The position numbers were made by a program, and so were the translations under genes. Positions 1 through 64,000 of a stretch of DNA of 64,000 nucleotides are shown here, piece by piece. The stretch spans positions 1 through 64,000 of the forward strand of contig NZ_BDAP01000008.1 in assembly GCF_001598915.1 (NCBI RefSeq). The letters run 5' to 3'. Each line of letters opens with the position of its first letter. Position 1 is the stretch's first letter. Below the pieces are notes generated by a model that was not told where the DNA came from, ran no database searches, and was given only the letters and a program-made list of their open reading frames with translations. This DNA comes from Williamsia muralis NBRC 105860 (GTDB taxonomy: Bacteria > Actinomycetota > Actinomycetes > Mycobacteriales > Mycobacteriaceae).

Positions 1-516
1 CGGTCCGGCACGTCGCGTTCTTGGAGATCGCCGGGACGAGTCATCTGTTGCCCGACAAGAGGATTGAGTCTAAGGACAGGGATCGAATTCGACTTATTGC
101 AGTTCGGTCAGCATCGCGAGGCCGACCATGGTGCCCACAAGTGCCGGGAGGGTCAGCAAGATCGCCAGATCACCCCCGACGGGAGTGAACGGCGACGAGG
201 CCGTCGTCGGCCGCACGCGTCGCCTGGGTGTTCCCGTGTGTAGGCGCCTCGGCGGTTCCAGAAACATCATGCTGTTCATTATGTCGGTGTTGGTGTACCC
301 GTCAGCGCCAATCATCAAGAATTCATCTGGACGGTGTAGTCCTTGCATCTGATGCCGATGCATACGGGTGGGCCGTGGTGAGTATGTCGCGATCAGCGAG
401 CATGGTGTGCTGACCGAGGGCAGGGCCATGGAGAGGCGGCGGTGTCGTGATCGAGCGCGTGAGGTCGCTGTGCGGCCGCGCAATGTCGCCTTCACGGCAC
501 GACCCGCGCAGGGCAC
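1..516. other. left edge, no supported gene
   Basis: Open frames here are short and lack recognisable domains or convincing ribosome binding sites. A minus-strand frame ending near 94 has one possible membrane segment near its C-terminus, but nothing else supports it. I see no gene I can defend. Confidence 0.4.
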
Positions 517-566
517 GGCGCCGTCAGGTGTCGGTGTGGCTGTTTCCCACACGACTATCGGAGTGA
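517..566 (+). repeat. 50-bp repeat, copy 1 (partner at 28187)
   Basis: About 50 bp that recurs at 28187-28236 in the same orientation. The best-matching part is the stretch reading CACACGACTATCGGAGTGAG here and CACACGACTGTCGGAGTGAG there. Roughly four fifths of positions agree, with one single-base indel. It does not match the dif-like sites. It could be the end of an old insertion sequence or a fragment of duplicated intergenic DNA. Confidence 0.5.
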
Positions 567-579
567 GGCGCACCTGCGT

Positions 580-1362
580 TCAACCGGGTCGGTGCAGGAA
601 GGGTGCCCAGTACCGGGCTGTGGCAACGACCAGTTCCGGATCAAGATAGTGTCGGTTTGATTGTGATCGATACTGCTCCAAGACAGCGACTTTCGCATCG
701 ATCGTCTCGTCGACGGGCACAAACTTGCTGGGCGCGAACCCGTTCAGAGAGGACGGCGACTGTAACAGAAAACCTGCTGCACGCGGCGGGCGGCGATCAA
801 CGCCTTCTCGTGCACCGCCCGGTGATCTTGATGGCTGTCGGCAGCTGAATGCACGTACATCGTTGTCGGCCGAACCGCAGCGATGACCTGTTCGATGATG
901 GCGGTCATCTCCGGGCCTCGCCCAGTCGCGTGTCCGGTAAATCCGCCATCAGCAATTGCGCCGACATCGCCATAGCCGCCGCGGCAGCCTCGGCCCGCCG
1001 GGCCGCGGCCGGCCCGCCTACCGCGCCGCCACTGAGAGTCACACCGTGACCGGGTGGCCCTGCTGGCTATGCCGCAACAAGGTGGCCCCGCACCCAATCT
1101 CCACATCGTCAGGATGCGCGCCCACAGCAAGTACCCGCTCGGCACCCTCGGCCGCCGCCGCCGGCGCCAAAACACCGACCACCGCGTCGTGATCATCAGC
1201 GTCGACGACCTCGGTGAACCCGCCCGCAGCGCCGAAGCTGTGCAGATCGGGGTGGTTCTCAGTGACGACGTCGTAGCTCGGCTGCGAGCATAAGGGCCGC
1301 ACCGATCCCACCAAGTCCACCTTGGCAACACTCAGCACCTGACGCCAGTCGGACCGAGTCAA
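580..1362 (-). pseudogene. PIG-L/LmbE-family deacetylase pseudogene
   Basis: Reading leftward, the family signature RVLAVGAHPDDVEIGCGATL is intact near 1140. The product then breaks and resumes in other frames: a segment with ...EMTAIIEQVIAAVRPTTMYVHSAADSHQD (two pieces of one helix-sheet unit ending in the conserved HQDH) and a third with NRHYLDPELVVATARYWAPF, which is the family C-terminus. At least two frameshifts plus an in-frame stop separate these pieces. Intact members are zinc-dependent N-acetylglucosamine deacetylases of cell-wall, mycothiol or sugar-nucleotide metabolism. The upstream limit of the original gene is unclear. Confidence 0.75.
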
Positions 1363-1606
1363 TCACGCAAAGGGCCAAAATTTCACGGTCGCCCGACGGC
1401 GCCCGGTCGTTGCGGAGCAGTTCCAGGTTCAACCGCGGGCACCGCCAGCGTCCTTACGCCCAAACGTTGTTACCGTGCCGGCGTCCGGTATTCGACCAAG
1501 CTTCTTCGTCTCCCGGATAGGAGGACGAGATCCATGCGGAACCACCAGGCTCTTGTTGACCACGGCCTTGGCAGGTCGCGCGGTTGGGCTGAGCAAGTAA
1601 CCAGGT

Positions 1607-3319
1607 GTGGGTCAAACCCGGGGTGGTTCACTCTGTAGATTTGCTTTGAAGCTGGTCGAGGGTTCAGGAAGGCATGTGGTGGAAAGGTCCGCGGAAGTCG
1701 TATTTCGCTCACTCGGAAATGCAGAGGTCGAGTGCGCGGTTCGCAGCCCGCAAGGGCTGACGATGCGCTGCAACGGTGCGCTGGGCGATCTAGAGCCTCG
1801 CGTTCTGGGTGACGACGCGTTGGGTACGAATCCCGCCTTGGTCCACAACGCATGGGCATTCGCCAAGCACGATCATTTAGACCGCACGCTACCGGAAGGC
1901 GACGAGCGAAAAAGTCATCGTGAGCAGGCAAGTGTGCACCGTAAAATTGTGGCTGGCATCGCAGAACTGGTCGATAAGTTAGGTACCGCGTCGAAGAATT
2001 CCTGGTGCTCAGCATGCTTCACCCGCAGCGACCATCGACGCCTGACGCAAGGATTCGGCACGATGCCGGCGTACCTCTGCGAATCGTGCGGATCGCCGAC
2101 ATTGGGATGCGCAGGTCCTGGGTGCGCGAACATGGCGACGCGAGGTTTCGCGGCCGTGCTGGTGCCACGGTATTGCGCCGAGCACAGGCATGAGATCCCC
2201 GGGTTCGAGAAGGCGTCGGCGAGCTTTGGGGTGCTAGAGGATTACCACGAATTCCTCAATTTCGAGCGCCGCAACCTCGCACTGGGGTCACGTGTAGCGA
2301 CGATCTCTGTTCTTACCGCCGGCGCACTCGCGACTGGCGCATTTTTTGCTGCTCCGGCGATCGGTGGGGCAATAGGAAGTCTGAGCGTCGCGGGGGGCGG
2401 CGGCTACGCCGGTGCCGCGGCGAGCAGTTACGGATTAGCCTTGCTCGGTGGTGGCTCGATCGCTGCAGGTGGGCTGGGAATGGCTGGCGGGACAGCAGTC
2501 GTCGCAGCTGTCGGCGGAGCTCTGGGCGGTGCACTAGGCAGTTCCGTGACAACTGCTTACATCGGCGCCGACAAGTCGTTCAATATCGAACTGATCAAGC
2601 CGGGGTCCGGCATAGCCGTGATCGTCGCGAATGGACTGTTCAGCGAGGGGACGGACACACGCAAGGACTGGAAGAAGCTTGTCGCACAACGCTACCCGGA
2701 TTCACCGATCTATCGGGTTCATTGGGGGAGCAATGATCTCGGAGATCTGGCGGCAATGGTCAAGGCGCTGGGTGGACAACCGGCAGCGGCGCTCGGAGTC
2801 AAGGGGCTGGCTGCAAAGGCGGGGAAGGCGGGCGCGAAGAAGTTGGGACCGCTGGCACCCGCGCTCGCGATGGCAGCCATTGCCAAAAACCCCTGGCACA
2901 CCGCCAAGGTCAAGGCCGACCGAACGGGTGTGGCTCTGGCAGGACTGTTGGCGAGAACCGATGCACAAAGCTACGTGCTTGTTGGCCATAGCCTTGGTGC
3001 CCGCGTTGCAGCCACAGCGGCCGAAACCCTTGCGACATCGAAGAGCAGACCGAAAATCGACACGGTCCATCTGCTAGGCGCCGCAGTCGGGTCAAAAGGT
3101 GACTGGCGACTGCTCAGCAACGCAGTCACCGGTGCAGTGCACAACTACCACTCATCGAACGACGGTGTCCTCAAGTTCGCCTACAAGACCGCCCAAGGCG
3201 GACAAACGGCGGTCGGATTCGCTGGCTTCCGCACCAAATTCGCCCGCATCCACGACCACGACGTCTCCGCTAGTGTCGCTGGCCATTCGAAGTATCTCGA
3301 AAACGTGCAGCTCAACTGA
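1607..3319 (+). CDS. DUF726 alpha/beta-hydrolase-type membrane protein
   Basis: A 570-residue frame. The first 230 residues contain a cysteine-rich segment (CSACF, CESC, CAGPGC) that looks like a zinc ribbon. A glycine/alanine-rich stretch with two likely membrane hairpins follows at about 230-310. The C-terminal half is a serine-hydrolase fold with the nucleophile elbow GHSLG near residue 463 and the DUF726 tail (NYHSSNDGVL, DHDVS, GHSKYL). Bacterial members are poorly characterised; lipase or esterase activity is inferred from the fold. The start is uncertain: a GTG at 1607 gives the longest product but has no clear ribosome binding site. This is the last gene before dif-like site A. Confidence 0.8.
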   Translation: MGQTRGGSLCRFALKLVEGSGRHVVERSAEVVFRSLGNAEVECAVRSPQGLTMRCNGALGDLEPRVLGDDALGTNPALVHNAWAFAKHDHLDRTLPEGDERKSHREQASVHRKIVAGIAELVDKLGTASKNSWCSACFTRSDHRRLTQGFGTMPAYLCESCGSPTLGCAGPGCANMATRGFAAVLVPRYCAEHRHEIPGFEKASASFGVLEDYHEFLNFERRNLALGSRVATISVLTAGALATGAFFAAPAIGGAIGSLSVAGGGGYAGAAASSYGLALLGGGSIAAGGLGMAGGTAVVAAVGGALGGALGSSVTTAYIGADKSFNIELIKPGSGIAVIVANGLFSEGTDTRKDWKKLVAQRYPDSPIYRVHWGSNDLGDLAAMVKALGGQPAAALGVKGLAAKAGKAGAKKLGPLAPALAMAAIAKNPWHTAKVKADRTGVALAGLLARTDAQSYVLVGHSLGARVAATAAETLATSKSRPKIDTVHLLGAAVGSKGDWRLLSNAVTGAVHNYHSSNDGVLKFAYKTAQGGQTAVGFAGFRTKFARIHDHDVSASVAGHSKYLENVQLN

Positions 3320-3443
3320 TCGAGCCGTGCTGCCGGGATGCCGACGAGGCCACCCGCAAGCCCTGCTGCAAATGCCCGCCCCATATGGCCGGTGGCCCAG
3401 AGGCCGGCCTTCAGAGTGCGCTCGCGACGGGACGTGCGGGCCC

Positions 3444-3717
3444 TCAACAACGGGCATTCTGCTTTTCGTTGCGCTGTTTCTCGTTGACCTTCTTGCGTTG
3501 CGCGTCGGTTACGTTCTCTACGATCGCGACCGTCAGCGTCCTCAACCGCGCGGCCGTCCGCAGGTCCTCGGGCCAGGGTCTGCACACGGCCGTCGTCGAC
3601 GGGTTCCTGCGAGGCCACAAGCCTCTCTAGCGCGTCCGCAACGGCGAGAAGGCCTCGACCTGTTCCAGGGTGGCCGGACGGTGGCTCTACCTGCGGCGTG
3701 TCAAGTTTACTTGACAT
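3444..3717 (-). pseudogene. small frameshifted ORF starting inside site A
   Basis: A minus-strand frame begins with ATG inside the dif-like site (MSSKLDTPQVEPPSG) and runs through a helical segment (ALERLVASQEPVDDGRVQTLA). It then continues better in another frame (LTVAIVENVTDAQRKKVNEK, ending in NARC). This suggests one frameshifted small protein. The reverse reading of site C gives a similar N-terminus, so the start may simply be a by-product of the repeat. No family recognised. Confidence 0.3.
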
Positions 3718-3755
3718 AAGGTATCTTATCAGTGCGCGGAATATGTTGCACCGCA
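3681..3755 (+). repeat. dif-like site A
   Basis: The inverted repeat GTCAAGT-TT-ACTTGAC (3700-3715) overlaps the left arm ACTTGACATAA (3709-3719), then spacer GGTATC, then right arm TTATCAGTGCG (3726-3736). The sequence to the left (GGTGGCTCTACCTGCGG) matches that of copies C and E. The right flank is degenerate (GTTGCACCGCAGA) and lacks the distal palindrome. It lies between the DUF726 gene and the block starting at 3909. Confidence 0.8.
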
Positions 3756-3908
3756 GAGGATTACGTGCCCTATTGGCATAGGTCATCCTGGCCGTTGGCT
3801 GGGTCCGGTTGCTGATTTGGCGTAGATCCGCCAAAGCGAGCGGTCGGATGGCGAGTGGTCCCAACGCGGACTGAGCGCTGGCTACTCACGTGACCGCGAT
3901 GCGCATTG

Positions 3909-4296
3909 CTAGGGCGCGTCAATGTTCTCGGCCACGGGTATGTTGCGGCGTTCGCGGAGTTCGCTGGGCACGGCAAAAAAAATCAAACACACCGATGGTC
4001 GCCGGCCGTCCCGTCGCCGCGACAAGTTCTGTCGCAGACCGGGCGCTGGGAGCGTGGATTTCAATACCCTCGAGCTGGCGGCGCTGCTTGGGGGCGTGCA
4101 GCTGATCAAGGCGAGCGGCCGCCGACAGCAAAAATGCCGCCTCGCCGCACGAGGGCTCAAGGATCCGGTCCGTAGGTGCCTGAATGGCCCAGCGCGAGAC
4201 GAAATCGGCCAACGCCGGTGGTGTGAAAAACGCGCCGCGGGCCTTGCGTAGGAGCTGTGTGTCAACGGGGTTACCGCCGAACGGTGCGCGTGTCAT
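3909..4296 (-). pseudogene. N6-adenine DNA methyltransferase, N-terminal remnant
   Basis: The product begins MTRAPFGGNPVDTQLLRKARGAFFTPP.. (two adjacent parts of one N-terminus) and carries the SAM-binding motif ILEPSCGEAAFLL. This is the start of a class I N6-adenine methyltransferase of the restriction-modification type. A run of eight A residues at 3976-3983 shifts the frame after VFDFF; the other frame continues FFAVPSELRERRN. The product ends before the NPPY catalytic motif, so it cannot be active. Its ATG overlaps the stop of the upstream small gene (ATGA), the remains of a two-gene operon cut short about 150 bp from site A. Confidence 0.65.
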
Positions 4297-4514
4297 GCTG
4301 CCGAGTCCTCACCGAGAGCGTTCGCAAGAATAGCTGCGGCACAATCACTCACAGACGTACCACGCGTCTCCGCCTCGTGCGCCAGCTGGTCAGCAAGGGC
4401 GACCGGTACACGCACCAGCACGGCCTTGCGTTCACCGCGCCAATGCCGACGCCTGTCCTGGGTACCGCTAGATGAAGATGCCACGCCAGAAGTTGTATCA
4501 GCTTTCTCCGACAC
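4293..4514 (-). CDS. small ribbon-helix-helix-like protein
   Basis: A 73-residue product starting at a GTG (4514). After a polar N-terminus it has KAVLVRVPVALADQLAHEAE followed by TRGTSVSDCAAAILANAL, the beta-strand plus two-helix layout of ribbon-helix-helix DNA-binding proteins. Such proteins act as antitoxins or autoregulators. It overlaps the methyltransferase remnant by 4 bp (ATGA) and is divergent from the PIN-GNAT gene at 4633. A longer start further upstream is possible but would run antisense through that gene's promoter. Confidence 0.5.
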   Translation of the reverse strand: MSEKADTTSGVASSSSGTQDRRRHWRGERKAVLVRVPVALADQLAHEAETRGTSVSDCAAAILANALGEDSAA

Positions 4515-4632
4515 CGCCCGCGAGGCGCGAGCTCTACCGGCGAAGCAGAGCGCAGGACCCGCACAGCTCGTGCACAAACCGGCATTCGTCCGACCAGGAT
4601 AGATTGCTGTAGAGACCTGGAGGGAAGTGCGC

Positions 4633-6102
4633 ATGGCGAAGGACCCGCACGGTCGCACTTTGCGGCTACTAGTGGACACGAACATCGTCATTGCCCACGA
4701 AGACGACAACCCAGCGGAGCCGCACATCAATGCAGAAGACGCGGCGGCCCTGATCCGGCTCGCCCGCGATCTCGGTTTCGAGCTACTCGTCAGTCACGGG
4801 ACTCGGACCGACTTCCAGAACGCCCCCGAACCCCGCCGCACCACGCGCCAGAGGACGCTCGACAAGTACTACGTCGTACTCCGCGCCGTGGGAACAAATC
4901 ACGCTGTGCGACAGCAGTTTCCCGCCTCACTTACTCGCAACAACAAAGCGGACATGGAAGTGTTGTCTGCGTATTCGACTGGAGCAGCGACCGCTCTTGT
5001 GACCGAAGACCGTCTGATGCGCTCACGTGCAGAACGCGCTGGTCTGGCCAACGTATTCTCCCTCGCGGAAGCGATCGACTGGCTCCGCGCCTTGCGCGAT
5101 CCCACGCTGGCCAACGCCGCCGCCGCTCATATGCCGGCCGCCTACCAAGTCAACCGAGATGCTCCGCTATTTGCATCGCTCAGCGACGACTACCCGGACT
5201 TTTCGAGATGGTGGGACAAGGTCGTCGATGAACGCAGATCGGTCATCCTCCTCGGAGACAACGCCGACCCCAACGGGATCGCAGTACTGAAAGAGGAGCA
5301 CAACGCGTTCGGGCTGGGGGATCGTGTACTGAAGATCTGCACTTTCAAAGTCGATGAAGGCGTCGGTGGTTCACGCCGCGGCGAACTGCTCCTTCGCGCA
5401 GTCGTTGACTACGCCGTTGAACGTCATTGCCCAACCGCCTATCTCACCGCTTGGCCCCGTCATGAAAAGCTGATCGGGTGGCTAGAACGGTTCGGCTTCG
5501 CCGAGAGTGCCGTCACTGACGACGGTGAGGTCGTCATGGTCAAGCGATTCGGTCCCGAGCCAGGCTCCCCCCGGCTCCCCCCGCTCGAGCACCACGTACG
5601 GTACGGCCCACGTGCGTTACTCGTCGACTCCCTATTTCTGATCCCGATTCAAGACAAGTTTCATGCCCGGCTGTTTCCCGACAGCGACGATCAGCAGTCG
5701 CTCCTGGAGAACGAATCGTGCGGGAATGCCATCCGTAAAGCGTATCTATGCCACTCACCTAGCCGTCAATTGCGGCCTGGCAGCACGGTCGCGTTCCTGC
5801 GCACCGGGAGCGGCTCAGCCCAAGTCACGGCTGTTGGTGTGGTCGAGCAAACTCTAGTCAGCCGTAAGCCGGACCAAGTGGCCGCGTTCGTCGCTGGACG
5901 GACCGTTTACAGCTACAACGAAATCTGCCGTCAGTGTGAAAGCGAGGTGCTAGCCATACTTTTTCGTTTAGATCGCCGTGTCGAACCGCCATGGAGCCGC
6001 CAATCGCTCATCGACAACGAGGTGATGAAAAGCTCGCCAATGAGCATTACCGCAGTCCCCGAGGCAGGAGTGAGATGGGCACAACAGCAGCTGGACACGT
6101 AG
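4633..6102 (+). CDS. PIN-GNAT-PUA-like three-domain protein
   Basis: A product of about 489 residues with three parts. Residues 1-150 form a PIN-type nuclease domain: LLVDTNIVIAHEDD with the first acidic residue, a central acidic ADME, and LVTEDRLM. Residues about 180-300 resemble a GNAT acetyltransferase, with the acyl-CoA loop GVGGSRRGELLLRAVVDY and LIGWLERFGF. Residues about 315-470 resemble a PUA-like (ASCH/EVE) nucleic-acid-binding fold. ATG 4633 is preferred over GTG 4627 because GGAGGGA lies 8 bp upstream. It overlaps the next gene by 28 bp, so the two are translationally coupled. A toxin or defence role is inferred from architecture only; the substrate is unknown. Confidence 0.7.
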   Translation: MAKDPHGRTLRLLVDTNIVIAHEDDNPAEPHINAEDAAALIRLARDLGFELLVSHGTRTDFQNAPEPRRTTRQRTLDKYYVVLRAVGTNHAVRQQFPASLTRNNKADMEVLSAYSTGAATALVTEDRLMRSRAERAGLANVFSLAEAIDWLRALRDPTLANAAAAHMPAAYQVNRDAPLFASLSDDYPDFSRWWDKVVDERRSVILLGDNADPNGIAVLKEEHNAFGLGDRVLKICTFKVDEGVGGSRRGELLLRAVVDYAVERHCPTAYLTAWPRHEKLIGWLERFGFAESAVTDDGEVVMVKRFGPEPGSPRLPPLEHHVRYGPRALLVDSLFLIPIQDKFHARLFPDSDDQQSLLENESCGNAIRKAYLCHSPSRQLRPGSTVAFLRTGSGSAQVTAVGVVEQTLVSRKPDQVAAFVAGRTVYSYNEICRQCESEVLAILFRLDRRVEPPWSRQSLIDNEVMKSSPMSITAVPEAGVRWAQQQLDT

Positions 6103-6545
6103 GACGCGTAGGACGCGTAGCGCTTATGTCCATCCATCCAAAGTATGCGAATCAGATCCTGGCTGGAGCCAAACGAGTCGAATTTCGCAAACGCCCCATC
6201 GCACCGGACGTTACCCATGTCCTGGTTTACGCGACCGCGCCCGTCAGCGCCATCGTCGGAGCATTCGCCGTGAACGAGCAGGTGACGTTGGCTCCACAGA
6301 TGCTATGGCGAAGATTTCGTCACGTGGCCGGCATCGGATGGGCAGACTTCACCGCGTATTACACCGGCCGACAGTCCGGGACAGGCATAGCCGTCGGCGA
6401 CGTATTAGTGGCCGATGAACCGATGTGTCTGCAGTCTCGACTCGGACTATTCAGGCCCCCACAGAGTTTCCAGTACTTACCCACGGAAACCGGGCGAACG
6501 CTGCTAGGCGAAATGCAGAGCGTCAACCGCTACTCGACCGCTTAG
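6075..6545 (+). CDS. ASCH-domain protein
   Basis: 156 residues. The sequence VALMSIHPKYANQILAGAKR followed by VEFRKR is the classic start of ASCH domains (PUA-like folds that bind RNA or modified nucleotides). ATG 6075 lies inside the end of the PIN-GNAT gene behind GCAGGAG; ATG 6126, just before SIHPKY, is an alternative but would remove part of the first strand. A short tandem repeat (GTAGGACGC twice) sits between the two starts. Probably the partner of the upstream protein, as regulator, antitoxin or sensor. Confidence 0.75.
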   Translation: MGTTAAGHVGRVGRVALMSIHPKYANQILAGAKRVEFRKRPIAPDVTHVLVYATAPVSAIVGAFAVNEQVTLAPQMLWRRFRHVAGIGWADFTAYYTGRQSGTGIAVGDVLVADEPMCLQSRLGLFRPPQSFQYLPTETGRTLLGEMQSVNRYSTA

Positions 6546-6620
6546 GGTTTCTCAACGTGACGACGCCCGCCGCCAGGAGGTTCGACGCGAGCTGCTGATC
6601 GAGGTCTGCCGGTGAGCTGC

Positions 6621-6905
6621 TCACGTGGGCTTCGCCTGGTTCTCTTCGGCAGGGATCATGATGAACTGATGGTCGAGGTAACCAGCGTCTCGCAGCGCTG
6701 CGACAAGGACCGCCGTGTACGGCAGGCTTATCGTCGCAGCGATACCTTCTAGCGTGGATCGGTTCGGCAGCGCTTTGACACCGTTCGTACGCATCAAACT
6801 TAATGTGGCCCGCGAGATTCCGATCCGGCGAGCTGCCTCCGCGTCGGTCCGCTGGTCGGCCACCCGCCAGAGGTCGATGAGCTCGAGTAGACGAGATGCG
6901 GACAT
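6621..6905 (-). CDS. helix-turn-helix (XRE-like) regulator
   Basis: 94 residues. A helix-turn-helix at about residues 18-45 reads DAEAARRIGISRATLSLMRT, resembling Cro/CI-type proteins, followed by helical segments. It converges on the ASCH gene and starts about 60 bp from site B, so it is the last gene of the A-B block. It could control the PIN-GNAT/ASCH pair. The start ATG has only a weak Shine-Dalgarno. Confidence 0.65.
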   Translation of the reverse strand: MSASRLLELIDLWRVADQRTDAEAARRIGISRATLSLMRTNGVKALPNRSTLEGIAATISLPYTAVLVAALRDAGYLDHQFIMIPAEENQAKPT

Positions 6906-6967
6906 GGTCCCAGTGTTGCAAAGTAAGACCGGTTTGTCGAGTCTGACCTAACGATTAGTTTGGCGCT

Positions 6968-7026
6968 ACTTGACATAAATACACTATCGGCGTAATCAAT
7001 TGCTTTGCAATACTTTTCGTCGCGAG
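6968..7026 (+). repeat. dif-like site B
   Basis: Left arm ACTTGACATAA (6968-6978), spacer one base shorter than in other copies, right arm CTATCGGCGTAATCAATTG. Next is the small inverted repeat ATTGC-TTT-GCAAT (6999-7011) and a truncated distal palindrome (TTTTCGTCGCGA). The left flank lacks the 16-bp inverted repeat seen in A, C, E and I. Confidence 0.8.
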
Positions 7027-7056
7027 ATATTGTCAAGGCCTGTGGATGAGCGATTT

Positions 7057-7200
7057 CTAGGCGGCATCCTCGGCGTGTGAAGTGGCGTCGGGTTCGATGA
7101 GTTTGCCTTTGTCGAAGGTGGCGCCATCACGGACCAGTTTCACCAGCTGCGATGCGTTGACTGCCCGCCATGTGGCCTGCGCGGCCTCGATGAGCTGCGC
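7057..7200 (-). pseudogene. transposase C-terminal remnant (IS256-like)
   Basis: On the minus strand the last about 45 codons before a TAG read ATWRAVNASQLVKLVRDGAT then FDKGKLIEPDATSHAEDAA. This resembles the C-terminus of IS256/mutator-family transposases (tryptophan, basic helix, aromatic-x-x-G strand). Upstream sequence to about 7400 is rearranged and holds no continuous frame. Family assignment is from memory of the motif and is tentative. Confidence 0.4.
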
Positions 7201-7493
7201 TGGCTGGCAACGACGTCACCGTTTCGATGGCCGCAGAGGGTGGATAATTGCAGCTGAACGCGTTTGAACCCATCATCGCAAAGTCCCTCTTTGACAGCCT
7301 GGAGCATCTGACAGCTGGGAGCTGCTACGGACGCTCTCGGACTGCGAGCCCCTAACTTGCGGGCACGGGTGTTACCCGCCACCCGCTGGTTCTTCTCGCG
7401 CGTAAAGTTGGTTGTGCTGGCCGGTTCTGACCCTGTCGGCTAACGCCGCTGTCCCGGTCTGGGACCCCGACCCCTCAGGCCGGGGCAGCACCA

Positions 7494-7823
7494 CTAAGAG
7501 CCGGACCGCTCACCTTGGTCCGCGTGACTGCCGAGGTCGTAATAGCCGTGCGCCAACTGGCCGAGAACCCATGGGCTAGGTCGGTCGTCGAGGCTGGCGT
7601 AGCCCTTTATGTGCCCGTCGAGCAACATCTGGTCGTAGACGAATGCTGTCCTTGACTGCTCCGGAAGGCGACGGAGGATCGTGATCGCCCGGTTCAGTTG
7701 GTCCGCGTCCACGCCGTTCCTCTCGGCGGTCTTGCGGAGATCATCGGGCGGCCGGCCGTTTGCCTCGGCCGTGATCGTCATGCCCGCGAGCTCCAGGACG
7801 TAGGGCAAGTTCTGGCTACTCAT
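7494..7823 (-). CDS. hypothetical protein
   Basis: 109 residues from ATG 7823, mostly helical: MSSQNLPYVLELAGMTITAE, then a segment RPPDDLRKTAERNGVDADQL and LPEQSRTAFVYDQMLLDGHI. No membrane segment or recognised motif. No strong ribosome binding site; a start further upstream is open. It stands alone in the B-C block. Confidence 0.4.
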   Translation of the reverse strand: MSSQNLPYVLELAGMTITAEANGRPPDDLRKTAERNGVDADQLNRAITILRRLPEQSRTAFVYDQMLLDGHIKGYASLDDRPSPWVLGQLAHGYYDLGSHADQGERSGS

Positions 7824-8249
7824 AGGGGCAACGGTATCTTCTGCCTCCCCAGATGGTGGTGCAATCGGCGTCGACGCCTCAGGCCGGGGCCGCACCTTGG
7901 TCGCGCGGGATAGTTCGCGAGAGCGGCGATACCCCCGACGGCCGCTCGACTATCGGATCTGCGGGTGTCGAAGCAAAAAGAGAAGACCACCCCTTTTCGG
8001 CTCTTGACGGTCGCGAGGGGTGGTCCTCTGTTGAAGTGGCTCAGACCCCAACGTGGAGATGCTACATCGGTAATGCCCCCACGCGTCGAATCCGGAACCC
8101 GGCAGAAGGACACGGAGGCCGAACACTCAAACCGCCTACCGCCAGGGCGAGCGAGAGCCAGTTCACGGTCGCACAAAGAGGGCTCGGGTCTTGGTTCGAG
8201 AGGGTTGACTTGAGGTCATGACCTACTACGTATCGAGCCGCAACTGCCA

Positions 8250-8537
8250 ATGGTGTACACAGTCGAAGACTCGACTAAATCTGAAGTCCAGGCCTACTTC
8301 GAAGATCTGATGCTCGGATCGACCCGCAGAGCCGATGACCCCGAGGATGACGACGAGCTCGAATCGCAAGGTTTCGTGATCAAGCAGGGACCGGGCGTGC
8401 TGCGGCACGCTCGGCGCGAGTCAATGATTGAGACGACGGACGCTGAGGATCCGAATCCGTCGTACATCATCGACTGGGGGCGGGTTGCATGCATTGCCAT
8501 CACCGATGCGGATCCGGACCCGGAAGCTGAGCACTAA
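8250..8537 (+). CDS. small acidic hypothetical protein
   Basis: 95 residues, strongly acidic (PEDDDELE, TDADPDPEAEH), no membrane segment, family not recognised. A TTGACTT hexamer lies about 45 bp upstream with a perfect 12-bp palindrome AGGTCATGACCT next to it, a possible operator. The start has no good Shine-Dalgarno. Confidence 0.35.
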   Translation: MVYTVEDSTKSEVQAYFEDLMLGSTRRADDPEDDDELESQGFVIKQGPGVLRHARRESMIETTDAEDPNPSYIIDWGRVACIAITDADPDPEAEH

Positions 8538-9181
8538 GAGTTGATCATTCACGACGATCGGAAGCAAGTGCTCCCCGGAGGCGGCGAGATCTATTTGTCG
8601 CGACCGTCGGGACCGAGCTGGGAAAGTGGCGGGGAGTGACTCAGCCGTAAGACCTCTGGGGGAAGGCATACTTTCGATCATGGGATCTGGGGGACCTCAC
8701 CGGCGGCCGTGACGTAAAGAAGTAGTCCTTGGAGCGTTCATTCTTCTCATACTGGTGGGGCTGTCCGCTGTGGCATTCCTGTACGCGCATTGACAGCGGC
8801 CGCAGCCGGGCGTGACGTGCCTGAAGTGGACCAGAGCGTGCTCGGGTTGTCTTCTCTTGCGATCATAGAAGCGTGGGGGAAGAAACTGGAGCCTCGGAGT
8901 GCAGCGTCCTGCATTGTCAGCGGCCCGGTGCGTGGGTTGCGTTGGAGTTCAACGTTCGGGGCAAAGTCGAGCAGGCGAGGATCTGGCTGTGTGACGAACA
9001 CGGGAATGGTCCGTCCGACTAGCGTGCTGTGATTGTTGGGCACCGATTGAACGGCAGCCCAACGTGGGCCGGGTGGTCCCCTAGGTCGGTAACCCAAGTT
9101 TGTTGGCGGTGCGGTGCCCGTGGGTAGTGGTTATGCTCGTGACGGCCGGTGTCCTACCTAGGATCACACGCCCGGCCTGAT
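8538..9181. other. gene-poor stretch in block B-C
   Basis: No frame with convincing start, length and composition. A plus-strand stretch at about 8721-8793 encodes a short hydrophobic segment (LGAFILLILVGLSAVAFLY) ending at TGA but has no usable start codon, so it may be the tail of a lost membrane protein. Confidence 0.35.
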
Positions 9182-9221
9182 GCCCCCGGCCATTTCTCTC
9201 CCTAGATCCATGGCCGGGGGC
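9182..9221. terminator. GC-rich inverted repeat, terminator-like
   Basis: Perfect 11-bp arms GCCCCCGGCCA (9182-9192) and TGGCCGGGGGC (9211-9221) with an 18-nt loop and no obvious T-tract. It could be a bidirectional terminator in a GC-rich genome or an element end. Confidence 0.45.
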
Positions 9222-9308
9222 CATCGCTATGTGTTCTATGCGATATTCCTGATCAGATGCGGCGGGCATCATGTTGTGGCTGTTCGCGGTGGGGTTTAGC
9301 TTGTCTTC

Positions 9309-9431
9309 ATGGGGGATAAGCGGGAACGAAACAGCTCAGTCGCGCTGTACGTGCGCATCGTTTTATTGGGTATCGTGCTGATCGCCTTCGGGCTGCTCGT
9401 GGCTTTTAGCACCACAGTTCCAAGTCCATAG
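9309..9431 (+). CDS. 40-residue single-pass membrane peptide
   Basis: ATG 9309 to TAG 9429. The product starts with a charged stretch (MGDKRERNSS) and then a hydrophobic helix (IVLLGIVLIAFGLLVAF), ending STTVPSP. This charged-then-hydrophobic layout is typical of small regulatory or stress membrane proteins. A GGTGGGG lies about 13 bp upstream. No family recognised. Confidence 0.4.
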   Translation: MGDKRERNSSVALYVRIVLLGIVLIAFGLLVAFSTTVPSP

Positions 9432-9535
9432 AGTGGGCGCCCAAACCCGCGATCGGGGGTGTGTCCGGTGCGGAGGGGGGGCGGTCGGAAGCTGTGGGCG
9501 AGTATCAGCAAATGCAGGCGCCCGTATCTGGGCGT

Positions 9536-9793
9536 CTACGCTCGGTTGCCGGTGCGAGTGGGGTTGGTGAGTGCTGCGAGACCGCTGTCGTAGACGCCGT
9601 TACTTCGGGCTCGTATGGCCCATTTGCGAATGTTGAACTGGCTGCCGCACTCAAGTTCCTGACAGTCGTAGCCAGACACTCTCTGGTGCAATGAGTCTCC
9701 GCCTGCTCGATCGTCGTAAGCCACGTCAGCGAGCATCCGACCCCCGCAGTTTGGGCAGGGTGCGTCGGTGCTCAGGTAGTCATGGTCGATCAT
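9536..9793 (-). CDS. small zinc-ribbon-like protein
   Basis: 85 residues. CPNCGG near residue 13 and YDCQELECGS near residue 43 give two cysteine pairs, as in a zinc ribbon. Start ATG 9793 is well supported by GGAGG 9 bp upstream. Stand-alone gene in block B-C. DNA-, RNA- or protein-binding role unknown. Confidence 0.55.
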   Translation of the reverse strand: MIDHDYLSTDAPCPNCGGRMLADVAYDDRAGGDSLHQRVSGYDCQELECGSQFNIRKWAIRARSNGVYDSGLAALTNPTRTGNRA

Positions 9794-10166
9794 GGTTGGT
9801 GACCTCCACTAATGTGATGTAGAACACATACTTTACCGCCTTGGTGACGTGGTGTGCAGCTAGCCGGGCAGATGGACCTAGCGAGCGGGATGGCCAATCG
9901 TGGTGCGCCGCACCCGATACCGCTTGTCGCGATACCGGGTGCGGTTACCGGAAGGGTTGGGTCTTCCGGCATCAGTGATTCGGTGCTGTTGGGCGCGCGG
10001 ATGGAGCTGGACACACAATTAGGCACGCTGATTTGATCGGCAAAATGCGGCCGCGAGGTTCCATCGAGGAAAGCGTGAGTCGAACGGGTGGCGGCTGTTT
10101 CACCGGGGAGTTTGGACACCCTTGCAAGTTGGGTGAGAATCACTAGATCGTGCCGCAGTATGGATT
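9794..10166. other. no supported gene
   Basis: Frames on both strands are open because of base composition, but none has a recognisable domain, a coherent hydrophobic pattern or a good start. Confidence 0.35.
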
Positions 10167-10210
10167 GCTGCCCTGGGGCCGGGGTTTGGGGCACTCGGCC
10201 CCAGGGCAGC
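10167..10210. terminator. 15-bp perfect inverted repeat
   Basis: GCTGCCCTGGGGCCG (10167-10181) and CGGCCCCAGGGCAGC (10196-10210) form a perfect 15-bp stem with a 14-nt loop. There is no T-run after it. It could be a strong terminator, or an end or recombination structure of a lost element, since it sits among gene remnants. Confidence 0.5.
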
Positions 10211-10363
10211 AAAGTGGCGACGCCGGTTGGAGGTCCAGCTTCGCCCAATCGGACGTTACCCAACCGTGGCCTGTGGCGCTCGGCGAGAGGAGCTGGCGCC
10301 CGCGGAATCCCTGAATTTTATTTTGTATTCCGAAACTCCTCCATGGGTGGCATTCTGCCGCTT

Positions 10364-10708
10364 TTAGGGTGCCGCCCCGAGCGGTCTGAGGTCTGGGTCG
10401 GCGCCCGGGGCGGCACGGGCACACGGCGCGGCGTAGGTGTGCGACGGGGTTGCACCAGTCGCGGTGGCCGTGTCGCCAAAGTTCCACGAGTGCGACACGA
10501 CCGAGCCATCGGTTTCGGTGGAGGTCGAGCCGTTGAACGCGACGGTGAGTTCGTCGGCGACGTAGGTGAACTCCGCCAGCGTTCTCAAGGCAGAGTCGCC
10601 GTGCCGGGCCGGTGGTTGCGGTTGTGGTTGCTGGCCATCTGGATGGTCCCGTTGATCGGGGCCGCCGGATGGTGGCTTTACCTGCGTTATGTCAAGTTGA
10701 CTTGACAT
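10364..10708 (-). pseudogene. PKD-domain fragment
   Basis: The minus-strand frame contains the PKD signature FTYVADELTVAFNGSTSTET followed by DGSVVSHSWNFGD and ATPSHTYAAP, i.e. one almost complete polycystic-kidney-disease repeat as found in secreted carbohydrate- or protein-degrading enzymes. There is no signal peptide or catalytic domain. The N-terminal extension (MSSQLDITQV) is read from dif-like site C. It is therefore a fragment joined to the site, not a functional gene. Confidence 0.55.
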
Positions 10709-10770
10709 AATCTATCCTATCGGCGCGTAATCAATTGCGCTGCAACGTGTTTTGTCACCGGTGACGAAAG
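10646..10770 (+). repeat. dif-like site C (full length)
   Basis: Left flank with an open frame VPLIGAAGWWLYLRYVKLT ending at TGA. The 16-bp repeat GTCAAGT-TG-ACTTGAC spans 10691-10706. Core: ACTTGACATAA (10700-10710), spacer TCTATC, CTATCGGCG. Then the inverted repeat TTGC-GCT-GCAA and distal palindrome TTTGTCACC/GGTGACGAAA (10751-10769). One of the most complete copies. Confidence 0.85.
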
Positions 10771-11053
10771 GCAAAGGGAATCACGCTCGGTTCGCTGGCC
10801 ACAAGGCCATCAGGAAGACCCCGGAGTTCGCCTCACCAATGCAGTCAGGTACGTCGACTCGTGGAGCAACGAGTGCGTTACTTGCACACCCGAAACGCGC
10901 TCCATCAGCGCCATGACGGCAGCTTCGGTGTGTACGGTCGCCGGAAACTGAGAGGCGCCCAAATCCGCCGATCTCTTCTAGCCAGGGCACTACGCGTCCG
11001 GGTTGTTGTGGACACCAGCGGTGCACGTGCTGTGCCTGGACGACGGCGACGGT

Positions 11054-11737
11054 TTAGCCGGTTTGAGCGTTGACGAGTAGTCGGCCGTCGCCGAGTTCTA
11101 AGACAGCGTCCATGTCGGACAGATGTGTGCGGTCGTGGGTGACCACAACGGTTGCAGTGCCATTGGTATGGGTCAGGGTGGTGACAAGATTGAGGATCGC
11201 TGCTCCGCGCTGGTGGTCGAGTGCGCTGGTGGGTTCGTCGACCAGCAGCACTGCGGGGTTGCTCATCAAGGCTCTGGCGATATTGACCCGCTGCCGTTGC
11301 CCACCGGACAGTTGATGCGGCCTCTTGTGCGCGTGATCGCCTAGACCGACAGCGTCGAGCAGCGTGAGCGCGTGCGTTGCTGCGCCGCGGGGGGAGTGTC
11401 CATCGAGGTGGGCGATGACCTGCAGTTGCTCGACGGCGGTCAACGACGGCAACAGATTGGGCTGTTGAAATACGGTCCCGATCTTGTTGCGCCGCAGTGT
11501 CGTCAATTCTCCGCGGGTCATTGCGGCAGTCGGTGTTCCGTCGATGACGACGTGTCCGCTGTCGGGTGTGATCAAGGTGGCCGCCACGGCGAGCAAGCTG
11601 GATTTGCCGGAGCCGGACGGGCCGATGACGGCGGTCATCGTGCCCTTCTCGACGTGCAGATCGACGCTGTCCAGCGCGGTCAGCCGGGCGTCGCCGTCGG
11701 GGTAGGTAAGGGTGATGTTAGTCAGATGCAGGCTCAT
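11054..11737 (-). CDS. ABC transporter ATPase (MacB/LolD type)
   Basis: 227 residues. Walker A GPSGSGKSS (about 39-47), signature LSGGQRQR (about 143-150), Walker B VLLVDEPTSALD and switch histidine VVVTHD make a complete nucleotide-binding domain of the lipoprotein/antimicrobial-peptide exporter class. Its start overlaps the stop of the permease gene by 4 bp (ATGA), so both are co-translated. Divergent from the two-component system, a common arrangement for envelope-stress or peptide-resistance exporters. Confidence 0.92.
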   Translation of the reverse strand: MSLHLTNITLTYPDGDARLTALDSVDLHVEKGTMTAVIGPSGSGKSSLLAVAATLITPDSGHVVIDGTPTAAMTRGELTTLRRNKIGTVFQQPNLLPSLTAVEQLQVIAHLDGHSPRGAATHALTLLDAVGLGDHAHKRPHQLSGGQRQRVNIARALMSNPAVLLVDEPTSALDHQRGAAILNLVTTLTHTNGTATVVVTHDRTHLSDMDAVLELGDGRLLVNAQTG

Positions 11738-12816
11738 CGTGCGCTCCCGAGTGCGGTGAGGGGGTCAACGGAGGTGATTCGATTGATGGATAGTCCGGCG
11801 CCGGCTGCGCCGAGGACGATGATGATCAACGCGGGTATAGCCACGGTGCCGATGTCGAGTACGAACGGCACAGGGCCGCTGACGAGTGCGCCCACTGCTG
11901 CGGCCAACCCTGTTCCGATGGCGGTGCCGACGGTAAGAAGTGCGACGGCTTGACCGAGGGCATCTCGAAGCAGGTACGCGGTGGACGCTCCGAGGGCTTT
12001 GAGTACCGCGACGTCGCCACTGCGCTGGATGGTCCACACGGTGAAGAACGCCCCGATGACAAGTGCGGAGATAGCGAAGAGGAAGGCGCGCATCAGTTGC
12101 AGCGAACCGTTTTCCGAGCTGTAGGAGCCGACGGCGGACTTGGCGTCCGCTGTGGGCACCGTGTCGGTGCCGATCCGCTCGTCGGCCGCGGTGAGGTCGG
12201 CGTCGGAGACAGTGCTCAACCCGACCACCGTCGCGCGTAGTGGGCCGTCGGACGCTCCGCCGGACAGGGTCTGCCATGCCTGCAAGTCCATGTAGATCAC
12301 CGGCGTGTGGCTGTAGGAGGCGTCGCCGGCGATCGCGGCGACCGACAGCCGCTGTCCACCGAGGATGATGTGGTCGCCGGCACCGGCGTCGAGCTCGTTG
12401 GCGGCCGACGTCGACAGGATTGCGGTGTCGGCGTCGATTCGGTCCGATTCCGGTGCCAGCGTTGAGCCTGGTTGCACGCCGAAGGCAGAGATCGAGGCGC
12501 TGCGCGACCCGGCTTCGGCTTTGGTAGTGGTGATGCCGAGTGGTTCGGCTCGCTGCACTCCGTCCACGGCGGCCCACTGCTGCCATGTGGATTCAGTGAC
12601 GGTGCTATCGGTGAAGGACACCGACTTGCCCTCTGTCGGCGCTGCGAACGTCAGATGGTCAGCCGGCAATTCGGTGATCGCCGACGTGCTTTCTTTGCCC
12701 AATCCTGCGGTGAGTCCGGACAACAGGCCGACCAACATGGTGATCAGGACGATGACGGTTCCCATCAGGGCGAACCGCCCCTTGGCGAATCGGAGGTCTC
12801 TCCATGCGACGAACAC
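11734..12816 (-). CDS. FtsX-like ABC transporter permease
   Basis: About 360 residues from GTG 12816 (FVAWRDLRFAKGRFALMG). One membrane helix lies near residue 20, then an extracytoplasmic domain of about 200 residues and three C-terminal helices (ALVIGAFFTVWT, ALLTVGTAIGTGLAAAVGAL, ALIIIVLGAAGAGLSI). This is the FtsX/MacB core topology. GTG is preceded by GCAGAAGAGA. It pairs with the ATPase at 11054 and is separated by about 180 bp from the divergent kinase gene, which probably shares its control region. Confidence 0.88.
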   Translation of the reverse strand: MFVAWRDLRFAKGRFALMGTVIVLITMLVGLLSGLTAGLGKESTSAITELPADHLTFAAPTEGKSVSFTDSTVTESTWQQWAAVDGVQRAEPLGITTTKAEAGSRSASISAFGVQPGSTLAPESDRIDADTAILSTSAANELDAGAGDHIILGGQRLSVAAIAGDASYSHTPVIYMDLQAWQTLSGGASDGPLRATVVGLSTVSDADLTAADERIGTDTVPTADAKSAVGSYSSENGSLQLMRAFLFAISALVIGAFFTVWTIQRSGDVAVLKALGASTAYLLRDALGQAVALLTVGTAIGTGLAAAVGALVSGPVPFVLDIGTVAIPALIIIVLGAAGAGLSINRITSVDPLTALGSAR

Positions 12817-12999
12817 GTCTCTTCTGCCTTTCTTGCAGACGACCGGATCAGGTGCCCGGTGACTGTGTTCAACCCTCGCCTGAGCCGGGGTGCGGGGGCA
12901 TCGACCGGGAGAGTGCATCCTGAGAGCCGGAAGGATCAGAGCCGGTTACATCTTTTGGCTGATGTCGACGAGAGTGAACCGCATAGCCTGGACACTGTT

Positions 13000-14181
13000 A
13001 TGGATCCGTCGACGCTCGCCCCTGTCATGCGCAGCCTGCGCGGGTGCCTACATCTGATGATGGGGGCACTGCTGACGCTGTCGGTCGTGCGTGCGGTCCA
13101 GCAACGCGGACCGCACCTAGCGATTGTCATCGTTCTTGCCGTGGCTCTGGGCGTGATCTATTCAGTGGGCGCAGCTTGGCCGAGAGTGCGTAACTCCGGG
13201 GCGACGGCGGCGGGATGGCTACTGGCGGTCGGGGCTGCGTGGGCGGCGTTGCTCGTGGTGAGCCCGGAGGCCGTGTACCTGGCGTTCCCATTGTTCTTTC
13301 TCGAGCTCCACCTCCTGTCCACGCGGTGGGGCTTGACAGCCGTCGTCGTCACGACTATCACGGCGATCGCTGGATTTTGCTGGCATCAAGGGGGTTTCGC
13401 GGTCGGTGCGGTGGTCGGGCCCTCGCTCGGCGCCGCGGTGGCGATCGCGGTCGTTCTCGGTTACCAGGCGCTCTACCGGGAGAGCGAACAGCGGCGCACG
13501 CTCATCGAAGAGCTGACCGCTGCCCGTGGAGAACTGGCAGCTGCGGAACACGAGGCCGGGGTACTAGCGGAACGTGAACGGCTGGCCCGCGAAATCCATG
13601 ACACCCTAGCTCAGGGTTTGTCCAGCATCCATTTGTTGCTCCGCGCGGCGGAACGCCTACTCCCCGAGCGTCCGGACGAGGCGAACAAGCATGTCGTCCA
13701 GGCCCGAGTGACAGCGTCGAGCAATCTCGAAGAGGCACGCCGCTTCGTTCGTGCGCTCACACCGCCGGATCTGGAGAACGGCTCACTGCCCTCGGCGTTG
13801 GAACGATTGTGCGCCCGCACTTCGGCGGCTACCGGTCTACCGGTCGATTGGCAGCTGTCAGGTGTTCCGGTGCCCCTCCAGACAGCACACGAGGTTGCGC
13901 TGCTGCGCATCGCCCAGTCTGCGCTGGCGAATGCCACGCAGCATGCTGATGCCACCCGGGCGGCGGTCACCCTGAGCTACATGGACACCGAGGTGGCGCT
14001 CGACGTCGTCGACGATGGTGCGGGCTTCGAACCCGACACCGTCAGCAAGGGGGATCGCGGCTTCGGGCTGCCCGGAATGAGAGCTCGCGCTGATGCACTG
14101 CGCGGCACCCTGGCGGTGGAATCGGGACACGGCGAGGGCACAGCCGTCGCCATCACTGTGCCGTTGCAGGTGCGAACATGA
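13000..14181 (+). CDS. NarL-type sensor histidine kinase
   Basis: About 393 residues. Five to six membrane helices fill residues 10-160 without a large external domain, so it probably senses within the membrane. The HisKA_3 phosphoacceptor helix LAREIHDTLAQGLSSIHLLL places the histidine near residue 198. A HATPase domain with DDGAGFEPD and RGFGLPGMRAR follows. It overlaps the response regulator by 4 bp (ATGA). Likely controls the divergent ABC exporter. The ATG at 13000 opens just before the first helix; a longer frame upstream is ignored. Confidence 0.9.
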   Translation: MDPSTLAPVMRSLRGCLHLMMGALLTLSVVRAVQQRGPHLAIVIVLAVALGVIYSVGAAWPRVRNSGATAAGWLLAVGAAWAALLVVSPEAVYLAFPLFFLELHLLSTRWGLTAVVVTTITAIAGFCWHQGGFAVGAVVGPSLGAAVAIAVVLGYQALYRESEQRRTLIEELTAARGELAAAEHEAGVLAERERLAREIHDTLAQGLSSIHLLLRAAERLLPERPDEANKHVVQARVTASSNLEEARRFVRALTPPDLENGSLPSALERLCARTSAATGLPVDWQLSGVPVPLQTAHEVALLRIAQSALANATQHADATRAAVTLSYMDTEVALDVVDDGAGFEPDTVSKGDRGFGLPGMRARADALRGTLAVESGHGEGTAVAITVPLQVRT

Positions 14182-14810
14182 TCCGCCTCCTCCTGGCCGA
14201 CGACCATCCGATAGTTCGCGCTGGGTTGCGTGCGGTGCTCGAGACCGAGCCAGACTTTTCGATCATTGCCGAGGCGACGACTGCCGAGCAGGCGATCGAA
14301 TTGTCCAGGGAACTCGAGGTCGACGTGGTACTGATGGACCTGCAATTCGGCCCCGGAATGCACGGCGTCGACGCCATCGCCCGCATCGCAACCCTCCCCG
14401 ACGCACCGTATGTCCTGGTCTTGACGACCTACGACACCGATGCCGACATTCTCGCCGCCATCGAAGCCGGCGCCGTGGGTTACTTACTCAAAGACGCGCC
14501 GCCCGATGATCTCTCTGCCGCGGTGCGCACCGCGGCAGCGGGCGGATCGGCGCTTGCGCCTGCTGTCGCATCGCGACTGATGGACCGAATGCGGGCACCC
14601 GGAAACACACTGACGTTGCGCGAGATCGAAGTGCTGCAGTTAGTGGCAGACGGACATTCCAACGTGCAGATCAGCCAGCAGCTGTTCTTGAGTCAGGCCA
14701 CCGTCAAGTCTCATCTGGCGCACATCTACACGAAGCTGGGCGTCGATTCACGGACCTCGGCCGTGGCAGCAGCAGCATCGAGAGGCTTGATCCGCCACGG
14801 CCAACACTAA
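14178..14810 (+). CDS. NarL/LuxR-family response regulator
   Basis: 210 residues. The receiver domain has the acidic pocket ADD at 7-9 and phosphoacceptor Asp54 (VVLMDLQFG), with the conserved Lys in YLLKDAPPDDL. The C-terminal GerE-type HTH reads LTLREIEVLQLVADGHSN. Start ATG overlaps the kinase stop. Last gene of block C-D, about 180 bp before site D. Confidence 0.93.
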   Translation: MIRLLLADDHPIVRAGLRAVLETEPDFSIIAEATTAEQAIELSRELEVDVVLMDLQFGPGMHGVDAIARIATLPDAPYVLVLTTYDTDADILAAIEAGAVGYLLKDAPPDDLSAAVRTAAAGGSALAPAVASRLMDRMRAPGNTLTLREIEVLQLVADGHSNVQISQQLFLSQATVKSHLAHIYTKLGVDSRTSAVAAAASRGLIRHGQH

Positions 14811-14986
14811 TTACAGCTCGTACCCGATGATTGAAGGGATTATGGAGGTTCCTTCACGCCGTAATCTCCTGTCATGGGTGCGCTTTGTGCGCCCGCCGTT
14901 GGGGCTGCTCAGCAGGCTCAAGTGAGGTCGACCATCCGCAAGTGAGCCGCAGGGAATCGTGCATCCGATGCAATACTGCCGACTCC

Positions 14987-15040
14987 AGTTGACCTAATCT
15001 ATATTAGCAGCGAAACCCGTTGCTTTGCAGAGATATTCGG
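14987..15040 (+). repeat. dif-like site D (degenerate)
   Basis: AGTTGACCTAA (14987-14997), spacer TCTATA, TTAGCAGCGAA (15004-15014), then CGTTGCTTTGCAG, matching the small inverted repeat of the other copies. The distal palindrome has decayed (TTCGGTTTGTTCC). Only about 100 bp separate it from site E, so D-E is an empty interval. Confidence 0.7.
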
Positions 15041-15043
15041 TTT

Positions 15044-15166
15044 GTTCCATTGATCGGAGCTGGCGCATGGTGGCTATACCTGCGCCGCGTCAAGTTTACT
15101 TGACATAATATATATTATCGGCGTAATCAATTGTGGCACAGTACATTTTGTCACCAGTGACGAAAC
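15044..15166 (+). repeat. dif-like site E (full length)
   Basis: Left flank frame VPLIGAGAWWLYLRRVKFT ending at TGA. Inverted repeat GTCAAGT-TT-ACTTGAC (15089-15104). Core: ACTTGACATAA (15098-15108), TATATA, TTATCGGCGTA (15115-15125). Then AATTGTGGCACAGT and distal palindrome TTTGTCAC-CA-GTGACGAAA (15147-15165). On the reverse strand the core reads CGCCGATAAT...ATTATGTCAAGT, very close to the actinobacterial chromosomal dif consensus as I remember it. Confidence 0.88.
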
Positions 15167-15273
15167 GCTACGCGATCCGGGAGTCGCGTTGCCCGACCTG
15201 CGCCCGGCTCGCGCGTCGCGGGTCCTGGCACAGCTTCAAATGGCTCTAGCTCCGCAGTGATAGAACAGGTACC

Positions 15274-15684
15274 GTGAATCGGACAAATGACGCAGAACGG
15301 ACAGTTGCCTCAGCGATCGGCCTCGGCCGAATCATATGGGGCGCGACGACAGCACTGGCACCGGCCCGCGTTCATCGCGTCCTCGGGGTCGACTACCCCG
15401 GGCCAGACCGCGGCATCTGGATTAGAGCATTCGGCGTTCGCGATATCATCCTTGGCGCTGCGGCCCTTCACCCCGATCAGACCGTTAGACGATTAGTACT
15501 GCAGGCCGGTATCGCGATGGACCTTGTGGATGCGGGCGTAGTCATCGCGGCCGCCCGCAACGGCGTCCCCCGCCGAGCCGCTGGAGTCGGGGTCCTACTT
15601 GCTGGTGGTACTGCGGTCGTGGCAGCCATAGGACCTTCGCTGCTACGCCAATCGGTCCGGGACAAATCCTGCCATCGCAGCTAA
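15274..15684 (+). CDS. DUF4267-like small membrane protein
   Basis: 136 residues from GTG 15274. Hydrophobic helices at about 13-30, 55-70, 78-95 and 105-120. Conserved-looking segments are LGRIIWGATTALAPARVHRV, GVDYPGPDRGIWIRAFGVRD and LVDAGVVIAAARNGVPRRAA, matching the small four-helix DUF4267 type of actinobacterial membrane proteins. Function unknown. It lies about 105 bp after site E and ends immediately before degenerate site E2, so it forms a one-gene cassette. A second, frameshifted copy lies at 24172. Confidence 0.7.
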   Translation: MNRTNDAERTVASAIGLGRIIWGATTALAPARVHRVLGVDYPGPDRGIWIRAFGVRDIILGAAALHPDQTVRRLVLQAGIAMDLVDAGVVIAAARNGVPRRAAGVGVLLAGGTAVVAAIGPSLLRQSVRDKSCHRS

Positions 15685-15685
15685 C

Positions 15686-15710
15686 CCGACGTAAACTCAA
15701 TCTCGGCTTT
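15686..15710 (+). repeat. dif-like site E2 (degenerate)
   Basis: CCGACGTAA-ACTCAA-TCTCGGC aligns with the core pattern (GACATAA, 6-bp spacer, TTATCGGC). It sits just after the stop of the DUF4267-like gene. The second gene copy is followed at the same place by site G (CCGACGCAG-TATTTG-CTATCGGCG), which supports this reading despite the decay. Confidence 0.5.
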
Positions 15711-15809
15711 AACTAGGACAAGTCCAGAAACATGAGCAGATCTGTGTCACTGCATTGTTCGACGATTCTTCGCACAATATTGCTCTATCCGGGCTGGCTC
15801 GCATCCCGG

Positions 15810-16232
15810 CTAGTAGTTGCTCGTACACGTCCGGAGGGCATCGGCAGTGATTGTGGGTACCTCGCATGAAATTTGCACCCATTCTTTGCCGCCGTCGCGG
15901 GACCTATCTAGGAAAACTTCGACGGTTGAGGCGCTTTCAGCCGTCCGATAGTACGTTCTGATCGGGTCACCCTCGGTCGTAAAGGCAGTGACGCTCAGCT
16001 CCGCGCCCTTCCCGTAGCGGCTCCTCAGGAGGCAGTCCACAATTGACTGCGGGTACAACTCGGCGAGGGTGGAATCGGGCCCTTTAGCTGTGGTCTCCCC
16101 GCAACTAGGCAGCGTCGAGCGATCAACGAATGCTTGCGGTGCGGAAACTCTCGGAGCGTCCTCTTCCGCAGAACACGCGGCGGTCATCAGAACTGCCGCA
16201 ACGGTGAGGACGATGGTGCATTTGACTCGCAT
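15810..16232 (-). CDS. secreted lipoprotein, unknown function
   Basis: 140 residues. An N-terminal signal sequence ends in a lipobox (VLMTAACSAE), so it is probably lipid-anchored on the outer face of the cytoplasmic membrane. The mature part has four cysteines (SCGE, DCLL, SCEV, TCTS) that could form two disulfides. Family not recognised. It stands alone between sites E2 and F, facing left. Confidence 0.65.
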   Translation of the reverse strand: MRVKCTIVLTVAAVLMTAACSAEEDAPRVSAPQAFVDRSTLPSCGETTAKGPDSTLAELYPQSIVDCLLRSRYGKGAELSVTAFTTEGDPIRTYYRTAESASTVEVFLDRSRDGGKEWVQISCEVPTITADALRTCTSNY

Positions 16233-16369
16233 CTGACCAGCGTAGTTCGGCCTGATGAGAACTTACGGCCAGCTTCCGCCGACGCGACCGGAGGTGACTG
16301 CCAAGGCCTGACGCCCCAGGGCAACAGTCTCTCAGTAGTGACCGTCCGTGGTATCTCGACCCGTTGAAA

Positions 16370-16469
16370 ATCACTGCTATAAGAGCATTCTTACTCGTCC
16401 TACACGCCAATGCGTCTCACTAACTGCTTCCGTTTCGCAGCAACGCCTTTCGACACCAGTGACGAAAGG
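16370..16469 (+). repeat. dif-like site F (right half only)
   Basis: The distal palindrome CCTTTCGACAC-CA-GTGACGAAAGG (16446-16469, one mismatch) and the preceding GTTTCGCAGCAACG match the right half of the repeat. The core is barely recognisable (CTATAAGAGCATTCTTACTCG). Either strongly decayed or the product of a rearrangement that lost the core. Confidence 0.5.
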
Positions 16470-16667
16470 TATCCCGAACCACGGTGTAGCGGCGCCTCAG
16501 TGAGGTCGCAGCGTCGGCCGTGCGTAAGTGCACAGGTTCACGCGTTCGACGTCACGAAGATTCCGGAAGCAGCTGCGACGAGTGGTAGGTCGCCCGAGTT
16601 GGTAGACGATCGGGCCCAAGCCCAACGACGACGGACTCGCCTACCTGGCACTCTTTGCCATCGGGGG

Positions 16668-17843
16668 TCAGTTTGCTGGCTCAGTGTTGTTTTGACGGCG
16701 AATGAACTCGGCCATGCCGGGAACGGTGAAGGCTACGACCCCGCGTTCGGGTGCCCAGATTAAGCCTTTCTTGATGCAGGCGTCGCGGTGCGGTGCCACC
16801 GATTGCATGGAGCTACCCAGGGCTGTGGCGACCGCGGAGGATCGCGGTTGCTCGGTACCGCTGACAGCCATGGCGTGTAGATATCGCCGTTCGGTCTCGG
16901 TGGCGCGGAGCCACCGTGAGCTGTAGAAGCCAGAGTCGAGGGAGGCATGTCCGGTGCTCACCGCGTCTTCGGCTTCAATCACGCTGAACGGTGATCCTGT
17001 TGCCACGCGCCATAGTTCGTATCCAAACACTTGCAGGAAGTATGGGTAGCCGGCGCTGGCAGTGACCACGTAGTCAGCGGCCTCGTCGGTGACGGCTTGT
17101 CCCAGTCGGGAAATCGGCGCGACGATCGCCGCCCGTGCTTCGTCGTTGGACACTGGTCCGATGGTGCGGTAGTCGAATTGCCGTTCCGCGTAGGATCGCG
17201 CATCAGCTAAGACTTGAGGGAGGTTCGGCAGTCCCGCCCCGACCAGAAAGAACGGCCATCCCCGTTGGGCGGCACGGTGTTGGGTTGCTAGCAGGACCTG
17301 GAGCAGCGGCGCCTCGAGCTCCTGCATTTCGTCGACGAACACTCCGAACGCGTTGCCTTCTTTGCGCAGTTCATCGCATAGCTCTTCCACGAGATCTTCG
17401 AACTCCACCCCCAGCGATGCTTGCGGTGGCGGCGCTGCTTTGGACACGCTGACTCCCGTGCCGAACGCGGTCGCTGACACCGAGAACTCTTCGGTCATCG
17501 ACCGGAGTCGGTCCACGATCGACCGGGCGAACTTTCGGCGTCGAAGCGCCCGGGTGACGTCTTTGGAGATTCGCCGGCGCAGGGCTTCGGCGCCTTCCTG
17601 ACTTGTCTGTGCTTCGACTTCGACAACGACCCAGTCGTTACGCCGGGCTTGGTCAGCCATGGTCGCCAACAACGTCGTTTTTCCCACACCACGCAGCCCT
17701 TGCAGCATCAACCCACGGTCGTAGCGGCGTTGCTTGACCCGCGCGACAAGCAGATCGAAACGCTCCAGTTCCCGAGTACGCCCTACCAGCTCAGGCGGAC
17801 GAGTACCCGAACCGGGCGTGAAGGGATTGAGGCCAGATTCCAC
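16668..17843 (-). CDS. AAA-type ATPase (AAA_16/archaeal-ATPase-like)
   Basis: 391 residues. After ELVGRTRELERFDLLVAR, Walker A is GLRGVGKTT (about 49-57) and Walker B is FGVFVDEMQEL (about 166-176). This is the STAND/Orc-like ATPase layout, followed by a C-terminal winged-helix region (ETERRYLHAMAVSGTEQPRS). Proteins of this type are common in plasmids and defence islands; a specific role cannot be stated. A long inverted repeat lies directly upstream at 17861-17901 and could be its operator. Confidence 0.8.
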   Translation of the reverse strand: MESGLNPFTPGSGTRPPELVGRTRELERFDLLVARVKQRRYDRGLMLQGLRGVGKTTLLATMADQARRNDWVVVEVEAQTSQEGAEALRRRISKDVTRALRRRKFARSIVDRLRSMTEEFSVSATAFGTGVSVSKAAPPPQASLGVEFEDLVEELCDELRKEGNAFGVFVDEMQELEAPLLQVLLATQHRAAQRGWPFFLVGAGLPNLPQVLADARSYAERQFDYRTIGPVSNDEARAAIVAPISRLGQAVTDEAADYVVTASAGYPYFLQVFGYELWRVATGSPFSVIEAEDAVSTGHASLDSGFYSSRWLRATETERRYLHAMAVSGTEQPRSSAVATALGSSMQSVAPHRDACIKKGLIWAPERGVVAFTVPGMAEFIRRQNNTEPAN

Positions 17844-17860
17844 CCGCAGACACTAGCAAA

Positions 17861-17901
17861 GTATCAGTCTCTATAAGGCGAGATCTTATACAGACTGATA
17901 C
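17861..17901. promoter_or_regulatory. 17-bp inverted repeat upstream of the ATPase gene
   Basis: GTATCAGTCTCTATAAG (17861-17877) and CTTATACAGACTGATAC (17885-17901) pair over 17 positions with one mismatch, 7 nt apart. It starts 17 bp before the ATPase ATG and contains AT-rich TATAAG/CTTATA boxes. Most likely an operator overlapping a promoter; a terminator for the thioredoxin-like gene is less likely because it is symmetric and AT-rich. Confidence 0.55.
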
Positions 17902-17993
17902 AGTCCTACAGTCCGGCCAGTCCAGTTCGAGCTCTTGACTGTGACGTGGCAGAGGCGTTCCTGAGCTCCTGCAACAGACCAGTTGTGAATCGC

Positions 17994-18302
17994 TCAGCCT
18001 CTGGCGTGTAGGACATCAGCCAGTTGATCAACGGACGGCAGCCCGGACGCACCGGCTTCAGTCCGGTAGAGACGGCACGCAAGTTGATCGACGTGAAGGG
18101 CATCGTCGAAGGCATCAGCGCCATCGATGAGTATCGTCGGCGAACCAGCGAACGGTGACGCTGCCGCCTCGGCATCCGACCCAATTCGCCGCACCCCTAT
18201 TTCGAGATCTGTCCTTCCGATTTTGGCCGCCGCCGCACGGACGCGCTCGACCGCCGCTACCCAGTTAGGGCAGCCCTCGACATAGAGAATCTCCACCCTC
18301 AT
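17994..18302 (-). CDS. thioredoxin-like protein
   Basis: 102 residues starting MRVEILYVEGCPNW. The beta-strand followed by GCPNW (one cysteine of the usual CxxC), then SPTILIDGADAF with the cis-proline strand, fits the small thioredoxin-fold proteins often found beside heavy-metal resistance genes. With only one active-site cysteine a simple disulfide reductase role is unlikely. A decayed partial duplicate lies at 23845-23975. Confidence 0.7.
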   Translation of the reverse strand: MRVEILYVEGCPNWVAAVERVRAAAAKIGRTDLEIGVRRIGSDAEAAASPFAGSPTILIDGADAFDDALHVDQLACRLYRTEAGASGLPSVDQLADVLHARG

Positions 18303-18337
18303 ATCAACGACCCTGCCCTGCTCGACGGCACGAGTGC

Positions 18338-18763
18338 TCAGGTCCCGGGAGCTACTGGCGAGAAAAACGTCAGCAGATTTCCAGCTAGATCAAGTACCGC
18401 GAACTCTCGCGTGCCCCACTCAGTGTCCGTGGGCCCCGCCCCAGCATCACCCGGATGAAGAACCTGAGCCGCCGCCATCTCGCGGTAGAGCTCGTCCAAC
18501 CCGTCGGTCTCTATCCGGCAACTAGCCGTTCCCGCGATGAAGCTTTCTGCCCCACTGCAGATCGGCATCGCGACAAAGTCAGAACGCGCACGCCAATCGT
18601 CGTCGAACGCCGCCCATAGATGCACCTCAGCACCCTCGCGCACCAGTTTCGCGAACCCCTCATCTGATGCGATAACCGTGAACCCAAGTCGTGTGCAATA
18701 GAACTCCACACCGAGCACGATTCGCTCGACCGGCAGCGCCGGCACCACCCTCAACAAACTCAT
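18338..18763 (-). CDS. VOC/glyoxalase-fold protein (bleomycin-resistance-like)
   Basis: 141 residues from ATG 18763. ALPVERIVLGVEFYCTRLGF is the typical first half of a vicinal-oxygen-chelate repeat, and GTREFAVLDLAGNLLTFF the typical end, as in bleomycin-binding proteins. Substrate binding or sequestration is the family role; the ligand is unknown. It follows the broken cadA and may have been part of the same left-going transcript. Confidence 0.75.
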   Translation of the reverse strand: MSLLRVVPALPVERIVLGVEFYCTRLGFTVIASDEGFAKLVREGAEVHLWAAFDDDWRARSDFVAMPICSGAESFIAGTASCRIETDGLDELYREMAAAQVLHPGDAGAGPTDTEWGTREFAVLDLAGNLLTFFSPVAPGT

Positions 18764-18930
18764 CACCCAATCTAACGCCTGACCACAGGAACCGCGAGAC
18801 TCGGTGCAGCCGGGAAGTCGTAGATGAAGGCCGCCGTCACACCGCACAGGAGGACGCCGTACCCGCTGGGGCAGCGATGTCGCTTCGCCGCAGCCAGAAG
18901 GCACCGGCGGATTACCGGAACGAACCAGGA

Positions 18931-19014
18931 TCAGAACCGCAAATCCCTTGCGGCGCAGACCGCCTGCTCTTCCTCACTGGGTTCGTCGTGCCCGCAGCCG
19001 CATGCCTCGCTCAT
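18931..19014 (-). pseudogene. cadA-type P-type ATPase, N-terminal stub
   Basis: A 27-residue stub, MSEACGCGHDEPSEEEQ..., matching the cysteine/histidine metal-binding N-terminus of actinobacterial Cd/Zn/Pb-exporting P1B ATPases. Its ATG overlaps the cmtR stop (ATGA), the normal cmtR-cadA arrangement. The frame stops at 18931 and the rest of the roughly 640-residue pump is missing. The metal pump has been lost by deletion. Confidence 0.6.
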
Positions 19015-19427
19015 CGCCACACCGTCGCTTTGCCCTCCGGGGCGCCGACTCCGGGCTCTGGGCCGTCGCAACACTTGCTGTCAGTGCCGTACGTAGGACA
19101 CAACGCAACAGCGTTCCCGGTCGCCGCCAGCAGTGTCTGCGCCGCGGCGAGCAGGTCCATCAGCTCCGGCCGCGCCAGGCTGTAGAACACCTGCCGCCCC
19201 ACCGGACGGCCGACCACCAGCCCGCAGTCCCGCAGGCACGCCACATGCGCCGAGACCGTCGACTGCGCCAACCCCAGCTCAGCCATCACATCGGCCACCC
19301 GGGCCTCACCGCCCTGGGCAAGCCGGGTCGCGATCGCCAACCGGGTGCCGTCGGACAGGCTGTGAAACAACGCCACCGCCGGATCGAGGTCCGCGCCGGT
19401 CGCCACCGCACTCTTATTCATCGTCAT
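19011..19427 (-). CDS. cmtR: CmtR-type ArsR-family Cd/Pb sensor
   Basis: 138 residues from ATG 19427. Winged-helix ArsR fold (HSLSDGTRLAIATRLAQGG; recognition helix AQSTVSAHVACLRDCGLV). Cys64 and Cys68 (ACLRDC) and Cys110 (VALCPTYG) correspond to the Cys57/Cys61/Cys102 cadmium and lead ligands of Mycobacterium tuberculosis CmtR. Represses until metal binds. It overlaps the cadA stub and is divergent from the methyltransferase gene, with a probable operator in between. Confidence 0.85.
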   Translation of the reverse strand: MTMNKSAVATGADLDPAVALFHSLSDGTRLAIATRLAQGGEARVADVMAELGLAQSTVSAHVACLRDCGLVVGRPVGRQVFYSLARPELMDLLAAAQTLLAATGNAVALCPTYGTDSKCCDGPEPGVGAPEGKATVWR

Positions 19428-19450
19428 ATGGCGATGATAGCGATATTTTG
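19427..19450. promoter_or_regulatory. probable CmtR operator
   Basis: ATGGCGATGATAGCGATATT at the cmtR start, about 90 bp before the divergent methyltransferase gene, resembles the palindrome CGATA-T-TATCG at 21652-21662. Both carry the GCGATnATAnCG pattern, so both promoters may be under CmtR control. Inferred from sequence similarity only. Confidence 0.4.
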
Positions 19451-19519
19451 TGGTGTAATCGAGTACCACGACATTTCCGGGCGACGCGCCCCGGACAAAG
19501 TGTGTAAGGAGCCGCCGGT

Positions 19520-20116
19520 ATGCCATCGATGTCGACGATCGAGTCACTGTTCTGTCGCAGCGCACCCTGGGAGGCGGCAACGGGCAGATGGGTGCTGCCG
19601 TGGGCGTTGCAGGGCATCGAGCCTCGGGGCCGGGTGCTCGAGATCGGTGGCGGCAGTGGTGCAATGGCGACCCAAATCCTCGCGACGGCGCCACCAGATC
19701 TAGTTGACCTAACAGTGACCGATATCGATCCCGAGATGGTCGAGGCCGCCGGGCGCCGGATGCAACCTTTCCGAGGTCGTGCTCACGCTCGGGTCGCCGA
19801 TGCCACCGCGTTGCCGTTTCCGGACGGCGCCTTCGACACCGTTGTCTCGTTCATCATGTTGCACCACGTGCTCGACTGGGAGAAGGCCCTGGCCGAAGCG
19901 GTCCGGGTGCTGGCGCCCGGCGGGGTACTGGTGGGCTACGACCTGCTCGCCAGCGCACCGGCACGGCTGCTGCATCGCCTCGAAGGTGCACCGCACCGGT
20001 TCATCAGCCGTGGCGAGCTACGCCCGCATCTTCACACCCTGCCGCTGACCGACCTCCGGATCCGGGAGAATGCGGTCACTACCCGGTTTCGCGCGCGCCG
20101 CGGCGGTGACCGATGA
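19520..20116 (+). CDS. class I SAM-dependent methyltransferase
   Basis: 198 residues. Motif I VLEIGGGSGAMATQI, acidic DIDPEMVEAA, post-motif DATALPFPDGAFDTVVS and VLAPGGVLVGYD are complete. Small UbiE-like enzymes; in a metal-response context it may methylate a metal or metalloid species, but this is not shown. Good ribosome binding site (AAGGAG, 9 bp before ATG). It overlaps the downstream cyclase gene by 4 bp, so it is operonic with it. Confidence 0.85.
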   Translation: MPSMSTIESLFCRSAPWEAATGRWVLPWALQGIEPRGRVLEIGGGSGAMATQILATAPPDLVDLTVTDIDPEMVEAAGRRMQPFRGRAHARVADATALPFPDGAFDTVVSFIMLHHVLDWEKALAEAVRVLAPGGVLVGYDLLASAPARLLHRLEGAPHRFISRGELRPHLHTLPLTDLRIRENAVTTRFRARRGGDR

Positions 20117-20886
20117 TCGCGCCGTCGCACCCGCACCACCACGGCGCGAACTCGAACGAGCTGGCCGGACTGGAGCAGGTGCAGGTCACCGTCGCATTCG
20201 TCGACCTCGCCGGCTTCAGCGTGCTGACCGAGATCTGCGGGGACCAGGAAGCCGCCGAACTCGCTCTCGCGCTGGCCGAACAGGCCCGGCGAGCGCTTCA
20301 CCCGGGTGTCCGAGTGATCAAGACCATCGGCGATGCGGTGATGCTCGCCGCCGACACCACCGATGCGATGCTCGCCACGATCAACACCCTGTCGGACGCC
20401 GTCGCCGACCACGATGGATTCCTCACGCTGCGCGCCGGGATCCACCACGGCACAGCGATCGTCCGCGACGGCGATCTGTTCGGGCATACCGTCAACGTCG
20501 CTGCCCGCATCACCGCCCTCGCCGGCGCAGGCCAGGCGGTCATCACCACCCCGGTACTGCCCGCCGCCACCCGCATCGGATGGCCCACCACGGCACTGGG
20601 GTCTCGGGGGCTGCGCAACATCAGCGCCCCCGTCGAGCTGCACGCCCTCGCACTCACCCCAGCCCGCCATCCCAGCGACCCGATATGCGGAGCGCGGATC
20701 GACCCAGCGACAGCACCGGCACACCGACAGACCGGCACCGACCGGTGGTGGTTCTGCTCAACCGACTGCGCCGAACGCTACGACCACACCAACGAGCAGA
20801 CCGCCAGCCTGGCCTCACCCCGGGGCAGCACACCGGCGCTAGAAAGCCCTAACTCGCGAGGCGCCACCACCAGGTCACTGAGATGA
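20113..20886 (+). CDS. class III nucleotidyl cyclase fused to a YHS metal-binding domain
   Basis: 257 residues. Residues about 20-170 form a class III cyclase homology domain ([53 protein letters not shown]). The metal-binding aspartates are present. The C-terminus (about 195-230) is a YHS/TRASH-like metal motif: [11 protein letters not shown]...[13 protein letters not shown]. The fusion suggests cyclic-nucleotide synthesis or nucleotide binding modulated by metal. Its stop overlaps the convergent lspA by 12 bp. Confidence 0.8.
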
Positions 20887-21387
20887 GCTTGCCGTGTCCG
20901 CTGGCCGCTCCATGAACACAGCCACGATGAGAACCACTGCGCCGCAAGTGATATAGGTATCGGCGAGGTTGAATGTGGGCCACCACCCGGTGTGGAAATA
21001 GTCTGTCACCTTGCCGTCGATGAGCCGATCGATGACGTTGGCCGTGGCGCCGGCGAAGATGGCGGCCAGGCACATGGCGTGCACTGTGTGGTGATGCGGT
21101 GCGCTGACCCACGCGTAGATGCCAATACCCACAGTGATTGCAGCGGTAACCGCAATCAGGGCCGCAGCGGGAAGTTGATTGCCCAAGCTAAAAGCGACCC
21201 CGGTGTTGAACGCCAACCGAAGCTCCAGCGGGCCAAGGTCAACGATGCGGCCATCGGCAAGCGTGGCACGGGCGATCGGATCAAAAACAAGAGCAAGAGT
21301 CGTCAAAACCATTGCCACATAGACCAATACCCGGCGCTGTGGTGTCGCGGTGGCGCTGGGTTCGTGGGAGATACTCACCAGTGCCAC
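20875..21387 (-). CDS. lspA: signal peptidase II (lipoprotein signal peptidase)
   Basis: 170 residues, four membrane helices. The family motifs are intact: [10 protein letters not shown] (the usual N-x-G-x-x-F), [20 protein letters not shown] and [12 protein letters not shown], with both catalytic aspartates (NVIDR and NLAD). It cleaves prolipoprotein signal peptides. This is an accessory copy; plasmid-borne lspA genes near Cd/Pb resistance systems are well known. GTG 21378 overlapping the upstream stop is as good a start as GTG 21387. Confidence 0.9.
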
Positions 21388-21647
21388 TCCCCCACGACAC
21401 GGTCCTGACCACCCGGGGCGGCCAGCCCGTGCTGCCGCCCGACCGGCTCGCCTCCGGGGGTGCCGATAACGACGACATCGGTCACGTCATGAACTCCGGC
21501 GACCACGGCCCAGCTCCACAGGAGCCCATCAGCATCAACCCGGGAGGGCGCGCGTTCTGACAGACGAGGACACATAGTCACCGCACCAAGTGGGTTTGCA
21601 GACGTCGTCTCGCCGGTAGCAGCGCAGACTGCGCTCATGATCGACAT
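21375..21647 (-). CDS. hypothetical protein coupled to lspA
   Basis: 90 residues ([20 protein letters not shown]...), no domain recognised. In favour: it ends exactly at the lspA start (GTGA overlap) and its ATG lies only a few bases from a probable CmtR operator (21652-21662). Against: composition gives little coding signal. Confidence 0.35.
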
Positions 21648-21651
21648 ACAA

Positions 21652-21662
21652 CGATATTATCG
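21652..21662. promoter_or_regulatory. CGATA-T-TATCG palindrome, probable CmtR operator
   Basis: A perfect 11-bp palindrome in the divergent region between the lspA transcript and the copD-ctaG gene, similar to the sequence at 19427-19450. If correct, CmtR would co-regulate lspA and copD-ctaG. Confidence 0.4.
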
Positions 21663-21818
21663 CCCACGAACGAGTGGGTCTACGCTGGTCGGCCGCGTGC
21701 ACCCTCGTGATCCTGAGCCGTTCCCGGTGCAGCGCGAGTGCATTCCTCGGGGTCGCGGGCGGTGGGCTGCTCTGTGGCCAGTGTCTTCGGCGCAGCGCTC
21801 GCTGCTTACCCTGAAAGG

Positions 21819-23843
21819 GTGAGTACGCCGAGCGCCGATTCGATCGACATCCGCCGTAGCGCCGCGGCGAGCATCGGCTGGGTGCTGGCCTGGGTTGCGG
21901 CCGCCGTCGCCATTGCTGTCACCGCCATCTCCGCGAGCAAGGCGCTGGACCTGGCCGGCGTCGGTGACCCCGGCGCGCTGACACGCTACGGGCTGCCCAC
22001 CGTGCAGACGATAGGTGAGATCGGTGCCGTGGTGGCCGTGGGCGGGGCGCTGTTCGCAGCGTTCTTCGTTCCGCCGCAATCCGACGGGATTCTCGACGTC
22101 GGCGGGTACCGCGCAATCCGGTTCGCATCGGTGGGAGCGTTGGTCTGGGCGATCGCGGCACTGCTCATGATCCCGCTGACGATCTCAGATGCGTCCGGCT
22201 TCCCGTTGTCTGAGACGCTGACTGTCGATCGCATGACCACCGCCTTCGACCAGGTGGCCGATGCGCGATCATGGTTGTGGACGGCGATCTTCGCTCTGAT
22301 CTGCGCAATCGTCGCCCGGATCGCGTTGCGATGGACCTGGACCCTCATCACTTTGCCTTTGGCATTGCTGACGCTGATGCCGATAGCCATCGCGGGGCAT
22401 TCTTCGACCGGCGGAAGTCACGATGTCGCCACCAACAGCCTGATCCTGCACATCGTCGGCGCCTGCCTGTGGATGGGTGGCCTGTTCGCGCTGCTGGCCT
22501 ACGCGCGCGGGGGCGGGCAGTTCACCGCGCTCGCGGCCCGGCGATATTCGCGGGTGGCTTTCTGGTGCTTCATCGTCGTCGGAGCCAGCGGTGTCATCAA
22601 CGCTCTCGTTCGCGTGCACATCGATCAACTCTTCACCGAGACGTACGGGCAACTGGTGCTCGCCAAACTCTCCGCGTTGGTGATCCTCGGCGGGTTCGGC
22701 GCCTGGCATCGTCGCACGACCATCCCGGCCTTGACCGGCGGCGACGAGCGTAAGCCGTTCGTCAGATTCGCATTCGTCGAATTACTCGTGTTTGCGGCGA
22801 CCTTCGGTATCGCAGTCGGTCTCTCGCGTACCCCGCCACCTGCCAACGTCAACCCGGCGGACATGCCGGCCGCCGAACTCGTGCTCGGATATCGGATCGA
22901 CGAAGCGCCGACCTTCGGGAGCCTGCTGACCGATTGGCGCTTCGACCTGCTGTTCGGAACCTTGGCGATCGCGATGGCCGTCGTCTATCTGCGGGGAGTG
23001 ATCAGGCTCCGTCGGCGCGGCGACGCGTGGCCGATCGGCCGCACGATCGCCTGGATGCTGGGCTGTGCGGCGCTGTTGTTCGCCACGTCGTCCGGGCTGG
23101 GCAAATACGCCCCTGCGCTGTTCAGCATGCACATGATCGCGCACATGGTGCTGTCGATGCTGGTGCCGGTGCTTCTCGTACTCGGTGGTCCGGTCACCTT
23201 GGCGCTCAGAGCGTTGGCACCGGCCGGGCGCGGCGCACCGCCGGGACCCCGGGAATGGATTCTAACGCTCCTGCACAGTCCGTTCTCGAAGTTCATGACC
23301 CACCCGCTGGTGGCGTCTGTACTGTTCGTCGGCAGCTACTACGTGCTGTACCTGGGCGGCCTGTTCGAACTACTGGCGGACTATCACGCGGCGCACGTCG
23401 TGATGAACCTGCACTTCATGGTCAGCGGTTATCTCTTCTACTGGGTCGTCATCGGTATCGACCCAGCACCGCGCACGCTGTCACCGGTGGCCAAGCTCGC
23501 GATGGTGTTCGGCTCCTTGCCGTTCCACGCGTTCTTCGGTGTCGCGTTGATGAGCACCGACAACATCATCGCGCGTAACTACTACAACAGCCTGATGCTG
23601 CCGTGGAACCCCGATCTGATGAGTGACCAGCGCCTCGGTGGTGGCATCGCCTGGGCGGCGGGTGAGATCCCGTTGGTCTTGGTGATGCTCGCGTTGTTGG
23701 TGCAGTGGAGTCGGCAGGATCAACGGCAGGCGAAGCGATTCGACCGACGCGAAGAACGCGACGACGGTGCAGAGTTGGCAAGCTACAACGCGATGCTCGC
23801 CCAACTCTCCGGCCGGACTCAGACCCGCGACCCGTACGACTAG
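21819..23843 (+). CDS. CopD-CtaG fusion copper/cytochrome oxidase assembly membrane protein
   Basis: 674 residues from GTG 21819 (AAAGGG just upstream). The N-terminal half (8-9 helices, IVGACLWMGGLFALLAYARG) is a CopD-type copper transport domain. The C-terminal half is CtaG-like (MHMIAHMVLSMLVPVLLVLG, HAAHVVMNLHFMVSGYLFYW), with the conserved histidines. This bifunctional actinobacterial form is thought to handle copper import or delivery to cytochrome c oxidase. A charged cytoplasmic tail follows residue 630. It is downstream of a possible CmtR operator. Confidence 0.9.
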   Translation: MSTPSADSIDIRRSAAASIGWVLAWVAAAVAIAVTAISASKALDLAGVGDPGALTRYGLPTVQTIGEIGAVVAVGGALFAAFFVPPQSDGILDVGGYRAIRFASVGALVWAIAALLMIPLTISDASGFPLSETLTVDRMTTAFDQVADARSWLWTAIFALICAIVARIALRWTWTLITLPLALLTLMPIAIAGHSSTGGSHDVATNSLILHIVGACLWMGGLFALLAYARGGGQFTALAARRYSRVAFWCFIVVGASGVINALVRVHIDQLFTETYGQLVLAKLSALVILGGFGAWHRRTTIPALTGGDERKPFVRFAFVELLVFAATFGIAVGLSRTPPPANVNPADMPAAELVLGYRIDEAPTFGSLLTDWRFDLLFGTLAIAMAVVYLRGVIRLRRRGDAWPIGRTIAWMLGCAALLFATSSGLGKYAPALFSMHMIAHMVLSMLVPVLLVLGGPVTLALRALAPAGRGAPPGPREWILTLLHSPFSKFMTHPLVASVLFVGSYYVLYLGGLFELLADYHAAHVVMNLHFMVSGYLFYWVVIGIDPAPRTLSPVAKLAMVFGSLPFHAFFGVALMSTDNIIARNYYNSLMLPWNPDLMSDQRLGGGIAWAAGEIPLVLVMLALLVQWSRQDQRQAKRFDRREERDDGAELASYNAMLAQLSGRTQTRDPYD

Positions 23844-23844
23844 C

Positions 23845-23975
23845 TTCTGGCGCGCAGCGCGTCAGCCGGTTGATGAACGGTCGGCAGCCCGGAAGAACCG
23901 TTCCCGGTCCATAGACACGGCACGCGAAATCATTGACTTAAACGGCATCGTCGAACGCATCAACGCCATTGAGGC
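23845..23975 (-). pseudogene. partial duplicate of the thioredoxin-like gene
   Basis: About 130 bp closely similar to 17995-18125, the C-terminal part of the thioredoxin-like gene at 17994 (compare GGTCGGCAGCCCGGA with GGACGGCAGCCCGGA). It has several substitutions and no open frame. It sits immediately behind copD-ctaG and before the second DUF4267-like copy, so this interval is a patchwork of duplicated ends. Confidence 0.65.
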
Positions 23976-24171
23976 ACCTACCGCGATGCGCTCAACCGGC
24001 ATCGCCTGGCACCGTTCTCAACAGACCCATCACTCAATCGAACGCGCGAGTGCACAAACTGCGAGACCGCTCGAACGCCCCCACACATCCGGCAACCTAC
24101 CCACGGCCAAGATCGGACTAAATCACACCAAACCATCGACGCCCACGGACTCATACCGACCACCAAACGGA

Positions 24172-24527
24172 ACGGCGATCGGCATCGGCCGAATCGTATT
24201 GGGTGCGACGACAGCACTGGCGCCGGCCCGCGTGCACCGCGCCCTCGGGGTCGACTACCCCGGACCAGACCGCGGCATCTGGATTAAAGCATTCGGCGTT
24301 CGCGACATCGCGCTTGGCGCCGCAGCACTGCACCCCGATCAGACCGTTAGGCGGTCAGTACTGCAAGCCGGTATCGCGATGGACCTCGTAGACGCGGGCG
24401 TAGTGATAGCGGCCGCACGCAACGGCGTCCCCCGTCGAGCTGCCGGAATCGGAGTCTACTCGCTGGGGGCACTGCGGTCATAGCCGCCGTCGGCCCGTCA
24501 CTGCTGCGCCGAGCGGCACAATCCTGA
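24172..24527 (+). pseudogene. second DUF4267-like copy, frameshifted
   Basis: Nearly the same protein as at 15274 (GVDYPGPDRGIWIKAFGVRD, LVDAGVVIAAARNGVPRRAA). It lacks a start codon at the homologous position and has lost one base in the GVGVLLAGG region, so the frame closes at 24483. The correct frame would end at 24527 (AGGTAVIAAVGPSLLRRAAQ). The homology continues to CCCGACG and then runs into the core of site G. Confidence 0.75.
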
Positions 24528-24540
24528 CATCGAAGCTGAC

Positions 24541-24606
24541 CCGACGCAGTATTTGCTATCGGCGTAATCATATGTGGTGCACTGTATTTCGTCACTAATG
24601 ACGAAC
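24541..24606 (+). repeat. dif-like site G
   Basis: GACGCAG-TATTTG-CTATCGGCGTAATC: right arm well preserved, left arm replaced by the tail of the DUF4267-like copy. The small repeat region ATGTGGTGCACTGTA and distal palindrome TTTCGTCAC-TA-ATGACGAA (24587-24605) follow. Confidence 0.75.
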
Positions 24607-24704
24607 CGTACCGGCTCTCATTGCATCGACGGTCGACGGTGGATGTGCGCAGACGGTGTCCCAGATGTGTAGTCAGTCCCCACTCCCGGTGGCCATAATG
24701 GCCG

Positions 24705-25301
24705 GTGAGCAACATGAAGCGGCGCTGGTCTGATGAGTACGTCGATGCATTCTGCGAGCACGCAGGGCAGCACGGATTGACTGCGCCGCGGGGCGCGGTG
24801 GCCGCGCTGATCGAGAACCATGTTCGTACCGTGGCCGACCGGCCGGGAATCACCGAGAAGACCGCCCGCACCAACTTCACAATCGCCGATGCGCAGTCTC
24901 TAGCTGGCCAGGCGGTCGAACCGTTCGCCAAAGAGCAGCCAGGACAGGACCTGCTCGACCTACCCATCACCCACACCATTCCTTTGGCCCTGGCCGCCCG
25001 GACCATCGCCGGACTCGCGATCGCCGTCGAACTGTCGACCTCCGCGGGCGGCAGTGATCCCGGCGACGTCCTAGCCGCTCATCGTGAATCCCAAGCCCTG
25101 ATCGCCGCCTGGGGGCTGCTGATCGAACGCGCCGCCCTGACCGGCCACACCACCAGCCGCGAGTATCCCGACATCGCGATCCCCGAAGCAGCAATCCACC
25201 GCGCCCTACGCGAACTCGACCGCGGACTGCGCCACCTCACCGCCGCCGGCGTCACTCCCGCCGACGGCTCTACTTCTGCCGGCAAGAGGGCACGGCGGTG
25301 A
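24705..25301 (+). CDS. hypothetical helical protein
   Basis: 198 residues from GTG 24705 (ATG 24714 is an alternative). Soluble, rich in alanine and long helices; SNMKRRWSDEYVDAFCEHAG at the N-terminus and ALAARTIAGLAIAVELSTSA in the middle. No domain recognised. It begins about 100 bp after site G and is followed by the RAMA-domain gene, possibly as an operon. Confidence 0.6.
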   Translation: MSNMKRRWSDEYVDAFCEHAGQHGLTAPRGAVAALIENHVRTVADRPGITEKTARTNFTIADAQSLAGQAVEPFAKEQPGQDLLDLPITHTIPLALAARTIAGLAIAVELSTSAGGSDPGDVLAAHRESQALIAAWGLLIERAALTGHTTSREYPDIAIPEAAIHRALRELDRGLRHLTAAGVTPADGSTSAGKRARR

Positions 25302-25344
25302 GTCGAGTGGTGGCGCACGGCGCCCCGGCAAGCTATACGCGCTC

Positions 25345-25602
25345 GTGGAGGCTGGTCTGATAAGTGTGGGTGACACCCTGAAGCATCATCAACCACGAAA
25401 GCATCGGACGTTTACTGCGACCGTCGAAGCGGCCGGATGGATTACCACCGAGCACGGTCAGTACGAGTCACCTTCTCCTGCCCTCGCAGACTGCGTCGGC
25501 ACTCAAATCGATGGGTGGGCGTGGTGGATTCATGAGCCGACTGGCAAATCCCTTCGACAGCTCCGGGACGCCGTTCGTAGATCAGGTGCTGTAAACGGTT
25601 AA
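25345..25602 (+). CDS. RAMA-domain protein
   Basis: 85 residues. LVEAGLISVGDTLKHHQ, FTATVEAAGWITTEHGQYES, SPSPALADCVGTQIDGWAWW match the RAMA fold (Restriction-enzyme Adenine Methylase Associated), a small DNA-modification-linked domain. GTG 25345 is the likely start; the frame is open further upstream, so a longer version is possible. It ends 70 bp before site H, whose next gene is a GmrSD-like type IV restriction protein. Confidence 0.6.
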   Translation: MEAGLISVGDTLKHHQPRKHRTFTATVEAAGWITTEHGQYESPSPALADCVGTQIDGWAWWIHEPTGKSLRQLRDAVRRSGAVNG

Positions 25603-25671
25603 CGTGCGGCCGCTCGCCGAAGGCATGGCGCGCAGATTGGATAAGCCACCTGTGAGGCTCGGGATCTGCTA

Positions 25672-25720
25672 GCAGACATAATGCAATCTTATCGCCGGAA
25701 CACGGTGTGGCACTATACCT
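25672..25720 (+). repeat. dif-like site H
   Basis: GACATAA (25675-25681), a 7-bp spacer TGCAATC, TTATCGCCG (25689-25697), then GGTGTGGCACTATACC, matching the small-repeat region of E. No distal palindrome. It lies between the RAMA gene and the GmrSD-like gene. Confidence 0.7.
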
Positions 25721-25903
25721 TCCCAGTTCCAGACCCATCAGCAGACAGCAGAGGGTACTGCAGGGGCTCACGCCCGACGCCGTTACGTCTGACGCACAAC
25801 GAGTGGCGTTGTGAATGTGTGAACTCAACGCGTCTGGTGTGAGACGAATAGGTGGTAGTAGTGAGTTGCTTTCCGAACGCGAACAGGAGTGTGAACGGCA
25901 GCA

Positions 25904-28009
25904 ATGGAGGCTCACCCCCGTAGATTGAAGTCGGTGTTCCGCAGCGACTTGCGGCTCGTTGTCCCGTTGTTCCAGCGGCCGTATGTGTGGGACGAGGAGG
26001 ATCAGTGGGCTCCCCTGTGGGAGGACATCCTGGCAGCGTTCGACCGCCGCACCGACGTGGACACCCCACCTCATTTCCTGGGTGCCATTGTCCTGGAGCA
26101 GAAGCGCGGTGCGCTGGGCAGCCTCGAAGTCCGTGAAGTTATCGACGGCCAGCAGCGGCTGACGACGCTGCAACTGTTCATCGCAGCGCTGCGGGACACG
26201 TACCTGGCGGAGAACATCAAGACCCGGTTGTTCAATCACCTCCGGAAGACGTTGGAGAACGACACCGATCTGATCGAACGGTCGGAAGAGGAGTTCAAGC
26301 TCTACCCGACGAACCGTGATCGCGCTCCGTTCGTCGGCGTCATGCGCGGTGAGTACCGGGACAAGACATCGGACCCCAGCTACGCACAGATCCCGCGGGC
26401 CTACCTGTACTTTCGGGGGCAGTTGGAGGATCTGGTGTCCGCGTGCGGATCGGAACAAGAGGTCGAGGACGCGCTCGACGGTCTGTCCGAGGTAGCGCTC
26501 GAGCACCTTGAGCTCGTCGTCATCGACCTCGACGTTGAAGATAACGCACAGGTCATCTTCGAGACGCTCAACGCACGTGGAACCGCGCTCAGGGCATCGG
26601 ACCTTATCAAGAACGCCCTTTTCCGCACCCTTCAGGATGGCGCCGCCGGTGACGACGGCATTGAGACGCTGTATCGGACGTACTGGGAGCCGCTGGAGAG
26701 CGAGCAGTGGCAGACCGAAGTGCGGGTGGGTCGACTCACGCGGCCGCGGCTCGACGTGTTCGTCGGCTACTTCCTGACTGTTCTGCTACAGCGAGAAGTA
26801 CAGTCCCACCAACTTTTCCCGCAGGCACGAGGCTACTTTGACGGCGACAAGGAAATGGCCGCAATCTTCCTCAAGGAGATGTCGCGCTACGCCGCCGTCT
26901 ACGCAGGAATCGACGATCGCACGATCGCGTCGAAGGCAGAGAAGGTGTCCCTCGATCGGCTTGAGATCGTCGACACCACGACGATCATGCCGGTCTTACT
27001 GTGGCTGTTCGCGAACTCCGATGGAGCGGAGCGGAAGCGGGCACTGGCGCTGTTGGAAGCGTACCTCGTCCGCCGCGCGATCTGCCGGCTCACACCCAAG
27101 AACTACAACCGATTGTTCTTGGAGCTGACCCGTCGGCTGGAATCAGCGACGGAGGAGGCGGACGTAGTCGTGGAGCGATTCCTGGTCGGCCAGCGATCCG
27201 ACTCGGGAGTGTGGCCGACCGACGCTCAGGTCGTCGATGACATGACGCGTTTGCAACTGTACCGGCTGTTGAAGCGGGATCGCCTGCAACGACTATTGCT
27301 CGCAATTGAGAACGAGATGACCACCGACAGGACAGAGCCAGTGCCGCCCAGCAAGAAGCTCTCAGTAGAGCACCTCTTGCCCCAGGCGTGGCATGAGAAT
27401 TGGCCTGTCGACCCAGGTGACGGTGGGGCGGAGGAGGAGCGCCGCGACGAACTGGTGCACACGATCGGGAATCTGACGCTCATCACGCAAAAGCTCAATG
27501 CGAGCGTCTCCAACGGCCCGTGGTCGATCAAGCGTGAAAACTTGCTGAAGCACTCGGCGCTGACAATGAACAGATCGCTGCCAGCAGTATGGGGTTCCGA
27601 CGCGATCGCGCAGAGGTCGCGTGTTCTGGCCGACGTGGCCACGCGGATGTGGCCGCGCCCCGATGCGGCTCCGGCGCGCGAGCTCTCGGACAATGAGCGG
27701 GAGCTCCGACCAGATCGGGACCGGGCAGTGGCGGCATCCAAGTCATCACCTCAGCGCACAACGGGGTCGGGCACGCGGCGCCGGGACATTGGCCAGCACA
27801 TCGTGAGCGCGTTCAGCGAGCTAGATTCTGGAGAGTTCCTAACAATCAGAGAAATCAGTCGCACGCCTTCCGAGCAATATCCGGCGAACGACCCTCCATC
27901 TGACGGCGCCATCTCGATTCGTCTGTTCCCCAAAGACAGCAGATCCTCGACGGTGCCCGGCGTGGAGGGCGTCATCGTAGGCGGGCGGCGGGGCGCGCGA
28001 AAGCTGTGA
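25904..28009 (+). CDS. GmrSD-like type IV restriction protein (DUF262-DUF1524)
   Basis: 701 residues, both halves in one chain. The DUF262 N-terminus has PLFQRPYVWD (21-30) and EVIDGQQRLTTL (78-89), the nucleotide-handling signature. The DUF1524 nuclease near 485-540 has VEHLLPQAWHENWP with the HNH histidine and TIGNLTLITQKLN. Single-chain relatives cut DNA with modified bases and defend against phages. About 80 residues after DUF1524 form a small extra domain of unknown type. CAGGAG lies 13 bp before ATG 25904. About 180 bp after site H. Confidence 0.88.
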   Translation: MEAHPRRLKSVFRSDLRLVVPLFQRPYVWDEEDQWAPLWEDILAAFDRRTDVDTPPHFLGAIVLEQKRGALGSLEVREVIDGQQRLTTLQLFIAALRDTYLAENIKTRLFNHLRKTLENDTDLIERSEEEFKLYPTNRDRAPFVGVMRGEYRDKTSDPSYAQIPRAYLYFRGQLEDLVSACGSEQEVEDALDGLSEVALEHLELVVIDLDVEDNAQVIFETLNARGTALRASDLIKNALFRTLQDGAAGDDGIETLYRTYWEPLESEQWQTEVRVGRLTRPRLDVFVGYFLTVLLQREVQSHQLFPQARGYFDGDKEMAAIFLKEMSRYAAVYAGIDDRTIASKAEKVSLDRLEIVDTTTIMPVLLWLFANSDGAERKRALALLEAYLVRRAICRLTPKNYNRLFLELTRRLESATEEADVVVERFLVGQRSDSGVWPTDAQVVDDMTRLQLYRLLKRDRLQRLLLAIENEMTTDRTEPVPPSKKLSVEHLLPQAWHENWPVDPGDGGAEEERRDELVHTIGNLTLITQKLNASVSNGPWSIKRENLLKHSALTMNRSLPAVWGSDAIAQRSRVLADVATRMWPRPDAAPARELSDNERELRPDRDRAVAASKSSPQRTTGSGTRRRDIGQHIVSAFSELDSGEFLTIREISRTPSEQYPANDPPSDGAISIRLFPKDSRSSTVPGVEGVIVGGRRGARKL

Positions 28010-28186
28010 CGAAATGACCGTCGAGATAACTGGCTGCGAGGGTTGCGTAAATGCACTGCACACATCTCGCGCACTAGGAAACCGATAGACGAAGCGATCG
28101 GGCACAAGATCACCAATGCCCATCCACCAGGGTGCGTACGATTCCCGCAACACCCAGGAGGGCGGCGCCCTCACCGTTGAGTTCAC
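28010..28186. other. intergenic, no gene seen
   Basis: Non-coding stretch after the GmrSD-like gene. With the 50-bp repeat at 28187 and the sequence up to 28392, the gap to the first GAF-ANTAR gene is about 380 bp. I see no hairpin terminator or promoter I can defend. Confidence 0.35.
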
Positions 28187-28236
28187 GGCGTCGTCGCCTG
28201 TCGCTATGGCTGTTCCCACACGACTGTCGGAGTGAG
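28187..28236 (+). repeat. 50-bp repeat, copy 2 (partner at 517)
   Basis: Matches 517-566 over about 50 bp with one indel; see copy 1. Both copies lie in gene-poor DNA next to decayed sequence. Confidence 0.5.
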
Positions 28237-28392
28237 TCGGGCTGGTCGTGGGTCCGGACCGCGCGGTAATCTTCTTGATTCGGTTCGTGCCGTTGCTTGA
28301 CCTGCGGGCGGGTGTTTTCGTCCTCTGTGGTCAGCCGAGTTGGTCGGCTGGTCGGAGCAGATCAACAGTTAACCTGCGCGGCCGCCCTGGGA

Positions 28393-29103
28393 TTATTGAA
28401 GCCGCTCGTTGGGTGGGTGATCTGCTTCGACGATCTGGCGGGCGACCTCGGCGAGGCGGATGTTCTCGTTCTGGGACAACGTGCGCAGCATGTCGAAAGC
28501 CTCGATGGCGTTGACGCTGAAGCGTTCCATGATCATGCCCTTGGCTTGGCCGATGATGTCGCGGCTGGCCAAAGCACTGCGGAACTGCTCACCACGCCGC
28601 ACCGCGGCCCACACGATCGCGGCATGCGCGGCGAAGATGTAACCGAGATCCCGGGCATCCTGATCGAAAGCATTCGCGTTGTCGGAGTACAGATTCAATG
28701 CGCCGACCGTGTCACGGGTAGTGAACAGCTCGAACGAGGCGATCGACCGAATTTTGGTTTGCGCCAACGCCTCAGCACGAAAGTCGGGCCACCGCGTCTC
28801 GGTCTGAAGGTCGCTGATGAAGTAGCTGTCGTGCTCGGTTGCCGCAGCGAAACACGGGCCCTGGCGAAGTTTCTCCTGGATCGAGTCGATCGTACGGGCA
28901 TGCTCATGGGTCGCGGCCGGTGTAGCGATCTCCTCGCGGCGGGCCACGATGGTGATGCCTGCGTACTGAGCTCCCGGAATATGCTTGACGGCGTTAGTGA
29001 GAAGCTCATCGAACGCGCGCACCGAGGTGTCTGGCAACCGTTCATTCATCTGCCGCGCAAGCGCTGCGATCTGCTTGTAGACGTCGCTGTGTTCAGTGCC
29101 CAC
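28393..29103 (-). CDS. GAF-ANTAR regulator 1
   Basis: 236 residues from GTG 29103. GAF domain at about 25-170 (QYAGITIVARREEIATPAAT, IRSIASFELFTTRDTVGALN). The ANTAR domain occupies the last 55 residues (LASRDIIGQAKGMIMERFSV). ANTAR domains bind two-hexaloop RNA hairpins and act as antiterminators; the GAF part senses a ligand or redox state. First of five related copies between 28.4 and 32.2 kb. Confidence 0.9.
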   Translation of the reverse strand: MGTEHSDVYKQIAALARQMNERLPDTSVRAFDELLTNAVKHIPGAQYAGITIVARREEIATPAATHEHARTIDSIQEKLRQGPCFAAATEHDSYFISDLQTETRWPDFRAEALAQTKIRSIASFELFTTRDTVGALNLYSDNANAFDQDARDLGYIFAAHAAIVWAAVRRGEQFRSALASRDIIGQAKGMIMERFSVNAIEAFDMLRTLSQNENIRLAEVARQIVEADHPPNERLQ

Positions 29104-29204
29104 TTCTCGAGCCTTCCGCTGGCAGGATGCAACAGTCGTGCAACTGACTGTATGGCATCGCAGATGTCGCTGCGGGATTAGTTAGCAAAGCCAAAATGGC
29201 CCAG

Positions 29205-29306
29205 GTTGGGCGGCCCGACCTGGGCGTCGTCAAGTTTACTTGACATAACATAGATTATCGGCGTAACCCGTTGTGGCTCAATCAGTTTCGTCACCAGTGA
29301 CGAAAC
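29205..29306 (+). repeat. dif-like site I (full length)
   Basis: GTCAAGT-TT-ACTTGAC (29229-29244). Core ACTTGACATAA (29238-29248), CATAGA, TTATCGGCGTA (29255-29265). Small repeat GTTGTGGCTCAA. Perfect distal palindrome with arms GTTTCGTCAC and GTGACGAAAC around CA (29285-29306). It lies between two divergent GAF-ANTAR genes. The TTGACA within it could also serve as a -35 box for the right-hand gene. Confidence 0.88.
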
Positions 29307-29406
29307 TCGGGGTGGTTTCGCCGTCGTTGTGTGCCGCAGTCGGTGCGCGTAGGCTGGGAGCCAAGTCGCGCATACCGCTCGGTGGTGATGCGGGAAGTGG
29401 GCTCGA

Positions 29407-30114
29407 ATGGGCGCCGACAACGACAGTGATTTCTACGCGCGGATCGCGCATTTGATGGGAACGCCGCAGCAGCGGCACTTTGATCATTCTGATGAAGCAC
29501 TCGCTGATGTGGTGCACAGCGCGGTCCGCCACATTCCTGGTGTGGACTACGCCGGTATCACGGTGGTTTCTCGCCGCGGCCATGACGTGACCACGCCCGC
29601 GGCTACTCACGATCATCCCCGCACCCTTGATGCGTTGCAGCAACAGCACCGCCAGGGCCCGTGTTTCGATGCTGCTCTCGAGCATCAGACTTTCTTTGTC
29701 GACGACCTCACCGTAGACAGCCGGTGGCCACTGTTTCGGCGCGACGCCCTCGCCCGCACCCCTGTGCAGGCAATCAGCTCGTACCAGTTGTTCACCACCC
29801 GCGACAGGGTCGGCGCCTTGAACCTGTACGCCGACCGCCGCGGCGCCCTCGACCAGCCTGCCCGTGACCTAGGGTTCATTTTCGCCTCCCATGCCGCGAT
29901 CGTGTGGACCGGATTACATCGAAGCGAGCAATTCAACAACCACCTGGCCGGCCGTGAGGTCATCGGCCAGGCCACCGGCATGATCATGCAACGCGAGGGT
30001 TTCGACGCTATTTTGGCCACCGCCTACCTACGGCTGATCGCCGACAACCGCAACATCACCCTGGTTGACGCCGCACACACAGTCCTCGACGGCCAATACG
30101 GACGCAATCGATAG
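29407..30114 (+). CDS. GAF-ANTAR regulator 2
   Basis: 235 residues. GAF domain (DYAGITVVSRRGHDVTTPAA, VQAISSYQLFTTRDRVGALN) and C-terminal ANTAR (LAGREVIGQATGMIMQREGF). In the usual signature (GQAKGMLMERY) this copy carries T for K and QRE for the end, so RNA affinity may differ. It starts 100 bp after site I. Confidence 0.9.
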   Translation: MGADNDSDFYARIAHLMGTPQQRHFDHSDEALADVVHSAVRHIPGVDYAGITVVSRRGHDVTTPAATHDHPRTLDALQQQHRQGPCFDAALEHQTFFVDDLTVDSRWPLFRRDALARTPVQAISSYQLFTTRDRVGALNLYADRRGALDQPARDLGFIFASHAAIVWTGLHRSEQFNNHLAGREVIGQATGMIMQREGFDAILATAYLRLIADNRNITLVDAAHTVLDGQYGRNR

Positions 30115-30123
30115 CTACGCCCG

Positions 30124-30333
30124 TTATCTTTTGGTGCACAACAGGTTTGCGGTCAGCGTCCTGTTCGCGGCGGTGTAGCTGATGGTGTAGCGCTCGATCA
30201 GCATGTTCTTTTGTCTGCCCGGTGAGATCACGTGAGATGGCGCTTCAGATGTTGCCGTATCGGCCGTATCGAACGCGTTCGGACTGTAGGCACACATGCT
30301 CAGCGCGCCGTGGTCCTGTCCCACTAGCAGCAC
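30124..30333 (-). pseudogene. GAF-ANTAR remnant (fifth copy)
   Basis: A collapsed minus-strand frame with HGALSMCAYSPNAFDT (compare GALNLYSDNANAFD of copy 1) followed closely by GRQKNMLIERYTISYTAANR (compare GQAKGMLMERYNIG of copy 3). About 40 residues between GAF end and ANTAR are missing. Clearly a degraded paralog. Confidence 0.6.
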
Positions 30334-30400
30334 CTCGACAAGTACCCCTCCTCCGGTCGCTCCCTCTGAGCCAGTGGGTGAATCGGGCCCTCGGACGCGG

Positions 30401-31102
30401 TCAGGTGTCGTGGGGGTGATCGGCCTCCACGAGGCTGTGGGCGATGTCGGCGAGACGGATGTTGGCGTCCTGGGACAGTTTGCGCAGCAACTCGAACGCT
30501 TGATGGGGGCCGATGTTGTAGCGCTCCATCAACATGCCTTTGGCCTGGCCGATTGTGTCACGGCTAGCCAGCGCGCTCCGGAACTGTTCACCGCGGCGCA
30601 TCGCGTTCCAGAGCACTGCGGCATGGGCGGCGAAAACATAGCCAAGATCGCGGGATGCTTCGTCGAACGCATCAGCTCGTTCCGAGTACAAGTTCAGCGC
30701 ACCCACGGCATCGCGGGTGGTGAACAGCTGGTAGGACACGATGGACTGCACTGATGTCTGCGCCGACGCTTCGCGCCGGAAGATCGGCCACCGCTCATCG
30801 GCGCTGAGATTGGCCAGGTAGTAGGTGTCCTGATTGAGCGCCGCATCAAGGCACGGGCCTTCATGGTGGCGGTGCTGAATGGCATCCAACGTACGCGGCA
30901 CCTCGTGCGAGGCGACCGGGGTGATGACCTCTTGGCGTCGGGCCACGACCGTGATCCCGGCATAGTCCACACATGCGATGTGCTCGACAGCATGGCGGAC
31001 AAGTTCGTCGACCGCACTGCCGGAGTACTCGTTGATGCGTTCACTCATCGTCTTGACCAGGTCGGCGATCTGTTTGTACGCGTCGATGCTGTAGCCGCTC
31101 AT
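30401..31102 (-). CDS. GAF-ANTAR regulator 3
   Basis: 233 residues from ATG 31102. GAF domain (DYAGITVVARRQEVITPVAS, CFTTR replaced by LFTTRDAVGALNLYS) and canonical ANTAR (LASRDTIGQAKGMLMERYNI). Closest in sequence to copy 1. A longer upstream frame exists but the domain start and family alignment favour 31102. Confidence 0.9.
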   Translation of the reverse strand: MSGYSIDAYKQIADLVKTMSERINEYSGSAVDELVRHAVEHIACVDYAGITVVARRQEVITPVASHEVPRTLDAIQHRHHEGPCLDAALNQDTYYLANLSADERWPIFRREASAQTSVQSIVSYQLFTTRDAVGALNLYSERADAFDEASRDLGYVFAAHAAVLWNAMRRGEQFRSALASRDTIGQAKGMLMERYNIGPHQAFELLRKLSQDANIRLADIAHSLVEADHPHDT

Positions 31103-31478
31103 CTCGGCCCTTTCGCTGACCATCGAGCGGGTGCACGATATGACCAACTGTAGCCGGTCCTTCGCTCCGGGCGTGGGCGATAGGCTAGACGGCGCTCCGA
31201 TAGCAGATGACACGTTTGGCCTAGTTCGGTGGGTAGGCGGCCAAACAGGTCGGGAGACAAGCAGCGGTGCCGGCTCAGGCATCCGTGGTCGAGGACTGAG
31301 CCATGGGTGCCGCCCGAACCCAGCCTCCATGAGCCGGTGCGGCCCTGCCAGCCCAGGCCCACGAGAACCTCGGTGGCCGCGGAGGCGGCATTGTGTGGCA
31401 GGCCCCGAAAGCACCGAACGGGTACAGTGATTTGATGCACCGTCCGCGTCTTGGCCTCTGAGTGACGGGCGTGTTGCG

Positions 31479-32177
31479 GTGGAACCCAACGCTTTTGAGT
31501 TTTACAAGCAAGTTGCTGACTTGACACAGGGTATGAGCCGACGTCTGCCGGCCACTGCAGCAGGCGCACTCGACGAACTCATCGGCGGCGCGATCAATCA
31601 CGTAGGGGGAGTGAACTACGCCGCTGTCACCGTCATCGACCGGACACACCACGTGACAACGGTGGCAGCCACCCACCACAACCCCCGACTGCTTGACAGC
31701 CTGCAGCAACAACACCAGCAAGGTCCTTGTTTCGACGCAGCCGCCGGGCCGCACAGCTACTACATCAGCGACCTGAACGATGAGCAACGATAGCCTGGTT
31801 TCCGGGCAGATGCACTACATCGGACACCAATTCGCTCCATCGCAGCATTCGAGCTGTTCACCACCCGCAGCTCGGTAGGCACCATGCAGTTGTATGCCGA
31901 CACACCCGACACCTTCGACCACCAGACCCGCGACCTCGGACACATCCTCGCTGCCCACGCCTCGATCGTGTGGAATGCGGTACACCGTTGCGAACACATG
32001 CGCACCGCACTCGGTAGCCGCGACATCATCGGCCAGGCCAAAGGCATGCTCATGGAGCGTTACAAGATCACCGCCAGCGACGCCTTTGCCCTGCTGAGCA
32101 GGCTGTCACAGGAAGACAACACCAAACTCGTCGACGTCGCCCACCGCCTGATCACACCGAACGCTTACAGAGGTTGA
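31479..32177 (+). pseudogene. GAF-ANTAR regulator 4, interrupted by an amber codon
   Basis: The frame from 31479 encodes a normal GAF start (NYAAVTVIDRTHHVTTVAAT), then meets TAG at 31791-31793. It continues in the same frame as GFRADALHRTPIRSIAAFEL and a complete ANTAR (LGSRDIIGQAKGMLMERYKI). The stop sits where the other copies have the conserved Trp of RWPxFR, so a single TGG-to-TAG change explains it. Recent inactivation, or two separately translated pieces, since an ATG at 31884 precedes the second half. Confidence 0.8.
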
Positions 32178-32270
32178 CTCCGACAGCGCCTGCCGCACCG
32201 AGGGCAGCTGGCACCCTTACTCGGTGCCGCGTTCGGCAACTACCACTGAATGGTCGAAGTTCTATGGCGC

Positions 32271-32331
32271 AAGATTCTCCGTTGCCGATGTCATACTTTG
32301 CAGCACAACCATTTTCGTCGTCATTGACGAA
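32271..32331 (+). repeat. dif-like site J (degenerate)
   Basis: AAGATTCTCCGTTGCCGATGTCAT aligns with the core and right arm; CTTTGCAGCACAACC with the small repeat; TTCGTCGTC-AT-TGACGAA (32314-32331) with the distal palindrome. About 95 bp after GAF-ANTAR 4. Confidence 0.6.
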
Positions 32332-32465
32332 GATACCATCGGGTCAGCAACCCTGCTCATTGTCCTTGACTCCCGCCGCAAGGGGCTGGAGCCGGTGTCG
32401 TGTGAGACAGTTCGGCGGTGTAGAGAGGTGGCCCGGTGGTGGGCTCTTTACGGAAGGGGTTGTCG

Positions 32466-33371
32466 ATGGTGTCCTGGCAGGCTCGTGCGCAGATCGCATG
32501 GATGCGGCTGCAACGCAAGAACCGGTTTTATGCCGATCCGCAGGTGATGCGTGAACGACTTGGCCGGCACCAGGATCCGAGGCGGGCCCAACCGCCCCGA
32601 TCTGTCGCTGCCGCTCTCACGGTGGACCGTACCGTCGTTGACGGGCATGACTGCTTCACCTTGAGCCCCACACACGGCCCGCGAACTACCTTGCATATCT
32701 TTCACCTCCATGGTGGCGGTTTCGTCGAGCAACCCGATACGCAACACTGGTCGTTCGCCCGGCGCATGGTCGAGCTCCTCGGGTGCCGATACACGCTGCC
32801 GATGTACCCGTTGTGCCCGGCCGCCGACCACCGCACCATCGTGCCCATGGTGGGTGATGCTTATGCCCACACCATGGCCGGCACCGACCCCGGCCACCGC
32901 GTCGTTATCGGCGATTCCGCCGGCGGTGCACTCGCCCTGGACCTGGCGATTGATCTTCGCGAGCGCCGCCTTCCCCAGCCCGCGGCGATCGCACTGTTTT
33001 CACCCTGGCTGAACCTGCCCACCGATGCCCCTGAATCCCTGCGCATCGCACCATCGGATCCCGAGCTGGGGATCGACGGCTTACGTCAAGCCGCGCGCTG
33101 GTACGCCGCGGACACGGACTTCCACGACGTGGCGGTACGTCCGGTCGACGCTGACCTGTCCGGGCTGGCTCCGCTCATCGTGTTCATCGGGACCCGCGAC
33201 ATCCTGCTACCCGACGCTCGGCTCCTGCAGGCCCGCGCCCGCCAGCACCGCACGCCCCTCGACCTGCACATCTATGACGGCATGTTCCACAACTGGATTC
33301 AACACGAATTACCCGAATCACACACCGCGACCGACACACTAGTCGACTTCATCACCAGCCGCGTCTTCTGA
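32466..33371 (+). CDS. alpha/beta-hydrolase esterase (HSL family)
   Basis: 301 residues from ATG 32466 (GGAAGGGG 8 bp upstream). Oxyanion motif HLHGGGF, nucleophile elbow GDSAGG, acid in GTRDILLPDA and catalytic His in MFHNW form a complete hormone-sensitive-lipase-type triad. Cytoplasmic, no signal peptide. Hydrolyses short-chain or alcohol esters in characterised relatives. First gene after site J. Confidence 0.9.
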   Translation: MVSWQARAQIAWMRLQRKNRFYADPQVMRERLGRHQDPRRAQPPRSVAAALTVDRTVVDGHDCFTLSPTHGPRTTLHIFHLHGGGFVEQPDTQHWSFARRMVELLGCRYTLPMYPLCPAADHRTIVPMVGDAYAHTMAGTDPGHRVVIGDSAGGALALDLAIDLRERRLPQPAAIALFSPWLNLPTDAPESLRIAPSDPELGIDGLRQAARWYAADTDFHDVAVRPVDADLSGLAPLIVFIGTRDILLPDARLLQARARQHRTPLDLHIYDGMFHNWIQHELPESHTATDTLVDFITSRVF

Positions 33372-33500
33372 CCGCTCATCACTGCGGCGGCGCTGGGCCG
33401 ACTCGTTACGGGTTTGAGCGGGCTGCGCGGGTCCCCGCAACGGTGGCGCGGTGAGGTCGCTGAGCAGCACCGCCTCTTGCGGACGTTCATTCACAGTCAT
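33339..33500 (-). CDS. small polar hypothetical protein
   Basis: 53 residues (MTVNERPQEAVLLSDLTAPP...) ending antisense within the end of the esterase gene. Mostly charged, no domain. Composition is plausible for a protein but there is no other support. Confidence 0.3.
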   Translation of the reverse strand: MTVNERPQEAVLLSDLTAPPLRGPAQPAQTRNESAQRRRSDERSEDAAGDEVD

Positions 33501-33853
33501 GGTGGATTAATGCCCGCCATATCCACTCACCAAACCGATCTCCGGTACGTCAGCTCACTCCCCTCACCGTGGTCAGCCCCTCTCCCTCAGTCAGCCCATG
33601 CCCACCCGGCAACGGCACGGGGCGCTCACCCTTCTCAGCGCCGCAGCATCTACCTCACGGCCGCTGCTGCGGCCAGGTCGGACGCCCAGAACCGGGCCAC
33701 CATCATCGATGCCGGCCTCGGGCTCTGCCAGACTCTCCCCAGTCGTCGCTGGGCACGTCGCTGGGCCAGTTGAACGATGCGCCGTAACGACCCGCAATGG
33801 GCGGCCTGCCTTTGGTGCCTCGAATCAGTGTGGGCGGGGATTAGGCTTTGGCA
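33501..33853. other. no supported gene
   Basis: Intergenic stretch before the DUF6766 gene. Open frames on both strands are proline/arginine-rich composition artefacts. Confidence 0.35.
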
Positions 33854-34558
33854 GTGGTAACAACCAACTCGCTTGATCTCATCGGCGACCGCGTCAAGGG
33901 GCATCTCCGCAACAACGGCCTGTTCTGGGCGTGCATGGGCCTGTTCGCGGTGTTCTTCATCGGCATGGTGATCTCGGGATGGCAGGTGTACAACCACGAA
34001 CAACTCGATCACGGCAGCACCGAACAGGTCAGTTTCGTCGGATATCTACGTACCGGCGACTTCATCGAGGCCACGTTTGAGAACTGGGAATCGGAGTTCT
34101 TGCAGATGGCCATGTACGTGGTGTTGACCGCCTACCTGTATCAACGCGGGTCGTCCGAGTCCAAGCCGGTCACCGAGCACGCCCACCAAGATGATGACCC
34201 CCGAGCGCGGGCAGGTGATCCCCGGGCGCCATGGCCCGTGCGCCGCGGCGGTTTTGTGCTGAAGCTGTACGAAAACTCGCTGGCGACTGCTTTTTTCGTG
34301 CTGTTTTTTGCCTCGCTGGCGTTGCACGCCTGGGGTGGTGCACGTGCCTACAGCGACGAACAGCAACAACACGGGCAGGCGCCGGTGTCGGTATGGGAGT
34401 ACCTGAGCACCTCGCAGTTCTGGTTCGAATCGATGCAGAACTGGCAGAGCGAGTTCATCGCCGTCGCGGCGATTGTCTTGCTGTCAGTCTTTTTGCGTCA
34501 ACGCAGATCTCCCGAATCCAAACCCGTCGCCGACCCACACCGCGACACCGGCGCGTAA
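33854..34558 (+). CDS. DUF6766 membrane protein
   Basis: About 234 residues with four membrane helices in two repeats. Each repeat ends in an amphipathic segment with WESEFLQMAMYVVLTAYLYQ or WQSEFIAVAAIVLLSVFLRQ and then R-S/G-S-x-ESKPV. The internal duplication is typical of DUF6766. Function unknown. GTG 33854 is taken as start; TTG 33848 is possible. Confidence 0.8.
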   Translation: MVTTNSLDLIGDRVKGHLRNNGLFWACMGLFAVFFIGMVISGWQVYNHEQLDHGSTEQVSFVGYLRTGDFIEATFENWESEFLQMAMYVVLTAYLYQRGSSESKPVTEHAHQDDDPRARAGDPRAPWPVRRGGFVLKLYENSLATAFFVLFFASLALHAWGGARAYSDEQQQHGQAPVSVWEYLSTSQFWFESMQNWQSEFIAVAAIVLLSVFLRQRRSPESKPVADPHRDTGA

Positions 34559-34964
34559 CCGCCGGTCGACCTGGCCACACCCACTCACCACACACATTGA
34601 GCGTTGTGAGCATTGCTGTCCGGCGTTGATGAACCTATCGATCTCGGTGGACCTTTCGGTAGCTCGCGGACGGCCCGGCCTAGGTGGCTGTACTTGAGGC
34701 GACAGTATTTGTGACCATGGTGTTGGTCAACGGCATTTGTCGTAGCCGCATCCAGATCGCCGATGTCTGCGGCACGCTCGGCTCGATACTCGCCAACGCG
34801 AGCTCATGCTCTGTGCGGTACCGGTGAATCTGGCCCTGTCTCGGTGACTGTCGAAGGAACCGATAAGTCCCTCGATCAGTCGCGTACCCGAAAGGGCGGC
34901 AGACCCAGCACATCTGGTGGTATTTCAATCGCCTCACCGGAGTCCATGGATGTCTCGCCGCCAC
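34559..34964. other. no supported gene
   Basis: About 400 bp without a credible gene. The sequence GGTGGCTGTACTTGAGG near 34683 resembles the left flank of the dif-like sites but has no core next to it. Confidence 0.35.
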
Positions 34965-35339
34965 CTAGAGGGGATCAGGCCACGGCACAGTGGCCTGCAG
35001 GACCGCTTCGGTCAACGCCGCGGTGCGCCAGGTCGTCACCTGCTGATAATCGGGGTCTGCGACCATCTCCGAGAACGCCTTCCGGGACGGGTAGCGCACG
35101 AGCAACACCGCATCCCATTGCTGGCCTGCCTCTGCCACAAGGGCGGTGGAACCGTCTCCGGCATAGAGGACCTCGCCGCCAAAGCGTGGCAGGAACGTCT
35201 CGTGCAGCGCTGCGGCGTAGCGGTCATAGAGTTCTCGGCCTCCCTCAGCGAAACGCAGAAGGTTCAGCATCACTACCGGCCCACCAGGGTCCTCAACGAG
35301 GAAACGCTTCAGGTCGGCACCACGCGGATCGACAGCCAT
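34965..35339 (-). CDS. DUF1330-type ferredoxin-fold protein
   Basis: 124 residues from ATG 35339. VVMLNLLRFAEGGRELYDRY, FGGEVLYAGDGST, WDAVLLVRYPSRKAFSEMVA and DPDYQQVTTWRTAAL are the standard DUF1330 segments, a dimeric alpha+beta barrel fold. Role unknown; some relatives are EthD/monooxygenase-like. Confidence 0.8.
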   Translation of the reverse strand: MAVDPRGADLKRFLVEDPGGPVVMLNLLRFAEGGRELYDRYAAALHETFLPRFGGEVLYAGDGSTALVAEAGQQWDAVLLVRYPSRKAFSEMVADPDYQQVTTWRTAALTEAVLQATVPWPDPL

Positions 35340-35403
35340 ATCCGCAGTCTGGCATATCCCCCACCCGTTACGAACGTGCCCACACTGCGAAGCAGTGCAG
35401 GCG

Positions 35404-35433
35404 CTGGTGCTGGTGCTGGTGCTGGTGCTGGTG
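35404..35433. repeat. hexanucleotide repeat (CTGGTG)5
   Basis: Five exact CTGGTG units in the gap between the DUF1330 gene and the divergent GPR1-like gene, 34 bp before the latter's ATG. Simple-sequence tracts at this place could vary promoter spacing by slippage. Confidence 0.7.
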
Positions 35434-35467
35434 AAATCGTGGCCGACCGAGCTTTCCCGAGAATCGT

Positions 35468-36037
35468 ATGGATCTTGGTTCGCCACTGGCGCTGGCGGGT
35501 ACGCGCATCGACATGATTGATCCACGTGTCGCCGGTTCCGATGCCACTGTTGACTCCACTCGATACGAACACCGTCCAGCTGGCGAGGTGAGCAGTTCGG
35601 GATCGACTCGCATCGTCGTTCGCCCACTCGGCACACCGCTGCCCTTGGGCTTCCTCGGTCTATGCGTGGCTACCTTCGCTTTCGCTGGTCTGCAATTGGG
35701 CTGGGTGCCTGCACAACAGGGCAGTGTGATCGCCTGGGCGGTACTCGGGTTGACCGTGCCCGCGCAGCTACTCGCGGCCGTGTTCGGATTTCTGGCGCGA
35801 GACTCGGTCGCCGGCACCGGGATGGGGGTGCTCGCGGGCACCTGGGCGGCGGTCACTGTGGTGACCCTGCAGTCGCCGCCGGGCGCGGACAGCGATGGCC
35901 TTGGACTGGTGCTACTGGCCTCGGCGGCAGCTTTGCTCGTGCCGGCCATCGCGGCCCTGAGCAAACCGGTCGCGGTCGACACCGATCCGGCGCCCCGGCG
36001 CATGGGTACCCCCATCGCGACCTGTACCCCACGATGA
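35468..36037 (+). CDS. GPR1/FUN34/YaaH-like acetate transporter family protein
   Basis: 189 residues. After a polar N-terminus of about 60 residues come GTPLPLGFLGLCVATFAFAG and further helices to residue 170, five to six in total. The PLG(F)xGL...F start resembles SatP/YaaH, which move acetate or succinate. Slightly short and divergent from family norms, so the substrate is uncertain. Start may instead be the ATG at 35513. Confidence 0.65.
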   Translation: MDLGSPLALAGTRIDMIDPRVAGSDATVDSTRYEHRPAGEVSSSGSTRIVVRPLGTPLPLGFLGLCVATFAFAGLQLGWVPAQQGSVIAWAVLGLTVPAQLLAAVFGFLARDSVAGTGMGVLAGTWAAVTVVTLQSPPGADSDGLGLVLLASAAALLVPAIAALSKPVAVDTDPAPRRMGTPIATCTPR

Positions 36038-36117
36038 ACAGGCAGCTGTCGGCCGAAGCTGGGCATCGTTGATCTATCCCGGCGATGCGGGGCGGGCCGA
36101 AGCGCACAGAAGGGTAA

Positions 36118-36381
36118 CTACCCGACGGCCGAGAGGTCCTGGTCGGCGATTCGCCGAAGCGACCAACTCGCGGCTTTGCGTAGCACCACCACCACAGCGG
36201 TCACCATGATGGCCTGCCACGGCGCTGCAGCACTGAGCCGCAACACACCGGCGGCCAATAACAGATCGAGCAAGATCGGCAGGGCCACTGTCAACTGACG
36301 CGTCCGCACAAGTACCGCGGCGGCCAGCACTACGCCGGCAGCAGCGATGATGAGCGCGACTTGGGCGAGCACCATGCTCAC
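36118..36381 (-). CDS. small three-helix membrane protein
   Basis: 87 residues, three hydrophobic helices (ALIIAAAGVVLAAAVLV, ALPILLDLLLAAGVLRL, AIMVTAVVVVLRKA). It overlaps the DUF1622 gene by 4 bp, so the two are an operon. Family not named with certainty; always-paired small partners of DUF1622 proteins look like this. Confidence 0.65.
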   Translation of the reverse strand: MSMVLAQVALIIAAAGVVLAAAVLVRTRQLTVALPILLDLLLAAGVLRLSAAAPWQAIMVTAVVVVLRKAASWSLRRIADQDLSAVG

Positions 36382-36875
36382 GGCGAGTCGCCAGGGGACT
36401 CGATGTCCGTGCGCGCTGCGCGGTTTCTGTTCAGGACTCGTTGTTCCTCGGCGACTTCGCGAGCAAGAAAGTAGTTGAGAGCGGTACGGATTGCGGCGAT
36501 GGCCGCCAGTTTGCCGATCTCTTCGTAACTCGGCGAGATCGCGGTACGCAAAATGTCACTAGCGAGCTGAAACTCCAACCCCAACGCCAAGAACCGACCC
36601 AGCGTCAGCCGTACCGGCACGAAAGCATCTGGATCGCGCCGAGGGAGCGCACGCACAAACCCGGTGACCGCGATGACCGCGCCGATGAAGATGACACCTG
36701 CACCAGCGGCCTCGACCAAGCGCACCAGCAGGTCCACCGCCGAGCGCAGCGATTCTTCGGGAAGTATCTCCAGAGCCCGGGTGCTTGTACTCCCGCTATC
36801 TGCAATGTTCGCCGGTACCGCGCCGAACGAAACGACATTCGCCGCGCTCACCGCACCTGCAGCTCGGGCGGGCAT
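36378..36875 (-). CDS. DUF1622 membrane protein
   Basis: 165 residues. LVEAAGAGVIFIGAVIAVTG, then LTLGRFLALGLEFQLASDIL and AAIAAIRTALNYFLAREV are the DUF1622 core with three helices. Function unknown. Paired with the three-helix protein at 36118 and divergent from marR. Confidence 0.8.
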   Translation of the reverse strand: MPARAAGAVSAANVVSFGAVPANIADSGSTSTRALEILPEESLRSAVDLLVRLVEAAGAGVIFIGAVIAVTGFVRALPRRDPDAFVPVRLTLGRFLALGLEFQLASDILRTAISPSYEEIGKLAAIAAIRTALNYFLAREVAEEQRVLNRNRAARTDIESPGDSP

Positions 36876-37121
36876 GCGACGCCAGCGGTGCGGTTTTGAG
36901 CGGCATCGACGCGGCGTGGTCTCGGTAACTCATTGTGCCTCAGCATGTTTGTCCAGATACTCCACTACGACTAGGTGCGGTCACGGCCGAAACAACTCAT
37001 TGCACGAGCTACCCCGTTCGGCAGCGTTCCAATCACCACACCGCTTGCTCGCCACAAGCGGACAGGGGCTCATGAGCAACAGATAAATATTCGCAAATCA
37101 AGCTAGCCATCGCACACTCCA

Positions 37122-37138
37122 AGTTGTAGTGTACAACT
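37122..37138. promoter_or_regulatory. probable MarR operator
   Basis: AGTTGTA-GTG-TACAACT, a perfect 7-bp-arm inverted repeat 76 bp before the marR-type gene. MarR dimers bind palindromes of this size, so autoregulation is likely. Confidence 0.6.
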
Positions 37139-37213
37139 GTTGCGCATTGCCGTATATGGATGATGCATCGCTTCTCGGCGAGCGAAGGGCTGGTTGTGGG
37201 ATCGTGAGTATCG

Positions 37214-37708
37214 ATGAGCGGCAAGAAGACAACCGGTGGGCCGGCGACTGCAGCGCCGACTGTCAACGAGATCAGCGACGCGGTGCTGACGGCGTCGCGG
37301 CTGTTGGTGTCGATAGCGGCTCGGTCGATCGCCGAGGTCGAGCAGCAGGTGACGCTGCCCCAATTTCGGGTGTTGGTGGTGCTGGAGAACCGCGGGACGG
37401 TGACGCTCAACAGCTTGGCTCAGGCGTTGTCGGTGGAAAAGTCGACGATGGGCCGGATGGTCGACCGACTGGTGACCAGTGGGCTAGTCAGCCGGACCGA
37501 ATCCCCCACCTCGCGGCGCGAACGCAACATCGCTCTCACCGATCATGGCCAGAAACTGGTCAAGACAGTCAGTCGTCGACGTCACAAAGAGATCGAGCGT
37601 GTGGTGGCGCAAATGGCGCCGGATCAGCGTGTCGGATTGGTAGCCGCATTGACCGCGTTCACCGACGCCGGCGGCGAACCGGCCATCGACCAGTCGTACT
37701 GGGTCTGA
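37214..37708 (+). CDS. MarR-family transcriptional regulator
   Basis: 164 residues. Winged helix at about 50-125: TLPQFRVLVVLENRGTVTLN, recognition helix LAQALSVEKSTMGRMVDRLV, wing SPTSRRERNIALTDHGQ. It lies 112 bp before the molybdopterin oxidoreductase gene in the same direction and probably controls it together with the DUF1622 pair. Confidence 0.88.
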   Translation: MSGKKTTGGPATAAPTVNEISDAVLTASRLLVSIAARSIAEVEQQVTLPQFRVLVVLENRGTVTLNSLAQALSVEKSTMGRMVDRLVTSGLVSRTESPTSRRERNIALTDHGQKLVKTVSRRRHKEIERVVAQMAPDQRVGLVAALTAFTDAGGEPAIDQSYWV

Positions 37709-37820
37709 TCCCTCGTCTCATACACTGCCGCCACGGCGCTGCGCGGCACATCAATCAGGTCGACCAGGCGGTGTAAGCGGCCGCTGTCACCGACCCCTAC
37801 CTCAACGACGAGGAGCACTG

Positions 37821-40259
37821 ATGAAAACCGATCGCATCGAAAACCCCTGGGGGAAGCGCACCCCGTACGGCCCGGGACAAACATGGCCGACACGAGTTGA
37901 TTCCTTTCTGCGCGATGGCCTTTCGCCCGAGGACATCGATCGGTGGCTGCCATCAGCATCGGTACTCCATTCCAACGGAGATGGTCTCGACATCGCCGTC
38001 AAAGATGAACAGATCGTGGGGGTACGCGGACGCGCAGACGACCGCGTCAACCACGGGCGCCTCGGACCGAAAGATCTGTTCGGCTGGCAGGCAAACAACT
38101 CACCCGACCGGTTGACCACACCATTGATCCGCCGCGACGGCGAACTGGTCGAATGCGATTGGGGCACGGCCATGAACGCCGTCGTCACCCATTCGAAAGA
38201 CTTGCTTGCCGAACAAGGTCCGAGCGCGCTGGGCTTTTACACCAGTGGCCAGCTGTTCTTGGAGGAGTACTACACCCTGGGTGTGATCGCGCACGGGGCG
38301 ATCGGTACCAACCATGTCGACGGCAACACCCGACTGTGCACAGCCACCGCCGCGGCAGCACTCAAAGAGTCCTTTGCCAGCGACGGTCAGCCCGGCTCCT
38401 ATACCGACATAGACCACGCCGACGTCATCGCTTTGTTCGGCCACAACGTCGCCGAGACACAGACCGTGTTGTGGACGCGCATGCTCGACCGGCTCGCCGG
38501 ACCGAACCCACCCAAAATCGTGTGCGTCGATCCTCGCCCCACCGAGGTCGCCCGACACGCAACAGTGCATCTCGCGCCGCTACCGGGAACCAACGTCGCC
38601 CTCATGAACGCCCTACTGCACGAGATCATCGCCCACGACTGGATCGACGAGTCGTACATTGACGAGCACACCGTCGGTTTCGAGGAACTACGTATCCGTG
38701 TCGCGGACTATCCACCCGACCGTGGCGCCGAGATCTGCGGGGTGCCCGCTGACGCTATCCGCGCGGCGGCCGAGATACTCGGATCTGCCGAACGCTTGCT
38801 GTCTACCGTGCTGCAGGGCTTTTATCAATCGCACCAGGCCACCGCTGCTGCAGTTCAGGTCAACAACATTCATTTGATCCGCGGCATGCTCGGCACACCG
38901 GGCTGCGGAGTCCTGCAGATGAACGGGCAACCCACGGCACAGAACACCCGCGAATGCGGTGCCGATGGAGACCTGGCCGGCTTCCGGAACTGGTCGAACG
39001 ACAGCCACATTCGTGAACTTGCCGACCTGTGGAACATCGACATGCAACAAATACCCCACTACTCGCCGCCGACGCATGCGATGCAGATCTTCCGTTACGC
39101 CGAGCAGGGCTCGATTCGCTTGCTATGGGTCAGTGCCACCAACCCGGCGGTATCGATGCCCGAACTACGGCGGATCCGGTCCATCCTCGAACAGGACCGA
39201 CTATTTCTGGTGGTGCAGGACATCTTCCTCACCGAGACAGCAGAGTTGGCCGACGTGGTGCTGCCGGCAGCGGCGTGGGGGGAAAAGACCGGGACGTTCA
39301 CCAACGTAGACCGGACAGTGCACCTGTCCGAGAAGGCGGTAGAACCACCGGGACAGGCACGGCCCGACCTCGACATCTTCCTCGACTACGCCCGACGCAT
39401 GGACTTCCGGGACAAAGACGGTAATCCGTTGCCGCCGTGGGATGATCCCGAGTCCGCGTTCGAGGCGTGGAAGAGGTGCAGCGCGGGACGACCCTGCGAC
39501 TACAGCGCCATGAGCTACGAGATGCTTCGTCAGGCGGGCGGCGTGCAGTGGCCCTGCAACGACGAACACCCCCAGGGAACAGAACGCCTCTATGTTGATG
39601 GCGAGTTCTTCAGCGACCCCGACTATTGCGAAAGTTACGGCAAAGACCTGATCACCGGGGCACCGCTCGAGCCAACCGAATACAAGGCGCTGAACCCCTC
39701 GGCGAAAGCGATTATCAAAGCCGCCGCGTACATCCGGCCGCATGAAATGCCCAGCGAAGATTACCCTTTCGCGTTGATCACCGGACGAACCCTCTTCCAT
39801 TTTCACACGCGCACCAAAACCGCGCGTGCGCCCCAACTTCAGCGCGCTGCCCCGCAGGTGTGGGTGGAGATCTCCGAACACGACGCGCTCGAGTACGACG
39901 TCACCGAAGGCGACCTGGTGGAGGTGCGTTCGCCTCGGGGAGCAATCCAAGCACAGGCGCGTATCACCGCGATCCGGCACGGGGTGCTATTCGTCCCGTT
40001 CCACTACGGCTACTGGGACACCGACGACTCCGGCGGCGACCACCACCGGGCGGCAAACGAAATGACCCTCACCGACTGGGACCCTGCCTCCAAACAACCC
40101 ATCTTCAAAACAGCCGCCGCCGGGCTTCGACGAATCCAAGCATCCGACGAACCGACCGCGGCGCCGACCAACACGGCCTCGGCCCCCATCACCGACTACG
40201 TGGCGCCCACGACCGGCGGCGAACAGGCCATCGCCACCAGCCAAGGAGCGCTGTCATGA
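37821..40259 (+). CDS. molybdopterin oxidoreductase (FdhA/nitrate-reductase family) without N-terminal Fe-S ligands
   Basis: 812 residues. Mo-bis-PGD signatures are present: GQLFLEEYYTLGVIAHGAIG with NHVDGNTRLCTA (possible Mo-ligand Cys), LWVSATNPAVSMPELRRIR, ETAELADVVLPAAAWGEKTG and the C-terminal cap (TGRTLFHFHTRTK, VEVRSPRGAI). The N-terminal Fe4S4 position reads ASVLHSNGDGLD where classic members have three cysteines, so no cluster can bind. It overlaps the next gene by 4 bp. Assimilatory or formate-dehydrogenase-like function is inferred from family only; electron transfer must differ. Confidence 0.88.
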   Translation: MKTDRIENPWGKRTPYGPGQTWPTRVDSFLRDGLSPEDIDRWLPSASVLHSNGDGLDIAVKDEQIVGVRGRADDRVNHGRLGPKDLFGWQANNSPDRLTTPLIRRDGELVECDWGTAMNAVVTHSKDLLAEQGPSALGFYTSGQLFLEEYYTLGVIAHGAIGTNHVDGNTRLCTATAAAALKESFASDGQPGSYTDIDHADVIALFGHNVAETQTVLWTRMLDRLAGPNPPKIVCVDPRPTEVARHATVHLAPLPGTNVALMNALLHEIIAHDWIDESYIDEHTVGFEELRIRVADYPPDRGAEICGVPADAIRAAAEILGSAERLLSTVLQGFYQSHQATAAAVQVNNIHLIRGMLGTPGCGVLQMNGQPTAQNTRECGADGDLAGFRNWSNDSHIRELADLWNIDMQQIPHYSPPTHAMQIFRYAEQGSIRLLWVSATNPAVSMPELRRIRSILEQDRLFLVVQDIFLTETAELADVVLPAAAWGEKTGTFTNVDRTVHLSEKAVEPPGQARPDLDIFLDYARRMDFRDKDGNPLPPWDDPESAFEAWKRCSAGRPCDYSAMSYEMLRQAGGVQWPCNDEHPQGTERLYVDGEFFSDPDYCESYGKDLITGAPLEPTEYKALNPSAKAIIKAAAYIRPHEMPSEDYPFALITGRTLFHFHTRTKTARAPQLQRAAPQVWVEISEHDALEYDVTEGDLVEVRSPRGAIQAQARITAIRHGVLFVPFHYGYWDTDDSGGDHHRAANEMTLTDWDPASKQPIFKTAAAGLRRIQASDEPTAAPTNTASAPITDYVAPTTGGEQAIATSQGALS

Positions 40260-40741
40260 AAATCAAGATGGCGATCGTCGAACTGCACCGCTCAGAATCC
40301 AAACTCGCCAGGCAACTGCGATCAACCGCAGCCCGCCACTACGTGGAACCCGAAATACACCACGTGGCATTGGATTTGGCCGAGTGGAGCGACGACCACG
40401 TGAAACAGCTCGCCGACAGCGCCGGCCGCTACAACCTCTTCCTGCCCCGAGGAGACCGCCACAGCGCGCCGCCGATCGTTGATGCGATCCAGAAGAGGGT
40501 CAGCACAGCCTTTGGCAGCCAACCGCAGCCCGGGATCGTTTTGCTCGCCGACCTACGCCGGCTTCACCGCACCGCAGCAGGGGTGTCGTTGGACTGGGAG
40601 TTGCTCGCACAAGGCGCACAAGCAGTCCGCGACACCGACCTTATCGACCTCGCAGCGCAAAGCCACCCCCAATCACTTCGCCAAATGAGATGGGCCAACG
40701 CCATGCTCAAAACCCTCTCACCGCAGATTCTGGCCAGCTGA
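40256..40741 (+). CDS. partner protein of the Mo-oxidoreductase, unknown
   Basis: 161 residues, ATG overlapping the upstream stop. Soluble; SESKLARQLRSTAARHYVEP and VHHVALDLAEW-like strands, LPRGDRHSAPPIVDAIQKRV. No domain recognised. The tight coupling suggests a chaperone, subunit or maturation factor of the oxidoreductase. Confidence 0.6.
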   Translation: MKIKMAIVELHRSESKLARQLRSTAARHYVEPEIHHVALDLAEWSDDHVKQLADSAGRYNLFLPRGDRHSAPPIVDAIQKRVSTAFGSQPQPGIVLLADLRRLHRTAAGVSLDWELLAQGAQAVRDTDLIDLAAQSHPQSLRQMRWANAMLKTLSPQILAS

Positions 40742-40810
40742 TGGCGACCACCACGGTTCCTAGTCACAGGAATCGGCGAACCAGTTCGCACACCTGGCTC
40801 ACCACAGCGG

Positions 40811-40933
40811 TTGTGGGTCAGTCTCGGGCTCGCCGCAGTCAGCTTCTACGCCGCTCTCGCCGTGCTGGGCACTTCTCACACCACACACGAGGTGTCCCTT
40901 CAGGAGGACCACCGGCGACCCACAGGAAGGTAA
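40811..40933 (+). CDS. possible 40-residue membrane peptide
   Basis: A frame with LWVSLGLAAVSFYAALAVLG followed by THEVSLQEDHRRPTGR and TAA 40931. One membrane helix and a polar tail look protein-like. The frame is open from the preceding stop (40739) but has only a TTG start. It ends 6 bp before the copper-binding protein gene. Confidence 0.35.
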   Translation: MWVSLGLAAVSFYAALAVLGTSHTTHEVSLQEDHRRPTGR

Positions 40934-40939
40934 GACACC

Positions 40940-41347
40940 ATGAACACAGCAGCAGCCATGCTCGACACCTACCCCCTCGACGTGGACACCGTCGATCGGG
41001 CCACGCTGGTGGCCTGTATCGAAGCGTGCGCCGAATGCACACAAACCTGCACCGCCTGCGCCGATGCGTGCCTGGCCGAAGACCACGTCACCGACCTCAT
41101 CGCCTGCATACGGGCCAATCTCGACTGTGCCGACGTCTGCCAAGCCACCGAACGCGTGGTCACCCGCCAAACCAACCCCGATACCCAGCTCACCCGAAAA
41201 ATGTTGCAGGCGTGCGCAGCCGCCTGCTCCGCGTGTGGCGACCTCTGCGCCCAGCACGCAGACATGCATGAGCACTGCACCGTCTGCGCCGACGCTTGCC
41301 GTCGCTGCGAAAACGCATGCCACTTACTGCTCGAAGCACTGGGCTAA
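40940..41347 (+). CDS. four-helix copper-binding protein (DUF326, Csp-like)
   Basis: 135 residues with about 17 cysteines in CxxxC patterns on four helices (CIEACAECTQTCTACADACL, CIRANLDCADVCQ, CAAACSACGDLCAQH, CTVCADACRRCENACH). This matches the copper storage protein fold, binding many Cu(I) ions in the bundle core. No signal peptide, so cytosolic like Csp3. GGAAGG 9 bp before ATG. Confidence 0.88.
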   Translation: MNTAAAMLDTYPLDVDTVDRATLVACIEACAECTQTCTACADACLAEDHVTDLIACIRANLDCADVCQATERVVTRQTNPDTQLTRKMLQACAAACSACGDLCAQHADMHEHCTVCADACRRCENACHLLLEALG

Positions 41348-41352
41348 CAGCT

Positions 41353-41685
41353 ATGACCAGCGAGCAACGAACCGGCAGCGACCACACGCAATCATCGCCT
41401 CGAGAAAACAGCAATACCCTGGCAGTGTCCTTCGGCCGCGAAGAACTCGTCATCCGCCAGCGCTGGGAAGTCATCAGTATCAGCAATGACATCGCGATCG
41501 CACTGTGGTTCATCGTCGGCAGCGTTCTGTTCTTCCACGAATCAACCACCACCATCGGAACGTGGTTTTTTCTCCTCGGCAGCATCGAACTGTTGATCCG
41601 ACCCGCGATCCGCCTGGCCCGACGGATTCACCTACAACGCATCCGCCCACACAGTTCACCGCCCGATGACTCCAACGACTACTAG
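41353..41685 (+). CDS. YrhK-like membrane protein
   Basis: 110 residues. ISNDIAIALWFIVGSVLFFH and GTWFFLLGSIELLIRPAIRL form the two-helix YrhK domain, ending in a basic tail. Function unknown. It follows the copper-binding gene by 6 bp, hence co-transcribed. Confidence 0.75.
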   Translation: MTSEQRTGSDHTQSSPRENSNTLAVSFGREELVIRQRWEVISISNDIAIALWFIVGSVLFFHESTTTIGTWFFLLGSIELLIRPAIRLARRIHLQRIRPHSSPPDDSNDY

Positions 41686-41850
41686 AGCACCGCACATGCC
41701 AGACCGATCACGTCGCCCCGCAGACGCGCGAGAGCGTCGGCCACGCAGGTACGGGCAGGGATACGACTCGAAACATTGCCGGGGGGGTCATCGCCCGACA
41801 CGGGTCGAGACCTCTGTACCGACATCGCGGAGAGTTCGCCGCCAGAGAAG

Positions 41851-42243
41851 GTGAGGGTTGCTCGCACGTGGTCATCGGCGCCCACCGCTGCGGCTCAGAT
41901 TGCCGTCGTAGTGTGCGCCATGCTGTTGGTGCGGTGCGCATCCGGGGAAGGCGGTATGAGAGGACGTCTGTCGCAGGCGGCGGGCGACGGGTCGGTCGCG
42001 GTCAGCTCGGCCGCCTATGGACTTCGGATGTGGCATAACGATCGGGCCACCGGCAACCAGAGCACAGTTCTGTTCGGTGACATGAAGGACCAGATTGTCC
42101 AGGCGTATACCTCGTTCAGTGAACTCGACATCGACGATGCCGCCGATGCCCGCGCCAGCGAGCACCTGCTGCAGTTGCTGACCCAGCGAAAATACAAATC
42201 CATCGCTCGCACATACAGGGCGCGCAGAAACTTTCCCCAATGA
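41851..42243 (+). CDS. secreted or lipid-anchored hypothetical protein
   Basis: 130 residues from GTG 41851 (AGAAGG upstream). An N-terminal hydrophobic segment AAQIAVVVCAMLLVRCASGE resembles a signal peptide with a weak lipobox (LVRC). The mature part is helical (MKDQIVQAYTSFSELDIDDA). Family not recognised. Its stop overlaps a frame leading to the next gene. Confidence 0.5.
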   Translation: MRVARTWSSAPTAAAQIAVVVCAMLLVRCASGEGGMRGRLSQAAGDGSVAVSSAAYGLRMWHNDRATGNQSTVLFGDMKDQIVQAYTSFSELDIDDAADARASEHLLQLLTQRKYKSIARTYRARRNFPQ

Positions 42244-42278
42244 CCATCAACACAGCACAAATGAAAGGCTGCACTCCC

Positions 42279-42578
42279 ATGTCTCAGAGCAACGACGATC
42301 CCGCCGCCCCCAACCAGAAATTCACTAGTGAAGGACCGCCTGAGAGCCTTCCCATCGGCACCGCAGTCGACATCGACAACGACGGACCCGGCGTCATCAT
42401 CGAAGACTTCGGACCGCTCCCCGACCACGCCGTCGCTGACCTGGGCAACGGAGAACAAATACGACCCCGCCGCTACGCCGTCGTCCGAGACGATGACGGC
42501 ACAGTGACCTTCGCCAACGAGAAACAACTCCACACCGCCACCACCGACAATTCAAAAGGTGACCCAGACCCCCAATGA
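42279..42578 (+). CDS. small acidic hypothetical protein
   Basis: 99 residues from ATG 42279 (GAAAGG upstream); a start at 42240 overlapping the previous stop is also possible. Beta-rich: LPIGTAVDIDNDGPGVIIED, ADLGNGEQIRPRRYAVVRDD, an SH3-like pattern. No family named. Last gene before site K. Confidence 0.5.
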   Translation: MSQSNDDPAAPNQKFTSEGPPESLPIGTAVDIDNDGPGVIIEDFGPLPDHAVADLGNGEQIRPRRYAVVRDDDGTVTFANEKQLHTATTDNSKGDPDPQ

Positions 42579-42660
42579 ATCGACCGACGTTCACGCCGAC
42601 GAGGTAACAACGCGTCCTCACCAGCGCACCAACCGTCAGTACACGCCAACAGCCTGCAAC

Positions 42661-42685
42661 GCGCAGAGTGGCTACCACTCTGCGC
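42661..42685. terminator. 11-bp perfect hairpin before site K
   Basis: GCGCAGAGTGG-CTA-CCACTCTGCGC, an 11-bp stem with a 3-nt loop about 80 bp after the stop of the preceding gene and directly adjoining site K. Likely a terminator of the J-K transcripts. Confidence 0.6.
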
Positions 42686-42686
42686 C

Positions 42687-42755
42687 AGCTAACATAATCT
42701 ATCTTATCGGCGTCATCGGTTGCGGCTCAACATATTTCGTCACCAGTGACGAAAC
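42687..42755 (+). repeat. dif-like site K
   Basis: AACATAA (42691-42697), TCTATC, TTATCGGCGTC (42704-42714). Small repeat GTTG-CGGCT-CAAC and perfect distal palindrome TTTCGTCAC-CA-GTGACGAAA (42735-42754). The left 16-bp repeat is absent, replaced by the hairpin at 42661. Confidence 0.85.
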
Positions 42756-42828
42756 TGGGCGGCAGTTACGTACGTACCGAGTAGCTGCGGACCACCGCTC
42801 ACAACAACTACGGCCGCACCGGTCTAGC

Positions 42829-43212
42829 TTAGTAGTGCGGCGGGCAGGTGACGCCGGTTTTTACGGCGTCGAGGATGAACATGGTGTCGAAGCGACGGAT
42901 GTTGGGGTCGTTTTTGAACAGATGGTTGTTGAGGTCTCGTAGGTCGCGGATTGATCGCGCGCAGACGAGGACGGCGTAGTCCCACCGCCCAGAGAATGCG
43001 TACAACTGTTGTACCGATGAGTGTTTGCCGAGGCGCTGCGCTAGCCGTCGGTGATGGGCGGTGGACTCCTCGACGAGAGTGAGCACCACCAGCGCCTGGG
43101 TCACCGCCGATATTCGCTGTGGGTCGATGACTGCGACGGTGCGCAGCAGCCCCGAGGACTTGTATCGCTGGATGCGTCGCTGCACCGCACTCGGCGATAA
43201 GCCGACCGTCTA
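42829..43212 (-). pseudogene. Lrp/AsnC-family regulator lacking its N-terminus
   Basis: The C-terminal ligand (RAM) domain is complete (VDPQRISAVTQ-like start, STAHHRRLAQRLGKHSSVQQ, YAFSGRWDYAVLVCARSIRD). Only the second half of the DNA-binding HTH remains (GLSPSAVQRRIQRYKSSGLL); a stop lies just upstream at about 43212. The truncation is close to the divergent dehydratase gene it probably regulated. Confidence 0.75.
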
Positions 43213-43289
43213 AATGGCCACGCAATGATATTGCGTTGCGCCGCGAACTTTGCAAGCGCATGTCGCACCAAGTTTCCTACTGTCCACGT

Positions 43290-43960
43290 ATGGAACGAAC
43301 TCATCGCACTGACCCTGACTGGCCTGTGCTGGATCCGATAGTGGCGCATGTCGATGCAGCGCGAACTGTCATTCCCGCAGTGTTTCTCGATAGTCCGCAG
43401 TACGAAGACGAGCTACTCAACGCGGCGCTGGGGACCCGTGTGACAGTGAAGGTGGAGACAGCGAACCCGCTACTCAGCTTCAAGGGGCGAGCGGTGAGTT
43501 ACGCACTCCGGAAGGTTACGGCCGGTGAGCGTGTGGTGTGTGCGTCGTCAGGGAATTTCGGACAAGCCGTTGCGTTCGTCGGCCGCGCCCGGGGAGCGCG
43601 GGTCCGGGTGTACGCGCCGACACCGCTCAACCCGGTCAAACGCGAAAGGATACTCGCCTTCGGCGCCCACGTCGTGGAAGTCACCGGCGGCGGCGAACAA
43701 GCACGGCACGCCGCGGCAGCTGCCGAGGACGCGTTGCTCCTCGTGGACGGAGTCGACACGGCCCTGGCCGAAGGGGCAGCAACGATCGCCCAAGAGCTCA
43801 CAGCCGCCGCCTCTTTCGACACCATCGTGGCACCCGTGGGCGATGGCAGCCTGATCAGTGGGCTTGCGTGTGGACCCGCACCCATGCACCTGCAACACGC
43901 ATCATCGGGGTCGTTCCGCCTCGGCGCCGGCCATGCACCATTGCCACGATCATCACCGGC
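43290..43960 (+). pseudogene. threonine/serine dehydratase-like PLP enzyme, broken
   Basis: From ATG 43290 the fold-type II PLP core is clear: ANPLLSFKGRAVSYALRKVT with the Schiff-base lysine, CASSGNFGQAVAFVGRARGA and VAPVGDGSLISGLA. Near 43865 the frame shifts (the next correct piece reads THAPATRIIGVVP) and the remaining third of the enzyme is missing. Inactive. Divergent from the truncated lrp gene, a typical regulator/enzyme pair. Confidence 0.75.
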
Positions 43961-44311
43961 GCAAACCCCAACCCCCACACACTCCCCACCCAGACCTGCA
44001 GCGCAGACCTGAAGGAAGGACGAACCCCTTGGCGGTTCAGTCGGCGCGAAGGTGAATGGACTGTGAACCGTGCCTGGATTCGGCGGAGTCGCTCGGGAAA
44101 CTAGGGGGCCAACAATGGCCAGGCCCCCTGGGGAAACGGGACGTATGCCGCCGCGGCACAGGAATATACGTGCGGACATGCTTGGCACCTGGGCGGGCGC
44201 GTTGGGTGTGGATCGGTCACACTAGTGTGTGGCGCGTATCGGCCTGGCCGGTGCGCTCCTCTCGTGTGCAGTCGACCGTCGTCTGCAGACATCGACACGA
44301 AAGGCATCACC
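43961..44311. other. intergenic before the two peptide genes
   Basis: No gene seen. Contains a 10-bp palindrome ACACTAGTGT near 44218. A promoter for the peptide genes probably lies in the last 150 bp but I cannot place its boxes reliably. Confidence 0.35.
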
Positions 44312-44398
44312 ATGACCTCGACGTTCGAACTCGCGTTGCTCGACATCTTCCAGTTCCTGATCGACAACTCCGAAGCTCTCACCGGCCTCGTCGGCTAG
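44312..44398 (+). CDS. 28-residue amphipathic peptide
   Basis: MTSTFELALLDIFQFLIDNS then EALTGLVG, preceded by CACGAAAGGC 12 bp upstream. Acidic, strongly amphipathic helix without signal peptide. Together with the 33-residue peptide at 44539, which has the same leader, it recalls the paired small PorA/PorH pore peptides of Corynebacteriales in size and character. I see no sequence identity that proves this. Confidence 0.5.
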   Translation: MTSTFELALLDIFQFLIDNSEALTGLVG

Positions 44399-44538
44399 CA
44401 GCAGTTCCATCCCCGCGGCCTCTACGTCCACCGCCGTCAGAGACCGTGCACGGATAGCGTGATGCCCCGAGTCCCCTACGACGCAGAGCATCACTCACTG
44501 AACACAACGCCCCCGCAATTCACGAAAGGCTTAACCCT

Positions 44539-44640
44539 ATGTCGACGTATTCAGCACTAGACGCCGCTATCGACACCTTCCTCAACACCACCCCGTGGGC
44601 CATGGACGTCCTGCGGTTCGTCCTCGCCGGCCTGCCCTGA
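44539..44640 (+). CDS. 33-residue amphipathic peptide
   Basis: MSTYSALDAAIDTFLNTTPW then AMDVLRFVLAGLP. The leader (CACGAAAGGC...ATG) matches that of the peptide at 44312. One amphipathic helix, net negative. The last 59 bp overlap antisense with a minus-strand gene. Probably co-expressed with the first peptide. Confidence 0.5.
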   Translation: MSTYSALDAAIDTFLNTTPWAMDVLRFVLAGLP

Positions 44641-44944
44641 CGCTGACACCCAGCGAGTTCGGGTCGAGCCGAGCCCGTCCGGAGCCATGGTGGGCGCTCG
44701 GCCCACACTGGGAACGATCGCCGTTCATGAGAAGGCTCGTGGGAACCCGGTCTTGGAGCGCTTTGATCTGCCGGTGCACGTCGTAGAGTTCTTGGCGTTT
44801 GGCGTGCTGCACCGACGCAGGCAATGGGACCCGGCCGGATAGTTCGGCCTCGAGATGATCGACCCAGCGGTCGAGTTCGCCGGCCAAGTAGCGTGCCTGG
44901 GCTTCGCTCGAACTAACCGGCCGCGGCGACTTCAGCCCGCACAT
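44582..44944 (-). CDS. hypothetical helical protein
   Basis: 120 residues from ATG 44944, inside the end of the DUF3263 gene. A helical N-terminal half (EAQARYLAGELDRWVDHLEA, RQELYDVHRQIKALQDRVPT) and a disordered basic tail. The last part overlaps the 33-residue peptide gene antisense, so one of the two may be shorter than drawn. Confidence 0.4.
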   Translation of the reverse strand: MCGLKSPRPVSSSEAQARYLAGELDRWVDHLEAELSGRVPLPASVQHAKRQELYDVHRQIKALQDRVPTSLLMNGDRSQCGPSAHHGSGRARLDPNSLGVSVRAGRRGRTAGRPWPTGWC

Positions 44945-45122
44945 CTGCGGGCAGCCCAGTAGCACCATCTGTGACAAGCACGAGTAGCCGCTGAAAATAC
45001 GCTGCTTCGGTCAGTCCGAACTCCACAAAAATGTCTTCGCCAGAACCGCCCCCGTACCGATACCACTGCATGGCAAAGGTCATCAGCCGACCACGATCAT
45101 CTGGCTCGGACACTGATGTCAT
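44913..45122 (-). CDS. DUF3263 family protein
   Basis: 69 residues. LMTFAMQWYRYGGGSGEDIF and VEFGLTEAAYFQRLLVLVTD match the DUF3263 helix-turn-helix-like pattern (xxFExxWWRYxGxKExxI.., YYQxLNxLID). Probably a small DNA-binding protein. Divergent from the gene at 45261. Confidence 0.65.
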   Translation of the reverse strand: MTSVSEPDDRGRLMTFAMQWYRYGGGSGEDIFVEFGLTEAAYFQRLLVLVTDGATGLPADVRAEVAAAG

Positions 45123-45260
45123 ACTTCAATCATCCACCGGCAACTGCGTTCTGGTGACGCTGCCATTCAAAGCGAACAACACGCAAACAGCATGTGAACG
45201 TTTAGCAAACGGCAGTAGCGCGGTGGCAACTACTTCGCATCGGCCATTAGATTGGCTCCC

Positions 45261-45497
45261 ATGATCTCGAACGAAGAAGAGCAATTGCTGATCGATCAGA
45301 TCATCGACCGCCTCGTCACCCGACACCCGGAGACCGCTGAGCAGGCGGTCACCGACGTGGTCCACACTGCGTATCACCGATACGACGGAACGCCCATCCG
45401 CGACTTCATTCCGCTGCTCGTCGAGCGTCGCGCCCATGAACAGATCGCCGGCTCGTCCTACCTCGCTCCCCCGGAACTGAGCTCTACCGCCCCCTGA
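45261..45497 (+). CDS. three-helix-bundle dimerisation-domain protein
   Basis: 78 residues from ATG 45261. EEEQLLIDQIIDRLVTRHPE, AEQAVTDVVHTAYHRYDGTP, IRDFIPLLVERRAHEQI form three helices with the pattern seen in small actinobacterial helical-bundle proteins of unknown role. Soluble. Confidence 0.6.
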   Translation: MISNEEEQLLIDQIIDRLVTRHPETAEQAVTDVVHTAYHRYDGTPIRDFIPLLVERRAHEQIAGSSYLAPPELSSTAP

Positions 45498-45540
45498 GGT
45501 TCGCACGGAGAACTTCTTCCCCCGCGACTGCAGATGTGGC

Positions 45541-46158
45541 TCAGTGGACGCGCTCAGCGAGAACAGTGGCGATATCAACTGCAGTAGCGCAGTTCTCATC
45601 CACAACGCCAGCATTTTTGAGCGCGTACTCGAACTGGATGGTCCCACCCGATGGCACCGACACCCACAGCTGGCACGTTTGAGTGCCACTGAGGTTGCGG
45701 TCATCTTCGACGAACGCCGGCCGCCCGGCGACGGTCAGGGTGCGGAAGTTCGGTTCATCGCGGTAGGCGGCCTCGAGGTCCTGGTATTGCCGTCTGATGT
45801 CGGGCAGGAAGTACATCACCGCCGTGGTGGGTGCGGTGGGGAGGCTCTGCCACCGACAGAACTCGGAGCCGTCCCCGACCACACCCGGACTGACCATCTC
45901 GAAACGGGCCAGGTCGGCCTCGTCGAACACTGCGCACTGATGGTTCACCAGATCCGCCAACGTCCATGGCGGAGACGACGGCGGAGGGGTGTCAGATCCC
46001 CGAATCGTCACTGGCGTCGACGGCTGCGTCCGCGAGGAACCATCGTCGTCACCGAGATCGCACGCTGACACCACAAACCCCACCAGCAACACCACCGCTA
46101 TCGCACGACTGAACCCATTGCACCGCAACAGAACATCCCCCTTTCGTGCCCACATCAC
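45541..46158 (-). CDS. DUF3558 lipoprotein
   Basis: About 195-205 residues. Signal peptide with lipobox (VLLVGFVVSACDLGDDD), then the DUF3558 domain with four cysteines (HQCAVFDEADLARF, EFCRWQ, TQTCQLWV, ENCATA). Typical of Mycobacteriales envelope lipoproteins. A TTG at 46128 behind AAAGGGGGA may be the real start rather than ATG 46158. Confidence 0.75.
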   Translation of the reverse strand: MMWARKGDVLLRCNGFSRAIAVVLLVGFVVSACDLGDDDGSSRTQPSTPVTIRGSDTPPPSSPPWTLADLVNHQCAVFDEADLARFEMVSPGVVGDGSEFCRWQSLPTAPTTAVMYFLPDIRRQYQDLEAAYRDEPNFRTLTVAGRPAFVEDDRNLSGTQTCQLWVSVPSGGTIQFEYALKNAGVVDENCATAVDIATVLAERVH

Positions 46159-46190
46159 TCAGTTTTCGTCCGGCACCTCACGGCTAGTTT

Positions 46191-46856
46191 CTACCTGGTC
46201 GGCTGCGGCGGCGGCGGCGGATGGTAGTCGCCAGGCGTCGGTAGCGGAAAGGTCAAAGTCGGAGAGCTCACTGGCGGCGGTTCGATGATCGTTGCTTCCG
46301 GGTTCGCGCGCATCGCCTCAGTCAATACCGTGATCGGCGGTGAATCCACGTCGCGCGCATCCTGTTCGCTGACAGGCACGTCGCCGACGACCGGGATGAC
46401 GGTAAACCACCCCTTCGATTCCAAGATGCGGGTAGCGAACAAGTACCACTGACCGGGCACCAGGGGTACGTCGCCGCCCAGGGACATGTACACCCCGGCC
46501 ACTGTTCCCCCTTGCTGATTGACCAACGCGGTGCCTGGGACCGTTCCTTTCACCACTACGCCGACAGTGACGTCGTACTGCGTTTCCGAACCAGCGCTTA
46601 GAGCCTCGGTGCCAGAGAGTGCGGCAACCTGCCCGGTGAAGATGTGGGTAGCCATAGCGACCAGGTTGCGGGGGTCGGTCGTGTCGGCGACCGGGTCATA
46701 GGGCATGACCAGAGTGGAAGTTGCTGAATCGAGGGTGGCAACACCGCCGGGCCGCTGCGAATCACCCTCGCTGTCACCACATCCCGCCAACATCGCGACG
46801 GACACCGCGGCCGCGCACGCCATCCGATGCGGCGACCGTCCACGTACGTTCACCAC
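46191..46856 (-). CDS. lipoprotein, unknown
   Basis: 221 residues. Signal peptide and lipobox (AVSVAMLAGCGDSEGD). The mature part has a beta-rich domain (FTGQVAALSGTEALSAGSET, QYDVTVGVVVKGTVPGTALV) and a proline-rich C-terminus. It follows the nuclease-family gene in the same direction. Confidence 0.65.
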   Translation of the reverse strand: MVNVRGRSPHRMACAAAVSVAMLAGCGDSEGDSQRPGGVATLDSATSTLVMPYDPVADTTDPRNLVAMATHIFTGQVAALSGTEALSAGSETQYDVTVGVVVKGTVPGTALVNQQGGTVAGVYMSLGGDVPLVPGQWYLFATRILESKGWFTVIPVVGDVPVSEQDARDVDSPPITVLTEAMRANPEATIIEPPPVSSPTLTFPLPTPGDYHPPPPPQPTR

Positions 46857-46924
46857 AACCCACCCTTGCTGCCGATACGATGCCCCGCCGACAGTCTGCG
46901 CCCCGGCGACCGCGTATGCCCGTT

Positions 46925-47854
46925 CTATGACGCGATCGCCATGACCGGTCGGTGGTCAGACCCAGGGGAATTACGACGTTCAGCAGGGTTGTCGGTGACC
47001 GACGGGGTGACGCCGGCATGGTCGGTTGTCACCGCACCGTCAGCGATCTGATCAACGAGTGCATGGCTGACCAGGATGTGGTCGATCAGTTCACGGCGGC
47101 CGCGGTAAATACGGGAGAACCGTTGATCCTCGGGGATGTGGGCGGCGAGGTTCCACAACCGTTGACGATCGCCACTGTCAGGTTGGGTGTACCCACCGGT
47201 GCCGATCTCAGATCCGGGCGGCCCAGCCATCAGCTGGGTAGTCGCAGCATCGACGGTGTCATTGAGATCGCCCAACACCACCAACGGTGCGTCACCATCG
47301 GCGGCGAGGATCGTTGTGGCGGCCGCGCGGACCGTCGCCGCCTCCGCGGCCCGCCGGAACAACGCGTACGTCGCGAACCGGGCCCGCTCATCCTCATCAC
47401 GAGGACTGAACCGCCCACCAGGAAAGGTCAACAATTTCGATTTGAGGTGACAGGTCAGCACATGCACACCGTCGACCACAGCGTGCAACGCCGGCCGGCC
47501 CATCGCCGTCTCCCCCACCGCAGTGTCATCCACCTGAACCGGACGCAACCCGTCGAGGAACGGACCCACCTGGTACACCTGCGACAACGGGGTCCGGGCT
47601 GCTATCGCCACACGGATGCCACGCCCGTCGGGTTCAGCGGTCTCTACATACCACCGACCCCCTACTCTCCCCAACACGTTCTCGAGCGCTCCCAGAGCCC
47701 CGATCTCCTGCAGGGCAAGCACATCCGGGTCCATCTCAGAGATAGTCGCAGCCAACGCATCAGCCTTCGCCGCGAACTCAGCCGCAGTGTCCGGACCCGA
47801 ATCAGCATCGGGTGTAAACAGGTTTTCCACATTCCACGTCGCGATCGACACCAT
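46925..47854 (-). CDS. endonuclease/exonuclease/phosphatase family protein
   Basis: 309 residues from ATG 47854 (GGGAGG 9 bp upstream). Motifs: WNVENLFTP, VLALQEIGALG, LTCHLKSKLL, VLGDLNDTVD, DHILVSHALV, DHRPVMA. All catalytic residues of the EEP fold are present. No signal peptide, so an intracellular nuclease or phosphodiesterase. Last gene before site L. Confidence 0.88.
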   Translation of the reverse strand: MVSIATWNVENLFTPDADSGPDTAAEFAAKADALAATISEMDPDVLALQEIGALGALENVLGRVGGRWYVETAEPDGRGIRVAIAARTPLSQVYQVGPFLDGLRPVQVDDTAVGETAMGRPALHAVVDGVHVLTCHLKSKLLTFPGGRFSPRDEDERARFATYALFRRAAEAATVRAAATTILAADGDAPLVVLGDLNDTVDAATTQLMAGPPGSEIGTGGYTQPDSGDRQRLWNLAAHIPEDQRFSRIYRGRRELIDHILVSHALVDQIADGAVTTDHAGVTPSVTDNPAERRNSPGSDHRPVMAIAS

Positions 47855-48029
47855 AAATCCCACCCTCCCAGAACACCAACGGCCCAGTCATGGACCACGG
47901 TGACATCCAAAATGCAAGTCCGTAAACACCTGCCATCGAGGACACCCCTACATTGCGTAGATCGCGAACGTGCACCCCTACGTCATCGCCCTCACCAAGG
48001 TTCCGCCGCCGACCCCACAAATAGCCAGC

Positions 48030-48098
48030 TCAGCCTGACGTGATCTATATTATCGGCGAGACCTATTGTGCTGCAATGTCTTTAGTCACCGGCGACGA
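48030..48098 (+). repeat. dif-like site L
   Basis: CTGACGTGA, spacer TCTATA (48044-48049), TTATCGGCGAG (48050-48060), small repeat ATTG-TGCTG-CAAT, and decayed distal palindrome TAGTCACC-GGCGACGA (48083-48098). Last recognisable copy. Confidence 0.75.
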
Positions 48099-48411
48099 GT
48101 GTAGATCGCAAACCGGTAAGCTCGGACCACCTCATCCATTCAGTGCAGATGCATGGCGAGCAGGTTGGTCCGAACAGACGTTGGGAGTCAGACGAGTTGG
48201 AGCCGACTACCGCCGCTGAAAAGAAGCTGTTCCTAGCCGCCAGTATGGGGCGTCTGTGCGATCTTCGAACCGCCGCCGAACGTCACTCTCGGATTGGGTA
48301 CCGACCGTGGAAGATGCTGAAGTGTGGGGCGATTCCCGTATGGTTCGCAGCGCCTTCTTGCATCGTCTACGGCGGCCATTCGGTTAGTCTCGTCGGCGGA
48401 TGGATCGGTGG
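48099..48411. other. remnant DNA before arsC fragments
   Basis: A plus-strand frame near 48160-48270 contains a protein-like piece (AAEKKLFLAASMGRLCDLRT) but no credible start or continuation. Taken as the residue of a lost gene. Confidence 0.3.
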
Positions 48412-48684
48412 CGAGTCTGGATCTGGGCGCCGATTACCCGAACCCGCTGACCGATGATGTGTTGGCCGCCGCCGATGTGGTGGTCTCGATGGACTGCGGC
48501 GATGCCTGCGCGATCTATCCCGGCAAGCGCTACCTCGACCGGACGCTCGACGATCCGCAGGGGTCAAACTCTCGAGACGGTCCGCTCCATCCGCGACGAC
48601 CTGGACACCAGGGTCCAAAATTTGTTGCGCGAGTTGACCACTCCCGTTCCTGCCTGTCCCCCATCTGCTTCCTGTCCCTCCTGA
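48412..48684 (+). pseudogene. arsC fragment 1 (C-terminal half)
   Basis: GADYPNPLTDDVLAAADVVV-SMDCGDACAIYPGKRYLD is the second half of a thioredoxin-coupled arsenate reductase. A frameshift near 48563 follows, then LETVRSIRDDLDTRVQNLLR. The catalytic N-terminus is absent. Directly followed by a second arsC copy. Confidence 0.7.
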
Positions 48685-48699
48685 CGAAGGGATCTCACT

Positions 48700-49127
48700 T
48701 CACGTCCATCACCCCCAGCGAGTTGTTCGTCTGCGTGCACAACGCCGGACGCTCGCAGATGGCCGCCGGTTTCCTCTCGCGCCTCGCCAGGCGATGCGAT
48801 GAAGGTCCGCTCCGCCGCAAGCGTCCCCACCGACAGCTCAAATCCGCTGCCGTCGAGGCGATGGCCGAGGTGGGCATCGACACACGGCGCAAACACCGAA
48901 AATCCTCACCACCGATGCCGTGCAAGCCTCAAATGTGGTAATCCTCGTGGGCTGCGGTGACAGCTGCCCCATCTCCCCCGGGCAAGAGCTACCGGGACTG
49001 GGTCCTTGACGACCCGGCCGGGCCAGGGCGTGGAAGCGATTCGCCCGATCCGCGACGAGATTAAAACCCGCGTCGAGGCGCTGATCGCCGAATTGACGTC
49101 CCAGCCCGCCGCCTCGGGCGGGTGCTG
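48700..49127 (+). pseudogene. arsC fragment 2 (nearly full length, frameshifted)
   Basis: ELFVCVHNAGRSQMAAGFLS carries the arsenate-reductase active-site loop. It continues with AAVEAMAEVGIDTR, a stop, then GCGDSCPISPGK and PIRDEIKTRVEALIAEL in other frames. Several frameshifts make it inactive. Two adjacent copies suggest duplication before decay of an arsenic resistance operon. Confidence 0.7.
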
Positions 49128-49136
49128 AATCAGAGA

Positions 49137-49814
49137 TCAGTCCGGGGTCACTGTCAGCGCGCGTTGCGCGGAACGTGCAGCGAGAAAGTCGTCAACGAGT
49201 TGCTGGCGTTCAGCCGGGCCGATCGGCGGGAGTGCGGTGAGTCGGGTGAAGACGATGGGTCCGACGAGTTGGGTCAGGGCGAGATTGGTGTCGAAGCGAC
49301 CGAGCTCCTGCTGGGCTTTTGGGCTGCCCAGGATCCGGTCGAACGGTTCGCGGTATTGGTTGACCACCCGTGCGCGAAGGGAACTGACCGGGTTCCGGTC
49401 TTCTTCGGGATGCAGAGTCGCCCCGGCCGTGCCGGGTTCGGCGGACCCGAGGGCGAGCCACCCGAGCATCGTCAGTTGGGCGGGGGCTTCCTCGATGAGC
49501 TTGGCCTGACGGTCCAGCAGTTCGATCAACTGTTCACGCATCGTTCCGGACACCGGCGGCGCGGTGACCGGGGGCAGCAGACGCTCGAAGGCCGCGGCCA
49601 GGAGCTGGGTGCTGTCGGTGAAATGCCGGTAGAGGGTAGTCCGCGCGACCTTGGACGCCTTGGTGACCGCGTCGATCGTGACGGCCTCGACACCGCCGGT
49701 CGAGAGCAGGGACGTCGCCGCGTCGAGCAGTCGTGCGCGTGAGCGTGCCTTCCGGGGATCCACGAGCCGGTCCTCGTCGTCGTCGGTGTTCTGGTTGATC
49801 ATCTCTTCGCCCAC
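49137..49814 (-). CDS. TetR-family regulator
   Basis: 225 residues. HTH at about 25-70: ARLLDAATSLLSTGGVEAVT, IDAVTKASKVARTTLYRHF. It is divergent from the MFS transporter gene with a palindromic operator between them, the usual drug-efflux repressor arrangement. Confidence 0.9.
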   Translation of the reverse strand: MGEEMINQNTDDDEDRLVDPRKARSRARLLDAATSLLSTGGVEAVTIDAVTKASKVARTTLYRHFTDSTQLLAAAFERLLPPVTAPPVSGTMREQLIELLDRQAKLIEEAPAQLTMLGWLALGSAEPGTAGATLHPEEDRNPVSSLRARVVNQYREPFDRILGSPKAQQELGRFDTNLALTQLVGPIVFTRLTALPPIGPAERQQLVDDFLAARSAQRALTVTPD

Positions 49815-49886
49815 CTCGTAATTGTGCCCTCGGATCAGTCGCAGGCACTATCCCCGCACCCCGCATTGTGCTACTCATAGTAGTGG

Positions 49887-49907
49887 AACGCTACCAACTG
49901 TAGCGTT
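49887..49907. promoter_or_regulatory. probable TetR operator
   Basis: AACGCTAC-CAACT-GTAGCGTT, perfect 8-bp arms, 17 bp before the MFS start and about 70 bp before the tetR start. A second small inverted repeat (CTACT-CAT-AGTAG, 49871-49883) adjoins it. Confidence 0.65.
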
Positions 49908-49923
49908 AACTGGAGGTGGCTGC

Positions 49924-51525
49924 ATGACCGCCGATGATCGAGTGCTGCTGTCGCGGGCGCAGAAATGGACGTTGGTGGTCTCGTGCCTGTCGGTGGCCCT
50001 GGTGGTCGCCTCGATGGCGGCCCTGTACACCGCGCTTCCGAACATTGCGGTGGCCACCGGGGCGACGCAAACCCAGCTCACCTGGGTGGTCGACGGGTAC
50101 ACGCTGGTGTTGGCGTGTCTGGTGTTGCCCGCCGGGGCCCTGGGTGACCGCTACGGCCGGCGGGCGGTGCTGATCGTGGGGTTGGCATTGTTTTCGCTGG
50201 CCTCGGCGGTGCCACTGTTGGTATCGACACCGTGGTGGTTGATCGCGGCGCGGGCAGCGGCCGGGGTGGGGGCGGCGTTCATGATGCCGTCTACGCTGTC
50301 GATCCTGACTGCGGGATTCCCCGAGCAGCAGCGGGGGCGTGCGGTCGGGATCTGGGCGGGGGTCGCCGGGTCCGGGGGTCTGCTGGGGATTCTCGGGTCG
50401 GGGCTGCTGCTCGACTACTGGTCGTGGCAGTCGATTTTCGTCGGCCTGACCGCGGTGGGGGTGTTTCTGCTGTTGTGTGCCTTCACCATTCCCGAATCCC
50501 GCCAGGAAAATCCGCCGCTGATGGATGTGATCGGATCGGTCGCGGTGGTGTTCGCGGTCGCACTAGTGGTGCTCGCCATCATCGAAGCCCCAATACGCGG
50601 CTGGTCGGATCCCGTGGTGGTCGCCGGGTTCGGGCTGGGGGTGGTGGCCACAGTGGTGTTCGTGGTGTGGGAGTTGCGGGCGGATCATCCGCTGCTCGAT
50701 GTGCGGTTCTTCGCCCGTCGGGGCTTCGGGAGCGGATCGTTCTCTATCACCATTCAGTTCCTGGTGACGTTCGGTGTCTTCCTGGTCCTCGTCCAATACC
50801 TGCAGTTGATCTTTGGATACAGCCCGTTGGGTTCAGCGCTGGCCTTGGCGCCGATGATGGTGCCGTTGGTGCTCTTGTCGGCGATCGCACCGTGGATGAC
50901 GACCCGGCTGGGGTTGCGGTTGATGACGGTGACCGGTCTGCTCGCCATCGCCGCGGGGTTCTACTTCATCAGCCGGCTGGGTTTGGACTCCACCTACGTC
51001 GACGTGATGTGGCCGACGCTGATCATGAGCTCGGGTCTGGGCCTGACCGCGGCGCCGGCGACGGCGGCTATCGTCGCGGACACCGCCGTCGAAAAGCACG
51101 GGGTCGCCGCGGCGGTCAACGACGCCACCCGCGAGATCGGCGCGGCGATCGGCATCGCGGTCGCCGGCAGTGTCCTGGCCGCCGGGTACAGCCACAACAT
51201 CGCCCCGGCGATCGCCCGGCTCCCACCGGAGGCGCGGGGCCCGGTCGCCGACTCACTCGCCGGTGCCCTCGAGGTCGCCGATCGGGCGGGACCGGCCGGC
51301 CAGCAACTCGCCGACTTCGCCAAGTCCGCGTTCCTGCACGGTGTCGAGCAGTCCGCGATCGTCCTCGCACTCATCGCGGCGGCGGGTGCCGCGATCCTGC
51401 TGGTCTGGGCGCCCGGCCGCGCTTCCCCGGACGCAGGCGCATCGAGGAGCCCGACTGAACCGGCCCAGCGCAGTCGATCCCACGCCCGCCCGCTAGCCAG
51501 CACCGTCGAGAAGGAACGCCCGTGA
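49924..51525 (+). CDS. DHA2-type MFS drug efflux transporter
   Basis: 533 residues, 14 predicted membrane helices. Motif A GALGDRYGRRAVL, motif C-like AFMMPSTLSIL, and the TQTQLTWVVDGYTLVLACLV opening of EmrB/QacA proteins. GGAGG 8 bp before ATG 49924. Exports hydrophobic drugs or metabolites by proton antiport in relatives. It overlaps the thioesterase gene by 4 bp, forming an operon under the TetR regulator. Confidence 0.9.
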   Translation: MTADDRVLLSRAQKWTLVVSCLSVALVVASMAALYTALPNIAVATGATQTQLTWVVDGYTLVLACLVLPAGALGDRYGRRAVLIVGLALFSLASAVPLLVSTPWWLIAARAAAGVGAAFMMPSTLSILTAGFPEQQRGRAVGIWAGVAGSGGLLGILGSGLLLDYWSWQSIFVGLTAVGVFLLLCAFTIPESRQENPPLMDVIGSVAVVFAVALVVLAIIEAPIRGWSDPVVVAGFGLGVVATVVFVVWELRADHPLLDVRFFARRGFGSGSFSITIQFLVTFGVFLVLVQYLQLIFGYSPLGSALALAPMMVPLVLLSAIAPWMTTRLGLRLMTVTGLLAIAAGFYFISRLGLDSTYVDVMWPTLIMSSGLGLTAAPATAAIVADTAVEKHGVAAAVNDATREIGAAIGIAVAGSVLAAGYSHNIAPAIARLPPEARGPVADSLAGALEVADRAGPAGQQLADFAKSAFLHGVEQSAIVLALIAAAGAAILLVWAPGRASPDAGASRSPTEPAQRSRSHARPLASTVEKERP

Positions 51526-52043
51526 CCCAGCTACCGCTGCCGCCGCACTCGCCGACCTGCATGGGGTGCGGGCCAGACAATCCCGCCGGCCTGCAACTGG
51601 TGGTGTTCCGCTCCGGCGACGAGGTCTACACCGATGTGACGTTCGACGAACGCCACATCGGTGCGCCCGGCCTCGCGCACGGCGGGGCAGTGGCCGCCGC
51701 CTGCGACGACCTGTTCGGCTTCGGCCTCTGGATCGCCCGCACCCCGGCAGTGACCCGGAGCCTCACCGTCGACTACCTCGCCCCCGTCCCGCTGCACCGA
51801 CCCCTGCGCATCAGCGCCCACGTCCGGGAGATCGACGGCCGCAAACTGCACCTCAAGGCGACCGCCACCGCCGATGACGGCACCGCATTGTTCACCGCCC
51901 ACGCGGTGTTCATCGCCGTGTCGATCGAGCACTTCACCCAACATGGCGCCCCCGGCGCCGTCCAGGACCTACTCGACCGCCTCACCTCCGCGCTCGACCA
52001 CGACGGGCCGGACAGACCGTCACCGCACCCGCCGGACCGCTGA
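51522..52043 (+). CDS. PaaI-type hotdog-fold thioesterase
   Basis: 173 residues. CMGCGPDNPAGLQLV, HIGAPGLAHGGAVAAACDDL, LTVDYLAPVPLHRPL and VFIAVSIEHF match the PaaI/4HBT family; the HGG active-site region is intact. Coupled to the MFS gene (GTGA overlap), possibly detoxifying an acyl-CoA or modifying the exported compound. Confidence 0.82.
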   Translation: MTQLPLPPHSPTCMGCGPDNPAGLQLVVFRSGDEVYTDVTFDERHIGAPGLAHGGAVAAACDDLFGFGLWIARTPAVTRSLTVDYLAPVPLHRPLRISAHVREIDGRKLHLKATATADDGTALFTAHAVFIAVSIEHFTQHGAPGAVQDLLDRLTSALDHDGPDRPSPHPPDR

Positions 52044-52069
52044 CACGACCGAAAGAAGATGCATCGGTA

Positions 52070-53611
52070 ATGCAGCACACCAGTGCCCGTCCTCACCCCG
52101 GGCGCCCACACCCACCAGAAGCCCACAATGCGGCCCGGCCAGTTCCGGTGCTGTTACGCACGAAGTGGGGTCTACCACTGCTGACCGTGGGCTCGAGCGT
52201 GGGCGGGGCCGTCGTCGTCGCGCTGCTGATCGTTCTGGGCGGCGCACCGCACCGCTCCGGTGCCCAGCTCGGAACGCTTCTGCAGATCCTGGCGGTCTAC
52301 GTGGTCGTGGCTCTGCTCGCCGCAGTTCGCGGCGTTCTCGCCCTGCGTCGACGCAGCCTCGGGTGGCTGGACACCTCCTCTGCGCCCACACCCGACCACG
52401 CCCGCCACACCCTACGATTGCCCACCGAGTCCACCGTCCTCATCGGATCTCTGTGGGCCGGGGGCATCCTCGCGATGTCCGGCTCGGCCTTCGCGCTCCT
52501 GCCCGTCTGGGAGGCCCTCGGCGGAACCCTCCTCATGACATTGGGCGCACTTGCCACCGTCGGATACAACTACCTCTTCGTCGAACGTGCACTCCGTCCA
52601 GTGATGGCCACGATCCTGGCCGTCGACACCCCACACGCGCCACCACGAACGTCAGTCATCTCCCGGCTGATCCTGACCTGGGCGCTGACCTCCGCGCTGC
52701 CATTGGCCGCGGCCATCGCGCTCCTGCACTATCCAGATGCGGCACCGCCCGACCGCATCCGCGCCGCGACCTACCTCGCCGCCCTCGGACTCGTATCCGG
52801 AGCCCTCGCGGAAACACTGCTGGCCCGCGCCGTCGCACAACCGATCCACCAGATGCGCGGTGCACTCCGCCGCATCGGGCAAGGCCGGCTCGACGTGCGC
52901 GTGCCCGTCGACGACAGCAGCGAAATCGGGGTACTGCAATCCACCGTGAACGACATGGTCCGCGGACTCCAGGAGCAGGACCGATTGCGCGACCTGTTCG
53001 GACGGCACGTCGGAAGAGACGTCGCGCAACGCGCACTCGACCGAGGAGCCGACCTCACCGGCGAAATCCGGGAGATAACAGCACTGTTCGTCGACGTAAC
53101 CAACTCGACGGCACTCGCCCACCAGATCTCACCGCAGGAATTCGTCGACAAGCTCAACCGCCTCCTCGCAGAAGTGATCGCGGCAACCGAGAGCCACCAC
53201 GGGCTGGTCAACAAATTCGAGGGAGACGCCGCACTCTGCATCTTCGGGGCGCCCGTCGCCCGAGCCGATGCCGCTGACTCCGCACTCCACGCCGCACGGC
53301 AGATCCGCGACCGCGTCCTGGCTCACGCGGAACTCGACATCGGGATCGGACTAGCCACCGGCCCCGTCTTCGCCGGAAACCTCGGCACCGACCAGCGCCT
53401 GGAATACACCGTCATAGGCGACGCGGTAAACGAAGCTTCACGCCTCACCGAACTCGCCAAACACACGCCGGGACGGATCCTCGCCAGCGACGCCGTCATC
53501 AGAGCCGCCAGCGAACCCGAACGCCAATACTGGACACCACACGGCGACTGCTCCCTCAAAGGACGAACCCTGCCGACACAAACCTGGGAAAGCATCCCAC
53601 CAGGGAACTGA
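52070..53611 (+). CDS. membrane-bound class III adenylate cyclase
   Basis: 513 residues. Six membrane helices to about 245, HAMP domain at about 250-300 (RAVAQPIHQMRGALRRIGQG), then cyclase domain with metal-binding VTALFVDVTNST-like start (EITALFVDVTNSTALAHQIS), KFEGDAALCIFGAP and YTVIGDAVNEASRLTELAK. This is the mycobacterial Rv1318c-type architecture. It follows the thioesterase by 26 bp and probably belongs to the same transcript. Confidence 0.9.
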   Translation: MQHTSARPHPGRPHPPEAHNAARPVPVLLRTKWGLPLLTVGSSVGGAVVVALLIVLGGAPHRSGAQLGTLLQILAVYVVVALLAAVRGVLALRRRSLGWLDTSSAPTPDHARHTLRLPTESTVLIGSLWAGGILAMSGSAFALLPVWEALGGTLLMTLGALATVGYNYLFVERALRPVMATILAVDTPHAPPRTSVISRLILTWALTSALPLAAAIALLHYPDAAPPDRIRAATYLAALGLVSGALAETLLARAVAQPIHQMRGALRRIGQGRLDVRVPVDDSSEIGVLQSTVNDMVRGLQEQDRLRDLFGRHVGRDVAQRALDRGADLTGEIREITALFVDVTNSTALAHQISPQEFVDKLNRLLAEVIAATESHHGLVNKFEGDAALCIFGAPVARADAADSALHAARQIRDRVLAHAELDIGIGLATGPVFAGNLGTDQRLEYTVIGDAVNEASRLTELAKHTPGRILASDAVIRAASEPERQYWTPHGDCSLKGRTLPTQTWESIPPGN

Positions 53612-53779
53612 CCGCAATCACCCGCAACCTGCATCGAGACCGACAGCGCATAGAAATCTTGGTCGGGAAGTCGAAGCAAACCTTGGCCGGGTTTCCCGTC
53701 ACCACGGTCGCCAAGCACAGCGCGACGCCTTCAGCACCCGAACCTACGACGGTTCGATTTCCCCGGTATATGACTATGA

Positions 53780-54441
53780 CGATGGGGACGATCAAGCCGG
53801 ATTGAGCCCCACTGAGCACAGGGTCCAACTCGTCGAGCGCAGTGCAAATCGACCACGTAGTCGCGTTGTCGGATGCCTGGCAGAAGGGCGCCCAGCAGCT
53901 CTCCCCCACTCAGCGTGCCGATTTCGCGAACGACCCCGCAACCTGCAGGCCACCGACGGCCCAATCAACCAGCTAAAGGGCGACGGGGATGCGGCGACCT
54001 GGCTGCCGCCGAGTGGTGCCTACCGCTGCACCTACGTCTCCCGCCAGGTCGAGGTCAAAGCCACCTACCGGTTGTGGGTCGCCCAAGCTGAAAAAAGACG
54101 CCATCACCAGTCCTCGCTGGCTGTGGGGCCACCTCGGCGACTATCAATGTCGGCCGCGGCCAAGCAGCGAATGCTCCTCGCCCGCCAACCTCGACCCCGC
54201 TGCCCTCCCCACACCTGACCCTGTCGCGCCGGCAAAGGGTAGCCCCGGAGGACCCTGCTGATCCTCCGTACCAGGGCAATCTGCCCGCCGAGACGCTGCC
54301 ACCGACCGTGCAGGCACCGTCGGTGTCGTCGCGATCTGCGCCGCAGTCCGGGCGGCTGGGGCTGCCCCGATCTATGCCGGCCAACCCGGGTACAGCAGCA
54401 AACTCGATCGCGACGGTGTCGGCGTGGCCTGCGAGACCTGA
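53780..54441 (+). pseudogene. secreted HNH nuclease with Excalibur domain, decayed
   Basis: Pieces in different frames: VQIDHVVALSDAWQKGAQQL with the HNH histidine, then LQATDGPINQLKGDGDAATW, AYRCTYVSRQVEVKATYRLW, and at the end a calcium-binding Excalibur motif CAAVRAAGAAPIYAGQPGYS...DRDG.GVACE. This is the layout of actinobacterial secreted DUF1524/HNH proteins. At least three frameshifts; no signal peptide remains. Confidence 0.65.
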
Positions 54442-54480
54442 CCCTCACCGACAGGCCCACACCGTGCCGGTCACTGACAG

Positions 54481-54520
54481 ACGGAAAGCCGCGACTCTGC
54501 TAGAGGGTCACGGCTTCCGT
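54481..54520. terminator. bidirectional terminator hairpin
   Basis: ACGGAAAGCCGCGACTCT (54481-54498) pairs with AGGGTCACGGCTTCCGT (54504-54520) apart from one bulge and two weak pairs, loop GCTAG. It lies between the ends of the decayed nuclease and the minus-strand small gene. Confidence 0.6.
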
Positions 54521-54532
54521 TGTCTAAGTTGG

Positions 54533-54737
54533 CTAGTCGGCGAGTTCGGCGACTGCGTGGGCCCACAGGAAGTACTTGTTGGTGCCCAGATCGCGCACAG
54601 TCTTGATGTTGAACGCGTCCTTAAGGTGCTGGGCATCGCCCGGGCTCACACCCTGGAGCGCCAACGGGGGCGTCAGCGAGCTCACTGATCGGCTTCTCTT
54701 CGTATGCCTTGTCGAACTTGTCGGCAATTCCACCCAT
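54533..54737 (-). pseudogene. small helical (helix-hairpin-helix-like) protein, frameshifted
   Basis: From ATG 54737 the product starts MGGIADKFDKAYEEKPISEL. After one base shift near 54660 it continues LQGVSPGDAQHLKDAFNIKT, VRDLGTNKYFLWAHAVAELA. Actinobacteria carry many intact homologs of this about 66-residue protein of unknown function. A single indel separates the two parts, so the lesion could be recent. Confidence 0.6.
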
Positions 54738-55025
54738 TGAAAATGACCTCATGTGCTCGGCTCGGTGTACCGGGTTCGGCACACCGCCACCATCGTAGGA
54801 GCGTTCAACGACCAGATCGCCGTCATCAACCCCTGATTCACACCCCTATGGCGTCGTGCCCAGCAGTGATTCGAGGGCAAGGCACCCGGCGTGTTTCGGG
54901 TGTCGCGCCAGCACCTGTACGTGTCGTTCCACACTTCCCCGCCGGCAACATCGTGGCGGACTGCAGCACGTGTGACGTGACTGCCGCGTGGGCATCCTGA
55001 ACGGGCGCCGCCTGTCCCGGATCCG

Positions 55026-55579
55026 ATGCTTGCCACCTTGGGCGAAGCCCCGTCTGGGGAGGGATGGGCGTTTGAATTCAAGCGGGATGGGGCTCGTGCC
55101 CTGGTCGAAACTGATTCTGCGAGAACCTATATGTGGAGTAGGCACCGCAATAACTTCTCTTCCCACTTCTCCGAGATCGTTGCTGGTGTGCCCGCGGCGT
55201 TGGGCGGCCGGCAGGCGATTCTCGACGGTGAGATCGTCGTACTCGATGCGGCCAGGCGGCCCTCGTTCAGCCGGTTGCAGCGACGGCTGCGGATTCCCAA
55301 ACCCAGCCCACAGGTGCTTCGGGCGGTCCCGGCGGCGTTCTACCCTTTCGACATGCTGGCCCTAGACGGCCGGGACACCACTGCTCTGCCCTATGTCGAG
55401 CGCCGCGCCCTTCTCGACGGGCTGGCGCTGTCGGGCACGTCGGTGCAAGCCCCTCCGTACTGGACTGATGTTGACGGTCAGGTGATGCTCGACATCGCCC
55501 GCGAGCATGGCCTGGAAGGCATTGTCGCCAAACGCCTTACCTTGACCTACCACGTTGGTCGTCGCTCCCCTGCGTGGAG
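55026..55579 (+). pseudogene. ATP-dependent DNA ligase, adenylation half (split gene)
   Basis: MLATLGEAPSGEGWAFEFKR-DGARALV contains the ligase nucleophile lysine (EFKRDG). Later motifs are ILDGEIVVLD, PFDMLALDG and LEGIVAKRLTLTYHVGRRSP. The alignment to LigC/LigD ligases stops exactly after AWR at 55579, where a foreign element begins. The missing OB-fold half lies at 63463. The short tail NCTKQPM read into the element is not ligase. Confidence 0.82.
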
Positions 55580-55638
55580 AGTTAACTGCACCAAACAGCC
55601 GATGTGAGCTAGGGTCCGACTGAATCCCGGGGGGCGGA

Positions 55639-56850
55639 ATGGACGCAGGAGCGGCAAACAAGCGGTACGCACTGGCGGACGGTGCCGTCGACTTGCCACG
55701 GATCGGTTCAGTGATTGCATCTCGTTCGACCGGGGCACCGTACGAGGTTGCAGGCGCCGACGGAGGGCGAGTCGACGCGATCGACATGTGGGTGCGAGAT
55801 CTGATGCTGTGTGATCGCAGCCCCAGAACAGTTCGAGCATACTGCTATTCGCTCCTCACATGGTTCCGCATCCTTTGGTATTTAGACGTGAGATGGGACG
55901 CGGCAACGGAGTCGGACGTAGCCGCGATGGTCGGTTGGCTCCGCAGCAGCACCAATCCGCAGCGCGCCCGGTCAGCCAGCTCGACCAGTGATTTCGGCGC
56001 GGTGAACGCCAAGACCGGCAAACCTTCGCTGGGACGTGGCTACAGTCCATCAACGATCAACGTTGCGCTGGCCGCGATCTACCAGTTCTATTCCTTTCAT
56101 GAGCATTTCGGCCGCGGCCCCCTCATCAATCCGGTACCCCAGTCCCCCCAACGCCGACGAGCGTTAGCTCATCGCAGCCCGATCGAAAGTCAACTACGAC
56201 ACCGCAGAGCACGGCTACGGCAGAAGTCGGTCGACACCCAGCCCCGGTCGATACCTGACGAATTGTGGTCCGAGCTTTTCGCAGTCCTGCGCTGTCCCCG
56301 AGACCGAGCACTCTTGCTTTGTTACGTCACTAGCGGGGCACGAGCTTCTGAGTTGCTGGGCTCCACCACCGACGATGTCGACTGGGCTCACCAGCGAATC
56401 TGGGTGATCTCGAAAGGGACCAGGCTGCGTCGCCCTGTACCGGTATCACCAGAAGCTCTTATGTGGCTCGCGGCGTACCTCGACACTGCGGCCGACCCTA
56501 AACCGTCAGCTCCGTTGTGGCGGACATTGAGGAAACCTGAACGTGCATTGAGTTATTCAGCTGCACGGCGGGTTCTGCAACGCGTCAACACTGTCCTTGG
56601 AACCAACTGGACTTTGCACGATCTGCGGCACACCGCCGCGGTCCGGATGGTCAGCGACGGAACGCTGACCCTCCCCGAAATCCAGACGGTTCTCGGCCAT
56701 GCCGACCTGCGAACCACTAGCCGCTACACCGTTCCCCGTCTAGAGGAAATGGTCGAGTCCATGGCAGCTTTCTATGCACGGCCTGCACCCCCTGCCCGTC
56801 TGCACAGCGACTACGACCCCACCGACTTCTCGGTGGTCTTCGGTGCCTAG
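55639..56850 (+). CDS. tyrosine recombinase 1 (TnpA-like)
   Basis: 403 residues. N-terminal SAM-like core-binding domain (MWVRDLMLCDRSPRTVRAYC, YSPSTINVALAAIYQFYSFH). Catalytic residues are present: Arg in TSGARASELLG (about 235), Lys in SKGTRLRRPV, HDLRHTAAVR (about 328), LGHADLRTTSRYT with Tyr (about 362). Its stop overlaps the GTG start of the second recombinase. First gene of the element, about 50 bp from its left end. Confidence 0.92.
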   Translation: MDAGAANKRYALADGAVDLPRIGSVIASRSTGAPYEVAGADGGRVDAIDMWVRDLMLCDRSPRTVRAYCYSLLTWFRILWYLDVRWDAATESDVAAMVGWLRSSTNPQRARSASSTSDFGAVNAKTGKPSLGRGYSPSTINVALAAIYQFYSFHEHFGRGPLINPVPQSPQRRRALAHRSPIESQLRHRRARLRQKSVDTQPRSIPDELWSELFAVLRCPRDRALLLCYVTSGARASELLGSTTDDVDWAHQRIWVISKGTRLRRPVPVSPEALMWLAAYLDTAADPKPSAPLWRTLRKPERALSYSAARRVLQRVNTVLGTNWTLHDLRHTAAVRMVSDGTLTLPEIQTVLGHADLRTTSRYTVPRLEEMVESMAAFYARPAPPARLHSDYDPTDFSVVFGA

Positions 56851-59284
56851 ATCGCAAGGCACGACCACCGCCCGCACTCGTCGACGCTCGGTTCCAGACC
56901 CGGCAGGACCCTCCGCTGCTGGATATCCACCGGCAGCGACCACGGTTACACCGTGCCCAGCACCGCCCAATCTGCCAACCCCGTTTGGGGATCTATCGGC
57001 GGCCACACCCGACGAACTGGTCGAAGTCTCAGCGCATGCGTGGCCGCAGGCGGTGTCCACCAGGCAGAAGCGGTCGGCCTCGATTGAGATGTTTACGACT
57101 TACCTAGCGACGCTGCCGGGAGACACCTGGCAGGAGCGGTGGCAGTTGACTGGGCTCGACAACGGCGAATCTGTCATCACGGACATTCCCAACCCAAGAA
57201 GAACGAGCGGCTCACACCGGGAGGGTATGAAGGTTCTGGCGGCGCTCCGTGTGATCTCACCCAGTGTCTTAGCGCTGCGGCAGTCGACAATTGTCCAATA
57301 CGGCTTGCTGTTCGGGCCCGCCCAGAAGGATCCGCTCCTGGACGAGCTGTACGACGCGCTTAACAGCACCGATACCCAAGTCCCACAGCGAACTAAAGCT
57401 CGTAACGAACTGTGTTACGCGTTGACCAGCCAGCGCATCGGACTGGTAGATCTGACGCCCGAAGCGTTGATGTACTACGCCCGAGCCCACATCGACGCGT
57501 GCGGAGACAAGGCATCTGCAGAACGCCCCGGCGTGCACGTCGCGTGGCAGACATTGGTCTCGATAGGCCACTTCGGACCTGATACACCCAGCACCTTGGC
57601 GTTGGCGCGGTCACGGCAGCCCCGTTCCGTCGAGCAACTGGTCGACCGCTACCACCTCACCAACCGCGCTGTCCGCACTCTGTTGGTGGACTACTTGCGC
57701 CACCGCAGCAGCGACGGCATGGACCACAACACACTCGAGTCACTATCGCGCGTGCTCGCATCAATCTTCTGGAAAACCATTGAGCGACTGTGCCCTAACC
57801 AGCAAGATCTGCGACTGAGTCCTGATCTGTACGCCCTGTGGCGCGAAGAGATTGGCGTGATTCGAACGTCGGCCGGCACCCGCCCTCGGACTGACATCTT
57901 CCACATCTTGATGGCAGTGCGCGCGCTGTACCTCGACCTACAGAGCTGGGCTGCCATCGAACCTGAACGATGGGCCCGCTGGACGGCACCATGCCCCATC
58001 CCGCCGGCTGCTACTTCCGGATACGCACGAGTGCGTCGCCGTCAGAGCGAACGCATCGCCGACCGCACTCGCGAGCGGCAACCAATGCTTCCCGCCATGA
58101 TTGCCCACGTCGAGCGTGAACGGCGAAAGACACGCGAGTTGCTGACACGCGGCGACTCCGCGGCGATCGGTGAGACATTCGAGCATGGCGGCACAAAGTT
58201 CACCCGGGTGGCCTTTGACCGCGACCACAAGAACACAAATCGAACGGGCACGGCCCGCGTCCGGGTCGTCAACGTTGCCACCGGTGTGACGATCAATCTT
58301 CAAGATGCCGAGGATCGCGCGTTCTGGGACTGGGCGTTACTCGGAGTGCTCCGGCTCGCTGGAGTTCGGCAAGAGGAACTCCTGGAGTTGACACAGTTAA
58401 GCGTCCGCCAGTACACCCGTCCCGGGGGCGAGGTGATTGCCCTCCTGGTCATCGCGCCATCGAAAACCGATCGCGAACGTGTCATACCGATGTCGACCGA
58501 GTTGTTCCACATCATCGCGGCGATTATCGGCCGGCACACCTCCGGCGGCCGGAAAATCTCTGCACTGCAACGGTTCGACCCGTACGAATCCACCATTGGG
58601 CCAGCACTTCCTTACCTCTTCCAGAACACGCTCGGACCGGTAGCGCGCTGCAACAGCAGCGCATGGATGGGCGCTTCACTCGCGCGCATCTGCAACGCAG
58701 TCGTGGCAGAGCACCCACAATTCACTGGCCTTCGATTCACACCACACGATCTGCGTCGGCTTTTTGCCACCGAGCTAGTGAACAACGGCCTGCCCATCCA
58801 TATCGGAGCCGCCTTGCTCGGCCACACCAATCTGCAAACAACCCGCGGTTACGTTGCAGTATTCGACGAGGACGTCGTTCAGCACTATCAGCAGTACCTC
58901 GAACACCGTCGCTCACAACGTGATTCCGAGGAGTACCGTCCCGCCACCACTGGCGAGTGGAGCGAGTTCGAGCAACACTTCGACAAACGAAAAGTCGAAC
59001 TGGGAACCTGCGGCCGGCCCTACGGCACCCCGTGCGCACACGAACACGCCTGCATCCGCTGCCCGATGCTGCACGTCAGCCCCCACATGCTCGACCGGCT
59101 TAACGAACTCGAAGCAGACCTGCACACCCGCCGAACCATAGCCCAAGCAAAGGGCTGGATCGGCGAGATCGAAGGCCTCACCCTCACACTGTCATTCCTG
59201 GCCCAGAAGCGCACCGACCTCGAGCGTCTGAATCCCACTACATCTACGCCACTGGGCATTCCTGCCGTCGGAGTTCCCCTCTAG
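56843..59284 (+). CDS. tyrosine recombinase 2 (TnpB-like)
   Basis: 813 residues from GTG 56843, overlapping the stop of recombinase 1 by 8 bp. A long N-terminal region of about 480 residues precedes the catalytic domain: Arg in LAGVRQEELLE (about 508), Lys in APSKTDRERVIP, TPHDLRRLFATE (about 636), LLGHTNLQTTRGYVA with Tyr (about 669). A cysteine/histidine cluster (CGRPYGTPCAHEHACIRC) near 730 resembles the zinc motif of large Tn554-type TnpB proteins. Needed together with recombinase 1 for transposition in that family. Confidence 0.88.
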   Translation: MPRSQGTTTARTRRRSVPDPAGPSAAGYPPAATTVTPCPAPPNLPTPFGDLSAATPDELVEVSAHAWPQAVSTRQKRSASIEMFTTYLATLPGDTWQERWQLTGLDNGESVITDIPNPRRTSGSHREGMKVLAALRVISPSVLALRQSTIVQYGLLFGPAQKDPLLDELYDALNSTDTQVPQRTKARNELCYALTSQRIGLVDLTPEALMYYARAHIDACGDKASAERPGVHVAWQTLVSIGHFGPDTPSTLALARSRQPRSVEQLVDRYHLTNRAVRTLLVDYLRHRSSDGMDHNTLESLSRVLASIFWKTIERLCPNQQDLRLSPDLYALWREEIGVIRTSAGTRPRTDIFHILMAVRALYLDLQSWAAIEPERWARWTAPCPIPPAATSGYARVRRRQSERIADRTRERQPMLPAMIAHVERERRKTRELLTRGDSAAIGETFEHGGTKFTRVAFDRDHKNTNRTGTARVRVVNVATGVTINLQDAEDRAFWDWALLGVLRLAGVRQEELLELTQLSVRQYTRPGGEVIALLVIAPSKTDRERVIPMSTELFHIIAAIIGRHTSGGRKISALQRFDPYESTIGPALPYLFQNTLGPVARCNSSAWMGASLARICNAVVAEHPQFTGLRFTPHDLRRLFATELVNNGLPIHIGAALLGHTNLQTTRGYVAVFDEDVVQHYQQYLEHRRSQRDSEEYRPATTGEWSEFEQHFDKRKVELGTCGRPYGTPCAHEHACIRCPMLHVSPHMLDRLNELEADLHTRRTIAQAKGWIGEIEGLTLTLSFLAQKRTDLERLNPTTSTPLGIPAVGVPL

Positions 59285-59286
59285 CG

Positions 59287-59321
59287 CCTGACCGCAGCGA
59301 CTGGCTTGATCTGCGGTCAGG
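59287..59321. terminator. hairpin terminator after the recombinases
   Basis: CCTGACCGCAG (59287-59297) and CTGCGGTCAGG (59311-59321), perfect 11-bp stem with a 13-nt loop, starting 3 bp after the recombinase 2 stop. It also faces the end of the convergent oxidoreductase gene. Confidence 0.75.
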
Positions 59322-59369
59322 TGGCTCATCTTTGGTGCGCTGGACGCGAGGCGCGGGCTAACTCCTGCC

Positions 59370-59972
59370 TCAGGAACTAAACGTTGGCGGTCCGTTGTGT
59401 GGTCGTTGTAGTTGAGCGAAGGCGCTCGTGGTCGACAGTGTCTGCAGGGCGTCGAACAACTGGTCGCCCTCGCGGTCATCGGGGATGGCTGTGAGCACGG
59501 GCCCGAAGAAGCACTGTCCGTTGATGCACATGATGGGGCTACCGCCAGAGTCACCGAGACTGTCTTGGCTTTCCTGGTGGGCCACGCGCACGGCACTGTC
59601 GTAGGTGGAGTCGTCGAGACTGTCGGCGAGTTGGGGGTCGAGGCCGCTCTCGGTGAGGGCTTTGGCCACCATCGCTGTGGTGACGTCGGCGCCCTGCTGG
59701 TGCACACGCTTGCCCAGAGCGGTGTAGAGCGGTCCGAGTGCGCTGTCGCCGGCCCGGTCATGCGCGGCGGCCAGGACACGGCCAAGTTGCTGGGACACTT
59801 CCATGTGGTGCCGTTGCTGTTCGGGAACATCAGATCCCTCGTTGAGTACTGCCAAACTCATCTGCCGCCAATCGATCTCGATCTCGCGGCGCTGCGTGGT
59901 GTTGAGCAGCCACCGAGAGGCGGCCCACGCAAACGGGCATGCCGGGTCAAAATAGAACGTCACTGCGCTCAT
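59370..59972 (-). CDS. mycothiol-dependent DsbA-fold oxidoreductase (Rv2466c type)
   Basis: 200 residues from ATG 59972 (AAGGAG upstream). FYFDPACPFAWAASRWLLNT matches the Rv2466c active-site helix; the second cysteine of CPWC is replaced by Ala (CPFA), implying a monothiol mechanism with mycothiol. Also SLAVLNEGSDVPEQQRHH, GGSPIMCINGQCFFGPVLTA. Last gene of the CsoR-controlled cargo; likely reduces oxidised or persulfidated thiols. Confidence 0.88.
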   Translation of the reverse strand: MSAVTFYFDPACPFAWAASRWLLNTTQRREIEIDWRQMSLAVLNEGSDVPEQQRHHMEVSQQLGRVLAAAHDRAGDSALGPLYTALGKRVHQQGADVTTAMVAKALTESGLDPQLADSLDDSTYDSAVRVAHQESQDSLGDSGGSPIMCINGQCFFGPVLTAIPDDREGDQLFDALQTLSTTSAFAQLQRPHNGPPTFSS

Positions 59973-60004
59973 CTGTACTCCTTCGGGTCGCGGACTGGTG
60001 GAAC

Positions 60005-60415
60005 TCACGCGGAGGCTACAGCTTCCAATGCAGCGATAGCGGCTGAGAGTTTGGCTGATGCATCGGCGGCCACGGGTTCGAGTTCCGCTTCCCCAGACAC
60101 CTCGACCATCAGGGCGGGGTTCATGGCTTCGACGATCGAGTTCGATGAATTGGTGGGGTCGGTGCGGACCACGACGTTGCACGGCAGCAGTAGTCCGATC
60201 TGTCGATTGATCTCCAGTGCGCGGTGCGCCAGCGGCGGGTTACAGGCACCCAGGATCAGGTAATTTTCCATGTCCACGTCGATTTTTGTCTTCAGGGTGT
60301 CTTTGACGTTGATCTCGGTGAGGATCCCAAAACCCTGGTCGGCCAGTGCTGCGCGGGTTCGTGCGACTGCCTCGTCGAACGGTAGGTGGAGAACGGTGGA
60401 GATGGCCAGTGACAT
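60005..60415 (-). CDS. DUF302 family protein
   Basis: 136 residues. LPFDEAVARTRAALADQGFG, LTEINVKDTLKTKID, YLILGACNPPLAHRALEINR, QIGLLLPCNVVVRTD are the hallmark DUF302 segments with two conserved cysteines. Often found with sulfur or metal stress genes. Located between the oxidoreductase and DUF2892 genes in one left-going operon. Confidence 0.88.
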   Translation of the reverse strand: MSLAISTVLHLPFDEAVARTRAALADQGFGILTEINVKDTLKTKIDVDMENYLILGACNPPLAHRALEINRQIGLLLPCNVVVRTDPTNSSNSIVEAMNPALMVEVSGEAELEPVAADASAKLSAAIAALEAVASA

Positions 60416-60452
60416 AACAGCTTTCCTTCCGGGTGGGGTTTCGTGTTCGGAT

Positions 60453-60683
60453 CTAGCGGAGTTCGGCGCGGCGTTGTAGTCCCAGGCGGTGCATGAGCAG
60501 GCTGGCCGGGCACCAGCCGACCGCGGCGAAGAGCAGCAGGTTCACCGCTACAAAGGCGGTCAGCAGCAGCCACCAGGTCGAGACAGTGGTGGCCAGGGCC
60601 AGGCTCACGAGAATCATCAACCCTGCCAGGAGTGGCACTGCTCGTTCGACGGTCCACGTAGGTGGGGTTGTTCGTCTGTTCAT
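60453..60683 (-). CDS. DUF2892 small membrane protein
   Basis: 76 residues: RAVPLLAGLMILVSLALATT, LLLTAFVAVNLLLFAAVGWC, two membrane helices followed by PASLLMHRLGL. This is the DUF2892 domain that elsewhere accompanies rhodanese (YgaP) and persulfide metabolism genes. Operonic with DUF302. Confidence 0.8.
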   Translation of the reverse strand: MNRRTTPPTWTVERAVPLLAGLMILVSLALATTVSTWWLLLTAFVAVNLLLFAAVGWCPASLLMHRLGLQRRAELR

Positions 60684-60711
60684 CGGTTCGTAGTCCTCTC
60701 TGGTGGTGTAT

Positions 60712-62865
60712 TCAGTGGGAGAACGAGATCGCGGGCAGGACCTTTCGGAGCCAGGTCGGTGACCACCATGCTGCCCGCCCGGTCAGGCGAAGTAGCGCAG
60801 GCAGCAGCATCAGCCGGATGAGGACTGCGTCGAGCAGAACGGCAACACCGAGGATGATGCCCATCTCTTTGGGCGGCAACGGGTCCGCCAGTGCAAAGGT
60901 GAAGAACACTGCGACCATCACCGCCGCGGCGGCGAAGATGATTCGGCCCGAATGAGCCATGCCGTCAATCTGCGCGACGTCAGCGTCACCGGTGCGTTCA
61001 TAGTGTTCCTTGGCGGTCGCGAGCAGGAAGACGGTGTAGTCCATGGCGATGGCAAAGATCATCGCGAAGAAGAACACCGGCCCCCAGCCGTCGAGAAACC
61101 CTTGCGGGGTGAATCCGAGCAGCCCGGACAGGTGGCCGTCCTGGAAGATGAGCTTGGCGACACCGAACGCAGCCGCAGTCGACAGGAGGCTGACGACGGT
61201 GCCGATCAACGCGATCAGCGGGGCCTGCAGTGAGACTAGGAGCAGGACGAACCCGAGAACCAAGATGATGCCGACAATCAGCGGGAAGTAGTCGTTGAGG
61301 GCCTGTTGCAGATCGAGGTTCTCGGCCGGGGCGCCGCCAACCAGCGCGTCTGCGGGAAGTGCGCTACGCAAGTCATCGACGATGACGCCGAGTTGGGCAT
61401 CGGAGGGATCCACTGCGGGCAGTGCTTGCATCATCACGTAGTCGGTGCCGTCGAGCGCCGGTTGCGGCGGGGTGACCATGCTGATGCCGGATGTCTGTGT
61501 AGCTGCGGTGGCAGCCTGCTGTGCCTGGTCCGAGGGTGCGACGATCTGGAGCATGCCGGGGGCGCCCTCGCCCATCTGCTGCTGGACCAATTCGTATCCC
61601 TGGCGCACGGGTGCCTCCTCGGGGACCACCGAGATCGAGGGCATGGCGACCTTGAGGCCGATGACCGGGATGGCCAGCGCGATCAGCACGGCCAGCGATC
61701 CGAGCGCGAACGGCCACGGGTAATTGTGCAGAATCTTGCCCCAGCGTTCGAACAGCGGCGAACGGTGTTGCTGGCGTTTGGCGTACGGGAGCGACGCGGC
61801 GTTCACCTTAGGACCCAGAGCACCCAGGGTGGCCGGGAGCAACGTCAACGTAGCCGCGAGGACAAACGTCACCGCGAGCATGATGCCCACAGCCATCGTC
61901 CGAACTGCAGGAGCCGGCACCAGCAACACCGCCGACAAACTGACCAGCACGGTCAGACCCGACAGCACCACGGCTTTACCAGCGGTATCCATCGTTTCGG
62001 CGACCGCGTGGGTCTTGTTGGTGTGGTTTTTGAGGGCGTCCCGGAATCGGGAGACGATGAACAGGGCGTAATCGATTCCCAGCGCGAGGGCGAACATCAT
62101 CGCAAAGTTCATGGCCCACACCGAGATCGGCGTGACCTGATTGAGCAGGACCAGACCGCCCGCGGAGGCGACCAGGCCGGCAATGGTGAGCAGCAGCGGC
62201 AGTCCAGCGGCCACGAGCGACCCGAAGGCCAGGACCATGATGGCCAGAGTGACCGGCCACGAGAACAGCTCCGCCTTGATCATCGCGTCGTGGTTGGCTT
62301 TGTTGAAGTCGCTCCACAAGGCCGACGCTCCCGTGGGATATACCTCGACACCATCACGCGAGAGTTCGGTGAGCTCGCCCTTGACCTCGTCAACGGCCCG
62401 AACCATGTCGTCGGTGTTCGCGTTCGCGCCGGCGATCAGGATGCCGGTGTGCTGATCCGGACTGATCGTCATCCCCGGTTGCGGGGGTACAACCTCGCCG
62501 AACCGGGAGTCACCGCCGAACACTGCGGTGGCATTCGCGATTGTTTCACGCATCGCCGGGCTGTCGATGGTGTCGCGGTCCGAGTGGATGACGACCTGCA
62601 CCGCAGCCGATGAGTTGCCGCCGAAGTGCTGCTGCGCCAGCTCTCGCACCTGCACCGACTCCGACCCGTTGGCCTGCCAGCCGGCGCCGGCCAACGAGGA
62701 AAACACTGACGGCGCGGCCGCACCCAACCCGACGAGCACCAGCAACCAGATGGTGAAGACCCAGCGCGATCGACCGGCCATCGCCGCACCCCACCGGCCC
62801 AGCACTCCAGGCGCTGAGCTCGGTGGCGAGCTGGGCTGTTGATCGGTGGTCGAGATGTCAGGCAT
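60712..62865 (-). CDS. MMPL-family RND exporter
   Basis: 717 residues from ATG 62865. First helix WVFTIWLLVLVGLGAAAPSV, periplasmic domain to about 180, helices 2-6, a second half with the same plan. The central ALGIDYALFIVSRFRD and later AIAMDYTVFLLATAKEHYER carry the proton-relay Asp-Tyr pairs of MmpL proteins. A longer open frame extends to 63675 but crosses the operators and the divergent regulator gene and is rejected. Exports a lipid or hydrophobic substrate; here it heads a CsoR/CstR-type regulon. Confidence 0.9.
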   Translation of the reverse strand: MPDISTTDQQPSSPPSSAPGVLGRWGAAMAGRSRWVFTIWLLVLVGLGAAAPSVFSSLAGAGWQANGSESVQVRELAQQHFGGNSSAAVQVVIHSDRDTIDSPAMRETIANATAVFGGDSRFGEVVPPQPGMTISPDQHTGILIAGANANTDDMVRAVDEVKGELTELSRDGVEVYPTGASALWSDFNKANHDAMIKAELFSWPVTLAIMVLAFGSLVAAGLPLLLTIAGLVASAGGLVLLNQVTPISVWAMNFAMMFALALGIDYALFIVSRFRDALKNHTNKTHAVAETMDTAGKAVVLSGLTVLVSLSAVLLVPAPAVRTMAVGIMLAVTFVLAATLTLLPATLGALGPKVNAASLPYAKRQQHRSPLFERWGKILHNYPWPFALGSLAVLIALAIPVIGLKVAMPSISVVPEEAPVRQGYELVQQQMGEGAPGMLQIVAPSDQAQQAATAATQTSGISMVTPPQPALDGTDYVMMQALPAVDPSDAQLGVIVDDLRSALPADALVGGAPAENLDLQQALNDYFPLIVGIILVLGFVLLLVSLQAPLIALIGTVVSLLSTAAAFGVAKLIFQDGHLSGLLGFTPQGFLDGWGPVFFFAMIFAIAMDYTVFLLATAKEHYERTGDADVAQIDGMAHSGRIIFAAAAVMVAVFFTFALADPLPPKEMGIILGVAVLLDAVLIRLMLLPALLRLTGRAAWWSPTWLRKVLPAISFSH

Positions 62866-62896
62866 GGCAACGAACCTTCTCTCTAGATATCGAACC

Positions 62897-62995
62897 GATA
62901 CCCCATGGGGTATCTGCGCAAGTCTCGACGGTACCCCCGGGGGTATCGTGAGGTCAACCCCGACCGACCCGTGCGCCCATACCCCCTGGGGTACC
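62897..62995. promoter_or_regulatory. three CsoR/CstR-type operator palindromes
   Basis: GATACCCCATGGGGTATC (62897-62914), TACCCCCGGGGGTA (62932-62945) and ATACCCCCTGGGGTAC (62979-62994). G/C-tract palindromes of this type are the standard operators of the CsoR/RcnR/CstR family. They lie between the divergent MMPL and regulator genes, two nearer the exporter and one nearer the regulator. Confidence 0.85.
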
Positions 62996-63028
62996 CTGGC
63001 ACTTGTTACACAAAACAGAGAGGCATGA

Positions 63029-63298
<270 letters not shown>

Positions 63299-63462
63299 CG
63301 GCCCGGCCGACGACCCCCGCCCAGCAATGGCTTCACGGACTCGGTGTAGCCTTCATCGGCCCGCCACCAATAATGTTGCGACAGAACCGAGAACTCCTGG
63401 GCGTATCGCTCGCCTAACCATAATCGGAGGTTGGAGCAGCAGCTCTTGACTAGTGCAGTCAA

Positions 63463-63823
63463 GGTCGAAAACACCGTTGCGGAAAGCAACGTCGGTGGTG
63501 GTGTGCGGCTGGGATCCAGGCCCGCGTGGTGGGCTCCGGGCGCTAATTCTCGGCTCCCACAACCCTGCCGGCGACCTCTATTACGTCGGGATGTGGGTAC
63601 CGGGTTCAGCGCCAAAGACCGGCGCATTCTGCGTGTGCAGCTCGAGGCGATCGAGCAACCGACCCCACCATTCACCCAACCGCTGGCGGGCGATGCCGGC
63701 TCGTCGATGCGGTGGGTCAGCGCCGTCTACGTCGGGGACATCGAGTACCGCGAGTTCACCGGCCACCTGCGCCATCCCAGCTGGAAAGGACTGCGCGACA
63801 TACCCGCATCCACAGTCGGGTAG
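63463..63823 (+). pseudogene. ATP-dependent DNA ligase, OB-fold half (split gene)
   Basis: Continuation of the ligase cut at 55579: KTPLRKATSVVVCGWDPGPR, LRALILGSHNPAGDLYYVG, then after a one-base shift GTGFSAKDRRILRVQLEAIE and LRHPSWKGLRDI, the family C-terminus. A second shift lies near 63470. The frameshifts mean the ligase would be inactive even if the element left precisely. Confidence 0.8.
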
Positions 63824-64000
63824 CCCGGCGACCACTAAGGAAGGTTCTGGCCCTGCCTGCGGGCCCAATCCCGGATCCCCTGCGTCTGCTCGTCCGCTGC
63901 AGGCCGTTGGCGTTGGCGGTCGGCGGCCCCGGGCGTTCCTGGCCTGTTGACGACCTCGACGACCGTAAAGGTGGCAGCGCGCAAAAGCTGTGGGGTCAGG

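What the first reader, a model, noticed from the sequence alone, without database searches (positions are those of the whole stretch)
3681..48098. Array of dif-like Xer sites in direct orientation delimiting gene cassettes
Thirteen intergenic repeats (A-L plus E2) share a core of ACTTGACATAA, about 6 bp, TTATCGGCGTA. On the reverse strand the best copies read CGCCGATAAT...ATTATG then TCAAGT, nearly the actinobacterial chromosomal dif consensus as I recall it. All face the same way and each falls between functional blocks (exporter plus two-component system, restriction, metal response, GAF-ANTAR regulators). This is the organisation of pdif modules or of successive IMEX-type insertions at dif, but I know of no description of it in Actinobacteria.
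Basis: partly seen in the sequence, partly recalled or inferred. Interest (0 to 1): 0.9.

Follow-up and report, generated by a model that had tools for sequence, protein, structure and literature searches.

The report
Direct-repeat Xer cassette arrays in Williamsia
Environmental bacteria related to mycobacteria appear to collect genes in rows of interchangeable units whose joints copy the site used to separate sister chromosomes, which resembles an integron that has no integrase of its own.

Summary
The reverse strand matches the suggested Frankia alni dif at 21 of 22 arm positions. All nine genomes of the genus (Williamsia) have exactly one dif with spacer TGTTTC, without the tail, and further sites; neighbouring sites point the same way in 71 of 73 pairs. 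Comparison shows that the sites are cassette joints: 40 of 271 homology endpoints lie at sites against 3.4 expected; whole site-to-site cassettes recur elsewhere (9,441 bp of the window is identical in another species); two clean indels, 546 bp in a 99.9% identical array and an 810-bp LysE-transporter cassette in the chromosomal dif, break at the XerD-arm/spacer border. Host XerC/XerD is the likely recombinase (inferred). It works like pdif modules or IMEX, but direct orientation, the tail, chromosomal arrays and joining of unlike spacers differ. I found no description for Actinobacteria in the searchable library.

The parts
3709..3736 (+). dif-like site 1: perfect XerD arm, spacer GGTATC, XerC arm with 4 mismatches
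6968..6994 (+). dif-like site 2: perfect XerD arm, 5-nt spacer ATACA, XerC arm 1 mismatch; left flank shared with sites in G006
10700..10727 (+). dif-like site 3: perfect XerD arm, spacer TCTATC, XerC arm 3 mismatches, full tail
14987..15014 (+). dif-like site 4: degenerate (2+3 mismatches), spacer TCTATA, 111 bp before site 5
15098..15125 (+). dif-like site 5: both arms perfect, spacer TATATA, head dyad and tail
15126..15175 (+). XerC-side tail of site 5: dyad TTGTGGCACA-type and palindrome TTTTGTCACCAGTGACGAAA
15109..24549 (+). 9,441-bp site-to-site cassette, 100% identical in G007 C22 behind a different left neighbour
16421..16475 (+). tail-only remnant without a recognisable core
24539..24566 (+). 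dif-like site 6: XerD arm 5 mismatches, spacer TATTTG, XerC arm 1 mismatch, full tail
25671..25699 (+). dif-like site 7: degenerate, 7-nt spacer TGCAATC; arm scan only, not called by the profile
29238..29265 (+). dif-like site 8: both arms perfect, spacer CATAGA, head dyad and tail
42687..42714 (+). dif-like site 9: XerD arm 3 mismatches, spacer TCTATC, XerC arm 1 mismatch, full tail
48033..48060 (+). dif-like site 10: XerD arm 4, XerC arm 2 mismatches, spacer TCTATA, tail
10711..14997 (+). interval between sites 3 and 4: ABC transporter and FtsX-type permease, histidine kinase and response regulator genes; its first ~290 bp recur at the start of a cassette of G008
25934..28009 (+). GmrSD-type restriction gene in the interval between sites 7 and 8

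Best explanation
The window holds an array of mobile gene cassettes joined at composite dif-like sites. Each cassette begins with its own spacer, XerC arm and ~50-bp tail and ends with its head and XerD arm. As a circle it would carry one complete site, which recombines with a site of an array or with the chromosomal dif, adding one cassette in a fixed orientation; two direct sites can release it again. Shown: the sites, their common orientation, sharing of whole cassettes between species and contexts, breaks of homology at the cores, two clean presence/absence differences. Inferred: the circular intermediate; that host XerC/XerD is the recombinase; that with unlike spacers exchange occurs at the XerD border and is completed by replication; that the tail is an accessory sequence comparable in place to those of cer/psi sites (recalled).
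For: Arms equal the host dif and the F. alni dif. One dif with spacer TGTTTC in each of 9 of 9 genus genomes, plus further sites by profile. 71 of 73 neighbouring pairs in the same orientation. 40 of 271 homology endpoints within 40 bp of a site, 3.4 expected, maximum 12 in 1000 shifts; with >=95% identity, >=500 bp and 15 bp, 13 of 69 against 0.46. Whole cassettes shared: 9,441 bp at 100%, 9.55 kb at 97%, 1,855 bp at 94.7-99.9%, 769/781 bp at 85%. Two clean indels at the XerD-arm/spacer border, one of them in the chromosomal dif. Host xerC-like and xerD genes are present. In M. smegmatis engineered cassettes between directly repeated dif sites are removed by the cell's own XerC/XerD (PMC4789726, passages). 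In the window's genome none of 8 phage-integrase-family genes lies between sites 1 and 10 or in the C1, C3 and C13 intervals.
Against: No biochemical test. 231 of 271 endpoints are not at sites and 68 of 104 sites have no endpoint. The right end of the 10.2-kb block shared with G007 is not at a site. Older pairs do not show one rule for the spacer: it is the same in 6 of 37 left-only and 7 of 17 right-only pairs. Many sites are degenerate and may be dead. XerC passes only the general recombinase model, not the XerC cut-off. Two tyrosine recombinase genes lie at 55.6-59.3 kb, just outside the array.
Confidence: 0.75

Rival explanations
1. A dedicated tyrosine recombinase rather than host XerC/XerD moves the cassettes; the core looks like dif because that enzyme is Xer-derived.
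For: The tail and inverted half-site are absent from the chromosomal dif. Tyrosine recombinase genes occur beside the array in the window and in an element that inserts at array sites in G008 and G006.
Against: The recombinase of that element is found in 2 of 9 genus genomes while sites occur in 9 of 9. In the window's genome no phage-integrase-family gene lies inside the array intervals checked. The arms equal the host dif and a cassette entered the dif itself.
Confidence: 0.13
2. RecA-type homologous recombination between the ~100-bp repeats exchanges the blocks; the sites are only repeats.
For: Repeats are in direct orientation and up to 84% alike.
Against: In the 546-bp event the two sites share only short identical runs, yet the junctions are exact at the XerD-arm/spacer border.
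Confidence: 0.05
3. The repeats are old dimer-resolution sites of separate plasmids that fused into one replicon, not sites of a cassette system.
For: Tail-bearing sites occur on Gordonia plasmids, several with only one place found.
Against: Many intervals are too short to be plasmids (72 intervals, median 3.4 kb, shortest 111 bp), and cassettes of 546 and 810 bp differ between close relatives.
Confidence: 0.04
4. The repeats are operators, promoters or a MITE.
For: They contain a TTGACA box and dyads and are mostly intergenic.
Against: The next gene to the right points either way. Flanks change on one side at a time and empty sites keep a complete core.
Confidence: 0.03

Closest known systems
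dif modules / pdif sites of Acinetobacter plasmids (PMC13141974, PMC10132070; passages)
   Same: 28-bp XerC/XerD sites delimit small gene modules without a recombinase gene that are shuffled on plasmids; insertion elements aim at the XerC side of the sites.
   Different: There C and D modules alternate, so sites are inverted and modules move in pairs; spacers of recombining sites are identical or differ at one position. Here sites are direct repeats, single cassettes differ, joined spacers can be unlike, a ~50-bp tail is conserved, and arrays also occur on the chromosome.
IMEX such as CTXphi, TLCphi, GGI (PMC5357621; passages)
   Same: Insertion into chromosomal dif leaves directly repeated sites; a divergent XerD arm at the element's end and XerD-side exchange recall TLCphi and GGI.
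   Different: Known IMEX reviewed there are phages or large islands at dif; here the units are small cassettes in serial arrays, mostly away from dif.
Integrons (recalled)
   Same: Serial arrays of cassettes in one orientation joined at a shared site.
   Different: No integron integrase among the recombinases scanned, the joints are dif-like, and tails are unlike attC by eye (attC models not run).
cer/psi plasmid resolution sites (recalled)
   Same: Accessory sequence next to the XerC arm.
   Different: One site per plasmid for resolution; here many sites with a short tail of other sequence.

Membership tests
Xer (dif-like) recombination site | Two 11-bp arms matching the host dif around a ~6-bp spacer | tested here: met
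   Perfect arms at 15098 and 29238; 9 of 104 sites perfect, 47 of 104 with at most 3 arm mismatches; host dif identified in 9 of 9 genomes
Xer (dif-like) recombination site | Bound and recombined by XerC and XerD | not testable with these tools
   Genes present; no assay possible
Acinetobacter-type dif module | Neighbouring sites inversely oriented, C and D modules alternating | tested here: not met
   71 of 73 neighbouring pairs are direct; definition from PMC13141974
Acinetobacter-type dif module | Recombining sites have identical or nearly identical spacers | tested here: not met
   Spacers at the junctions of the two clean events agree at 2 of 6 and 4 of 6 positions; the donor circle was not seen
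IMEX | Inserted at the chromosomal dif with a site at each end | tested here: met
   Met for the 810-bp cassette of G000 at dif; not met for the window's array, whose contig does not hold the dif found on C3
Integron | Integron integrase gene with attI, and attC sites | tested here: inconclusive
   Four of 8 own-genome phage-integrase-family genes scanned, none reaches the integron integrase cut-off; attC models not run
MITE | Repeat moves as a unit between otherwise matching flanks | tested here: not met
   Both empty sites keep a complete core

The most novel reading that the evidence does not exclude
A separate, integron-like gene-capture system of the mycobacterial family that borrows the chromosome-dimer recombinases: a composite site (inverted third XerD half-site, dif core, ~50-bp accessory tail) lets single cassettes enter in one orientation whatever their spacer, probably by one-strand exchange at the XerD border followed by replication, while the tail distinguishes array sites from the resident dif.
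Probability: 0.38. Interest if true: 0.88.

Novelty: new variant of a known kind. Interest (0 to 1): 0.73.

Why it matters
In the papers I could see, Xer-dependent modules are described in Acinetobacter and IMEX in Vibrio, Neisseria and Enterobacter. Arrays in Williamsia, with tail-bearing sites in Gordonia and other genera of the family, on chromosome and plasmids, would give these Actinobacteria an integron-like route for acquiring genes. It makes testable how cells tolerate many dif-like sites in direct orientation, whether an accessory tail decides which sites recombine, and how sites with unlike spacers recombine.

Tried and rejected
Operator/promoter and MITE readings: rejected because flanks change on one side at a time and empty sites keep a complete core, and genes to the right of sites point either way. 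Phage attachment sites: the tail pattern gave 0 hits in viral contigs; the bare core gave 28 stretches that I did not examine. A uniform rule that the spacer stays with the XerC side: holds in the two clean events, not in all older pairs (same spacer in 6 of 37 left-only, 7 of 17 right-only pairs). Kitasatospora as a host: rejected, because NZ_JNYV contigs 10, 12 and 15 have the lengths of G005 contigs, a genome placed in the window's genus. Whether contig C8 is a plasmid: not settled; ten large proteins of its right part gave no replication family. Cargo as a defence island: not borne out; of 70 cassette proteins submitted out of 225 predicted, no Pfam family had more than 3 members, and AbiD was the best PADLOC match; only 25 of 60 Pfam and 25 of 38 PADLOC families were shown. 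An independent clean indel among three Gordonia plasmid stretches (50 kb each): not found. Covariation as proof of the dyads: only modest; 6 pairs with change on both sides against 4.3 in shuffles (73 of 500 as high), covariation score 2 of 500 as high, and sliding by one column gives 7 such pairs. Site calls depend on cut-offs: 10 of 104 have 8 or more arm mismatches and may be false. Some one-sided pairs are one-sided only by threshold: the G003/G005 dif pair and G002 C36:3774 / G006 C101:9499 look related on both sides, and pairs are not independent.
Full report
1. What is in the window. The window is bases 1-64000 of contig C8 (104 kb) of a 5.54-Mb genome. ACTTGACATAA-N6-TTATCGGCGTA with up to 3 mismatches occurs 3 times and in none of 100 shuffles. 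Looser scans give ten cores, all on the + strand, and two remnants. The core at 25671 rests on the arm scan alone. Two cores are perfect (15098, 29238); the others have degraded arms or a spacer of 5 or 7 nt.

2. The repeat is composite. Alignment of 27 sites shows, on the XerC side, TTGYNNNRCAA and then TTTCGTCACC-AGTGACGAAA at nearly fixed distance. The 20-bp palindrome pairs in 94.7% of cells (23 distinct sequences), with one compensated change; over the whole structure covariation is modest (pairs changed on both sides 6 against 4.3, 73 of 500 shuffles as high). On the XerD side 37 of 104 sites have at least 6 of 7 bases of an inverted XerD half-site (GTCAAGT-TT-ACTTGAC); chance gives about 0.16, and pairing heads with arms of other sites gives 22.7 on average, 30 at most in 200 shuffles. 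In three Gordonia plasmid stretches 4 of 7 listed sites pair arm ACCTGAC with head GTCAGG; one has arm ACTTGAC with head GTCAGG, and two lack an exact copy. The nine chromosomal dif sites of the genus lack the tail in the printed flanks.

3. Host dif and recombinases. A core with spacer TGTTTC occurs exactly once in each of 9 of 9 genomes of the genus. The genus is Williamsia: contigs of G002, G004, G006 and G007 have the lengths of Williamsia records. The dif suggested for Frankia alni (PMC3025954, passages) agrees at 21 of 22 arm positions. The own genome has a XerD gene over the model's cut-off and a second gene best matched by the XerC model but below its cut-off, while over that of the general Xer model.

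4. Distribution. The profile has matches in 9 of 9 genus genomes at E<=0.1. In a sample of 301 genomes of the family 221 have a match at E<=0.01, many over the core only, as for dif itself; among the rows shown, matches at E<=1.1e-8 that run through the tail occur in six genera. In a class-wide sample 3 of 394 genomes pass E<=1e-6, one of them the window's own, all of the same family (strict filters). Of 28 plasmid records matching the site, 11 cover at least 60% of it: ten Gordonia and one Rhodococcus fascians.

5. Arrays. In 31 stretches (987 kb) of eight genomes I called 104 sites; 47 have at most 3 arm mismatches, 10 have 8 or more and may be false. Of 73 neighbouring pairs within 25 kb, 71 point the same way; the two exceptions share one site. 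There are 72 site-to-site intervals, median 3.4 kb, 111 bp to 23.5 kb. In G008 (6 contigs) sites lie at several places of the 5.25-Mb contig and on two contigs of 152 and 176 kb. The stretches were chosen for having sites, so these counts are not genome averages.

6. Are the sites joints? All-against-all comparison gives 271 clusters of homology endpoints; 40 lie within 40 bp of a site against 3.4 expected (maximum 12 in 1000 random shifts); 36 of 104 sites have such an endpoint. With >=95% identity, >=500 bp and 15 bp it is 13 of 69 against 0.46. Of 60 site pairs with a homologous flank, 37 share only the left, 17 only the right, 6 both; three right-only pairs come from a transposon (paragraph 9), and a few are one-sided by threshold only.

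7. Whole cassettes travel. Window 15109-24549 is identical over 9,441 bp to an interval of G007 with another left neighbour. Identity begins 9 bp before the core (shared head letters) and ends 719 bp inside the next interval, in the 3' part of a gene and not at a site. A 9.55-kb cassette is shared by G002 and G006 (97.2%), most of it, to its right end, also by the G008 chromosome (94%). A 1,855-bp cassette occurs in G005 and G008 (same array), G006 and G007, with three different right neighbours; in G007 its left site was not called. A 769/781-bp cassette is shared by G005 and G008 at 85%.

8. Two clean events. Between G005 C10 and G008 C2, with 5-kb flanks at 99.9% identity, 546 bp is present only in G008. 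Left junction: target XerD arm + TATCTA; right junction: GACTGACGTAA + target spacer TCATTG. At the chromosomal dif, G000 has 810 bp that G008 lacks, coding for a LysE-type translocator (PF01810, 9.5e-31). Left junction: ACTTGACATAA + GGTATC; right junction: ACTTGACATAA + TGTTTC + chromosome. Left flank identity is 98.5% over 2 kb; right flank 84% over 1.2 kb, then 96%. Whether these are gains or losses is not known. In both, the spacer of the empty site stays with its XerC side, as expected for exchange at the XerD border. Over all one-sided pairs the spacer is the same in 6 of 37 left-only and 7 of 17 right-only pairs, so the rule is not general.

Two chromosomal loci. At locus I, G003, G005 and G008 share both flanks and G000 the left flank within the stretch fetched, with different content between; in G004, G006 and G007 the flanks lie 66-108 bp apart and in G001 346 bp apart, with no site by the profile on the strand examined. 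At locus II, G000, G003, G005 and G008 share the left flank and parts of the right with different content; in G006 and G007 the flanks are 178-185 bp apart without a site. So these loci gained whole arrays in one lineage, and how the first site arrived is open.

9. A transposon that aims at the sites. G008 has three copies (99.5-99.9%) of a 3.36-kb element with a tyrosine recombinase gene (PF00589) and a 491-aa gene without family match. Each copy lies directly after the XerC arm of an array site with tail sequence beyond its other end. A 66% relative in G006 lies about 400 bp on the XerC side of a site. This recalls IS1202-family elements that insert 5 bp from the XerC side of pdif (PMC10132070, passages), with a different kind of enzyme.

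10. Mechanism. Best supported: cassettes inserted and lost by site-specific recombination at dif-like sites, probably by host XerC/XerD. In M. smegmatis engineered cassettes between dif sites are removed by the cell's own XerC/XerD; nearby direct dif sites delete what lies between, while distant ones were stable (PMC4789726, passages). That makes the persistence of direct arrays a real question; unlike spacers and degraded arms may stabilise them (inference). Shown: anatomy, orientation, breakpoints, cassette sharing. Inferred: enzyme, circle, one-strand exchange, roles of tail and inverted half-site.

11. Known systems. Acinetobacter dif modules alternate in orientation and recombine between identical or nearly identical spacers (PMC13141974, passages). 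IMEX insert at dif, and TLCphi and GGI have divergent XerD arms (PMC5357621, passages). Nine searches (listings only, with passages read in five papers) returned no description of such arrays in Actinobacteria; most subscription papers and all bioRxiv preprints are outside that library.

Noticed in passing
G008 C5:635792, 1608959 and 5179098 (L160, L134, L158); G006 C97:1882 (L233): A 3.36-kb element with a tyrosine recombinase gene sits in 3 of 3 G008 copies directly after the XerC arm of array sites; a 66% relative in G006 also lies beside a site: a transposon that targets these sites.
   Followed up: partly
window 55639-59284: Two overlapping tyrosine recombinase genes (403 and 836 aa) lie just right of the array, between site 10 and a weak, short-spacer site remnant at C8:64325.
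   Followed up: partly
L194 (Gordonia pJH63-1) 35594-36157, L196 22427-22987, L143 19058-19615; L019 17798-18298: Two unrelated small protein families (about 185 and 167 aa, no Pfam match) both start 56-63 bp from a site on its XerD side and read away from it; the first is shared by Gordonia plasmids and Williamsia G002.
   Followed up: partly
PQ006366.1 (L236) 867-894: A microvirus genome from rodent faeces carries an actinobacterial-type dif-like 28-mer in an intergenic region, which may point to an actinobacterial host and Xer-dependent integration.
   Followed up: partly
   Followed up: partly
window 54533-54737: A ~200-bp piece recurs at 79-90% in Gordonia pJH63-1 and at several places of G008: a small widespread element or gene of unknown nature.
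   Followed up: no
L121 (G151), L123 (G107), G007 C35:127291: Right of some dif or array sites the XerC arm is followed by a similar sequence (AAARTARGACGAGTKCAAA), perhaps the end of another element family that targets dif-like sites.
   Followed up: no
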